A DNA stretch of 64,000 nucleotides, from contig JAFREE010000080.1 in NCBI GenBank assembly GCA_019400425.1, positions 1 to 64,000 of the forward strand. Reading direction: 5' to 3'. Positions 1-64,000 of this stretch are shown piece by piece (position 1 is the first letter of the stretch; every line of letters starts with the position of its first letter). A program made the translations under genes and the position numbers. Under the pieces are notes generated by a model. It saw only the letters and a list, made by a program, of their open reading frames with translations. It did not search any database and was not told the DNA's origin. Origin of the DNA: Hymenochaete sp. R1. Its lineage: Eukaryota > Basidiomycota > Agaricomycetes > Hymenochaetales > Hymenochaetaceae.

Positions 1-356
1 GTCCCGTAGCACGTAGTGCGCCGGTCGAACTACGTGATACTACGCGTAGCCCGTTAACGCTACGGGGTACAGCCCTACAGTGATGTGCATCTTCGGTGCA
101 TGCAAGCGCTCACGCTTCAACCGATAACGTATAACGAGCAAACCAATGTCTCTAATCATGGCTGAAGTATGATACTTCGACGGGGACAAAGATCACATTC
201 TGAACAACAGATTGAGATTAAACCGAACAAAGAGCGACATTGGCAAGTAATGAGTGACATATTATAACCACAATGCTTCCCCAACCGAATACTCTACCGT
301 TTCACGACCAGATAACCTCCTTCCACCAGGGTATAAAATTTTGGTAACAGATCGAC
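1..356. other. Intergenic, no gene seen
   Basis: This is the window edge downstream of the first hydrophobin. I see no open frame with fungal coding character, no repeat array and no RNA gene. It presumably holds the 3' untranslated region of the hydrophobin on the minus strand. Confidence 0.5.
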
Positions 357-791
357 TCAGAGAGTGATGGGAACACAGCCGAGAGAGATGAGGTTGCCTA
401 CGAAAAGACATTAGTACTTGACATGAAATGCGCACTCTATCTTTATCTCGTCAACCTACCATGGGAATTGTCCTCGCAGCAGACGGCATTAGCGTTGCTG
501 ATGATGATATTAGTAACTGTAGAAGGTGAGAGAAAAAAGCTCTCACCATGTGCCTCCACCCGCACCGATGACAGTAATCGGTGAGCAGGTCAGACCGACT
601 TCGGCAGTCACGTCCTGAAGAACAATGCCCAACAATCCGAGAAGGGTTGCGACGCCGGAACTGCTGGCTGACTGAACTGACTCGCAGCATTGGATGGGCC
701 CCGTGCTGCAAGTGTCACGGCGTACCGCCGCCGGAGTGGCGACCGCAAGGAGAGGGAGGGCAAGGATAGAGAGCGCCTTGAAGGAGACCAT
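357..791 (-). CDS. Class I hydrophobin 1
   Basis: A small secreted protein that self-assembles into an amphipathic film on aerial hyphae, fruit bodies or spores (family knowledge). I read three exons, complement(join(357..397,460..497,547..791)), giving 107 residues. The N-terminus [17 protein letters not shown] is a clear signal peptide. The mature part has the eight-Cys hydrophobin pattern: C-X6-CC, a long loop, C, then GGGTC, VCC and a final Cys in LGCVPITL. Without splicing the frame stops after the fourth Cys, so the two introns (49 and 62 nt) are needed to recover Cys 5-8. Intron 2 carries a TACTAAT branch-point sequence. The start is the ATG directly before the signal peptide. An Arg-Arg pair near residue 24 could be a Kex2-type site (inference). 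Its neighbour at 2427-2858 is a paralogue with identical lengths for exons 2 and 3. Confidence 0.93.
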
Positions 792-2426
792 TGTAATGAA
801 AGGAAGGGTAAGGATGCGAAGGGAAGGTGAAATGGAGTGGCTTAGTTTGTCAAAAGGATTTCGACTGGGGATTGCAACGTTGAAAACAGTAGTCGTTTTA
901 TACTTCGAAAAGAGGGTCCGTGCGCTCGTCAAACTCGTGTGCTCAGATGTCTGAGCAGTGCTAAGCGGCCCTCCTTTTCGCCGACCAACAGGATGCAAAT
1001 CGTTGCCCAGAGCTTCTACGCTGAATGAAGAAATCCCGTAAAGGGTTAGACACCCAGCATCGCGATGCAAATCCCGGGAAATGAATTGAGAAGCATCATA
1101 AGCTGAAAATACAACACTACCCAGTATGATGCGCCGCCCGAGTATGACATGCAGACTCACACGCATTTGAACGAGCGTTTACCGTAAGCAAGGCCTGTCG
1201 AAACAAATGTTTTACCCAGCGCGCAGAAATTGGATTTGCACGCCCGGAAAACCAAAACATCACTCGTTTTCTACGTACGGGCGGGTCCAAATCTATTGCT
1301 TTCGGGTCGAGAGCGGGGTGAAAATTTCTTTCGCCCTATACCATGACTTCTCCCGTTGATATGAAACTCTCGGGAGGTCTTCTCAACTCAGTTGAACAGC
1401 GCAAATCCGAACAGAAGACGCCCACTGTATCCTTGTTGGAAAGGGGAGATCAGGGCTGTTTGAATCCGACTCGCATAACACCTGCCTCGAACGGATGCGC
1501 TTTTACTTCGTTGCAAGGCTGCGGGAGGATTACCCGCATTCAGCGAGCTAATGTACGTCTGGGGTAGCAACCGTGCACCTCAATGTGCAACGGCAGTCCA
1601 AAAAAAACTGTTGAAGAGCGTTTTCAATTTTCTCAAGAACGGCGAAGAGATGCCGCAAACGTACTCACTGATGAAAAGCGCATGTTGACTAATGCGAGAA
1701 AACGCAACGGGCATTATTGTACCCTTGCCAACTCTTGAAATGAAACTCTCCACCAAGAGCGGAGCATTCAGAAGATTTGACTAGAATAGACATCGGCCGA
1801 GGCTCGAGAAAGAGACCGCTGAAAAAAGGCATCATGATAATCATCTACCCGCAAAGATGTTGCGAAATCGAGCTCTTGATGTTCTAGACCTTACAAGAAC
1901 TCACTCATGATGAGTTACGACGGGAAAAAGCAAGGATAAGTCGTCCGATTCCAGGCTGTTCGATGGCAGCGTGGTCGAGAGGAGGACGCCGTGAAACTCG
2001 AGAAACCCGGAGAGTGCGTTTCCTTCCAGGACGTGGAATAAAAATGCCACTTTAGTAACTCGGATATTCCCGGAAAATACTCCGAAAGCACCCGACCGAC
2101 AACCACTCAGTACTCCTTAGAAACACTAGGACGAAAAGGCGGAACACCTTCAGTCTCAGCAACCTTCGGTCCCAGCAAAGCCGATCTTAGATCGATCATA
2201 TCATGAAAAATCTCGCTTCATGACGACGAGCCCGCGCGCAGTATGATGTTTTAACTCATATGCACACTTAGAGAATATGAAAAGTTCAACCAAAAACGTA
2301 GTCCTCCATATATTCACCCAAACCGCGATACAGACAAGGCAGTCACAAAATACACGCTCAGAAACCCTCCAACTGCTCCGCACAAAGGCCACTGCATCAA
2401 TCATCGACTTACGCTCCTGCGCGACT
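792..2426. other. Intergenic between the two hydrophobins
   Basis: About 1.6 kb separate the two genes. Apart from the TATA box near 900 I see only short chance frames on both strands, none with domain character or paired introns. The promoter of hydrophobin 1 and the terminator region of hydrophobin 2 must lie here. Confidence 0.5.
895..902 (-). promoter_or_regulatory. TATA box of hydrophobin 1
   Basis: The minus strand reads TATAAAAC about 105 bp upstream of the hydrophobin ATG, a plausible core promoter distance for a strongly expressed fungal gene. This is based on sequence match only. Confidence 0.5.
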
Positions 2427-2858
2427 TTAAAGGGTGACCGGCACGCAACCGATAGAAATAAGGTTATCTGTTGAGATTTTGAGTGCTCAAGTCCGCAGAA
2501 TGAAATAAAACCGATTCTTCGAAGCGTACCATGAGAGTTGTCCGTGCAGCAAACGGCATTGGCATTGCTGATAGTGATATTAGTACATATCGACGATGTC
2601 AGTTATAAGAATGCCCCACCATTCGCCTCCTCCGACACCAATGACGGTAATCGGCGAGCAGTCCAAACCGACAAGCACGTCAAGGTCATTGAGGACGATT
2701 CCGAGCAGACCGAGAACAGCGGTCGCAGATGGATCACTGGCTTTCGTGACAGAGTCGCAGCATTCAATGGGACCCGTGCTGCAATCGGCAGCTGAGGTGG
2801 GAGTGGCGACCGCAAGAAGTGGGAGAACGAGAAGAGAGAGAGCTTTGATAGAGACCAT
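2427..2858 (-). CDS. Class I hydrophobin 2
   Basis: Paralogue of the hydrophobin at 357-791, same strand. Three exons, complement(join(2427..2467,2530..2567,2620..2858)), give 105 residues. It has a signal peptide ([17 protein letters not shown]), C-X6-CC (CSTGPIECC), a loop rich in Leu and Val, C4, then GGGEC, VCC and a terminal Cys in IGCVPVTL. Unspliced, the frame would run through the first intron and end in a hydrophobic tail lacking Cys 5-8. Exons 2 and 3 are 38 and 41 nt, exactly as in its neighbour, and both introns sit at the same codons, so the pair arose by duplication of an intron-containing gene. A CATAAAAG element lies about 75-80 bp upstream of the ATG. An upstream in-frame start would add residues before the signal peptide and was not chosen. 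Confidence 0.93.
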
Positions 2859-3825
2859 TGTGGACAGAGGAATAGTAGTCAAAAGTGAATGTTCGACTGG
2901 GAGAAACAATAAGATAAGCTGGATATGCGGGCTTTTATGTCGGAAAGAAGCAGGTCCGTGCGCCCAAACAAGGAGAGACCGACGCTTGGACCAGATGGCC
3001 TTGTCCTCATTTTCGCCTACACGATGTCCTATGTTGTTCTGTTTGTTGAAATGGGAGCGACGCCCAAAGTAGTATGACAGGTCCGGACGTCATTTACCAT
3101 GAATTTAATGATGCGCACGGACCTCAACTATTGAGTTTTGATATCGATTGTTGATGAGGATGCTCGGTACCGCTGAGTCGGACCTTGTACAGAATTGCAC
3201 CTAGGTACCGCAATGAGGACCGAGAAGGCGGACGATGTCCGGAAGGTAGCCTTGCGGAAAGTGTTCTTCTCCCGAAATGATTCAGAGGGTGAATAACAGT
3301 TTCCTCAGCGGGCCTCCCCTTCTCGCTACGCACGGCAAGCATCGCTGCACTTCGTCGAGCATCTTCTCTTCGCCCTTGCGGACCGGGCCAAGCTTCCAAG
3401 GTGTGGGATCTTCAACGGGATGTGGGCGGTCGGTATGCGGGAATCAAGGGAAGAGATCGTGCGGATGCAACTGGCCAAGCGCGGGGTATTGTTGCGGTAC
3501 ACGGAAGAGAATCGGAGATAGAGGTTGTTTGCCAAGGTCGATCTTCATATATGAAGCAGTCATGTGAGTTTTGAACCACGCCGCGTAGCAACACAAACAT
3601 CGAAAGGAAACCGAACGCATGATGCAGCCTGCAAAAGGGACTCGTGGCATCTGCATCGGGGATCGGTGGGCAATAATTTATTGAAACATCTGAATGGTAT
3701 TACAAGGGTAACTCGAGGCGAAGAATTAGAGCAAGTCAGCCGTGCTTTTCTGAATAAGTTCATGCTTTTGAAGAATTTCCCGTTGTAGTCTCCGAGTCGG
3801 TGCGGGATTTCCAATGAAGCATCTT
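2859..3825. other. Intergenic, no gene seen
   Basis: Upstream of hydrophobin 2 and downstream of DUF6533-type copy A. Short frames exist on both strands but lack recognisable domains or plausible splice partners. Confidence 0.45.
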
Positions 3826-5473
3826 TCAGCTAATGAAGTGTACGCATGATCGATAGACATACCTTTCTTGCGCGCTGTCCAGATCTCCGAAGTTCATGTT
3901 ACTGAGTGTGTACGACTGAAAGTTTGTACCAATATTAACGCCGTGCTCAGCTGCCTCCTTCAGATTGAAGAACATCCGGCTTCCAAGGATGCACAACAAG
4001 GCTGGACTACCAAGTTCGGTTAGAACCACTGCGGCGATTTCCGACCGTAGAATATCTCCTAGCACGTTGAAGAGCGAACAGGCAATGGCACTGCGAGTCA
4101 ATTAGCCATGGGCAGCGTTGTGAAAAAAAAGTGACGGACGCGGCGAAATATATAATCTGGTCCAGAATGAGCACTCTCATGAGCCTGGAGCCACGGAAGC
4201 CATTCTGTTTCCAGAATTCATTGGCTTTGTATACTGCTAAGATCATAAGCAAAGCACCGAAGGCGAGTGGTAGAGCCCTAAATGAACATAAACTTTACTA
4301 TCCCGTGCCAAGAGCCCAGCAATACGAACCAGTCAATTACGGCGATATAAGCCGGGATTGTTTCGTTGTAAGCACAACTTGTGGTGTCATCTGCGAGTGC
4401 TATTACCACGACTTGCATCAACGAAATCATCAGTAAAAGTTTCTTAGAAGTGATTGCTTTACTCACCGTCTTGGACTATAGTGGTGTAAATCATAAGCGC
4501 AACTTTAACGGCCCCCTCCAAGGCCACAAAGATGTACAGGGCGATTGAGAGGCGTTTACCTGTTAGAGTTTAACAAGATAGGATGAAGATCTAAGAAGCA
4601 AGACGACGAACTGTTTTCGTAGAGTGCGAGAGTGCGAATCATCAAGACATCTGAGTGTATCGTCAGAAACCTAACTCCACTTTACTTGGACAGCCTCACA
4701 GTCAATTGAGATGATAGTTACGGCAACTTCATCAAGAAATGTGTTAGCGAGTGCAGCATAATATATTTTATCAAACTCACTTGATATATTGGCTAGCCAA
4801 AAGGTCAAACGACCTATCGGCGATGTCAGGCATGGCTTCAAAATATTTGATGATTCGTACACCTTTGGATGCGTCAAGGCCGGGTGATTAAACACACTTC
4901 TGAAGAACGTACTCACATATTTAGCCCTAAATTGTACTTCTCGCCTGATAAACGATTCAAAGAAGTTGAGCGACGCTCCCTAGCGCAGTAAGTAAAAGAG
5001 ATCATATACCAACGATAGAAAACAGAGCTCCGAGGATTCCTGTGTACCGATTCTGTGTCAAGCTTTGAGAAGTGATACACATCTCCAGCGGTAGTAACGC
5101 ACCAAGAAGTACACTATTTTTGAAGTGTTCGTCGGAGCGAACTGATCGATAGCTATGAGCATCATCATATCATATTTAAAGAAGAACGGACCCAAAAATA
5201 TTTTTTCTGGCTCAAAGTGATTAGCTGATATCCAGATACCAGAATTTTCGCCGCACACCTCTTGATCAAGCGTGCATACTGAAAAGATAGCGATGTAAAA
5301 TCCAATATGCTTATGACGGGTTGAGCTCACGCACAAGAGTCAAAGATTAATGCAGTTGCCAACGCTACGTCGAGATATGTGCCATCCATTCCGCTTTGCA
5401 CCCAAGCAGGGACGTCGTCCGCGTCAAGAGTACCAGCGACATCCCGTGCGAACAAAGAATCAGATGGTGCCAT
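3826..5473 (-). CDS. DUF6533-type seven-helix membrane protein, copy A
   Basis: Member of the basidiomycete-expanded membrane family whose N-terminus matches DUF6533; the molecular function is unknown. The start is ATG at 5473 (MAPSDSLFARDVAG). Exon 1 is 139 nt (5335-5473), ending in helix 1 at ALIFDS. The next exons read LCTLDQE, KKYFW, FAPTNTSKIVYFL and NRYTGILGALFSIVG. Later come FWLANIS, AVTIISIDY, VLMIRTLALYEN and the cytosolic block LCILGSRMFFNLKEAAEHG. A 2-nt exon (GT, 4861-4862) is needed to reach CRLTFW in frame, but the preceding exon is shorter than in sister copies and its donor (GTTTAT) is weak, so this is the least certain such case. The C-terminal tail is unclear: splicing at 3887 may end the protein within a few codons of DLDSAQE. 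Confidence 0.8.
4861..4862 (-). other. Probable 2-nt micro-exon of copy A
   Basis: The minus strand reads CCAAAG|GT|GTACGA and is needed to open CRLTFW. The upstream exon end is less clear than in the other copies. Confidence 0.5.
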
Positions 5474-5513
5474 GGGTGATAGTGATCTGGATGCATTGCC
5501 AGCACACGGTGAC

Positions 5514-5524
5514 CTATATAAATA
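5514..5524 (-). promoter_or_regulatory. TATA element of copy A
   Basis: The minus strand reads TATTTATATAG about 42-50 bp upstream of the ATG at 5473, the same distance as the TATA elements before copies D, E, H and I. Confidence 0.5.
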
Positions 5525-7346
5525 CGAGCTACAATCATGGGCGCATCTTCACATTTCAGCCTTACCGAAAAGTGTTCTCCCTCTCCTATCGCGCATCAAA
5601 TAGAGGCGCCCTTTTAGATTGATGTTGATGCTTGCACGATAAGGTTTGGATATGACTGGCCACAGCTCTCGAACCCGATAGGATAGCACGTCTTTCTCAG
5701 AGTACGCTCATTCATAGCCATGATCGAGCGGGAAAATAGCAGGCCGATAACAAGGGAAAGACTAGAGGCAAAGATGCCACCAGAAAAGTGGCGACCTGCT
5801 TGTTAGTTGAAGACGATTATCAAGGATAGGGACTACTCACAAACTACACCATCAACTAGTCATCTTGTCCGCTCCGTGGTTCACCGACGCCCGGCAAAGT
5901 TTTTTCGTTGGGAACATTGATGCCATCAAGTCCGAAATCAGTACTAGTTGGTTCGCTTGAGGAGCGACGGGCATTCGAGAATTCACTTATTCACAGGACC
6001 TTCGAGCGCACTATGATGATTCATGTAGCGAGTGATGCAAGGCACGCTACACAATTGTTTTGACTTCAAATTGAATAAGTGTGGTGAGGATACGGAACAT
6101 GGGTAGGCGTCGACGAGCTCTGTCAGTCGACTTGGGCAGTTCACTGTCGATCATTACCTAATACCTTAGGGTGAGTGAAGTGAGTCGTTGCACGACTTGC
6201 ACCAGTACTTATCTCGAATCCTCACTAGAGCATCGACAGACTAAAAGGGCGCAAGAGCAGAGAAAAGTGCTTGAATACTCCCAGCGAAGCAACGATTAGC
6301 AAATCGTAGAGCGCAACAACGTCAACGCTTGCAATTGCGGCCTCTGGAACCCAGCTTACCCTTCGTTCATTTCATTGGGTTTGCTTCATGTGATGCTCAT
6401 TGACTCAGATACCCTCTTTCTCTCCGTGACACGACTACGCCCTCACCCAGCGGAAAGCTTAGCTTAGTGTAGAGTAGAAACATGTCACGAGGGTCTTTCG
6501 ATATGCAGGTGCGCCGCCGCGGGGGGGGGGGGGGGAGAGAGAGACTTATTCAAGGTCGTAGCACAATCGTAGGCCTTGCGTATGGACCATGCAAGTCGCA
6601 GGGCAGGGCGAAGGCGTCAAGATACCGTATATACAGATACGTTGGGCTCTTGTCACAGAATAGCGCGCCCAAGTGTTACTCGAGGGTTATCTTGAGCTCA
6701 TTCGTCTCGATTTCAAGCTTTCCGCTCGTTCCACCTTGAAACTGGAACATTCCAACATACACAGGACACTATAGCTGGTCGATAATTCCATGCGCAGGCC
6801 TCTTGAGTGGGTCATCCATGAGCTACAACTTCTCATAGGTTGCTATCATTCTCTATCACTTACCGCCGCCTCGCACCAAATATCACTTTGACTTCTGTGA
6901 TCTTTATCTCATTTGCCGCACTGGTGTCGGGTATGTATCACGAGGATAATGGGAACAAATGAGGTTGATAAAAAAAGGGCTACGAACGCGCGCGTCTGTA
7001 CGTTAATTGGTGCGCAAGAAAGGCGAAGAAGACTGTTTCCCCAGCGGGCGGCTCGATGCTTTCAAGTTCGCAGATTTTTGCATCGTACGTTTCTTTCTTA
7101 AGCCGAGGGATTGGAGTTATTATCGGTATTGCAACGAGAAAGAAGGGGGTGGCGAATGCTCTACATATCTAGGCTTAACCCATGACTAATGTCGAAGATG
7201 AATAAAATGAACAGTATCTAAGATCGGCATGTATCAGATACATTGACTATTGCTTTACCCCCTCATGGCACTCATGACTTCAGATACGCCGTTCGAGGTC
7301 CGTCGGTTTTATGCCCTCAGCGAAGCATACACTTGGGTAAGTTTCT
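5525..7346. other. Intergenic between copies A and B
   Basis: No gene recognised in about 1.8 kb. It contains a run of 15 G at 6521-6535. Frames here are short and unlike their neighbours. Confidence 0.45.
6521..6535. repeat. Poly-G run (15)
   Basis: Fifteen consecutive G followed by a short GA stretch. It is a mononucleotide repeat prone to length error in sequencing and to slippage in the cell. Confidence 0.95.
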
Positions 7347-9059
7347 TCAACTGTTGCTAACAAATACTTTAGCCTCGGTAGACGAATCAAGACCATGAAC
7401 TCACAGTTCCTCTTCATTATTTGGCCCGCCAAAACGTATGCTGCTGATTACAGGTGGGCCAGCCTCGTCGTTCGTTCGTTCGTGAAGGGAAACCTCTCCT
7501 GCTTCTCTTAAATTGAAGAACATCCGACTGCCAAGAATGCATAGAAGTGTCGGGCTCCCCACAACAACCAATGCTTTATACGCTTTGAATCCTGAGAGGC
7601 CTACCACGTCTCCCAAAATTGCGGAAACAGAGCACAATATTGTGCTTTTTCCAATGTGAGGGCTGTGTATCACAAGAGTGCAGGCGCACTTACGCAAAGA
7701 AATATATAACCTGATCAGTAATGAGAACCTTCATGAGCTGTGAATCGCGAAAGACCCTTAGCCTCCAATACCCCCGGGCTTTGATCAAGGCGAGTATGAA
7801 AAGCAATGATCCAAACGCGAGAGGAAGGAGCCTAAATAAACCGTCAGCTAGAAATGGCAGAAGCAGAGATGTGCGACATACCAATCAAGAACATAAATAA
7901 AAGTCGGAAAACGATTCATTGTCGCACAAGACGTTGCGTCCTTTGCCAGTACAATAACTTCAGCTAAATGATAGAGCTCAGGGCGCTTCCAAGGAAGTAA
8001 GACTGAGTAATCCTCACCGTCATCACTAGATGTCCCATAGATCGTAAAAGTGGCCTTTGAAACAGCTTCAAGGCCTAGGATGATAAAAAGCACCCTCGTT
8101 ATTATAACATCTATACTTCCGTCAGCTGCAGACCCAAGTGCATATCATAACAACCACGTGCCTTTGTTGCACAGAGCTCGAATCCTTATGGTTAGAATAT
8201 CTGACCGAAACAAATTAAATCCGCAGAAAGATAATTCTGAGAACCTTACAGTCAAAGGCGATGATTGTTATTGCGTCTATCGTCATTGTCAATATTTTAG
8301 GGTGCTTGAAAAAGCAAGATTTGCTTTTGGCTCACATGAGAGGTCCGGAAGCCACCTGTATAATTTACCTATGGAGAAAACGGCGCGTGGATATGAGTAG
8401 GGTTTTCCGGCATTTCGATATCGGCGAATTCACACCTATGGGAAAGAGAGAGGTGGGGTCCATCTTTAGTTGTTGAATACCTCAAAGAATGTAAACTCAC
8501 TGAGTTGGCGATGCATTGAAGCGGGCATCTGCAAGGAAAAGAAAAAGTTTACTCACTGCGGGACTCTACTTTCCCGAACGCTTACGCACTAAGCACTTGT
8601 ATTATAGATCCGGTGATGCCGCCGTAGCGATTCTGTGGTGCATTTAAGAACGGAATGCGTAGCGGTATCCATTGTTAGACTCACCAAGAAGTAAATGATC
8701 TTAGCAGCGTTTAGCGGAGCAGACTGAATCAAAGTATATCAGCAACGGGTGTTATCGAATCCGGGAATGACGAACCCATAGATATTTGATCTGACACCGA
8801 ATGATCAATGAAGTCAGTCTGCACAAGCTAAGCTCGAAAATGAAGAACTTACCTCTTTGTCGAGTGTACAGACTAAAGCGCGTTAGAGAGGAATAAATTT
8901 GTAAGAAAGAGATTTCTCACTTGAATCATAAACTAATGCAGTTGAAGCGGCAGTGTGAAGAAGACCTAATGCCATGTTACCTGCTACCCATCCATGAATA
9001 TCAGCCGATGATATGGGTCCAGCGTCTTCTCGACGGGTGACGGAAGTGTTGGATAACAT
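7347..9059 (-). CDS. DUF6533-type seven-helix membrane protein, copy B
   Basis: The start is ATG at 9059 (MLSNTSVTRREDAG). Exon 1 is 139 nt (8921-9059) and ends in ALVYDS. Following exons read ICTLDKE, IKYLW, SAPLNAAKIIYFL and NRYGGITGSIIQVL. A 28-nt exon ends in FNASPTQ, then a 2-nt exon (GT, 8434-8435) joins it to CKLYRWLPDLS; skipping the 2 nt breaks the frame. The last large exon carries LCILGSRMFFNLREAGE. If the strong GTGAGT donor near 7402 is used, a final small exon gives LNS and stop at 7347; if not, the protein stops at 7401. The family is membrane-bound with unknown function. The intron-exon plan matches copies C-J. Confidence 0.85.
8434..8435 (-). other. 2-nt micro-exon of copy B
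   Basis: The minus strand reads CCATAG|GT|GTGAAT. It joins FNASPTQ to CKLYRW in frame. Same position in the protein as in all sister copies. Confidence 0.75.
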
Positions 9060-10012
9060 GTAAAGCGACAGAGTGCCGGTGCCAGGTTCCAATGATTGCA
9101 TGCAAATGCCTCCGCAAATATCATGACGCTTTTAAATAAAGCACAACCAAAGAATTTCAACTGCCTCAACATCTGCCCCAGAGCGCTGCAACATAGACCC
9201 CTGTCTTTCTGCTCGTGGTAAGTCGACAAAAGATTTTCCAAGGCGGTCAATTCCAAACAGCCACATAAACAGTCATTGTCAAACGTATGAGATTCATCTG
9301 TAACTTTGAGCACAGCCCGTCCTGGATTCTCAGCGCGTTTTCACGCAAATACTGAACGGGGGGAGAGGAAGAGCTTAAAAAAAATCGATGATCAGCTTTC
9401 ACTTATCGGACATTGTGAATCTACGTACTAGTATGTCGCAGAAAGATCTGATCCACACGCGCACAGATGTGTGAAACATCAACGCATTGGTATGGAGGGG
9501 CTAGTTAGCGTCCGAGTCAGCTAGTAACCCACAAAAATAAAACACACACAACTTGAACGCTCATGAAATAATTCGTCCGGCAAATTGGATTTTGCCGAGT
9601 TACAATTTTCATTCCCTTAGTACCTCATTTGCGCCAATCCGTCATGGTACTATGATGGTAGCCAACAATGATTTAGGCCGTCTTTATGAGAATAGAGTTG
9701 ATATGCACCAAAAATGTATGCATTTGATCAGAGAGTTGAATTGTTGCCGAGAACGTGCGCACTCACATGTCGCCCCTTCTGCATTCTTCAGCAAACAGTC
9801 AGTGTTCCACCGCAGAACACGTCCGAGTCTTATGGCTCAGCCCTCTCAATACCAATCGCGTGGAGATACGACATACTTATACCGCTTCTATGCAATTTTA
9901 ATCTATAATGCTTAGCGTTTGGAGCGGAAATTTAGGAAAGTAAATCGGCTATCATTTTGGCCACCTTCAATGTACATGTACTTGTGACTTCGGGTCTTTT
10001 GTTGAAAATCCG
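9060..10012. other. Intergenic between copies B and C
   Basis: Contains the promoter of copy B (a TTTAAAA-like element on the minus strand near 9130) and the 3' side of copy C. No further gene recognised. Confidence 0.4.
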
Positions 10013-11826
10013 CTAGGCTTCTCCGGACACGATTTCGATAGAAGTATCGCCGGCGAAGCCTCTGGCCACTGGAACCTCTCCAACCGGACTTGAGCTGCAA
10101 CTTAAAATATATGCTCAGCCATAGATTGTCGATCGATGATATGACTCACTGCTCTCCTTCACGTTCATGGTTCGGCTCATCAAAACGAATGCTGCTGACC
10201 GTCGCCCGATGTGAACCAACATTTGTTCCTTCGTTGAGGCCAGCCTTCCCTGCTTCCTTCAAGTTGAAGAACATCCGGCTTCCAATAATGCACAAAAGTA
10301 AAGGATTTCCTGCCGCATTTAGCAATAATTGCACGCTAAGCTGTGTAGATTCCCCTTCGTTGCCTAACATTAAAAGGACGGTGACGATTATGGTCCTTGA
10401 TCTGAGATGAGGACAGTAACACAAAGACGCAAACGAAACGAAATGAAGCATACACGGCAAAGTATACGATTTGATCTGTTATGAGAACCTTGACGAGCCG
10501 TGGTCCACGAAATTTCTTCGCCCTCCAATATTCTGTCGCCTTGATCATGGCCAGAACGAGAAGTAATGAATCGAACGCCATAGGAAGGCCCCTATGCAAA
10601 TGTATCAATAAGCAGCTCGAAAGAGACTGTCAGTATCCGGCATACCAATCGAAATAGAAGAAGACAATAGGGATCCCTTGCGTAAGAGCACATGACGTGG
10701 TGTCATTTGCTAGACCAACAATCTCGACTACCGATCATTGTTAGCATTACTAACGAGTACACCTAGTGTGTGAATGGATTGCACTTACCACCCTGCGCCA
10801 AAGTAGTATAAATCATAAAAGCGGTTTTGGTGATTGCTGAAAGAATCAATGAAATGTAGAGGACGATGGAAATCTTCCTCTCTGCATTTATATCTGTGAC
10901 CCGCGGGAAGAGAGATATACTAATAGCCGCGCACCTTTATGATACAGGGCCAAAACCCTAACCGCCAGGATATCTGATCGAAGAGGTTAGGACATTGCCA
11001 TGCTTCACTTCGAATCCTCACATTCGATAGTGATGACAGTGATCGAGTCTGCTCTATGTTTGAACGCATGGACAGAAATGAATTCACTTTTACTCACAAG
11101 AAATAAGAGTAAGCCAAACATATAATTGACCTGGTATGATGATATCAATTACACCTCCTTCAGTCATTCATTCGCGCCGTACGCACACCTATAATCACTC
11201 AATATGTTTCAAAGTGTTTCGAAATGCAAATTACTGACTGGATCAGCGATGCATTGAAGGTCCTTTCTGTAAAACGTGTTTAAATTAGAAACAAAAAATC
11301 AACTATATGACGTACTTAAAATGTTTGCCATCGAACCGGCGATGCCAACATAGCGATTCTGATAAGGATTTTCTGTCAGACGTGCCAAAGCCGCAATGAA
11401 GCGAATCTCAACGATGAACGCACCAAAAAGTAAACGATTTTGGTCATTTTCAAAGGAGAACTCTGTTGGGGGGGGGGGGGGAGACTTTGTTAAAGGCCCG
11501 CGGATAGCTCGACTCAATAAGATCTCACCCAGAAATATTCGATCTAACATCCATGCTCAGAGGAACGTCATGAAAAAGAGTCCATAATCGCACTTACCTC
11601 TTTGTCCAATGTACGGACTGACGAGGATGAGGGATGATATTTATTACATTGCACATCACTCACTGGAATCGTATATTAGCATGGTTGCTACTACCGTTGA
11701 AAGGTATCCTTGAATAACAGAGCCTTGTACCCATACGGACACGTCGTCTTCGGGTAACGCGTCAGAGACACCTTGCAGGGTGCTGGAATTCATGGTGGAT
11801 GATGAGTTGGCTTCCGGTAGCGACAT
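10013..11826 (-). CDS. DUF6533-type seven-helix membrane protein, copy C
   Basis: The start is ATG at 11826 (MSLPEANSSSTMNSS). Exon 1 is 163 nt (11664-11826), 24 nt longer than in most copies because of a Ser-rich N-terminal extension, and ends in MLIYDS. SSPLKMTKIVYFL follows an intron whose 3' polypyrimidine tract is a pure run of 14 C (G on the plus strand, 11468-11481). A 28-nt exon ends in FNASLIQ, the 2-nt exon GT (11187-11188) follows, then CQLYVWLTLIS. The C-terminal exon has LCIIGSRMFFNLKEAGKAG. The last exon, 10013-10094, restores a tail (GFAGDTSIEIVSGEA) like those of D and E. Unspliced, the frame would stop at 10146. Confidence 0.85.
11187..11188 (-). other. 2-nt micro-exon of copy C
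   Basis: The minus strand reads TTATAG|GT|GTGCGT. The two bases complete a Gln codon from the upstream exon and supply the first T of the Cys codon TGT in CQLYVW. Skipping them shifts the frame. Confidence 0.75.
11468..11481. repeat. Poly-G run (14) inside copy C intron
   Basis: On the gene strand this is 14 C directly before AACAG, so it forms the polypyrimidine tract of that acceptor. Length variation here could alter splicing. Confidence 0.9.
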
Positions 11827-12760
11827 ATTTATCGCCTAAAGACGATGTGCACTGCACTTTCTCATCTGTTTGTATCTATCGTCTTCTAGGCGCATCAAGT
11901 TACTAAGAAAATGGAATAGGGTGGGCGAACAGAGATCTGGGTATGTGTTGCGGACTTGCAATGCGTTGAAACGAGTCAAGAATCATAATCTGTTTTGAGG
12001 ATATCACTCGATCTGGAGATGGTGGCGAAAAGATTTCCCCAAAATTTCGGGTGATAGAGAAGGTGGCGGGGTCTCAACTGAGGTGACAACAACTCTTCAC
12101 TTGGTTTCTACATATCTGTTTACTGTAACGTCATCAATGCAAGACATTAGCATCGAAAGAGTACTCACATACGATCATTATTCGCTACTTCATGTCTCAA
12201 CCGAGCCAGTCCAGCAACTCTGCGATTTCGCGGACCCGTTGCCCAAGGTTCAGTTCAGAGATATCAGTGATATCTCTGAACTGAACCTATCACTGGAAGG
12301 CACAGCATCAATATTGCATAGAATCAACACAAGCGCCTAGTGGCTGCCAGGTTTTAAGTCGATCGAAAGTAGATGTTCGTCTGATATCAAATGAGGGAGA
12401 CGTTCTGTACATCATCATGATGGTAGGGAAGGAAGAAAAAAAAGTGGGGGAGAAGTGAGTCGGGACGCGTGCGTCCGTCGCGTCGCGATAACGTGACCCA
12501 AAACGCGTCAATAAATATTACATAATAGACTTCTCTGGGGCGATGGCGATGTGCATTTCGCAAACAGCAGGAAAATAATCTATCAAAGTGCAGTGACAAA
12601 TGTATATGAATGGAAATGGGAGTTGGGACTGTACGGGGGATTGGTTCACATATCTTTGCCAGTGGTGGTAGTCCAAATCGGTATATGCATGCTGGCTAAT
12701 AATTTAGCTTTCGAGTCGTCGCGACTTTCACAATTAGCCCTCACTTCCTTCGGATCTTTC
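11827..12760. other. Intergenic with a perfect palindrome
   Basis: No gene recognised. It holds the perfect inverted repeat at 12247-12287 and the promoter of copy C. Confidence 0.5.
12247..12287. repeat. Perfect inverted repeat, 20-bp arms, 1-nt loop
   Basis: Arms 12247-12266 and 12268-12287 are exact reverse complements around a single G. The left arm starts GGTTCAGTTC and ends GATATCA. It has no T-run behind it, and eukaryotic genes do not use such hairpins as terminators. Confidence 0.95.
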
Positions 12761-14140
12761 TTAAGCTCTTGTTATCGTAGTATCCTTCGTCTCCTCATTC
12801 AAGGCACCTTTCTCGCGTTCCGAATCATCTGCCGAGGGACTTCTCTTCTTTACCTCCACCTCCACCTCCACCTCCACCGTCGGCTCCTCCTTTGGCTCCG
12901 GTCCTAACTCCAGATCTCGTTTCGTTTCACTCACGACGTCTACAGTTCCGACTGTACTCGGTGAGAAAGTCGGTTTCCCGCTTTCGATATCGTCTCGTTT
13001 CATCGCACCAGATGCAGCTTTCTCCCGCTCCGCCTGCTGCTTTCGTCGTCTCTCGGCTCGCGGATTGAGAATGAGAGCGAAGATGATGATGAAGCTGTCT
13101 AGGACCTATAAGCACATAAAGCCGATCGGCGTCGAATTTTTTTTTCAGTGCACGTACATTCGTAAGAGAAACGACGCAGCGGACAGACACTCACAACGAC
13201 GAGACCATACGCGACACCCGCGAGAACATCGAACTCGCTCCTGAAGACGAGCGAAAGGACCGAGAAGACGCCCCCGAGGGTATCGATAGTGATGAAGACC
13301 ATCGAGATCCCCTTCACTTCGCGATATTTGATGATTTCGAAGTATTGCGGACTGGGTTAAATGTTTACGATCGGGTCGTTAACGGAAGTGCCGAGCGAAG
13401 AGAAGAGAAGAGAATAAAAGAAGAGGAGGTGGGTAAGACGGGGACGGCCGAGATGACAGGAAGAAGTCGAGAAGGGTTGAACGACGTACACAAGTCCGGC
13501 AACGAGCATCACAGAAGTCGAGATTCCGAAGAAGTACACGGCAGCCTTCGAGCCGTGGTCCACGGATGGCTATTGACATTATCCCTTTGTTCAGCCACAG
13601 AGCGACACTGCCTATATATGAGCAAGAAGGCATGACTCACGCGGACTGCGTATACGAGCCCCACCTCGAACGCTGCGATGAGGACCAGGAGACTGAGAAG
13701 CATACACACGGCGCGCGAAACTGAGTATCGGAGGCCGTAGTACAAACACTGTGTCCATCGCGTTAGATGCGTACAGAACGGGCAAAAATGAGGTGAAGGC
13801 GAGGAAATGACGCGCGCACCTGAGACCATGATATCAGGACCAACGTGCCAAAGAGCTGAGGTTGGACGATTAATGGGATGTTGAGCCTTTGAACGATGGT
13901 GAAAACGCCAAGAAGAGGGGAGCTGAGGCCCCATGTTAGCCTATGCGTTACCGAGAAGGGGAAAAACGTCAATGTATGCGGTATTCTGAACGATAGGACG
14001 GAACGTTACATGAGCCAATGCGACAATCCTTCCGTCGTTTTCTCCCTCCATGACTTCCATATTTGAGGAAGGAGCTGGCCTGACCAGCAGATGGTGCCCA
14101 GCGTACCGAAAGCTTGTTCTGCGATGTGGTTGACCGGCAT
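12761..14140 (-). CDS. PQ-loop repeat membrane protein
   Basis: Six exons, complement(join(12761..13105,13195..13351,13490..13569,13641..13748,13820..13940,14010..14140)), give 313 residues and stay in frame throughout. The start MPVNHIAEQAFGTLGTICWSG leads into the first PQ motif (LLPQIWKSWREKTTEG). The second PQ motif is VPQYFEIIKYREVKGIS, followed by a helix IDTLGGVFSVLSLVF and another, LDSFIIIFALILNP. About seven hydrophobic segments fit the MtN3/PQ-loop fold, which includes lysosomal or vacuolar amino acid exporters of the cystinosin/Ypq type; the substrate here cannot be read from sequence. The C-terminus is a charged cytosolic tail with a (Val-Glu) repeat encoded by a CCACCT tandem near 12860-12885. 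The short frame on the other strand is a shadow. Confidence 0.88.
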
Positions 14141-15408
14141 ATTCGATGTTGCTCGTTACGCCTACTTCGGATGGAATTCGATGTCAGCTTCGACTGGGTC
14201 CAACTGATGATAGGTAGTGTGCAGAGAGTAGTTGAGACGCGACTAAGATCCACCTCACGATCCATATACAGCACGTTGATGAGCATGCACGGTCACCCAG
14301 TTTACAGGTTATATAGCAAGCGGCCTGCTTTGATCTATTCCCGCAGAAGCGTTTCAGCTAATCTGACGACCCCGACTTGTGTCCTTCTAGAAGAAGTGAG
14401 GTGACATTCCAAGATGCAAGAGCTGTGAGAAAGGAGGAGGAAGGTCAAGGGAGAAAATTCAACGCAGATGAGTCGAGTCAGAAGGGGGTGAGCTTACATA
14501 TTTCAATCGAGGGAAGGTCAGGTCCGATAGGCCGCGCAGCAAATATTAATGGAAGTGGGGGGGTTTCTGGAATGTCGCGATCATGTCTTACATCTTCGAT
14601 GAGACGATTCCGGTTTCCCTTCCTCCATCGGATGAGATGGGCGAGCTTGAGAAAGCTTCCTGGAACGCCTCAGGATCCGTGTGCATAGGACATAAGTACG
14701 AAGAATATGACGGACAACGTCAAAGCAGGAAGCCGAAGGAGGATGTCGTCCCCTCCGAAAGCAGGTGAGATTAATATTACAGCGAAAGTCGCATATATTT
14801 AAACGCTGTCACTTGTTCAACAAGTGGTGCGGTTAATTCTGAGTCCATGACTGAGGTCGTGGGATGAGCCTTGTGAAGGGAACGAGCAACGGAACGGGAA
14901 CGGACGACCGGCTCTCATTCAAGTTAACGAATCGTTCGGCGGGCGTTCGGAGTTGAACGTCGAGAAACGAAGCATTACATAAGATGACAAATCAATGGAA
15001 TCAGATCTCCGTTGATTCACTTCAGGCGCGTATCTGCTTCTGGATCTGATCTGCTTCTTCCCGGGCGACACCAACGACGACGGGCGTCGGCGTCGGGGCA
15101 TCGTTGACCTCGAGAATACCAATCAATTTATGAAATCGAAAGCACTTTTCCTGCCCAAGATGGACAAAAACGCGTCAAATTTATTTCTCGACTTACAGTT
15201 TTTTGGTTCAAAAAGACAGTTTATGCAGGATCAGGAACAAAAACTGTCTTGGCGTTCTACGGAGAGGAATATTGTTGGCTAGATCGGGTATCAGAACAGC
15301 AGCGCCTCCAGATCTCTGTCTCCATCGTCACCGTCAAAGTTGTACAGCCCAACCTCTCCCTCCCCCCATGTCCATATAGCCCACAACACAGACGAGCGCG
15401 AACGAACG
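14141..15408. other. Intergenic, bidirectional spacer
   Basis: Divergent promoters of the PQ-loop gene (left) and the GT17 gene (right) lie here. Several short frames exist but none shows a domain or consistent splicing. Confidence 0.45.
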
Positions 15409-16809
15409 ATGCTCTCCCTCAAACGCAGCAAAGTCTTCGTCCTCTTTGTCTTCCTCCTCGTGACATCCACTCTCTTCCTTCTTTTCCCCTCAAAACGCTA
15501 CCAGCTCCATAACCTCCTATCCTACGCGACTCGGCCATTATGGGACCACCCGGACGGTCCCCACCAGATACTTCCTCATTTGTACTATGAAGGCATGCCG
15601 ATGGACGCGAGTACGTGCGCGTTGCACGGGTGGAAGGCGAGGGGGAGCGGGGAGAACGTCGTCGTTCTCGATGCGGTGCTTATGAGCAGCGAGCTGGACT
15701 TGTTGCAAGTCCGGTTGCACGAGCTGAATCCTGTTGTGGAACGGTTCTTCATCGTGGAAAGTAATACGACCTTCACTGGTTTACCGAAAGAAACTTATTT
15801 TGCGAGTAATCGCGAGAGGTTTAGGGAGTTTGAGGATAAGATCGAGTATCATTTGTGCGTTTGCCACCTTTTCTTCGAAGGCCAGGCCGGAATATGACTT
15901 GTGATTTGCTAGCCTACCCGGCCCACCACCCACCGCATCCTCCCTCGATCCCTGGGCTATCGAAGCTCAAACCCGCGACTTCATGACCACCCATCTAAAC
16001 AACTACATCTCCATCCACCTCCCTGCACGCACCACCCCGCTCGTCATCATGTCCGACATCGACGAACTCCCCTCCCGACACACCATCTCCCTCCTCCGCA
16101 CCTGCGCCTTCGGAACCTCACTCCATCTTCTCCTCCGCAACTTCCTATACAGCTTCGAGTGGTACCTCGGGCATCTAAGCACCTCGTGGCGGGCCTCAGT
16201 GCAAGAATTCCGGCGGATGGAGCGAGGGGGAGGGGGGACGACGTACAGACATTCGAAAGTCTCGGACGTCGCGCTTGCTGATGCGGGGTGGCATTGTTCG
16301 TTCTGTTTTAGAACCTTACCTGAATACGTGGTGAAGATGCGCGGGTATTCGCATGCGGATCGGATTGGGGGCGACGAGGGGTTGTTGGACGAGGACAGGA
16401 TCCAGGAAAAGATATGTAGGGGAGAGGATATTTTTGGAATGCTTCCGGAGGCTTATAGCGTGAGTCGGTCGAAATTTCTTTTCAATTGAATGGCTCCTTC
16501 TTGCTTCTTTTCCCGTGGAAGATAAAGGCTAGACGGTTTTGCTAATCTAATCTAATTGCTTCCTGCAGTACGGCGACTTGCTCACGCAAATGTATCTCAA
16601 ACCGTGAGTGTGCCGTATTATCCCATGTATTCGCATTTCTCACGTCTGATATGAATCGTTACAGATCCCGCTCTGCAGTCAATATCCCACAATACATCAT
16701 CCAAAACGCAGATGAATTTCGATTCCTTCTCCCGGGTGGATGTATGCGCGAAGGTGGACCTGACAAAACTGATTTGACGGACCTCGTACTCGACCTAGGC
16801 AATCGGTGA
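15409..16809 (+). CDS. GT17-family glycosyltransferase
   Basis: Four exons, join(15409..15854,15913..16459,16569..16603,16665..16809), give 390 residues. It resembles beta-1,4-mannosyl-glycoprotein beta-1,4-N-acetylglucosaminyltransferase (glycosyltransferase family 17). A short cytosolic N-terminus precedes one membrane anchor (about residues 9-26), as in a type II Golgi enzyme. The catalytic part shows VVLDAVLMSSELDLLQVRL, FFIVESNTTFTG and an acidic metal or nucleotide-sugar motif in IMSDIDELPS, then YSFEWYLGHL and AGWHCSFCF. The first ATG followed by the anchor was taken as start. Its stop lies 77 bp from the stop of the convergent ITPase gene. Acceptor sugar and true specificity in fungi are not known from this sequence. 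Confidence 0.9.
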
Positions 16810-16885
16810 CCTTTCATTCCACCTACTCTACCCGTCATCCAACGTCATCATACACTTCAACAACGTCTCCTCCCACTCCCACTCC

Positions 16886-17861
16886 TTAATCCAAATCGCG
16901 CAAATACGCCCTCAACGCCTCTAACGCCCGATACCGATGACTCACGCCATTCTTCTCCTCCTTGCTCATCTCAGCATACGTCTTCCCCGTCCCCTCCGCC
17001 TCGAACGTACAATCCCACCCGAAATCCCGTGGGCCCCTCGGCTCGACGATCCGGCCCTCTGTGCGTCCTTCGAATAACACCACCTCAATCTCCGCTCCAT
17101 CGACCCCAGGGTTGGGCGGGTTGGGCGTAGAAGAAGGGCGAGGGCCGGGGCTGTATGCGAACGTACAGAGGGCGGTGGCGGCGTTGGATGGGAAGCCTTG
17201 GAGGAGGGTGGGGAGGCCCTGGGGCCCGAGGGCGGTGAGGAAGTGTTTGATGTAGGGCCCTGGGAGGCCGTTCAGTGCTGTGAAGCAGAGGGCGACGTCT
17301 TCGGTTATGCAGGGGCCGTTTATCTGGTTGTTGAGTTTAGTTGTGGGCTGCTGGTGGGAGGGCGCGGGGGAAGGACGGAGGGACGTACGAGCTCGGCGGC
17401 GCGTCGACATTTTTCGCGTGCGATTTCTTGTGTGGTCCCTTGTAGCTCGGGGACTTGCGTGTCCGCAATCAAGATGTATGTTACGATCCAAATGCAAATC
17501 CAGGGGAGGGAAACCATCCATCCAACAGTAGTGCAGTATTAAGAATCGATAAAACCATAAGCGCATATACCCAGATCATCATATCATATAGCACGAAATC
17601 ACAGAAACTCAAACGTACTATCCAGCTCCCTCGACACGACCTCGATGGAGTCGTTCCCCCCAGACGCAGACGCAGACGCGTTAGCCAGAGCCAGTATGGC
17701 GCGCACTTCGGCGAGCTTGTGTTTGTTGCTGGTGACGAAAGCTACATGTCGTTCGTTGGAGCGTTCAGATCTCAGATCGAGGTAGTCGACTCGGAGAGGT
17801 GAGGTGTGGAAGGAGGAAGGGGGGGGGGGGCGAACGGCTTACTTAGGGTTTTTGGTGCCAT
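16886..17861 (-). CDS. HAM1: Inosine triphosphate pyrophosphatase (HAM1/ITPA family)
   Basis: Cleans the nucleotide pool by hydrolysing ITP, dITP and XTP to monophosphates plus pyrophosphate in the cytosol. Four exons, complement(join(16886..17323,17389..17453,17619..17741,17843..17861)), give 214 residues. Exon 1 is only 19 nt (MAPKTL). The family signature follows: [17 protein letters not shown], then the [18 protein letters not shown] helix, [40 protein letters not shown] and the closing [15 protein letters not shown] Pro-rich insertion of about 20 residues interrupts the central sheet relative to the usual family. A 12-base C run (G on the plus strand, 17819-17830) lies just inside intron 1. 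The gene is convergent with GT17. Confidence 0.93.
17819..17830. repeat. Poly-G run (12) in ITPase intron 1
   Basis: Twelve G on the plus strand, C on the gene strand, a few bases downstream of the intron 1 donor. Confidence 0.9.
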
Positions 17862-18792
17862 GTCTTGGTATTTTCTTTGAATTTTGTGAGAGAGCGTTGG
17901 GGGTTGATAGGTTGATGTGCTCGTGAGCGTCGGGATCGAAGTTGCGAGCGCGGAGCCGGGATCTTCGGTCGGGTTGGTTGTTGAATTTGGGAGTGATCTG
18001 CAGTGGCTGTGTGGACGATGTGAAGACGCGCACTGGCAGGAAGGCAGGCAGGTCGGCTGTTCCATGTTCATCGGTTTCCTCCTGACCGCCATTTGCTTGC
18101 CTTTTGGCTTTGGAATCCCACTTTCGTACTTCATACTCGTTTTGAACCCTCCTCGTCATAGAAACGCCCCGCTCGAATAATGGAAAGCGTAGAGAAAGCG
18201 TAACTGTTATAAGAGGCGCGACCGCGGACAGGCGTGAAGCTCGAGCCCACCCGGCTGAAAGAAGACAAACATTCGCAAGATGAATCTGAGATGCGGACGG
18301 CAGTTGAGATGATTGCGACTGGATTGGATTCTTGTTGCGATGGGGTAACACTTGAAAGGTGCTGGTCAACAACCAGTTTGGAAGATGAAACGAATCGCCC
18401 CGTTAGTTTTGCTCCTCTCCTCGGTCACGATGATGCCACAGCTAACGTAGGTCGAGGGGATGAAGACGCAAGTGAGTCCACACTCATCGAGTCATTGTTG
18501 CAGCCTTCCTCCGAGTCGCCGCCGCCGAGCTAGGAGGTGCTCTATTATATTATATGGACACATCTCAGCCTACAGGCCTTGTTCGTTGCCCATTTAGGAG
18601 CTCAACTGCTTCGACAATCAACTTCAGGGTAATGTTTGGACCCTATCGTATCTGCGCTGTAAGTTCCCGTCGCAGCTCATCGTTCTTCTCTACTGACTGT
18701 ATCGTCACCCCCTCAAGTAGATACACCGAACATGGTCGTAGGGGTATAAAATGCATCGCTGTTGAATACTCGCCCATCTTTATCCATCTAGC
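17862..18792. other. Divergent spacer between ITPase and copy D
   Basis: Holds the ITPase promoter and the copy D promoter. Two plus-strand frames (about 87 and 99 codons, near 17917 and 18234) have no recognisable domain and are not called as genes. Confidence 0.4.
18745..18751 (+). promoter_or_regulatory. TATA box of copy D
   Basis: TATAAAA followed by TGCA, 48 bp before the ATG at 18793. The same TATAAAATGCA string stands before copy E at the same distance. Confidence 0.7.
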
Positions 18793-20540
18793 ATGCTATC
18801 CAACACTACTATTGCCCTTCGGGATGTCGCATTCCCCATTCCACCGGATGCTGTGTATGAATGGGTAGGATTAGTCATCGTTAACAGGTACATATGCACT
18901 ATGGTAGCATCTGCTCTAATATACGACTCTTGTGGGTACCTTCCTTTCTGACGGTTGAATAGTCTAATTTCCCTCAGTATGTACCTTCGACAAGGAGGTA
19001 CGTGAAGGCACTCGTATAGTATACAGCTGATCTTTCCTTTACTCTTACCAGGTCAAATATTTCTGGGCAAGTTCTTCGGCGTCCTCGTAACCTCGCACTC
19101 TACTGACACACATTGGTACAGTTCGCCCCCCTTAACGTCACCAAATGCATCTATTTCTTAGTGAGCCCCTTTATGATATACGTTTTCAACCCATGCTAGA
19201 CACCACGTAGAATCGCTACGTTGGCATTGTTGGCTCCGTATTGTCCATATTTGGTCCGTCAGACAAGTAGAACAAAGTTCACAGATTGGGCTTAAGGATT
19301 TCGCAGTGGAATCTTTTGATTCAACGGTCTTCCAGTGCGTGTACCTCCTCTCAAGGCTTCTTGAGACTGATGGCTGTTCCTAGATGTGGGTTCTAAGACA
19401 CTGGTTGCTTTGAGGTAGATTTTACGCAGCTTCTAGGTAGATTTTACGGATGGTTTTCTGACATTTCCTGTGAGTGAAAGCACCCTTTCTCTCTCTTCTG
19501 AATGCCCGGTTGAATCAGTAACAGACTGGATCACCGTCATTACTATCGATTGTAAGTTCCTTGATGCCGCTATAGTGCCCTCACCAATTTGTTTAGATGT
19601 TTTGACCGTCAGAGTCCTGGCTTTGTATTCTAAAGGTGTGTTTGCGCATCTTTGTCTTTCGTTTTCAAAACATTTGCCCACGGAAGAACAGAAAAGAAAC
19701 TCTCGATTTTTCTTTATTCCATACTTGGCTTTGAAGCCGCTGCAAAAATAGCCCTATTAATTTACATTACTCTGTTCGACGATAGTAAGTTGCCTACTTT
19801 CCTTATGAAACTTCGCTTCCACTAACAGTTTACAGTTATGGCCATTGGTCTCGCAAGGAATAGGACCTCTTGTGCCGATGGTAATGCTGCCGAGACGTAT
19901 ATCTATGCTCTTGATTGGTATGTCACACTTTAAATATCTTTTACACATCTCATTAATTGGATAGGATCCTTCCTATTGTATATGGCCTCTTGTTGTTGGT
20001 TTTGGCCCTGATCAAAGGCGTTGAATTCTGGCGTCTAAAGACATTACACGGTTCCCGTCTTGTCAAAGTCCTCATAACAGACCAGATTATGTACTTTGCC
20101 GCGTGAGTCGTCTTCGCTTTATTTCTTCACTTATCTTACGCAAGGTAAAGGGCCATAATAATTTCAATGTTTGCCATTTTGAGCGACGCGGATGAGTCTC
20201 CGAAATCCATAGTGCAGATTCTATTATCCTCCGTGGGGAATCCTACGTTACTGTGTATCCTTGGTAGCCGGATGTTCTTCAATCTCAAAGAAGCGGGAGA
20301 AGCAGGACTCAACGAAGGTACGAACGTGGGCTCCCATCTGAGCCACTCAACGGTCAGCAGCATTCGTTTCGACGAACCTGTTAATGGAGGCAATCAGTGA
20401 GTCCATGAATCGACATTTTCTTCTATATTACTATCTGAGAATTTCTCGACAGTAGCGACTCACAATCCATCGGAGATGTATCGGTCGGTATTGGGTCCCT
20501 GACGGGCGCGTCCATCGCAGGAACTTCTACAGAAGTTTGA
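18793..20540 (+). CDS. DUF6533-type seven-helix membrane protein, copy D
   Basis: The start is ATG at 18793 (MLSNTTIALRDVAF). Exon 1 is 139 nt (18793-18931), exon 2 is 20 nt (18978-18997, LCTFDKE) and exon 3 is 15 nt (19052-19066, VKYFW), the last followed by a GC donor (GCAAGT at 19067). Then FAPLNVTKCIYFL, NRYVGIVGSVLSIF, a 28-nt exon (19307-19334) ending FDSTVFQ, a 2-nt exon AT (19384-19385) and CRFYGWFSDIS from 19437. Later exons encode TVITID, VLTVRVLALYSK, an ILGFEAAAKIALLIY helix and LCILGSRMFFNLKEAGEAG. The tail ends GSLTGASIAGTSTEV. The acceptor before CRFYGW is duplicated 22 nt upstream; only the downstream one avoids a stop. Confidence 0.9.
19384..19385 (+). other. 2-nt micro-exon of copy D
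   Basis: The sequence reads CCTAG|AT|GTGGGT. CA+A gives Gln and T+GT gives Cys. Direct joining without the AT gives CAG TAG, an immediate stop. Longer alternative exons starting at the same acceptor hit TAA after three codons. Confidence 0.8.
19413..19448 (+). repeat. Duplicated splice-acceptor segment in copy D
   Basis: AGGTAGATTTTACG occurs at 19413-19426 and again at 19435-19448. Each copy carries its own AG acceptor. Use of the first would read into an in-frame TAG. Confidence 0.85.
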
Positions 20541-21240
20541 AGCGCCCCCAGAAGCATGATTCACGTTGCATGCTTAAGCAGGGCCTTTATTTATTCACCG
20601 GAACCCCGAACTAACTCATCATCGCTCTCCTATTTATTGACATGGTGTAGTTGTGCTCGAATATGTGTAAAGAGACTAAATTTCGTTCTAATTTGGTGTA
20701 CGGTTAGCGCGTCAGAAAACGTTATGGAAGTAGTACCTGGGTTTTAACGGTATAGAATTGGCGGCTTTATGGAATGATGAGAGAGATCGATAGCCACGAA
20801 CTTCATTCCGGCGGAAGTCCAAGACTCTCAAACAAAAACGAGATGTGCACGATCATTAGAATCACAGAATTCAGATAAATTCCAAGAGAGAAGAGATTGT
20901 TGAAGTAGGCATACAATAAGTTATTTTTTAAATGAATTTATCCATGCCGTTTCCAAAACCTACGTCTGCGCAAGCAAACCCACCCCAAGATTCGTTGGCA
21001 TACGCGTGTCATTATTTGTAATTCTTTGCTTACGCGTTTGTGTCACGTTATCGCGAAGCCGCGTTCCGGGAGTTTCGGGTTCGTTTTCGGACGATCCCCC
21101 ACGTCGCGAGGCGTGCGCCTTCCTTCACTCTTCCCTCTTGCTCTCTCATGTATGGCTGGCTCAGCCGATTTTGAAGCAAACAAGACAGGCTTTCAGCTTA
21201 CTACAGCGTCTTTCGCATCTCCGTGGTCGTTTGGCTCGTA
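20541..21240. other. Intergenic between copy D and AlkB-like gene
   Basis: Holds the 3' side of copy D and the promoter and leader of the dioxygenase gene. No other gene recognised. Confidence 0.45.
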
Positions 21241-22236
21241 ATGGAAGTCGACGAAGAAGTCAAACATGTCGATAAGGACGCACTGTCTCATGATAACTAC
21301 CCAATCGAAACAATAGAATCTGGATCCGATTCTGACCTTGACTCGCTCTTCGACGAGGAATACGGTCTGAACAAAGATAGCGGAGACCATGTATTCGTGG
21401 ATGATTATTCCACCTACAACGATAACTCGCCGAGACACATCTTATCATCTCAACCTCATCTTTTTGACCCAAGCATGAGAGGCGGTCATACCCCTTCTCC
21501 ACCAATACCCATAGCAAAACTCACCGCTCCTCCTATTCCTGGCTTGTTCTTTGATCCTTCCCTCCAAATCCTAGGAGAACTCGAGTCGGAGCTCAAAAGC
21601 CAATGCGAAGAGGCGTACTTCGGCGGGGGCGGTAAGGATGGGACCGTCAACCAGGTCATGCTTTTCGAAAGGGCTAAAGCAAATTCTGGCAGTACATGTG
21701 AGAATCCGATCTCCAGTATGAGCGGATCCAAAAGCAAAACCGGACTACCTCCATTCTTACACGACCTCCTCTCAACTCTCGACGTTCTGTTACGTCCCAC
21801 ACTTCCTCTACATATTCATTCCCTTCTCTTTCCGTCTACAGAATCGAACTCAACTTCCCATGCCCGTCAAGCCATTCTAAACCATTATCTTCCGGGGGAG
21901 GGTATCACACCCCACGTGGACCTACTAGGGCGATACGGTGATGGGATCGTTGGAGTTAGCTTGGGGAGCGGGTGCGTTATGGACTTTACTAGGGTTGTTG
22001 AGGGAGAAGATGTTGAGGAGCGACACGGTGAGAATGCGTACCATGTGTACCTCCCACCGAGGAGCGTGATCGTCTTGACGGGCGAGGCGCGGTATGACTG
22101 GATGCATGGAATAGCGAGGAGGGAGGTCGATGTCGTCCAGAATGGTGAGCGTTGCATAGAGGAGGTAAAGAGAGGAGAGAGGATCAGTATCACATATCGG
22201 TGGCTACTGCCTGGTGCGGACGTCGTTGGAAGTTGA
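21241..22236 (+). CDS. AlkB-like Fe(II)/2-oxoglutarate dioxygenase
   Basis: Intronless, 331 residues from ATG 21241. Open reading continues upstream but with no ATG. The N-terminal 75 or so residues are acidic and low in complexity. The C-terminal half is the dioxygenase core: YLPGEGITPHVDL carries the H-x-D iron ligands, then GDGIVGVSLGSGCVMDF, LPPRSVIVLTGEARYDWMHG with the distal His, and RISITYRW with the Arg that binds 2-oxoglutarate in AlkB proteins. It is therefore an oxidative demethylase of nucleic acid or protein; which AlkB homologue class (ALKBH6-, 7- or 8-like) cannot be settled here. Its lack of introns contrasts with the very intron-rich copies D and E on either side. Confidence 0.9.
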   Translation: MEVDEEVKHVDKDALSHDNYPIETIESGSDSDLDSLFDEEYGLNKDSGDHVFVDDYSTYNDNSPRHILSSQPHLFDPSMRGGHTPSPPIPIAKLTAPPIPGLFFDPSLQILGELESELKSQCEEAYFGGGGKDGTVNQVMLFERAKANSGSTCENPISSMSGSKSKTGLPPFLHDLLSTLDVLLRPTLPLHIHSLLFPSTESNSTSHARQAILNHYLPGEGITPHVDLLGRYGDGIVGVSLGSGCVMDFTRVVEGEDVEERHGENAYHVYLPPRSVIVLTGEARYDWMHGIARREVDVVQNGERCIEEVKRGERISITYRWLLPGADVVGS

Positions 22237-23840
22237 GAGATAGAAGAGTGAGAGTGTTCTAACATTCTTTTCAGTCACTCAAGTCACTAATTGTTCCATC
22301 CAGTAGAAATTGATAGCGATCAGAAGACACTAAATTTGAAACGTATCTTCCGCATTCATTGATCATAGTCGTCTGTTGAAACTGCCAGCCTTTTAGCGCC
22401 CGTTCCTAATACTGTCATCGTTCGTCCTAAGCCGAGTTTTTTTTACTGGCCTCGTAAGGGTCCCTTTGTTGTTTGCTTGTTGCGCGAAGGATTGGTTGTG
22501 ACAAAATACGGCGATGATCGTAAGGTCAAGTGGTTCGAGAAAGCAGACTACGCTTAGATTTTGGATAAGGGGGCTTGTACCTGGGGACAAGAATATTTTC
22601 AGACCTGCATCTGATTTATAATGAAGTATATTGATGGACATACGCTGGTCGTCTTGGTAGCCGAACGACTGAATACATGTCCTACTGGCTTCGAGGCGAC
22701 TGGAGTGTCGTCCTCAAATTGACTTCCTCTGATTACGCGTTTATCTTGCAATTCTAGAGTCTCAAATCCTACAAGCCTGTCTTTGGCATGAGGTGTGCAT
22801 GGAGAAGACAGAGAAGGGTATATACAGGAATTTAGAACACATGTGCATCTCTCCAGTGGTAAAAAGCGACATGATGATGACCATGGAGACCTGACCTAGA
22901 TCGTTCAGGTACTCGACTCCGAGTCTCCTAGGCGTTCGACGTCGATCAATCCTTGCTCAAGTCACAAGTCCGCCAACGTGCAACTTGTTCCTCAACTTCC
23001 ATGTTCCTTCCTCGCACGTCGGACCAATATACTCGTATCAGCGTCTAAAGCCGCCCATCCGTATTGAGTTGCTAATTTTGCGCTATAAACTCATGCAAGC
23101 AAACACCGCGATCCCATCAGTCACGAAGCATTCGAAACCAAGGCCACAACAACGCAGACTTTGATATCGCTCTGTCATTTGAATCTGTGCATCATTGAAG
23201 CAAGATGGAAGAGATGTAGCTGAGATGTGATTCGAATAAAGACCTGATGAAATCCGACCGTAATCTTGGGTGAAAGAAGCTCCCATTATTTAAACAAATC
23301 ACCAACAACCATTTTTTTCAGCGAACTACCTCGAGCATTTCAATGCTCCAATGATACTGAAATGAAAGCATCGAAGGCTCCAGGCTCAGGTGAGTAAGTG
23401 ATTAAGTGTTTGTCTTCTCACTCTAAAACTAGATATCACGCCGCATAAGCTCATTTCATCCGACAGGGCACATTCATCTCTCATTTGGGAATTCATCTGC
23501 TTCTACCACGTCCGACACGTCGCTATCCATCCCCACTATCACGCATGTGATACCTGTCAAACATTGTTCTATGGCAACCGCATCTTCAGCTGGATATTCG
23601 GCCAGATCGTTATGCTTGCACTACGAGATGGAACCATGTGGCAATCAACTTTACAGCCATACAAGTAAGCTCCTTATCTACATCGGTAACCTCAGGCTTG
23701 GTCTCAGCTCATCTCTCTTCTCTGTTGAGTAAGAATACAACTCGCAAAACACGGAAGATCGAGCCGGTATATGTTGTTAGGGATGCTCATAGCACTATAA
23801 AATGCACTGATGATGAAAATATACACACTCCTCATCTACC
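22237..23840. other. Intergenic between AlkB-like gene and copy E
   Basis: About 1.6 kb with only short frames and no domains. The core promoter of copy E is at its right end. Confidence 0.45.
23796..23802 (+). promoter_or_regulatory. TATA box of copy E
   Basis: TATAAAA followed by TGCA, 45 bp upstream of the ATG, matching the element before copy D. Confidence 0.7.
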
Positions 23841-25575
23841 ATGCTATTCAACACCACCATTGCACCACGAGACGTTGACGGGTTTATACCCCCGGATGAG
23901 GTGTATGAATGGGTAGACACATATAGTGTCGAAGGATACCTAATAACGGTGGTGACGTCTGTGCTAATTTATGATTCATGTGAGTATTATTTCTCTTCAG
24001 TGGCGGGATCCTCTAATGTACTTTAGTATGCACCTTCGACAAGGAGGTATGTGAAATTAATCAAGCACATTTCTATTATTCACGACAATTTGATCAGGTC
24101 AAATATTTCTGGGTACGCCTTGAGAATTCTTGTCGACACCCATAACCTGAGAAGGCTTGGAACAGTTTGCCCCTTTCAGTATCACTAAGATGGCTTATTT
24201 CTTGGTGCGTAATGTAGCGACATGCTCCTTGATTTCAAACTGAGAATGTCACAGAACCGCTATGTTGGCATTGTCGGGTCGATAATGCGCATATTGGGTA
24301 CGTCAGATTCGGTGAAAGGTTTATGAACGAGGGTTAATGGAACCTATAGAGAACTCTTTCAATTTAACATTATCTGAGTACGTGGTCCGCATCTCGATGC
24401 ATTTGAAGATGACTTATTGACCATAGATGTGCGTCCTTTGGTGTTGTATACTCTATGGCAATAATCACATGTGTGCTGTAGGTAAATTGTACACTTGGCT
24501 ACCTACCATATCATGTGAGTGAAAGCAGACAGTTTCTGTCCACACATTGACGATAACTTTAGACTCGATCACTATCATCACTATCGACTGTAAGGTTTTA
24601 GATGATACCGCTAAAGTGCTCTGACCGATTCGAGTAGATATTTTAACCATTAGGGTGTTGGCTTTGTACTATAAAGGTGCGCGTGCATATCGTTTCGCTT
24701 TTGAACGTTCTATTCATAGAAAAGCAGAGAGGAAGATTTCGATTGTTCTTTATGCCTTGCTAGGTCTTGAAGCCGTCGCAAAAATGGCACTGGTGATTTA
24801 CGGTACTTTAGTTGAGGACAGTAAGTTGTTTTCCTTCTTCACGCGTCACTATTTCTACTAATCAACTATAGTCGTCGTTGTCGGTCTCGCAAAAGGCGTC
24901 ACTTTTTGTGCCAGTAAAAATCCACTTCGCCCATTTTTATATGTCCTTGATTGGTATGTCGTAAGCTTTGGTAATTGTCACGCAACTCATCCTTTGTATA
25001 GGGGTATTCCACTCGCATATGGTCTGCTACTCTTGGTCCTGGCTCTGGTCAAAGCTGTCGAATATTGGCGTCTGAAGACGTTTCACGGGTCACGGCTTGT
25101 CAAGGTTCTCATAACGGACCAGATTATGTATTTTGCCGTGTCAGTGTCTCCCTCTATCATCACCACACTGTTCTAATACTGGAAAAAGGGTTATACTAAG
25201 TTCGGCTTTCGAAATATTGAGCAATTTCGATACGACATTGCTATTCACAGTGCAATATCTATTATCTGGCGTAGGCAACCCTACGGTCCTATGTATCCTC
25301 GGCAGCCGGATGTTCTTCAATGTCAAAGAAGCAGGTGAAGCCGGCGTTAATGAAGGGACGAACGTCGGCTCCTACCCCAACCTCCCTACCATCGCCAGCA
25401 TTCATTTCGATGAGCCTAACAATGGGGGCGGCCAGTGAGTGCATGCAGCTACTTTCTAATGAAGGTCGATTATGACAGCCTCGACAGAAATGATTCACAG
25501 TCCATTGGAAATGAAACAGCCGGCTTTGGCTCTTTGACGGGCTCGTCCATCGCTGTCGCCTCGGAGGAAGTGTAA
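23841..25575 (+). CDS. DUF6533-type seven-helix membrane protein, copy E (reference model)
   Basis: The best-resolved copy. Fifteen exons: 23841-23979, 24027-24046, 24098-24112, 24166-24204, 24255-24297, 24350-24377, 24427-24428, 24482-24514, 24563-24589, 24638-24676, 24728-24820, 24872-24953, 25002-25139, 25189-25434 and 25488-25575. They sum to 1032 nt (343 residues) with every junction in frame. The DUF6533-type N-terminus covers about residues 20-90 (VLIYDS, LCTFDKE, VKYFW, NRYVGIVGS). Further helices include ITIITIDY, IVLYALLGLEAVAKMALVIYG, GIPLAYGLLLLVLALVKAVEY and VLITDQIMYFAV. A cytosolic block LCILGSRMFFNVKEAGEAG and a Ser/Gly-rich tail close the protein. The seventh exon is 2 nt. 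The function of the family is unknown; a receptor-like or transporter role is speculation. Confidence 0.92.
24427..24428 (+). other. 2-nt micro-exon of copy E
   Basis: The sequence reads CCATAG|AT|GTGCGT, with flanking introns of 49 and 53 nt. GA+A gives Glu and T+GT gives Cys of CKLYTW. Skipping yields GAG TAA. A 14-nt alternative exon ending before GTGTTG would also keep frame in this copy, but sister copies exclude that solution. Confidence 0.78.
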
Positions 25576-26491
25576 AAAGGAGATACACCTGATGTCGTGG
25601 ATCGACGGAGGGTTTTCTAGATGCATGATGTTTCTGATCTTCAAGATTCCGGATTCCGTGTATCTTTCAGTCATTCTCTCCCTATAGGTCTGCGTTTTCA
25701 TTTGTTTTGTTTATTAGTGGTGAGTATGCCTAGATAGCATTCATTGGTATGATACAGAGCTGCCATGTACATTTGTGTATCTGTATTTGTGATTGTAAAT
25801 TGATGCACGTTTTCGGCAGACGGCAAGGGAATAGACCAAGCTTGAGAAGGCCTTCGGCCTTCGCTTAAACGTTTCAGAGGGATTTTGACGGGTGAGAGGC
25901 GGGTACTGAAGAAGAACTGCAACCTCCAGTCTTTGAGGCCAATGCGTCCGGCCCAAGTGTCTGCTCCGAATGAAAGGTGACTGCGATCCGCGAGGGTTTC
26001 GGAGGTCGTGTAGGGACGAGGTCGGGACCTTTAGAGAAGCAGACTGTGATTGGGTCTCGGACGGGCAGTTTGGGTGCTGCTGTGGCTGGAGTCGTCGAGG
26101 CAGAGGATGAGAACAGCCCAATGTTACAGTGTACAAAATATACATAAATTTGGGGTTTTCTTTTATTTCAATGAAGTGGTGGACGCACCCAAATTACCAT
26201 GGCCTGTCTGGAACTGCGGTGAGCTTCGAGCTTCGAATCATTCTTTGATTGTGCTTGAGATTCACAAGTCCAGTCATTCATGAGTTCTGCAAACGTATCT
26301 TTGGCGCCCGCCGTCATTTGCGAACCGCGCATGATTCGTCGCCCGTAAACGAATGACGTAATGAACACGAACGCTAATTGGCCCGTAAGGATTAAGCACG
26401 TGACAAAGCGCGGCCCGAAAGTTCACATGAGGCCGAAGCCGACAGCGCTTTCCGCGTCCTCCAAACTCGACTTACATCCACGACCACCACG
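25576..26491. other. Intergenic between copy E and EMC6
   Basis: No gene recognised. A stretch near 26030-26125 vaguely resembles the Ser/Gly-rich last exon of copy E but is too weak to call a relic. Confidence 0.4.
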
Positions 26492-26916
26492 ATGGCGACG
26501 ACAAAAGACGAGTCAACGCGCCTCATCTACGCGCCCAACGTTGCGCACAACAGTGTGCTCAACACAACTAAATTTCTCTCTTCATGCTTCGCTGGTGCTG
26601 TCGCAGGTGTCCTCGGCCTTGAGAACTGGGCAGGCTTTGCGCTGTTCGCTGCGTCGACACTCTTCTCCGCTGCTTGCTTGTATGTCATCAACTGCAAGGC
26701 AAGACCATCGAAATACAGTCCCGGTGGCGTCAAGGATTTAGTGAACCCAGGGCAGGACAATATCTTCTCGTTCGTACTGGTCTGGACTCTTTTCTTCGGT
26801 TGGTCGAATTTCTCTTTTCGGGCTTTAGGTTTAGCAAAGTCCCAACAGATCGGATGCTGACAAAAGAATTCATTTTCTTCTTCTGGTTTCCTATAGGTAT
26901 TGTTCATGGTTCGTAG
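26492..26916 (+). CDS. EMC6: ER membrane protein complex subunit 6 (EMC6)
   Basis: Subunit of the ER membrane insertase that places tail-anchored and some multi-pass proteins in the ER membrane. Two exons, join(26492..26798,26897..26916), give 108 residues, the usual family size (about 110). N-terminal NVAHNSVLNTTKFLSSCFAG matches the conserved cytosolic start. Two helices follow (AGVLGLENWAGFALFAAS and LFSAACLYVIN), then a loop and a third helix FSFVLVWTLFFG. The second exon of 20 nt adds only GIVHGS, which matches the conserved GxVHxY-like end of the family; without splicing this end is lost. The start ATG is the first in frame. Confidence 0.92.
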
Positions 26917-27864
26917 GCGATGCTTGCTGTCGCGTTTCTTTTTGATTCCCTGTCAGGCGCTCATGATACATTCGTATTTTAACAGTGTACGATTAAAAAA
27001 GATGTGAACCGAAAATACACGACGTCTGGCGGTCCGGCGGACTGAAACTTTGTCGTCATCATCGGAGTTGGATCCAAGGAGAACTCGGTGCTCCGAGCGA
27101 GCTGCAAATTTGGTATTTGGAATAAGCGAATCTGCCAGATCGATCGCAGAATCATTCAAGTTTGAAAAACACGAGGTTGATCTCATTTGTTATACATTGC
27201 AATAAGGCAGTGGCCTTCCTTTAACCATCGAGGTGTTCTCCTTTACAAACTTTCGGCCACGTTTCTTTTTGTCACCAGACTAATAACCCGGAACAATGAT
27301 TCTTGTTCAAGTTGGAATTTCATTTTGACCTCACGCCTGGTCATAAGCTTTCTTGTGCCCTAAGGGTCGAGTGTCCAGGATCGCCGACCTTCAAGCCATC
27401 TGTCGGGTTCATACCCTGAAAATTTCGAGCCGAATCGTCTCTAAGCTTCGTAAGAGGTAATGAGCAGCTAATGCGATCCGACGTGAGTGTTTAGTGAACT
27501 CTGTACATTTGGCTCGCACGATTCTTGAACCCAATCAAACGACAACTGATATTGAAAGGCTCAGGGGCCCGGCAGACACCACCGAAGACGCAAAATTAAT
27601 TCACGCTGGTCCCTCTGCCGTTGAGTGCCACGTGGATTGGTCGCATGGCGGTGGCGGTATCAAATCTTTGCACTGATTCCGGGCTGGGATTTTTCAGCTG
27701 AGCCGATAGTAGGGCACGAGAAGAAACGAGTAGGGGAAAGAAGGGGTCACGTACCTAAAGAGTTATGATGAGATAACATTCCATGCCTTTTTTTCTTTCT
27801 CCTTTCTATATATACACAGCTTCAGGATTCTTTAAACATTACTGCCCCTTTAGCTACCCTCATA
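26917..27864. other. Intergenic between EMC6 and DUF6593 gene
   Basis: No gene recognised. The right end holds a TATATATA core promoter element at 27807-27814. Confidence 0.45.
27807..27814 (+). promoter_or_regulatory. TATA element of DUF6593 gene
   Basis: TATATATA about 55 bp before the ATG at 27865, after a T/C-rich stretch. Confidence 0.5.
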
Positions 27865-28625
27865 ATGACATCTTCAACTTCCGCCAATATGGTTCTGTTG
27901 CAGTACGGGACTGACCCTCTCAATTTCGAATTTGAAGACTCGGAGCAGCAAATAGCTTTCCAGACGTACGTTTCGTCGATCAAATTCTGATATCTGTACG
28001 TGCTGACGATGATTCAGCTGCAAGGTCATGCAAGTCCCGACTGCCATCGTTCAGCTCAGTCGACAGGATGCTTGGGCAGCCAAGCACTCAGACGTCATAG
28101 GCCCTCGAAATGCATATTTCTATTTCGGACCTTCAAGCTCACCGGGTCAACTCGCGTACGGTAATGGTGAACGGATTGCAATGGCGTACTACCTTCGGAA
28201 AAAGAGAGATAATAGCAAGTATGTTGCAAGCTTATAAGAAGAGAACTAGTAAAGCTGAACCACAAGTCTAGTTCGCGATACTTTATTGCTCAGAACGGAA
28301 AGGAGTTCAAATGGAAATCAGTTTCGTCACAAAGAATGGAGGTGGGTCTCAAATAACTCTCCTCCCGGTAGGAGATGGACAGTCACTCGGCTTCGGAGCG
28401 TCCAAATGCTTTACTTTACCTTTGCTTAAGCGTAGAGCTAACGTTCCCTCTTTTTTTTTGTAGCTATGCGACTCAAGAAGCGTTTTCGCTATCTGGGAAA
28501 AAGCCCCCCCTGGTTCGGAACATGACGCCCAAATTACGCTCTCGCCCATAGGCCTCACTTTCATCACCGAAATCCTCACGACGCTCGCTCTGAACTTAGC
28601 AGCCAAACGTTTGGATTTTTGGTAA
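27865..28625 (+). CDS. DUF6593 domain protein
   Basis: Four exons, join(27865..27965,28018..28218,28272..28341,28464..28625), give 177 residues. It fits the DUF6593 family, which is abundant in Agaricomycetes and has no known function. Visible family traits are an N-terminal beta-rich stretch (LLQYGTDPLNFEFEDS), a central block with GPRNAYFYFGPSSSPG and MAYYLRKKR, the segment SRYFIAQNGKEFKWKS, and a closing GLTFITEILTTLALN helix just before the stop. No signal peptide or membrane helix is visible. The start is the first ATG (MTSSTSANM); a second Met eight codons on is possible. Confidence 0.85.
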
Positions 28626-29390
28626 TGCACACGTCGCGCTGATAGAGCTGAGAGCTCCCACAAGCACGAATGTAGTCCCTGGACGTTTTATGACTGTGCG
28701 CTTGTTTTTAAGCCGGCTCATCGATCAGATGACGAATACACCTTGAAGAGTCCGAACCAGCGGCATCCTTACATGCTACCCTCCTCACACACTCGACCCC
28801 CTATCAAACATATCTTCCATCTTGTATACGAATACATGGCGCTCACACCGCCATGACCGGGTCCAATTTTGCCACCTCTCCGCCTTCCCGCACTCAGCAG
28901 ATATCCTCCGAACCTGTTGCCTTCCTCTCAGCATATGCGCGTGCTTCCCTTCGTGCGGCGGAATCGGGCTATTGACTGATCTTGATGAGACCACGCGAGG
29001 TGGCGCCACGTTATGCCACGCGAGCGAGCGCGGGAGAGGTACAGGTACTGTATGGGACTGCTTCTCTGTTCTGCTCTTCTCGTGATACCACGTACGAGAT
29101 ACATCTTGTATATCTTTACACCCGCACGAGGCATCTGTCGCGTGGCGAGAAGTCGTGAATGTGATTGAACTGTCCGTACCCTCCTTTTGTACCACGACCT
29201 CGTGTCTTTTCAGCCCTAGCCTCTTGGGAAATGTGAGTACAGATTCAGTTGTCAAGCCCAGTGCGGTGTTGACAATTATCCGCAATCGCTCTTCATCTCC
29301 AACCTTCGACAATATCTTCCCCTTCACATCCTTCTCCCATATATCCTTCAACAACTTTATTTTATTTGACTTGACACGCGTCCGAGGAAT
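28626..29390. other. Convergent spacer, DUF6593 gene and TTC27
   Basis: A minus-strand open stretch of about 189 codons (28785-29354) has no ATG near its start and no recognisable domain, so it is not called. Confidence 0.45.
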
Positions 29391-32314
29391 TCAGTGTTTC
29401 AACTCATTCATGAGTTCGTTGAGCTTCGACCAGTCCGGATCATCTTCAAAAAGATCACGCGTGCGAGCCATGAATGTCCGTACGATGCTCCTCGCCTGCA
29501 TCTTCCACCTCCCAGAGCTAATCGTATCAGGTTCATCAAGACGTTGGTGCCCGTCTCTATCGCCCTTCCCTCGGGCATGTGCCTTTTCTTCCCTCTCCTG
29601 CTCTTCGGCACGCGGTCCGAAATTTCGAAGAACATCTACAATTTCCTCGACTTCATCGCAGGCATTCAACCATTGGTCTTTGGAAATTTCAGCTCCTTTT
29701 TCGATCGTCGCCGCCGTTCCTGAGCGATAGGCATCCATGTAATATTTGATGGCGTCCGCCCACCGTTGTTGTGATGCGACGAGTCGCGCGTATCCTCGAA
29801 AGATGCGCTGTGAGGACAGGCGAGGGAGAATTACTCGCTCGAGGAGGTCGAGAACTCGGGGACGAAGACCCTCGCCCTCGTTAGGCGTTCTCGCGGATGT
29901 ATCCCCGTCTTGCGCCGCAACGCTTGAGCTCTCATCTCCGTTGGTTGAGCCTTTTATCGGAGCTCGGATGACGGCATCGATAAGTCGGTCCAGTACGTCC
30001 TCATCGACGCATTCGGCTCCAACTTTCGCTGCACGTTCTTCGACGACCCGGCCAAGCGCACGTGAACCCTCAGCAAACTCACCCACGTCCATCGCAACAA
30101 GCATATAGTTGGTCCACATTCTCCAATTCTCGTAGCTGTACTTCAATCCAATTTTGAGTGCGTTGAATGCGAGCATCTTGTTCTCAAAAGGAATCGGCGC
30201 GGAAGCCGGGTCATGCGCCTGGGTCAATCGTGCTTCTTCGGTCTCTTCTTTGACCTGGATATATGTATGAAAGAGACGCTTTGAGTATCCTATATGATCG
30301 AGGCGCAATTTTCCAAGTGTCTTACCTCTTTTGCTCCCGCTTTCGCATCCTCGGAAGTTCCGGAGTCCATGCGTAAATAAACACTCGCTAAGTTATTCCA
30401 ACTCTCGCCATCCTCCTCATCGAGCGACACGCAACGAACGAATGCGTCCCTAGCCTCCTCCCACCTCTCTTCTTTAATACAAGAACAGCCCAGAATGAAC
30501 CATGGTCTTGATAACAACGGGTTGATATGCGCCCCAAGTGTCAAGCATTCAATAGCCTTTGAGAAATTTTGGTGTGAGAAGTGATAGCCACCCAAAGAGC
30601 GCATTGCCCGTCCCGATTTGCGACCGGACACTTCCCATGCATGGTTATAATGCTCTAATGCATTCTGTGGTTCCAAATCGCCCAAAAGACACCAAAGTTT
30701 TGCTTCTCGGGCGCTATCGAATGCCGGACGGCGACTCTCGCTTGTCGTTTTCCCCCGCATGATCACCATGTCAGATTCCTCTTTCCTGCCTTCAAGGAGA
30801 TCTCGGACAATGGAGATACCAGATCCGGGACGCTCGAGCGCGCTCCAGCATTTGACTGCCTCTTCCCACATCTCCAGGCGCTCGAAAATCTCAAGCGCTG
30901 AGCGGACAATACCGAGGGTAAGGAATCGGAGCGCAAGCTCTTTCTGAAGTTCCCACTTGCTTGGCATTGGGAGATTGTAGATGTAATACAGTCGTTCAGA
31001 GAGCGGCGCATCTGCTGTGGGCATCTGATCCACCAAAGCTTGCAGTTGAAGAACAGAGCGCTCGACGGTTCGAGTGCGGTCTGCTTCCAGGCGAGCTCGA
31101 AGAAGTAGTGCCATTGTATGCACTGACCAATTTTTGGGATGCGAGATAACTCGGGCGACGTAAGGTTTCATCTGTTCGGCCGTTAGACCGTGCGATGGAG
31201 AAGTGTTCTTTACGTTGAGACACAACGAAAGAAGAATGCTTTGATCCAAAGGGTGCAGGGCTGGTTGAGATGATGGATCCAAGTGCATCAGCTTTGACTT
31301 GTCCGAACCTGCTGAAGAGGACGTGAAGGCCGTCTGCTCTAGCAAGGTATCATCGTTGAGTGCGAGTGTTTCGGGTACATTCTTAAGTGGCGTCGCCTCA
31401 ACGCCATTCCGGTCCCCACTTTCCTGTGATTTTGCTTCAAGTTGGTCCTCCCGCCCGTCCCCGCCAGCTTGTTCGACTTCAAGCTCATCATCCCGTAACC
31501 GACTTTCCGCAAGCAACACGAGCTGCGTCACGTCCGTCTCCTGGAACTTCGTCCTCTTTCCGAGCGCACCAGTCAACTCGTATTCCAATCCTGTATACCT
31601 CGCCGCCTTCACAAAAAGCTCCGCCGCGGCCCGGTCCTGCTTCGTCTGGTGCTCCAAAAGCCCGTGCTCGAGCGCAAGACGGCCAGCCAAGTCTCCTTCG
31701 GATGCGATTCCTTCGTACAGGGATGCAAGATCCTCGGCGATAGACGGAGGAAACGGTACAGGTTCGTCTAGCACGGCTTGATGTATGCGCGACGCGCGGA
31801 GACGCCACCACGGTACTGATTCGCATACTCGGAACTTTGCCTCGTTGAAGATGATCAACGCAAGACGGAGAAGTGCGGCGTGCTGGGCTAGGTGATAAGC
31901 TGGCTCGCCGCCGTATGATAGTTCTGCGATGGCCCTCTGATTGAGAGATTTCTCATCAGTGGCTTGTTCGAGTTGGAAGATTTGTAAGGGTGTAATGTCA
32001 AGATTAGGACCCGTCCAGTTGACTTGAATGAACGCGTTGAGACACGCAACTCCAATTGTAAGCCATATAAGTTCTTGGTCTTCGGACAAAGCGGTTGCAG
32101 AAATTGCTACCTTGAACCAATCTCGCAATGGTTTTTCGAATTCATGAGTCGAAACTCTGAGCAGAGAGAGTATCGTAGGCAATGTGAAAACATCTTTGAA
32201 CTCCCCCTTCACAGTCTTTTGAACGAGCTCATCGTCGTGGACGGTAGCCCGTTGTGCTTGAACACTCCATTTGCTGGTAAGTAGAGCGACTTCAAGTGAT
32301 CGTAGTGAAGACAT
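29391..32314 (-). CDS. TTC27/Emw1-type tetratricopeptide repeat protein
   Basis: Two exons, complement(join(29391..30254,30326..32314)), give 950 residues, near the size of TTC27 and yeast Emw1. Emw1 is essential and linked to cell wall integrity; mammalian TTC27 acts as a co-chaperone. The C-terminal half carries TPR units: AKLWCLLGDLEPQNALEHYN, YHFSHQNFSKAIECL, INPLLSRPWFILGCSCIK, RWEEARDAFVRCVSLDE and GESWNNLASVYLRM. The 71-nt intron joins AKAGAKE to VKEETEEARL; exon 2 continues with FNALKIGLKYSYENWRMWTNYM, typical of the family. The reading frame is open further upstream but without ATG, so MSSLRSLEVALL is the start. It is encoded tandem with the Boi gene. Confidence 0.9.
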
Positions 32315-32732
32315 CGTGAGTGTCGAAGCGGCTGAGTAAAATGCTTCTGAAGTTTGTATGATCGACAATATGGCTTCCTTATTGGGAAGATCAATTAATT
32401 ACGATTGTGAGATCTAATAAGCAATGCCGGTCAGAGAAGGAGGGAGAAAAGAAGAAAGCCAAACACAAAAAAGGAGCGTGAAGAGTGTAATAATGCATAT
32501 TTAGGCCTAAATGAAGAAAGACGAAATGAAGGTGAAACGTTTTCGATTGAGGCTACAGGTGTGATCAAAGAGCGAGAATGATGGGGAAACGCAACAGAAT
32601 GAGCGTAAAGTGTCCAAGAGCAGATCAATTTGAATAACGAAAGGAAGGTAGCGCGAGAAAAAGAAACAAGGCTCGATTGTTACATGCTTGCAAAGAACGA
32701 CTGATTTGAAGGTGTTGAAAACGGTATCGCAA
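32315..32732. other. Spacer between TTC27 and Boi genes
   Basis: About 420 bp holding the TTC27 promoter and the 3' region of the Boi-type gene. No gene seen. Confidence 0.5.
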
Positions 32733-35700
32733 TCATCGGGTTGGTATCGACGAGTCCATCGCCATGAACGGTCCAGCGGCAGCGCTTGACCGGCCCAAGG
32801 ACCTCGCAGTAGTTCGGCGCTTCTCTTCCCAAGCCCACAAAGCACGAAGTAGCTGCACGATCTTCTCTTTCTTTCCCTGTCTCACTTCGTTAATACTGAT
32901 GTTCCCCATCCGAACATCGTTATCGAGAAGGAAGTCAAAAAGCTTGAAAAGACCGTCCAGCCGGTCGTCTTGAGGGCCTGATGGGAAGGCTGAATCTGGC
33001 ACGGGTGGATCGCATGGTTTCCCTTTTATTGCTTCCGCGAGGCGAAAGAGAGCTAGTCCACCTGGGAAGGGGGCAGGCCAACACGAGGCCGTAGTTAGGG
33101 TTTGTGGTAAACTTTGAATTGGTGAGATGCGCTTACTATACAATTGATTTCCGTTTTCCGATACTTGAAGATGGGGTGGAAGGTAGCTGTTCGCCCAGCG
33201 AATCAATTCTGTGGGAGCTGCCGTCTGTTAACATTTACATGCGTGAATACGAGCCAAACCAAATTTAGGCATCATAGAAGAGAAGAATTTAAAGAAGCAT
33301 GATCGTTCAAAGGCGGTTCAAGCCACCAAAGTTAATATAACGAAGACCTACATTGTCTACAGGAGGGACACTTGCTCGCCGGGTTTCCCTCGTTGGCCGA
33401 GAAGGCGCAGGAGCGGACTTGGATTGCGGAATGATGGATAGCTTATCCTGAGATATTTCTGGTAATGGCTCCAAGGAGCTGAACAGATTGTCGTCTAATC
33501 GCGGGGGTTTATCAGAAATTCCGCCATCTTGGTCCTTGGTGAGGCCCATGAGAATACGTGCATCACGAGTAGAAAGCTGGTTCGGATTTTCGCGCCGGAG
33601 AGCTTTTTGAGTCGCTGCACGTTGTGTTGGAGAAGGTGGTCGCGGCGCTGGGTTCATGGTCTGAGCGACCGCTAACGGAATAGTCGGGATATTGCATGAC
33701 GAGATGACGGGTTCTGAGGAACAACGCAGTTCAGCGACATACGAAAACAAATATTCGCAGGGCAACTTACTGGTGTAATCACGACCGATAGTTGCTTTCA
33801 TCAAGGCTTTCATCCACTCCCTTACGATGCTTGACTCGTCAGAACTGAAGAAATGGGTACGCTCCGAATTATGTATGAGCCGGAATCCATATTTGCCAGG
33901 ATTGATGTTCTCATCCACAATGACCTTATATCCAATGATGTTGATGTACCCCTTGATCCTCGTTTCCTGTGATTGGTTTATCAGCACCGGGAAAAAACAC
34001 AAAGATGTCAAAATCTCACCGCTTTGCTGTTACTCCGGAGGTAGTAAAGATGAGGCCCCTTCAGTACGAAATAACGCATCTTCCAAGTGTTGTAGTGTTC
34101 GCCCTTCTTTCTTAGCCATCCGTTGTGATCCGGTGCACCAATCTGCTCGAGAACGCTCATTCCAGCCTTGAAATCAGGGGACAACCCAGGCACGGTGGGT
34201 GTTTCGACAGTTGATGAGGTTCGTTTTCGTAGAACGCGCGCATCTGGTGCATCCTTCTCATCGCTCTTCTTGGGAGAGCCTTCAGCGCCTGGTATCTGAG
34301 ACTTAGCGCTGGCTTTCCTGCCTCCTGACATGAAGAGTCGAGATGCACTTCGCCCTTGCTTCTCCGCGTGGATGTCCTCGTATCTGAAAGCGATGAGAAC
34401 ATACAAATCAGAATTCAAAAGAGAGCCACATACGAAGACTGAACCCTCGGAGCAGGCTTTCGTGACCTCGATATCGAGATACTTCCTCCAAACAAGCTGA
34501 GACGTTCGGTAGTCCGGTTCGCGTCAACAGACCGTTTCCTTCGCTGATGACCCTTAACACTTCCATCTTCGGTCGACACACGTTTCGTTGATGGACTTCC
34601 AGGCACGCTCGTTGACACTGAAATTGGTGTTGTCGGCCCAAGGTGCTCCTTCGAGTTGCCGCTGAAGCTATCTTTAGGCTCCGAGTGTTGAGAACCCGAG
34701 GATTGTCCGAAAAGTCGGCGTCTTCTACTACGTGCGTCGAGAGCACGCGTGGATTCAGTCTGACGCAACGTGAGCTCCAAGATATCTAATTCTGAATAAG
34801 AAACAAATAACTTACGTCACTAAGCGCAGCTCGATCTTCTCCGTCATGCAACTGAGGCGAAAACTTGGCTGATTTATTTTTCAGCGAATTGTTGCTTGGC
34901 GAGAGGTTCAAGTATGCAGGTCGATTTTTCTTGTACAAATAATCAGTACAATTTCCCCCCTAAGACTCGGGTATAACTAGCTCACCGTCCTTGCTCCGTT
35001 CAAATCTTCATTAGACACGATACCACCATTCGCCCCAATCCCGAGACCCAGTCCCGAGCTCCCATTTGTGGAGTTGTTTGCCGTCGACGAATCAGGGTCA
35101 TGGCTCGTGTCGCTAACGCGTACAAAAGAGCCAGGATCCGAGTCCCGACGCATGTTGCCGAAGGCAGGCGTTCCAGCAACGTCGCCAGTATGCGGAGGAG
35201 ATTCGGGGCTCAAGATTGATCCCAGAGCTAAAGGACTTCGCAGTGATTGATGCGAACCTAATATAGATGTGCTCTGGGAGATCGTGCGTTGATGTGGCTG
35301 GGCCAGTTGCGATGGAGAGGAGGGAGGTCGGCGAAGTTCTGCGATTTCTTTCGCGATGCGTGTCCGTTTGCCGAATGCATGGATCTCGAGTTCTGTCTTC
35401 AGAAGATTGGCGTCAAGTTCCAAAAGAACATCTCCAGTAATTTCATGTTCTAGGAACCAAGATAAGCACTTTTTTTGGCGTATCTTGAGAAAGAAAAAAT
35501 AAGTTACCGATGAACTTCTCGCAAACACTGTCATCAAAGCTTTTGCTCCTTGCCCATTCTACGACATCGTCGACGGTCCATTCTGACGGAGGAGCTCTGG
35601 GCATACTCGAAGACGTTCCAGCATGAGAAGTCGATGGTGACGAAAGAGGTTGGCCTGAGTCCTTGCGTCCAGTACCCGGAGCAGTCGAAGGACGTTTTGT

Positions 35701-36872
35701 AGCATTTGAGCTTTCCTTGGTAAATGACTATAGGACTCGCTCAGCGGCCAGATGTATATTTCCAGAAGAATAGAATACTGACCCTCAAAGGGCTCTCAAC
35801 CACAGGTTGGAACGCTTTTGGTGACGAGGTGCCGTTCACAGAGGGACTGCTGGTCATGGCTTTCGGCTGAGCTGCTGTGAACGATGTTTGGCGAGCCGTC
35901 TCCGGAGGAGGTTCAATTATAGAATTAAAACTCCGAGGGCTCGAGAGATCTGTTCGCGAGCGATCTGCCTGGGACTTTGCGATCTTCGGCGTCGTAGGCC
36001 GTCCATTCTCTCTAAGCAGCTGCAGTGGTACTTGGTCTTCGTCTTCATCCACCTCGGAGATGTGATCGTGTTCTCGGTGCCCGAAAGGTGCGTCAGTTGA
36101 CAAATCGGGCTCGTGTTCGTCCTCACTCTCGTCACTTAATTCGAAACTGATTGGAGGTGCTGGTTCATGATCGTTAAGAATAGGCGCATGCCTGCGCAGC
36201 TCTTCGTCATAAGCTTCCTGCTCCTTCCGTAATAGCTCCTGCTGCATACGGGCCTTTTCCGCAAGGTTACTACGGGCACCCTTGTGCCATGCTTCGGTAT
36301 TCTCGTCATTGGATTGCACACCTCCTTCAGTGTCTGTCTCACGATCTGTGTCGGTTGCGTGGGTACTTGAGAAAGTGAAGCTGCCGTTCCCATCCCTATT
36401 GCTTCGACCCAACTGTTCGATAGCCTCCTGAACATCCGTCATGGTTGCTCGCATAACACCTTCGTTGATTTCCGTAGACTGCTTTCCGTTCGGAGTCGCG
36501 GTTGTGCTATTCTTCTCTTCGTTGACGTTCTGTAAATGCGGCTCCGGGAACCCAGAGGGGACAGGTTGATCTCCAGCTTGTGGCGTTGGTTGCGATTGCG
36601 ACTCATTGGGGTCTTCGGTGGTGTAGCTTTGCGGGAAGAGCCCTATCTTTCCGAACAAGTTTTTACCCTGCAATATTCGACGAAAGCGCGGCGAGAAGAA
36701 ACTCAGCGAACATAGCATGGCAAAGGGAAGAAGCAAGGAAACGAACCTGCCACCATCCATCACCATACATCTCATCCTTCTCAACTACTTCAATGCGATC
36801 ACCCGCACTAAACGCGATCTCGTCATCATGCTCTGGGGCAAAGTCGTGCAGAGCATAAACGTATTCTGGCAT
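32733..36872 (-). CDS. Boi1/Boi2-type polarity scaffold, SH3-SAM-PH plus CH-like tail
   Basis: Links Cdc42/Rho signalling and exocytosis at growing tips in fungi. Exon 1 (36747-36872) starts MPEYVYALHDFAPEHDDEIAFSAG, an SH3 domain that continues after an intron at GKNLFGKIGLFPQSY. Exon 2 (35783-36667) is a long disordered region. A SAM domain follows: PPSEWTVDDVVEWARSKSFD, then EHEITGDVLLELDANLLKTE across an intron. After Ser-rich linkers comes a PH domain (NGWLRKKGEHYNTWKMRYFVL, then ETRIKGYINIIGYKVIVDE and EWMKALMKATIG). The frame could stop at 33307, but a good donor at VDN and acceptor at 33230 join it to TAAPTELIRWANSYLP, then QLYS and, past a further 85-nt intron, GLALFRLAEAIKGK, a calponin-homology-like module ending at 32733. 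Confidence 0.88.
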
Positions 36873-38092
36873 CGTGTCTAACCACGATACCCGGCGCCGA
36901 ATCCAGACCCTTGGATATGTCGACTCAACGTGGTCCTGCGTTCCAAGCGAAATGAAGAGTTAATAATGATCCACAATAGTCCAGGGTAGATCAAACGGCC
37001 GCAAGAAAATGGGTGGTGTTGACCAAGAGATTGTCGTCGTCGTCGATTAAGAAGAAAGACGGAAGCTGAGAACCCGCAAACAAACTCGTGGTCTCAGGCA
37101 CCGCGACTTGTGAGAGAACGGGCTGCTTACAGAACGCCAATCCTCTTTCGAACTTCCAGGCAGCGCGCAAATTAGGATCCTTGTAAAACAACTTCGTCGT
37201 CGTCAGAGAAGTGGCGGCTGGCGAGAATGGCGACGACGACGAAACCGGAGACGAGAGGAGCTAAAGGTAAGATGGGCCGAGCTAAGAATGGCCTGACGTT
37301 CGTTGGTTAGTGGCGGGCTATCGTGGGAAAAACTTGATATTTTCGGAGTCTCCAACATCCTCAGCTCGGGCGGCTCAACTGCACTTTCATTTTTCTCTCT
37401 CTCATTTGATTCCGAGGAGTCAATGACATGTATTTTGTAGTACATTCATAGGCTACTTCAACTCCCAGTGTCACAGAGAAAGGGTTCACTTGACTATATA
37501 CGAAAACTATGATGATAACTATAGTTCTTGGTTGGTGGTACGGACTTCTCTACTTGTATTGCTCAGCAAGCTGTAGCTAGTGACGTATGAAGTCTGGCTT
37601 GTCCAATGTTCAGCCTGATTCAATAATCCGAACACGCTGTAAGACTTTCGAAAGTCCCTTCCCGCGAAGCTTGACGTTTGAGCCAAACCATGTAGTAGTA
37701 ATTGACATCTGATAGATGCTGCACTTCCGAAAAGACAATTAATTTCAAACTACTCTCAGTAAGTCGGCGTGCATCCTTGTCCAGAGATGCGCTGCACTCA
37801 CTACTAGCAGCTACATGTTCAATATTAATTGCATCAGAATATCGATAGCTTGAGTTACAAAGTAGAGCTTGGACAACTGGCATCTCCCGATTCTCCGTCA
37901 TGGTCATGGCGGACCGAACGCGGATATACGCATAACGTAATCAGATTACACGAAGGCAAAGGCGCGCACATCGCGTCTTTCAGTCATCTACCACCACCAT
38001 CTCGTCTCTTCTTCCACTACCCACTACCATCTCTGACCGTTTCGTGGACCTGCTTAAAAGCGAAGGCGAGCACCTGAACTGAGCTTAACGAT
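36873..38092. other. Divergent spacer between Boi and NEDD8 genes
   Basis: About 1.2 kb with promoters in both directions. Small frames on the minus strand (36991-37191, 37203-37445) lack domains and good starts. Confidence 0.45.
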
Positions 38093-38609
38093 ATGAGAAT
38101 CAAGGTCAAGGTACGTCAAGTGTCAAATCTGGCCGCGCCAAAGAAGGTGCATATATGCTGACTGTTGCCGCCGGTGCGGCCTTTGTAGACGTTGACGGGG
38201 AAGGAGGTACGCGATAGACTTCAAACGACACTTATGCGACAATGATAGATCTGACGCCTGAAATCTGGACGTGCGTCCGCTTAGATCGAGCTTGATATTG
38301 AGGAAGATGAGTCGGTGCGTTTGTTATGACCATGTCTTTTCGCTGTGACAATGATTTACATGTATTTGCCGATAATCCAGGTCACCCGTATAAAGGAGAA
38401 GGTCGAAGAAAGGTCTGGTGTACCGCCTGTGCAACAGCGGCTCATCCATGGGGGAAGGCAAATGTGCGCAATCATGTCTCTCACAATTAACACAATATCT
38501 CTGACACGCTTATTCCCATGGAAGGCCGGATGATAAGACAGCAAGTGAAATGAACGTCAAGCCAGGAGACGTCCTGCATTTAGTCCTTGCGCTCCGCGGA
38601 GGTCACTAG
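38093..38609 (+). CDS. RUB1: NEDD8/Rub1 ubiquitin-like modifier
   Basis: Ubiquitin-like protein conjugated to cullins to activate SCF-type ligases. Five exons, join(38093..38110,38189..38206,38285..38314,38381..38463,38525..38609), give 77 residues. The first three exons are 18, 18 and 30 nt and encode MRIKVK, TLTGKE and [10 protein letters not shown]. The rest reads [40 protein letters not shown] and ends LVLALRGGH, so one residue must be removed to expose the conjugating Gly-Gly. The MRIKVKTLTGKEIELDI start and the ALRGG end separate NEDD8 from ubiquitin (LRLRGG, QIFVKT). Its stop is about 250 bp from the stop of convergent CYP51. Confidence 0.95.
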
Positions 38610-38860
38610 TAGTCGCTTGCCACTTAGTAATGGGTGTCGGGCTAAGGCACGACGTCGGCAGAAGAAGCAATGGGTCTATATGTTTATTAGAATTGGTGCA
38701 ACAGAATGATATCACGTCAATGCTATCCGTGCTCAATCAAAGGTCACCCTCGCCAAATCTTCGCTCACTAGTGCTCAATAAACTTGTCGCCCATTTTTCA
38801 CTAGTTCTCCGGGAATGGGTAATCAAGGAATATACGGTAATAACATCGTATATCGCAAGT

Positions 38861-41009
38861 TCATTTTGACAGATTTCGCCTCTTCCTATAACTAATACTA
38901 CAAGGGTCCTGCGGCAGAACAATCATGGACTGCGCGTAATCGATAACAATCAGTATTCAAGCTCTAGGAAGCACGACCATGACTCACATGGTAGTTGTTT
39001 TCCGGGAACGGAACGTCCAATCGTAACTCAAGCTTTCGGATGATCATAGAGATCACCATACCAAGCTGCAAATATGCGAACTAACACGCCGATCAAGATT
39101 AATCAGTCATCCGAAACTCTCGATAACATTAAACGCCCGAGACTCACCTGTTCTCCAATACACCGATGTCTACCCGCTCCGAACGGCTGATACGGACTAT
39201 CCGTGCCCTTACTCACAGCTCCAAATCCGTAATCAATCTTCTCACCACCGACGTCTTCATACGCATTGAACGCCTGAGCAGCTATGCCATTTGGATCACT
39301 CCATCTCTTCGGGTCCCATTTGTAGGGGTCCTTCCAGATGAGCGGGTCCAACTGCGATAATCCAGGCGCTGCGACGACGTAATGCCCCGCAGGTACCACG
39401 TACGCGTTCTCGTTCGATCTGGACGTTGAAATTGGCGAGGCAAGAGTAGGAGGAACGGGTGTGTCGGAAATGACCTTGCGCATGAGACTGTGGATGGGAG
39501 GATGCATGCGCAATGTCTCGCGGATGACAGAGTCTAGCACCGGTAAGGCTCTAAGCTCTTCGTAGGTCATTTGACGGAAATCCCCTGATTGCCCGGTACC
39601 GAATCGCTCAACTTGTTCCTCGTAGAGTGCATGTCTAGGCCAACCGAGCGTTAGTGTCCGCCCTCAATTGCGAGTGAAATCACTCACCCGACATCAGGGT
39701 TCTGGGCGATCCTCAAAAGTGCCCAGGTCCCCGTTGCTGAGCTTGTATGCTGTCCGGCCATGAGAAGAGCAATCATAAGATGAGCTATCTCATGTTCCGC
39801 CAGAGACGTCCCATTCCTATACCGTTGTTGAAGCAAAGACGCGATGAGGTCGTGCTCATCCTATCAGGAGAGTTAGTTAGCTTATTGGATTGTACTGGGT
39901 TCATACACCACTCACTTCCGCACCGTGATTAGCTTGAGCTTGTCGTTTGTGGATGATGTCGATGTAGAAGTCTCTCATGGCTTTCTGAGCCCTGTCTCTC
40001 TTCCGGTATCTCTCGATTGGAAGATGCGGGAAGAACATATTCAAGGGCGTGAACCCTCCATCCAAATCTGCATAGTACCGTGCAAACTCCTTCGTCAACC
40101 CCTCGCGAACTTCCTTCCCCTGCAAAGTCTTCGAAGCCGTCAAGATTGTCATCTCGCTCAACATTTTCAAGGGATGGAACGCGCCCCACTCGCCCGGTTC
40201 CGAAACTAAAGCATCATTGGCCTGATGTTGGTAGACGCGGAAGGCAGGATCTGTATGGATAAAGGCAGTGATCTCGTCCTCCATCATACCGATGTAAGCA
40301 CGGAAATTTTCGAGCGTGAGTCCGGCCTTGATGAATTTCTTCTGCTCCATGAAGACGGCGTTGGGGACGTCGAAGATGACGTCGTGTCCAAAGACCGGGA
40401 CAGTGAGGTTCTAACGATTCAGAACGGACGTTAGCGCCGTTGGTATGATTAGATCCTAACAAAAGAACAGGCATCGGACCTTGTAGGCATCTTCGGCGTT
40501 CATATGTACGGGTTTCCCTCCAGTCACGAAGTTGTTTCCCCTCGGCCCCAAAGCGACCGTCATACGCCTTCCGAGAAGAACGAAGGTGAATATATCACCA
40601 TGCTGCAATATTTCAATGGCGGGACAAATATTCTTTATTGAATGAGACGCACCTTTTCGCGACACCTGCTCAAGAATCCGATGGGATCATTCCCGTACTC
40701 GATGGCAGAGCCGACAATGGGAAGCCAATGGAACACTCGTGGGGGTTGAGATGAATCGCCAGGGATAACCTATCCCCATTGCTATCAGAGCGAATCATCC
40801 TGAAACATCGTTTGGACCCTCACCTTTTGTGCGAGAGCATGAAGGAGGAGGATGACGAGAGGCAAGAGGCCTAAAGACAGAAGAGGGCGACTACGGATGA
40901 CATCCAGGATAAGGCTGATGTGTGAGGTGACATCATTGAGAGCTGATCCGTAGCCTTGGGTAGTGACGACGCCGTGTGATAAGATGGCTGTCGACGAGTT
41001 GAAGTCCAT
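38861..41009 (-). CDS. ERG11: Lanosterol 14-alpha-demethylase CYP51
   Basis: ER cytochrome P450 that removes the 14-alpha methyl group in ergosterol synthesis; target of azoles. Eight exons, complement(join(38861..38929,38988..39065,39148..39634,39688..39860,39916..40410,40480..40602,40653..40769,40824..41009)), give 575 residues, all in frame. An N-terminal membrane anchor (LLSLGLLPLVILLLHALA) is followed by PPRVFHWLPIVGSAIEYG, HGDIFTFVLLGRRMTVALG, the B-C region VIFDVPN then MEQKKFIKAGLT, the I-helix HEIAHLMIALLMAGQHTSSA, ExxR in VIRETLRMHPPIHSLMRK and the haem loop YQPFGAGRHRCIGEQ. The last exon adds SMIVLPQDPCSISYRKRRN. In the B-C region a Phe stands where fungal CYP51 usually has the Tyr known from azole resistance (C. 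albicans Y132). Confidence 0.95.
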
Positions 41010-42111
41010 TACGATGGAATGCGGGTGTCAATACGAGTAGGATATCAGAGCTCATGGCTGTTAAATATGGGCTCTTGTGCTCGAATAGTGAAGGTAGCGG
41101 GAATGTTTTTGGCTGTGACTTTGAAGACACGCGAAAGTGAGCCCATTTGATGAGGAAAATAAGCAGGAAAAGGCCAGAATCGGAGAGCTCGTCGAAGTGG
41201 TGCGACCTGATGATTTTAGCCGTCTCTCAACGGGTTCTCCGACACATAGATTAGCGAGCGAGAAAAATCGAGACAGTCTCCGATCCAAACTGGACGTGCA
41301 AATGGCCGGCTGAGTCGAGCTTCATAAAACCTTCCGTCCCGCCGAAAAGCAAAGAAAGCATGATGTTGCAGAGCAAGGTCGGTTCAGCCTTCTTGACGTC
41401 TCTATTTACCTCTGTTGACGCGTTGACGACGTGTCTCACTTCCCTCCCGCGACGCGACTCGTTTCGTCTCGAGTTCCCAACGTAACCTTACAAGCTTGAC
41501 GTTGTCTCTCGTCCACCCGCATAATACATGCTGCTCAATGATTTCCCAAAATTTACATGACAAGTTATCGAAACGGTTGACGCATATTGTTGTACATGGC
41601 CGATTGAGGAGAAATTGCGCCGACAATGCCAGTTCTCAGTGAATGGTAGATATAAATTTTCTCTCCGACTACGCAATCGCTAATGAGTATATTCGCCTAT
41701 AGGTTTTATCTCCAGATCCTGTGCATTTTCAGAGGCATTGTTTTCTTCGAGTACCTTTATGACATGCCAATTGCAGCCCTACGCCCTAGATTGCCAGCCG
41801 TTTGATCGCGTCTCCTTACGATCAGCTATGAGGCTGAACATCGACTAGCCTGAGTTTCAGCTACAAAACAGCGATTCCCTATCTAGTCGGCTTTGTGAAC
41901 ACAAGATCCCTTTTTTTTCTGGAATGCAGACTTCCGTCATCATCGCATATCACATCTTCAGGCTTTTTACAAGTCCCCGTTTCCACCATTCTCCGGTCTG
42001 AGTCGGATGCAACCAATCTCCAGTTCCCTATCATCATTCTTGGCATATTTTGTCTGTAAGTGTTTCTACCAGCGTAGAAGCATTAACGGTATGCTAATGG
42101 ATGCTAATACG
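41010..42111. other. Intergenic upstream of CYP51
   Basis: Holds the CYP51 promoter. No gene recognised on either strand. Confidence 0.45.
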
Positions 42112-42462
42112 ATGTTGAATAACTTGACTAATGTCCGACATATCCCCTTCCTAGTCGAGAATTGGCAAGAGCCATACCATCACACAGCGTGCATGGATTA
42201 GTCAGGATCAATATTCTACATCGTCGTATCGATTACACTGGTCTACGATTTGTGTGAGTACTCTCCCCTGTTTAAGTCTGCACACTCGTTGAAGAAACAC
42301 GCAACTTACCTTCGTTATTCTCCGTTGATTGTAATCTTATCATTATGTCAAGTATTTATGGGTACGTTCTTCTGGAGTTTAATAATTGTCTGTTACTGAA
42401 GTACTCTTGATTCAGTCCGTCCTGAGAGTACCAGTCAGGTTATTTACTGCTATGTGAGGCTC
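42112..42462 (+). pseudogene. Relic of a DUF6533-type gene, copy F
   Basis: Exon 1 can be followed from ATG 42112 (MLNNLTNVRHIP) to VSITLVYDL near 42253, but it has an in-frame TAG at 42199-42201. The 20-nt second exon (CTLVEE) has lost its GT donor, and the VKYLW exon has lost its AG acceptor. A fourth piece after 42420 resembles the P-(L/V)-x-x-x-K exon only weakly. Nothing of the remaining five helices follows. It lies 0.7 kb before intact copy G on the same strand and is best read as a decayed duplicate. Confidence 0.75.
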
Positions 42463-43146
42463 CGAGTGGAATTGATGCCTCTTTCCACTCTCGCGACTTG
42501 CGTTCAAGTTCTTCGCGTTCTTCATACTCCTCTCGACTTTTTTTCGTCCATCTACAATGCCACGACTGGCTTCTAACGAAACTCAATAAACAATAACCTG
42601 AAGCCGTTTGTGTCGACTGAAGTGCACGAGCTTCCAGGACTTATACGTCGAATGAATGTGAGATACCCATGGCGGCGGCTCTGCAAGAAGGGTGACACTA
42701 GTCCATCATAGGGATGCACTTTTTCCAAGCCATGTTCCCGCTGAACCAACGGCTGAAGAGATGATATCAAATTATACTTGTCTTTCGAGGATATCGGTCT
42801 CTCGATGACGTGCCGCTCGGTGCTCCGTAACTCCGCCCAGCCGTCCTACCACCCGATAAGATCGCGCAGGACTAATGGCGGGGCAAATCAGCAAAAAGAC
42901 GATTTCCTGGCAGATCGGCCTTGAATTCAATGCACCATATATTTTAGCCTTTTTCTGGAGTTGGCCGCCGCCTTCGAGTCGCAACTGGCTCCGATCACCA
43001 TCAGGATTCTTCTTTCTGATCAAAATCGCCGAGCTTCGGGACCTGGGGCAAGGAAGTTGGAATTGGTTATTATCGTCTGTTTAAAAGCAGCTCTGTGGTG
43101 GAAGCACTGTCACGTTGCTACTGGAAGCCGCCCGTTGGTAACCACC
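42463..43146. other. Spacer between relic F and copy G
   Basis: About 0.7 kb. A TTTAAAAG element near 43080 may be the copy G core promoter. No gene recognised. Confidence 0.4.
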
Positions 43147-44914
43147 ATGTTGCCCAGAACCTCCCTTGCTCTCCGGGACGTCGTTGGAGTGGTACCGTCA
43201 GACGAGGTGCATGGGTTGGTGAAGGTCAATTTGATACTAGGCGTTCTCTACACCATCCTAGCAACCGCGCTGGTATACGATTCATGTGAGTACCCTCCTT
43301 ATTGAAATAAGAATGTCTTTGACGTGCTTCAGTCTGCACGCTCGACAAAGAAGTAAGCAACTTAGTTTCTTCACTTCATCGTTGATTATAACTTTATCAT
43401 TACCAGGTCAAATATATATGGGTATGTCTCCCTACGTCAAAAGCTTGCTTTTATCGACATAATCCGATCCAGCCTGCCCCGCTGAGCTTCACCAAGATTG
43501 TTTACTTTCTGGTAAGCATTCTTATGGAATTCGTGCCTCGTTCCGCTCTTGAACATAACACAGAATCGCTATATGGGTATCGTTGGATCGATACTACAAA
43601 TACTCAGTGCGTTGGTGTACGAAAGTTTGGGTTTCAACAGTATGGAAACGCTCTATCGTCCCTACAGACGTCTGCCGCTTCAACGTTTCACCGCTAGAGT
43701 GCGTATATCATTTTACGACGCACACACTTGCTTATAACTCCTTACCCAAACAGGTGTAAGTTCATCGACGTCGAGATACTGGAGGCATCATCTAAATACA
43801 GGCCCCCCAATCTGTAGGCAAATTGTATAGGTGGCTTCCAAACATCTCATGTGAGTCAAATTATAATTTTTGTAGAAATTAAGGCCCTGGATGCTGACAG
43901 CGATATTAGACTCAACAACCGTCATTACTTTCGACTGTGAGGATTACAAGTCTTTCTTGACGAGGCTCTGACTTTCAAGAGTAGATGTCTTAACTATGCG
44001 GGTTCTGGCTCTGTATAACAAAGGTGCGTAATCGCTTTCTGCGCAAGTGCTAGTATGTCCCTAAGAAAAGGTTAGAAGCGAGATTTAAAACCATACTCTT
44101 CACCGTTCTGGGCCTCGAAGCTGTCGCGAAGGCCACTTTTATGATTTTCACAACAACTACTGATAGCAGTGAGCATAGCCCTCTTTTTCTTAAACAAGAA
44201 GGCATGCTAAGATCATCCTAGCGGAGGTCATTGTCCTGGCAAGGAATGTCACGTCGTGCGCCACCATGGATAAGCTTCCAGCATTTATATACATTATAGC
44301 ATGGTGAGGGGCAGATTTCTACTGCCAATTTCGATGCTTATCAATCTGTTTAGGCTTCTGCCTCTCGTATTTGGACTGTTTCTTTCTATATTAGCTTTAC
44401 TCAAAGTGATTACATTCTGGAGAGTAAGAGCCACGCGCGGTTCACGGCTCATAAAGGTTCTCATGACCGATCAGGTTCTATACTTATTTGCGTAAGTATG
44501 TTTCCCCTTCTGTAATATAATACAAGGCTCACCTCGAGAGAAGGACAATACTATGTTTCGTTTTCGCAATTTTGGGGGACGTAGTAGGGTTTCCAGCTCT
44601 TGAGGTGCAAAATGTGTTGGTCGTTCCGGGAAGTCCGACGCTCCTGTGCATACTCGGTAGCCGGATGGTTTTCAATCTCAAAGAAGCAGGGGAGGCGGGA
44701 TTCGACGAAGGAACAGATGTCGGATTTTATCACCCCGAAGTCAGCAGCATTCGCTTTGACGAAGTAAACGACAGGGGCGAACCGTGAGTCTATACCTTTG
44801 ACTTTTCTGTCGAGGCTGAAATTTGTCTTTGATAGCAATATCTTTGAATTGGTCGAAAAGAAGGTAGATATAAGCCCTGCTGGCGGGACACCTATCGCGT
44901 TCACTTTTCGATAA
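43147..44914 (+). CDS. DUF6533-type seven-helix membrane protein, copy G
   Basis: The start is ATG at 43147 (MLPRTSLALRDVVG). Exon 1 is 139 nt (43147-43285) ending ALVYDS. Next come the short VCTLDKE-type exon and VKYIW, then PAPLSFTKIVYFL and NRYMGIVGSILQIL. The sixth exon (NVCRFNVSPLE) is one codon longer than its counterparts. The 2-nt exon GT (43754-43755) is bounded by strong sites (AACAG and GTAAGT) and leads into CKLYRWLPNIS. Later exons give TTVITFD, MRVLALYNK, VLGLEAVAKATFMIF and LCILGSRMVFNLKEAGEAG, where one Phe of the usual FFNL is Val. The tail is Lys/Glu-rich and ends PIAFTFR, unlike the Ser/Gly tails of D and E. Confidence 0.86.
43754..43755 (+). other. 2-nt micro-exon of copy G
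   Basis: The sequence reads AACAG|GT|GTAAGT, the best flanking sites of the set. GA+G gives Glu and T+GC gives Cys. Direct joining reads GAG CAA ATT GTA TAG, a stop. Confidence 0.82.
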
Positions 44915-45825
44915 ACTTAATGAAACTCTAAAAACGCTGCTAAAGTTGTAAGTGTCACGAAGACAGGGAAAGCAAAAACTATGTACGATGCCTCCGCTCC
45001 GAATCAATTAATTGCTTGAACTTGGCCACTGCCTCCGATATCGTTGTTGGTGTACCCCCAAAGCCATTTTCATCTATTACCATTACACACTCAAAACTCT
45101 TCTCGTTTTTGGAAGGAACTATCTGCGTCCTTTACAGCTTCAAATAACTCAAGGCATCATTCGACCTTTGACCTTGAACGTGAAAGCGGACGTCGAGTTT
45201 TCAGATACACAGCCTACAATGTTGATCAAGAAGCTCAACTGGAAGGGCTCCCGAAGTCTCGTCAGATGGTTTTTATTATTACCTGGCTATATTGGCCATC
45301 GCGATGGATACATTTGAATACCCTGGAGTCCGAGATGCTTGTCTAGGGGCGTCTCGGCTCTGATGCAGTGCAATATATTGAGCTCTTGTAAGTGTCAAAT
45401 CCTCATCTTCTCATCAGACTATCAGGCTACTGTTGACCGTTATGATGGTAGATGCGAGATGAAACACAGGAGCGCGATGTGGAAGTTCTCCGCGTGAATC
45501 TGAACCCGGTGCCCAAACTATTTCCAGCAGATATCAAGATCCAAGCGTTTTCTTACCATCTTTTAAGGCAAAGAATTGATAACAACAGTTATGTGGAGCA
45601 CGACAGCACAACAATCAACTTCGGAGGCGCCTGATACTGATGAGACCAGATTATAGCATCCTTGAGCTCGCCTCTTTTCCCATTCCGATGTCATTCTCGT
45701 GGCATTGTCACAATCCCAAATCCTAAAAAAGATAATGCTAAACACTGCGAGTCGAGTTCGATTCCACGACAATTATATATATATAAGGATATTCCCCTCG
45801 GGGACTATGCTTCCCATCACCTACA
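44915..45825. other. Spacer between copies G and H
   Basis: No gene recognised. A TATATATATATAA element at 45774-45786 precedes copy H. Confidence 0.45.
45774..45786 (+). promoter_or_regulatory. TATA element of copy H
   Basis: Alternating TA stretch ending TATAAGG, about 40-50 bp before ATG 45826. Confidence 0.6.
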
Positions 45826-47451
45826 ATGTTGTCCGATGCCGCCTTTGCCATTCGAGATGTTAATGAAACACTACCTCCGGATGAAGTATTGGAATGGGTA
45901 GAGGAAAGTATCGTGAATGTGTACCTGTTCATGGTGCTGGCATCTGCCTTGGTCTATGATTCCTGTGAGCACCATTTTCTCTGTCAATTTAATTGTCTAA
46001 CTTGAACTCGTCTCAGTTTGCACAATCGACAAAGAAGTATGTATGTGGAAGTCATTGAGCATTCTCTTGCTGACTGTGCTTGCGTTGTTGCTAGGTCAAG
46101 TATTTTTGGGTATGCCGCTGAGTTCGCCAGATTTGCATGTTCTTAATGCAAGTTGAACCAGTTTGCCCCGCTAAACACGACCAAAATCATTTATTTTCTG
46201 GTCAGTTTTCTGACAGATTGCCTTCTTTGTCGAAGCTCACTATTGATGCAGAATCGTTATGTCGGCATTGTCGGATCAGTACTCGCAATACTTAGTTTGT
46301 CACAGCAATTGAAAGAATCTGGCTTGAAATTAATGAACTCCTCAGGTGTTTCGTTTAATTTATCGTTATTTGAGTGTGTATATCGTAATTCCATACTTTC
46401 GAAGGCTAATTGTTACTCTCAGATGTGCGTCAGTCGCAGACTCGAAGTTTAAAATATCGGCATTGAAGCTACATTTTGTAGGCGAGGTGTACAGATGGAT
46501 TCCCAATCTTTCGTGTACGTGAGTTCAAGACAAGCGCTTTTCATTTGCTAAGATCCGCAACAGATGCCGTCACTATTATCACCATCGACTGTAAGGCTTC
46601 CGGACGGTGTCACTGTAGCTCGCTAAGCTCCTCAATCAGATATCTTGACAATAAGAGTTGTGGCCCTGTATCATAAGGGTACGCGGTCATATCTTTTGCG
46701 CTCCTCCATATGCTAATGAAAATGCAGAAAAATGCATATCTGCCGTTCTCTACACCATTCTAGGATTTGAAGCTATTGTAAAAGTCATTATGACGATTTA
46801 CGGCACGTTAGCTATGGGGTGTAGGTGGTACATTTTGTCGGTGTTCTTTTACCTTATTTACTGACTTTTATGAAAACCGCCGACAGTTGAGATAACCGGT
46901 CTGGCAAGGGACCGTACATCCTGCGCTATCAGTAATGCTCTCCCGACATTCATCTATGCTCTGGACTGGTATGCCAAATATTTTTGTCGTGGTGAGTAGC
47001 TGAAGTCTTGTATAGGGGCCTTCCTCTTGGACTTGGATTTGTACTTTCGGTTCTAGCCCTAATTAAGGCCATGGAATACTGGAGGGCAAAAGATTTCCAT
47101 GCTTCGCGTCTTGTCAAGGTTCTCATGACAGATCAGATTATGTACTTCGCCGCGTAAGCCTATCTGAAAAATTCGCGATGCGATACTCATCCATTCAGAA
47201 GGGCGATATTGTGCTCGGTTTTCGCAATTCTGGGAGACGTGGGGGCTTTTGACCAGTTTACAGCGGAAGCTGTATTTGATTGTGTGGGGAGTCCTACGCT
47301 CCTCTGTATCCTCGGTAGCCGTATGTTCTTCAATTTGAAGGAGGCCGGAGAGGCAGGAGTTAACGAAGGGACAAATGCTGGATCTCATTGGCATCTTCCG
47401 ACGACTAGTAGCATTCATTTTGACGGACCAAGCACCGAGGAACGGCAGTAG
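45826..47451 (+). CDS. DUF6533-type seven-helix membrane protein, copy H
   Basis: The start is ATG at 45826 (MLSDAAFAIRDVNE). Exon 1 is 139 nt (45826-45964) ending ALVYDS. Then come CTIDKE, VKYFW, FAPLNTTKIIYFL, NRYVGIVGSVLAIL, a 28-nt exon ending FNLSLFE, the 2-nt exon AT (46433-46434) and CEVYRWIPNLS. Helices include ILTIRVVALYHK, TILGFEAIVKVIMTIYG and FIYALDW followed by GLPLGLGFVLSVLALIKAMEY (each split by introns). The C-terminal exon has LCILGSRMFFNLKEAGEAG and ends EERQ at 47451. The site where D and E have a GTGAGT donor reads CAGTAGGT here, so the last exon may be lost or replaced by an immediate stop; the tail is shorter. It is convergent with RRP43. Confidence 0.86.
46433..46434 (+). 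other. 2-nt micro-exon of copy H
   Basis: The sequence reads CTCAG|AT|GTGCGT. GA+A gives Glu and T+GC gives Cys of CEVYRW. Without it the following exon is read in the wrong frame. Confidence 0.78.
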
Positions 47452-47798
47452 GTCTATGCGAATCACTGTACATCTTGTATATGTATATATGCTTTTCGAA
47501 GGGTTTTTCTGATGTATTTATTATTTGCGCCTTTCATTCGTTGAGTGTGCCTTGCAGGCCGTAACTTTCTGAAAGTGATCGCGAGAAGAAAAAATCATGA
47601 AAGCAATTGCATACGTTCATGTTTCTTTCGTTCATCCATCTTTTTATGAACTTAATTCGTCTGAGTATCGGGTAGTGCGGTACAAGCACAACAATGGCTT
47701 TTGGCTTCGCATTTCAATGAACCCTTGAGCAAAGTAGGAACCAAATAACCCAAAGGACTTGCCTATGAAACGACATACTTCAACAGTCTAATTCTCAG
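47452..47798. other. Convergent spacer, copy H and RRP43
   Basis: About 350 bp of 3' flanks. No gene seen. Confidence 0.5.
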
Positions 47799-48997
47799 TT
47801 AAGAATATGAAACATCCAGGACCTCCGTGAGTTCCCGCCTTCTCGCTCTCGCCGCTCCGATACATCGACCTATGAGGTCTGCACCTATTCCTCCAGTACC
47901 GATCCCATCCTGTACTACAGACGATATCTGGCCGTGTTCGTCTATGATAACGTTGATAGATGTATCGAGAAGAGGTTCTTCAAACGACGTTGGGTCGGCG
48001 AGAACGTGTGCTCTATTTAACGCATTAGACGTGACAGATGATGACTTAAATTGGAAAGACTGGAACGTACGAGTCAAATATGCCGTAAGAAAATGAAGTA
48101 GGATTTCGGGAAAGCTGCAGAGGGACCTTTTCCTTTCGCGTGCAGATTGTTCGCCCTGTTTCCTCATTAAAGCTCGCTTTTGGTAGTCGCGCTGGGTGAT
48201 GGCCTGGTGTCAGAAAGACGAGTCGCGGACCATTAAAGGAGAAAGCTCTCACTATTTCGAAGAGCAGAAATCATAGCAAGGAATGCGGCGTCGAATGCGT
48301 TGCCGTCAAAATTGATGCACGTCGCATCGACGTAGAGGGTCCAGACCGCCTGACCAGGGAATATGCAAAGCGTCTCAAGTGGTAAGATATTTGAACTGCG
48401 TGGGTTTTTCATGTTAATAACATAAAATGGGAGCGTGCGGTCTTCACTGACGAAATAAGCGCATCGTTTAGACGAGACGAAAGGACTTGAGCATCGTCTG
48501 AAGGCGGTCCAGGCTTGAACCTAGGCGAGCAGAGGGCGGGGAGGTCAAGATTAGGTACTTTTGGTAGGTCAACGGGTAGGATATCTACGAAATTTAAGAG
48601 CCACGTACCTAAGTAACCAGCTGTGGGGGCATCAAGAAGAGGTAAAGCTATTTCAGCCTTGACACCGCAAACGACAGTGGTGTCCCCAATCCGAACGAGT
48701 GCAGAACCGTCTGCAGTGGAAATCGAGCCTTTTCTCATGCAAGCCAGTCAAAAGCAGTCATGGGACGAGAAGCAATGCTCATTATGCACCTGCATTAACG
48801 CTGAGGTCCCTGAAGTCCAATGCCGTGCGTGCGTCTGGTCGTATACCCTCCACGAGAAACCGTTCGAGATAGGTTCGAGGATGGAGTCGCCGGAAAACTT
48901 CAGCTTGCAATTTTTGGTGCTCTCTGATCTGTTCGGCGCCAGATTTCAACGACGTTGTATGAGGAGTAGAAGGCGGCGGAGCGGAGAGTGTGCTCAT
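47799..48997 (-). CDS. RRP43: Exosome core subunit RRP43 (EXOSC8-like, RNase PH fold)
   Basis: Subunit of the six-member RNase PH ring of the RNA exosome, which degrades and trims RNA in nucleus and cytosol; eukaryotic ring subunits are catalytically inactive. Exon 1 (48790-48997) reads MSTLSAPPPSTPHTTS, then EVFRRLHPRTYLERFL and GIRPDARTALDFRDLSVNA. Exon 2 (48609-48728) gives GSISTADGSALVRIGDTTVV and the AEIALPLLDAP stretch. Then PNLDLPALCSPRFKPGPP, QVLSSRLNDALIS, and across an intron LETLCIFPGQAVWTLYVDAT, CINFDGNAFDAAFLAMISAL. The last exon ends CIGAARARRRELTEVLD. R-P-D-x-R and the INFDGN-type block are the family marks. At least five exons; the junctions in the last third were not all fixed. 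Confidence 0.92.
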
Positions 48998-49649
48998 CGT
49001 TAGTAACGTTGGACTCGGTCCAAGACAAGTTGTACTTCATTGGCTCTCCAATTTGCGAACGCAAATAAATATTAATTACTCACTGTCGGAAACAATCACG
49101 TGATTTATCGTGGACATTGAAACCTTACAAGCTTGCTTAAGCTTAAGCTTCAGGAAAAATTTCATTAACATTAATATTTCTTTCCTCTACCTCGTTCTAC
49201 ATCATCATGCTTTTCTCAGCGACCAACATCCATGCAAGCTACAGGAACCACTGTCTGCGCAATAGAAATGATATGCCACAATGCGTCAATACAAGTCGCT
49301 GCACGCTGGTACATGTGGCCCCACTCTTAAAAACAAGACCTATGGAATTGAGGCTAACGTTTTAATGTTAGAAACCGTTTTCGTCAGAACCGCACACTTC
49401 AAATACGTCTATGTGATCTTCAAGCATGATATATGTGCGAGTCATTCATAGCTCAAAAGGGTACATTAATTCAGGTGTAACCTTGATTATATAGTACGAC
49501 CTAAGAGTAAACTACTGGGAGAGAAGAACGAAAAGCGGTAAATCTGTCAATATATGTTTATATTATAGAGTGAAATCGGAATTAGAGAAATAATAGCAAT
49601 TTCATTTAGAAAAGACGAAGGCCCATCCGCACATCAAGTTATCCTGTGT
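48998..49649. other. Spacer between RRP43 promoter and SMC5 3' end
   Basis: About 650 bp, AT-rich. Includes the RRP43 promoter. No gene seen. Confidence 0.5.
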
Positions 49650-54340
<4,691 letters not shown>

Positions 54341-54569
54341 AACCCACAAAAAAAATTAGAGACAATGAGGCTCAAGGCTCAAGGAGAGGAGGATACCCTT
54401 GGCTTGAGAGCACGCAGAAGTCAAGTCGCGACGCGCCGCGCTTTCAAACTCCGCCTAATGGATCACGTGAAATGTATCACGTGCTTTAACTTTCTCAAAA
54501 TAGAAATGTGATTTGCGCTTGACCCGGGGCTTGTGGTCGTCGAGGACGTCCTCACCTCGCCGTTGAAAG
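54341..54569. promoter_or_regulatory. Bidirectional promoter, SMC5 and TAF4
   Basis: 229 bp between two divergent starts must hold both core promoters. I see no clear TATA box on either side, in line with housekeeping expression. A CACGTGA-like string occurs twice (about 54465 and 54480). Confidence 0.6.
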
Positions 54570-56512
54570 ATGGCCATGACCATCCAGTCAAGTTTCGGAG
54601 CTCCAGCAGCCAAAAAGATGAAGACAGAGCACGGAAGTGCACCGAATTCAACCCCATCGACTCCTCAGATTCCGCAGACGACGTCGCAGTCGGCAACGCC
54701 AGCTCCGACATGGAGCAACTCACGTTCGTGACTGAGCGTTCATCGTTCTTAGCGATGCGGTTGTTGACGGAGTGTATTGCTTTAAATCAATGCAGAAATA
54801 CCAATAGACCCTGCTTTGCAGCAGCAGTCTTCGACTCCTGGTCCAGCGACGCCTTCAACTTCAACAACACCAGCGCAACCGCATCAGGTTACAACCGCCG
54901 TGCCAATGTCTACTACAATGCAGCCTATGTGAGATTCATTCAGTCTCTTTACAAACATTCTCAAACCGAAATTTTGTGATATCTAGGATGGGGAGGCTCA
55001 ACTACCAAAACTATACTGCATACGGCGGTGGCTCATCATATTATACTTTGCCTCAGTATCAGTTTCAAACGGCTCAAACACCAACTCTTGTCGCAGCACC
55101 AACACCTCCCCCAGCATCTACTACAACGTCGACAACGACTGCCGCATCCAAGCAACCAACACAAAATATGAACACAGAGCAGGAGTCAAATGTCGATATC
55201 TCCACACTTAATGACGCGTTAGGCAGCGCTGGTTTAGACTTACGAGTGCGCTGGCTTTTGTTTCCTTGCACAAAGCACTCTCTCATTCAATTCAACTTTG
55301 ATTTAGGCAGAAGAAGAAACCCTTCAACGGTCCCAAGATTACGCCATGTCTCACCGGTCCTTTGAAGATCGGTCGCGAAAACAACCCATATCCCCAGCCT
55401 TTGATACCCGGATCCTCGGGTCAGCCATGCGTTCCATTGCTACCAATCACAAAGTAACGCGCGTCCCCGAGGACGCTGTTTCATACGTTGCCTTAGCACT
55501 TCGCGCGCGTTTACAGACCCTCATTGAGGCTATGCTTGCTGCCTCTCGTCATCGGGCTCTTGCTCAATACGATCGCGAACCTAGCCTATACGAATATACG
55601 GGCGGGATGGGGAACGACGAGGAAGGAGCTTCGAGCCCGATGTGGAGTGTTGTCATAAAACGGGATATGAGGAAGATTCTAGAGATCTTGGAAAAGGTCG
55701 AGAGGGAAGAAGAGATGCGGATTAGGAGAGAAAGAAGAGAAAAGGCTGATGCGGCTGCAGCAGCAGCTGCTGCTATACAAGCCAGCGATTCTCCCTCCCT
55801 CGACGGAGCTGCACTCATAACAAGTGCTTCAAACAATGTAGACGATGGGGTGTCCCCGTCCGTAGGGGTAGAAAATGCAGGAACACCTGCTCCTTCTACC
55901 TCCAACCCCACCTCCGGAACAGCGGGCACCCAGCCCAAGAAGGCCAAGAAGAAGAAAGATGGACCAGGAGTTACAGCGCGCAATATGAGCGAAGACGTGC
56001 AGAAGCGGTTGTCGAATGCCGTGGCGACGCAGGCTGCGGGTCTTGGGAGAGGGAAGTATGCATGGATGACGAACGCTGGAGGTGGGGCTGCTGCCAGTCC
56101 TGCGAAACCAAAGCCGGCGGCTTCAGCAGGCGATGTATCGGCGAAAGTGGAAGGCTTAACGAATGGGAATGGAGGAAGCGCGACACCCCAAACCAACGGT
56201 GCCGATTCCAGTCCTACAATCCCTCAGAATGCTGGCCAAGCGCCATCCACGCCCAATCCCAACAATGCCTCTCCCGCTGCTCCAGGCGGGGCGAATGCGA
56301 CCGCTCAAGGTTTAGCAGGGACCAGTTCTTGGGCGAAGCCTTATGTTCCTGCTGCTCAGCGTATGGCTGCGGTTGCAGGTGGAGGATCACTTGCCCCTGG
56401 AGACGAGAACAAGCTACTCGTTACTCTGCGCGACGCGATGTTTGTTGTTGAACGGGAGAAAGGACATGGGGCAGGAAGAGGGAGTGCGGGTCCTGGTAGG
56501 AGTTGGGTGTGA
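54570..56512 (+). CDS. TAF4: TFIID subunit TAF4
   Basis: Core TFIID subunit that pairs with TAF12 through a histone-like fold. Four exons, join(54570..54723,54808..54928,54987..55245,55307..56512), give 579 residues. The N-terminal third is Ser/Thr/Pro/Gln-rich (MAMTIQSSFGAP, QQQSSTPGPATP). The TAF4 C-terminal domain starts at ISTLNDALGSAGLDLR|AEEETLQ and continues DTRILGSAMRSIATNH, VPEDAVSYVALALRARLQTL, MWSVVIKRDMRKILEILEKV, then an Arg/Glu helix and an Ala run. A long disordered Ala/Gly/Pro stretch leads to LVTLRDAMFVVEREKGHGAG near the end, the usual closing motif. The acceptor at 54808 (not the CAG repeats just after it) is required by phase. Confidence 0.92.
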
Positions 56513-56898
56513 TGTTGCAGATAGAGCTTATCATTATTTTTTCTTCCTTCTCCCTACTTTCAATCATTGATGATGCTAAATCTATAATTCCCCTCTCAAT
56601 ACCTGATTCTGTGCGCATTTAAAAGGATTATGTCTGTTTCAACTTCTTTTATTTCAACTCGACCATGTTGCTCTGCTGTTTTCCCGTATTTTCTTGAAAG
56701 TGTAAGTGACACAATTTTATTTTGCTCACTCTGCATAATACGTCCCATCCGCCATCGGGCATCCAGGTAGTAGCTTATCCAGGGTTGTGATACCGAATGA
56801 GCAACGTAACACATTCTCCTTATATATATATTGCGCCGGAAAAAAAATTACGCTACATATCCACATTTTTTTTGTTTGCACTCCAGATTCCAGCGCAT
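56513..56898. other. Convergent spacer, TAF4 and ASADH
   Basis: About 390 bp of 3' flanks; contains short TA and A runs. No gene seen. Confidence 0.5.
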
Positions 56899-58198
56899 TC
56901 AGTTCGACGCTGGAACACTCAGCAAGCCTCGCGCCAAAGCAATCTCCGCATTGATGATACTACTCGTTGCAGCCCCAATGCACACATTGTTGGCCAATAC
57001 CACAAATTTCACATCCAACACCGGACACTGTCTGACCCTCCCAACTTCAACACCCGCACCCCGTTGGTGATCCCTATCCAGTCTCGGTTGCGGCCGATCA
57101 GGCGCGTCGTGGACCGTAATAGCATGTGCAGGAGCAGAAGGGCATCCTATGGAGGCTGCATCAGGTGTATAAGATTCGAGTGCCTCGCGGACTTGCTGAG
57201 GTGAGGGTGGGGGCCGACGAGCGAAGCGGACAGAGACAGAAGCAGTGTGACCGTCGAGGACGGGTACGCGATTGCACGCAGCTGAGATGCGTAGCGGGTG
57301 GGACGCGTGCATGTCGAATTTCTTCGCAGTTACCTGAGTTGACTGTGTGGAAGAAGATTGTTGTTGGGACGGGTTCGAGGATGAGGTGGAAGTTACATCG
57401 GGATCGGTGGTGGGAACAGCCGACAATGTGGAAGGTGGCGTGTCCACGTTCGAAACACCTCCAAGAATCTTCAGAATCTCCCACTGAATCTTTTCTTCCT
57501 CCCCAGGTATGTACGGAACGACATTATCCAGAATATCCAGCGAAGGTACGCCAGGATAACCACCACCAGAGATCGCTTGCAGAGTCGTACAGATGACAGC
57601 GTCTAGAGGCCCGAAAGCGCGCTCAAGCGCGGCAAGTGGGATAACGACACCGGTCGTGGAACAATTCGCATTCGTGACAATAAATCCTCTGGAGAGTGAA
57701 TTGAGCGATTGTTGGTAGGGGATGACGGAAAGGTGGGACGGATTCACGAGCGGGACGAGGAGTGGAACGTCCGGGTCGCGGCGGTGGTTTTTTGAATTAG
57801 AGAAAACGGCAAGTTCGGCGGCGCGAAAGGCCGTTTCTGCGATAGAGTCAGAGAGATTAGAGCTTAAGCGAAGGCACCTGGATGAAAATTTGAATCAGCT
57901 CACCGATGTCTCCCGCAACCTCTGCATCCAAGCCCGAGAAGACCACCAGGCATTCCTCGAAGTGCTTTGGGTCGCACTCGTTCACGACGATATTTTTTAC
58001 TGCACTCGGTATCGATGTTGAAAGCTTCCAGCTGACTGCCTTCGCATAGGGCTTGCCAGCTGATCGAGCCGAAGCTCCCAGGGCATGTATAATGAAAAAT
58101 GGGTGGTCTTCGAGCAGCGCGATGAAGCGCTGCCCAACGGTGCCAGTTGCACCGAGGATGCCGACCTTGATGCTCTTGCTTTTGAGATCCTTTATCAT
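56899..58198 (-). CDS. HOM2: Aspartate-semialdehyde dehydrogenase
   Basis: Reduces aspartyl-4-phosphate to aspartate-4-semialdehyde with NADPH, the branch step toward Thr and Met. Two exons, complement(join(56899..57836,57904..58198)), give 410 residues. The Rossmann start VGILGATGTVGQRFIALLED binds NADP; FSGLDAEVAGDI, RAAELAVFSNSKNHRRDPDV and PLLVPLVNPSHL follow. The catalytic Cys is in TNANCSTTG. Next come LQAISGGGYPGVPSLDILDN, IPGEEEKIQWEILKILGG and CNRVPVLDGHTASVSVRF with the active-site His. Between GG and the substrate domain sits a Ser/Thr/Gln-rich insertion of about 40 residues, much longer than the usual loop. The start MIKDLKSKS fits the family length; an upstream ATG would need a further exon. 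Confidence 0.94.
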
Positions 58199-59819
58199 GT
58201 TGGTTCTCCGCTGCAGATACGGGAGTAATAAAACCCGCAGCGAGCAGGGAGGAGGCGGTTGACGATGGAAGTAAGGAAGGAAGAGTAACCTCGTTCGATG
58301 ACTCTGGATTTGGCTGTATGCGGTCGCGTGCCACTTTGATTACATCATCACAAATAAAACATTTCGCAGCTTTTCAATCTCTGAGACTTCTTCAGCCACC
58401 ACCCTCCACCTTCTGTCCTTCGTCGTTATATGATTCAACAGAGCACTTGATTCGTATATTGGCATGGCCTAGCCGTTAATTTGTGCTTAGAAAACTGTGC
58501 TTTCCAGTACCATCTTCGGCAGAGGTTTGTCGTAAGGGCACTCGCTTTCCTCCGAAGGTATTACAGGGAAATCATCATACTGTCTTTATGGCTCCAAGAC
58601 TCTTCGTCAACGTCAACTACGACTTTATAACCCCAGTTCCTGTACGAACACTGCCCAGGTAATCCAGGTAAGTAACAATCTGGGCTCAACCTGAGCCATT
58701 GTGACATTATTGACACGTTTTCTCACAGCGGGACGAACTCTTTGACCACCAACTTCGATTGTTCTTCTGAGTATCTTGAAACACCTACGAAGATTCTCTC
58801 GGCATTTCACCAGTCTACCGGATCTACTTCTAAACGAAATTTATCAAGCCTCGGGCCTTCAAGCCAATAATATCAACGCACCCTCTCCATGGTGCCTTGT
58901 TCCATTGGTTCAACTCCAGGTTTCCCAATGAGCTTTTTATAACCCTCGACGGAAGCGACCACTCTCCAAGGTTGTACTGGAAGTGTTAACAGAAAGTCCC
59001 GCATGATCGACCTGTATAATTTCCTTGGCCAACGTCATACAAAGCTGACAATCAATGGATATATGTATATCACAGGTGCGTAGAACGAACGGAGGACTCG
59101 GATCTTACTGCTACGGATCGAGTTCGAGTTTGAGACAGGGCAAAACGATCGAACCTAAGAATAGGAAGCTCCTACCCTTTCGTAAGAAGTTTGCTCAGGC
59201 TTGAAATAACGGGACAAGACTTCGACGTCTCTGTTGATCATGAATGTAAGTTTGTCACTTTACATTTCCGCGGTCGGCTTTTCCATCGACTGCGGCCACA
59301 CCTCTACTCGGAACTCTTTTTTTTGCCGTACAGCGGAGCCAGTCAAGAAAACGTTCACTACTTTTAGCATACCATGTCATGGTAGTGCTCGCATGCAGTG
59401 TTGTGCTGATATCTGCGGTACATGTACTCCACGAAATCGCTTCGAGAGTTTTTGATCCCCGTAACTTCCTCAAGATTCCTCGCTTCAAAATCACACAGCG
59501 CCCATACGATTAACAGTTGTATTTAAAGAACTTCGACGTGCTGGTGGAAGCGGAAGTGCACTACAGTTTTGTCTCTCACTCCACCTTTCACGTGAAATCT
59601 CCATGACCTTTGCTTCGACTAGTTTCCGCCGGGGAAATCGCACTCTTCTCGTAGCACTAGTACTGTTACATGGCCATCGTGATGGTCATCAAAACGCGTC
59701 TCCACGAAGGCAGCCCCTAACCAGACGGTCATAAACTCCTCGGGCGAAATCTAAATCTGCTTGTTAGGAGTATATATTAGTGAGTCACTTCCTTGCCTTC
59801 TAACATAACCTCTTTAGCC
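58199..59819. other. Intergenic between ASADH and copy I
   Basis: About 1.6 kb. No domain-bearing frame. The ASADH promoter is at the left and a TATATATTAG element at 59771-59780 at the right. Confidence 0.45.
59771..59780 (+). promoter_or_regulatory. TATA element of copy I
   Basis: TATATATTAG, 49 bp upstream of ATG 59820, at the same spacing as in copies D and E. Confidence 0.55.
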
Positions 59820-61615
59820 ATGCCCTCTGACCATTCTATCTCCAATCGAGACGTTGCGATATACGTCGATCCAAGTGAAGTACCCACCTGGGTCAAGGAG
59901 ACGTATGTCATTGGTTATCTCTTGATCAGTCTGACGACTGCTCTCATATATGATTCGCGTGAGTACCATAACAAATATGTAATTGCACGGCGCTATCACT
60001 ATCTAACGCCGCTGTTTCAGTCTATACATTTGATAAAGAGGTATGAGCTTTGCTATACTATCAGACCCATTTTGATTTATCCCTTTTCTTCGTAAGGTCA
60101 AGTACTTTTGGGTGCGTCTCACCACCTTTCTTCTAGCCTACGAGCTCCTGAAGTATGCTCCCAGATCCCGAAGGGAAGGTACATGACGAAAATGGTTTAC
60201 TTTCTGGTGCGTGATCCGTCACGGTGTCGAGCCTTGCCCGAACAAATGCTTAATCCGTTAAAGAATCGCTACTTGGGAATCATCGGTGCTGTTTTAAAAG
60301 TTGTTGGTGAGCGCACTCTTTCTTTCGAAGAACGGTACGGTCAATTCGAGTTTTCTCTCCAGAAAACTTTCTCAATATCACATTGACTACGTACGCCCGT
60401 TCTTTATTCATATTCATTGTGTCTCTTCCTAATTTACTCTAGTTGTGAGAAATCCTATGACATGTTGTGCCTCGCATAGTAATAAAATAACGGCAGGCCT
60501 AACGAGCAAGTGGATATCAAATACATCTTGTGAGTTTCTGGTTCATAACCGTCCTCCGGTTCTGCTTGACGCGGGGAATAGATGCCACTACGATACTCTC
60601 GATTGACTGTACGTCGGCCAAAGACTCATAAGCTGAAACCGGGATAACCTATCTTTACGACAGACATTCTGACACTCAGAGTGATAGCCTTGTGTCACAA
60701 TGGTACGGACTAATTCCGCCATTACTCTAAATTTAATAGTCTTATGGTCGCAGAGAAATGGATAACCTCCATCCTTTACACCATAATGGTTATCGAAGTA
60801 CTGGCAAAAATACCTTTAATGATATACGGGACCACACTACAACATGGTATGCTTGCTGGCAGCGAGAATACGCGTTGTTGCTTACCCCTATTTGCCAGAT
60901 GAGATTGTTGGTCTGGCCAAGACCGTGACCAGCTGCGCCGTGAAGAGCAGCCAGCCACTTCGTTCCGCGGTCGCCCTTCCCCCGTGGTTTTTCATCGTCG
61001 ATTGGTACGTTGCATCACTGATTAACATTCTCGGGATTAAGCTTAAAGTCTCTTCAAAGGTCCGTGCCGTTATCGTATGGAATGTTGCTACTCGTCATCG
61101 CACTCTTCAAAGCTACAGAATATTGGAGAATGAACGGGTTCCGTGGTTCTCGGCTGGTCAGAGTTCTCATCAAAGATCAAGTCATGTATTTCATGCTGTG
61201 CGTTGTGATTCCTTTTTCATCATCCGCCTAGTGTAGTAACCAAGTAATCAGTGCCTTCTCTTGCGCCGTTTTTACCATCTTAGGCGACAAGTACACCTTC
61301 GAATCATCGGTTTTGTCTGGTGCATTATCAGGACTGGGAAGCCCTTCACTCCAATGCATCCTAGGGAGCCGGCTTTTCTTTAATCTCAAGGAAGCTGCTG
61401 AGCATGGCGTCAATGAAGGAACGAACTGGAGCTCGCATACCGGTACCAACAGCGGAATCGAATTCGTAGTGCCGTCTAGCACAGACTCTCGTACACAGTG
61501 AGTGATATGTCACTTTTTGATCCTGACTGATTGGATTGTCTAATATTCCGTCAGGTCGCAGTCTGCCAACGAAAAGAATGACCGTAAAATTGCTGTAGGA
61601 GCTGATTCAGCTTAG
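59820..61615 (+). CDS. DUF6533-type seven-helix membrane protein, copy I
   Basis: The start is ATG at 59820 (MPSDHSISNRDVAIYVD). Exon 1 is 139 nt (59820-59958) with WVKETYVIGYLLISLTTALI. Then LYTFDKE, VKYFW, IPKGRYMTKMVYFL, NRYLGIIGAVLKVV, a 28-nt exon NFLNITLTT, the 2-nt exon TT (60445-60446) and CLTSKWISNTS. Helices and loops include ATTILSID, ILTLRVIALCHN, ILYTIMVIEVLAKIPLMIYG and the extracellular-type segment EIVGLAKTVTSCAVK. The C-terminal exon carries LQCILGSRLFFNLKEAAEHG, then a last exon ends KIAVGADSA. With copy J it forms a distinct subgroup (VDPSEVPTWVK, EVLAKIPLMIYG). Confidence 0.87.
60445..60446 (+). other. 2-nt micro-exon of copy I
   Basis: The sequence reads CTCTAG|TT|GTGAGA. 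AC+T gives Thr and T+GC gives Cys of CLTSKW. Without it the next exon runs to a stop (TGA) at its end. Confidence 0.78.
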
Positions 61616-62541
61616 GTATATTTGGATGTACTTAGCTCTGCAGCCGCGAGGCTTGGGATGAGAGGGCGTGGTTGGAATCCTATAGCTTAATATAAAAATT
61701 TATCATCGACCCGGTTTCGGTCTGATTCTGTATTTGACTTTTTGTACCAACAATTCTTGAAAGGAAGTTTATTTTCTTTGTTATAAACGCTCTTTACGAC
61801 GTTCCACTTTACTGCATGTATACTACATACCAATAGGCCCCATAATTCGGATTTTTTTTCGGCGCATTTCCTCGAACAGTCTTCGAGCCTTTTTATTATT
61901 ACGTAAGAAAGGATCGCCCTGCCTGCGTCCCCTGCCTCCGAGCCTCCGCGTCCCGGGCCCGGGCCCTCCGTCATGGTCCCTCTCCGTCTCGTTCAAACGA
62001 CAGCCTGCAATCATCTCCGAGCCTGCCAGTGACAACCACGATCAAATGTCCTATATACCTGATTTGATATCATGCTTGCCGAATAGTCAAAGCAATGCGT
62101 ACAGTCGCTCCTCCATAATGGCTTCACAACGCTCGAAGAATCGGAAAGTGCCGAGCAAGCATCGTCTTGTATCTCTTGTATCGCAACCGGTGCCAGTCTC
62201 GTATCCAGCGCCGCATCAATGGCATCATTAGTTTCATACTAAAGTAGCTTCAACGTACTTGTACGGTGAACTCGAAAGTCTCGGACATCACAAGGTCACG
62301 GCTTCTCGACGACCCTGTGAATATCCGTGTCTACGCCGGGAAGAAGCCTGCCCTCGAGTGCGCACCATTGTCACCATTCAAGTTGTCGCCAAACATGATG
62401 TTCATCAAAATCTTTGGTCACGATGGGCGCATCGATAGCAGACCGATTTTCCTTAACCAGTCCTCTTTTGTCTTTTGAGTAGGGTACTTATACTCGGGAC
62501 GTCGTCTCGTGTTTTGCCTGACTTCCAGACCACCTTCGCCC
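61616..62541. other. Spacer between copies I and J
   Basis: No gene recognised. Includes a GC-rich patch near 61920-61980 and short frames on both strands. Confidence 0.45.
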
Positions 62542-64000
62542 ATGTCGCCCGCCTTGGGTCATCCTCTGTCAGGGCGTGATGTAATTGTGTACGTTGATCC
62601 GAGCGAAGTGCCTACCTGGGTCAAACAAACCTACATTATCGGATTCGTTTTGGTCGGTTTGACGACTGCTTTGGTCTATGATTCAGGTGCGAGTTACATC
62701 ATGCATGGCAGACCAGATCGCGACTCGAACCTGTCTTTTTAGTTTGTACGTTCGATAAAGAGGTATGGCCGCTCTTACTTTACCCAATGCTTTCTTACAT
62801 CGTTTCTCATGAGGTCAAATATTTCTGGGTACGTTTCTCTTATACTCTTGTCGGAGAGGCCCTTACGTTTTGCCAGAATACCAGAGGGCCGGTTTTGACG
62901 AAAGTAGTATACTTTGTGGTGAGTGAGAAAGTCTTGTTTTCTCCTTCCATACACTGATTTTCTTGCAGAATCGTTACTTGGGCATTCTTGGTGCAGTGAT
63001 GAAAGTTGTCGGTATGCAGAACTTGATTAATTGAAGATTCAGATGATTAATACGAGCTCGTCTTCAGAAAATCTATTCAACATCACGTTGACTACGTAAG
63101 GCTCTATTGGTATATTCTTGTGAACGAGGCTCATATAATTGCAACCCAGTTGTAAGGCGCCCCACACAATCTTATTCCAATGCCCTGTTAATTTTAGCAG
63201 GCGTGACGAGCAAATGGATACACAATACGTCTTGTAAGAAGTCCTCTGCTGGACAAATTATTCCCTTCTCACCACGATAGCTAGACGCTGCCACGATCAT
63301 CTCCATCGACTGTGCGTTTTGAAAGTACAAACATCTAATTATGACGGCCCATGAGTGAAATAGACATTCTGACACTCAGAGTATTGGCATTATGCCATAA
63401 TGGTAACATTTAGTCTCACATTCTACGATTCGTTAGTAACCTAGCGGCTGCAGGAAAACGGATGACTATCGTACTCTACTCCATTGTGGTTATGGAAGTT
63501 TTGGCAATGGTCCCGTTAATGATCTATGGTACTGTGTTACAACACGGTACGTACACTGTTATAGCCTTCTGAGGTCGCTCATCTCTATTTATTAGATGAG
63601 ATTGTCGGCCTATCGCAATTTTTGACGAGCTGCGCTGTCAAAATGGACCGGCCGCTTCGCTCCGCAGTAGTCCTTCCTCCAATACTTTACATTATCGATT
63701 GGTATGTAACGTGATCAAGCTTCATCCTCGGACTTAATATTTCTACGAAGGTTGATACCGCTATCGTTTGGGGTCTTGCTGCTGGCCATCGCATTACTCA
63801 AGGCTACTGAATACTGGAGAACGAACGGATTCCGCGGATCGCGGTTGCTTGGAGTTCTGATCGAGGACCAAGTGATGTATTTCATGTTGTAAGCGCCGAT
63901 ACGTTCTTGATGCATTATTTATTCGTATACTAATTTTACTATAGGACGTTTTCTTGTGCCGTATTCACCATTTTGGGCAACAAATACACTTACAACTCGG
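62542..64000 (+). CDS. DUF6533-type seven-helix membrane protein, copy J (cut by window end)
   Basis: The start is ATG at 62542 (MSPALGHPLSGRDVIVYVD). Exon 1 is 145 nt (62542-62686), two codons longer than in copy I. Then VCTFDKE, VKYFW, the TKVVYFV exon, NRYLGILGAVMKVV, a 28-nt exon NLFNITLTT, the 2-nt exon TT (63150-63151) and CVTSKWIHNTS. Later exons give ATIISID, ILTLRVLALCHN, TIVLYSIVVMEVLAMVPLMIYG, EIVGLSQFLTSCAVK, ILYIIDW, ALLKATEYWRTNGFRGS and VLIEDQVMYFML. The sequence ends inside the last large exon, before the LGSR-FFNLKEA block. It is the closest relative of copy I, 0.9 kb upstream, pointing to a recent tandem duplication. Confidence 0.86.
63150..63151 (+). other. 2-nt micro-exon of copy J
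   Basis: The sequence reads ACCCAG|TT|GTAAGG with a strong donor. AC+T gives Thr and T+GC gives Cys of CVTSKW. Direct joining shifts frame and ends in TAA. Confidence 0.8.

Follow-up and report, generated by a model that had tools for sequence, protein, structure and literature searches.

The 64-kb window analysed here (the whole stretch of DNA, G000:C316:1-64000, from a genome of 27.8 Mb) carries nine copies of a DUF6533-type gene, labelled A to E and G to J. In each of them two coding bases can be placed directly before a conserved cysteine, between a predicted first intron of 49-65 nt and a predicted second intron of 47-65 nt (Table 1). The initial annotation had described this arrangement as AG-NT-GT, that is, an acceptor AG, the two bases and a donor GT, and we find this form with the bases it named in 9/9 copies; its positions were exact for A, B, C, D, E, G and J, but lay 10 nt off for H (placed at 46433-46434) and 2 nt off for I (placed at 60445-60446). 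The preceding exon measures 28 nt in B, C, D, E, H, I and J, as had been noted, and likewise in A, with 31 nt in G. Indeed, dropping the two bases breaks the frame in 9/9 window copies: in agreement with the earlier reading that skipping gives a stop or a frame shift, the protein would stop at once in B, D and E and early in G, and would continue in a shifted frame in A, C, H, I and J. Between the DUF6533 genes, on the minus strand at 39103-40410, lie reading frames which, by a motif, resemble a cytochrome P450; Rfam and tRNA scans of the 64-kb window gave no matches.

Table 1. Predicted two-nucleotide exons and their flanking introns in the nine copies of the 64-kb window.
Copy	Exon bases	Exon position	Strand	Intron 1	Intron 2	Remarks
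A	GT	4861..4862	minus	4863-4916	4814-4860	without same-length single-intron alternative
B	GT	8434..8435	minus	8436-8500	8369-8433	without same-length single-intron alternative
C	GT	11187..11188	minus	11189-11238	11131-11186	without same-length single-intron alternative
D	AT	19384..19385	plus	19335-19383	19386-19436	has single-intron alternatives
E	AT	24427..24428	plus	24378-24426	24429-24481	without same-length single-intron alternative
G	GT	43754..43755	plus	43699-43753	43756-43817	exon before of 31 nt; GC-donor alternative
H	AT	46423..46424	plus	46374-46422	46425-46481	GT-donor single-intron alternative
I	TT	60443..60444	plus	60391-60442	60445-60496	without same-length single-intron alternative
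J	TT	63150..63151	plus	63096-63149	63152-63200	without same-length single-intron alternative

The gene structure of copy E, modelled with a splice-aware protein-to-DNA aligner from the VKYFW exon to the GSRMFFN exon, comprises 11 introns, each of 48-61 nt, and in this model the AT sits between introns of 49 and 53 nt. Copy E, the only model scanned, matches DUF6533 (PF20151) with 24.4 bits against a curated cut-off of 24.1, and the match covers profile positions 22-46 only because the query left out the first exon. In a rough hydropathy scan of E the hydrophobic segments overlap and do not fix the number of helices, and no solved structure matches by sequence; the available text on another DUF6533 protein, SNB1, gives a prediction of seven helices with the N-terminus outside (PMC10949477). 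The conserved Cys directly precedes a hydrophobic stretch, with a second Cys in a loop further on; of 63 places where both positions could be scored, 59 have Cys at both. Many seven-helix receptors have a disulphide of this kind. By analogy, the conserved Cys may well pair with the second conserved Cys in the later loop of a putative seven-helix membrane protein.

The arrangement extends well beyond the window. The copy E protein matches at least 159 exon stretches genome-wide, and our sample, made up of 38 + 9 fetched stretches plus the window, yielded 75 gene places (66 unique and 9 added); all counts are lower bounds, as E-protein matches beyond the fetched stretches are not included. The two-nucleotide exon resolved in 71/75 places, 62 by script and nine wholly or partly by hand, with the bases AT in 40, GT in 23, TT in five, CT in two and GC in one. 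The four remaining places are L066, which has the AG-GT-GT signature next to an upstream exon that did not resolve, and L029, L010:3869 and L024:3568, which are fragments without the region; thus, among the 75 places examined, the unit is absent from no copy whose region resolved. The first donor is GT in 70 copies and GC in one (L033), the second likewise GT in 70 and GC in one (L032), while AG at both intron ends was built into how the copies were sought. The preceding exon is 28 nt long in 57 of the 65 copies in which it was measured, and the six unmeasured copies have an AG exactly 28 nt upstream. Intron 1 spans 47-89 nt (median 52) and intron 2 spans 47-81 nt (median 54; n=71). From these sequences it is very probable that at least 71 DUF6533-type genes carry, at one and the same site, a predicted constitutive exon of two nucleotides between two short predicted introns. 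The initial claim of a real two-nucleotide exon before the conserved Cys is thereby strengthened, with 71/75 places in its favour, no resolved exception, and 54/71 copies in which no single intron keeps both the protein length and the Cys. The family is clustered on few contigs (G000:C90, C305 and C316, with at least 75 gene places in 27.8 Mb), and 33 further matches to the DUF6533 profile lie elsewhere in the genome.

The flanking conserved exons join in frame only with two bases between them, or two plus or minus a multiple of three. The first of the two bases is a third codon base, and after GA, CA or AA it is a purine in 52/55 copies, which keeps Glu, Gln or Lys; the second starts the Cys codon in 70/71, with Arg in one (L012:5821). 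The foremost alternative is a single intron of about 100-120 nt, with its donor 2 nt downstream (GT or GC) and no two-nucleotide exon at all. We counted single introns in the vicinity of these sites by which neither the protein length nor the Cys is lost, bearing in mind that the seed query already includes the two residues that the micro-exon reading gives and that the expected length is therefore not independent. Such an intron is possible in 17/71 copies, with a GT donor in three (D, H and L009:2306) and only a GC donor in 14, G among them; in H the GT donor lies 2 nt downstream, and two routes exist for D, one through a GC donor and one through a GT donor, the latter with the acceptor shifted and one residue altered. 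In 54/71 there is none: 20 of these have some other in-frame single intron with a GT donor and five one with a GC donor, all of them changing the protein, and 29 have no in-frame single intron of any kind. The annotation had held that every window copy needs the two extra bases, which stands for A, B, C, E, I and J (6/9), but not for D, G and H, where a longer single intron is possible.

For the 17 copies with an alternative, it is intron length and the retention of AG-NT-GT that carry the case for the two-nucleotide exon. Regarding length, the joined span of both introns is at least 101 nt in all 71 copies, whereas the other introns of these genes (n=275) have a median of 52 nt and only 1/275 reaches 90 nt. 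Regarding the signature, AGNTGT with both halves of at least 44 nt occurs in 2.5% of dinucleotide-shuffled spans, so that 1.8 of the 71 would be expected by chance. Pairwise identity of the intron cores, taken over 63 of the 71 copies, has a median of 0.50 against 0.49 after shuffling for intron 1, and of 0.49 against 0.48 for intron 2: the cores are saturated, yet AG-NT-GT persists, which would not be expected within one long intron. We therefore regard a single intron as improbable, even though it leads the alternatives. The same cores were used to ask whether intron 2 is a duplicate of intron 1, an idea without support, since identity within genes is 0.535 and between genes 0.534 (63 copies).

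Could many of the copies instead be pseudogenes, with the apparent repair of the frame fitted to decaying genes? This is a tandem family with fragments, the region being missing from 3/75 places, and L012:5821 encodes Arg in place of the Cys; however, most copies retain open, conserved exons and canonical splice sites, and both the purine bias at the wobble base and the Cys in 70/71 speak against decay, so that we consider this very unlikely. A stwintron or zero-nucleotide recursive splice site, in which the inner part of a complex intron leaves first and no bases are kept, is the least credible of the three, for although two short introns do adjoin in a fungus and 23/71 copies read AG-GT-GT, with a donor directly after the acceptor, the other 48/71 (AT, TT, CT or GC) have no GT donor there, keeping no bases breaks the frame in 9/9 window copies, and acceptor AG and donor GT stand complete, 2 nt apart, with no splice signal interrupted.

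The two-nucleotide exon also accounts for copies that at one stage appeared to be without it. The aligner charges per intron and, in L043, L019:3197, L038, L033 and L019:6019, settled on models that save one intron. Reading by hand reveals the ordinary unit in all five, and we have withdrawn both the interpretation of the first four as one-intron copies and that of L019:6019 as bypassing the unit by a single 122-nt intron. In the order just given, their small exons measure 28, 30, 28, 28 and 27 nt, their first introns 60, 47, 51, 52 (with a GC donor, in L033) and 62 nt, and their second introns 54, 56, 55, 53 and 58 nt. As these copies carry the ordinary unit, the family offers no natural one-intron control, and the supposed losses of the unit, including tree labels based on the one-intron reading, were dropped. 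The nine hand-read copies among the 71 are these five and L059, L063, L064 and L067, all sought with the unit in mind. In addition, L009:9074 was modelled with a GC donor before its 28-nt exon, and the first intron of L044 is taken as 53 nt after correction, not 109 nt.

The copies of this family are old, to judge from the end branches of a tree of 60/75 places, which have a median of 0.49 changes per column, with five rows holding partly wrong models; six of the 66 places (models shorter than 170 residues) and the nine fetched later were left out of the tree. As no resolved copy is without the unit, it was probably present in their common ancestor, and inside the family we found no copy whose two bases run on into an adjacent exon. 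More distant DUF6533 loci (12, L047-L058) are hard to model: L047 has a phase-2 intron one base before the Cys and no second intron, and the other 11 do not settle where the bases lie. In one of these, L048 (G000:C304:193500-194800), the aligner places another two-nucleotide exon (GC), flanked by introns of 56 and 55 nt, a short way upstream of a phase-2 intron before the Cys. Tiny exons could thus have arisen more than once at this site, L048 being one such case. Scans of other genome contigs and of viral contigs returned no relatives outside this genome. Protein searches with residues 130-240 of copy E returned five proteins, seemingly unspliced or partial reading frames, and those with the 5' half as query gave no matches, so that neither search yielded a spliced relative.

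How does this compare with what is known? Ultra-short exons have been described, with 1 nt in Arabidopsis and in Fusarium, and the kind is not new. The remark in the initial annotation that they are known in plants is right, if incomplete, as a fungal 1-nt exon with transcript support was published in 2026 (PMC12940212). In the text available of that paper, exons of 2-5 bp are stated to have been reported in Arabidopsis, Drosophila and humans, and the 1-nt exon of the Fusarium gene CYP621A is inferred from the frame in a conserved motif, with transcript reads and an intronless relative alongside. Like our case, this is an ultra-short exon in a fungal nuclear gene, deduced from the reading frame; it concerns, however, one base in one set of orthologues (20 genes according to the abstract, 24 according to the discussion), whereas here, as predicted from DNA, two bases straddle the boundary between codons, a single genome has at least 71 such paralogues, and the family has no intronless copy. 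The 1-nt exons of plant APC11 and VPS55 (PMC4674806, PMC8831610) resemble ours in having been retained over long evolution. According to the available parts of these papers, they occur in one or few copies per genome, were tested with constructs or with RNA-seq and RT-PCR and, unlike here, have known counterparts in which a larger exon contains the base. Closer in setting are the P450 genes of Phanerochaete, a multigene family of a basidiomycete in which introns of 45-55 bp are frequent and exons can be tiny, although these small exons comprise 2-10 codons and the shortest given is 6 bp, against 2 nt here (PMC1184071, available sections). Stwintrons, too, bring together two adjoining short introns in fungi, removed consecutively by intron definition, but, as described there, a splice signal of the outer intron is broken up by the inner one, and the two leave no exon base between them (PMC12403724); here both predicted introns are complete, with two coding bases between. 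Among the literature matches listed, in which subscription journals are little covered, there is no report of such an exon for the DUF6533-type family, and no paper on an ultra-short exon kept through a whole paralogue family. Within a single genome, the same predicted two-nucleotide exon would be repeated in at least 71 diverged copies, a natural test set for the splicing of ultra-short exons. Which intron leaves first? How far does intron definition reach by itself? And why is the unit never lost here? These questions become testable in this family. There is also a practical side, in that automatic annotation would likely mis-predict many DUF6533-type genes at the conserved Cys.

As to mechanism, two complete introns 2 nt apart would leave no room for exon definition, and the view of the initial annotation that intron definition or stepwise splicing acts instead is a reasonable one. 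We posit that the two introns, about 50 nt each, are recognised separately, through intron definition, and leave in succession, since a distance of 2 nt would hardly accommodate two spliceosomes at once. Similarly, the authors who described the plant 1-nt exons argue, in the text available, for intron definition and successive removal (PMC4674806, PMC8831610). The order may be written in the splice signals: intron 1 has the better donor score (3.52 vs 2.33 for intron 2) and the better branch-point score (5.08 vs 4.63), which suggests that intron 1 is removed first. The branch-point-like scores count somewhat against the unit, since intron 2 (4.63 vs 3.71 after shuffling) falls below the other introns of these genes (4.98 vs 3.58). 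We also considered whether the two-intron unit acts as a family-wide splice switch, in which successive removal would give the receptor, and removal of the whole span at once a frame-shifted product. This seems to us a doubtful proposition with little probability; were it true, a single splicing factor with influence on the order could switch all the receptors on or off jointly.

Other features of these introns deserve a brief mention. Across the 71 copies, intron 2 has weaker branch-point-like scores than the other introns, and they lie further from the acceptor (median 20 vs 14 nt). C at donor position +4 is enriched in both members of the unit, at 30/71 for intron 1 and 35/71 for intron 2 against 58/275 for other introns (Fisher 7e-4 and 5e-6, respectively; the copies are related, so these p-values are indicative only). 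Lastly, intron 2 of copy D contains, just upstream of its acceptor, a repeat of the sequence with which the Cys exon starts (GGTAGATTTTACG).
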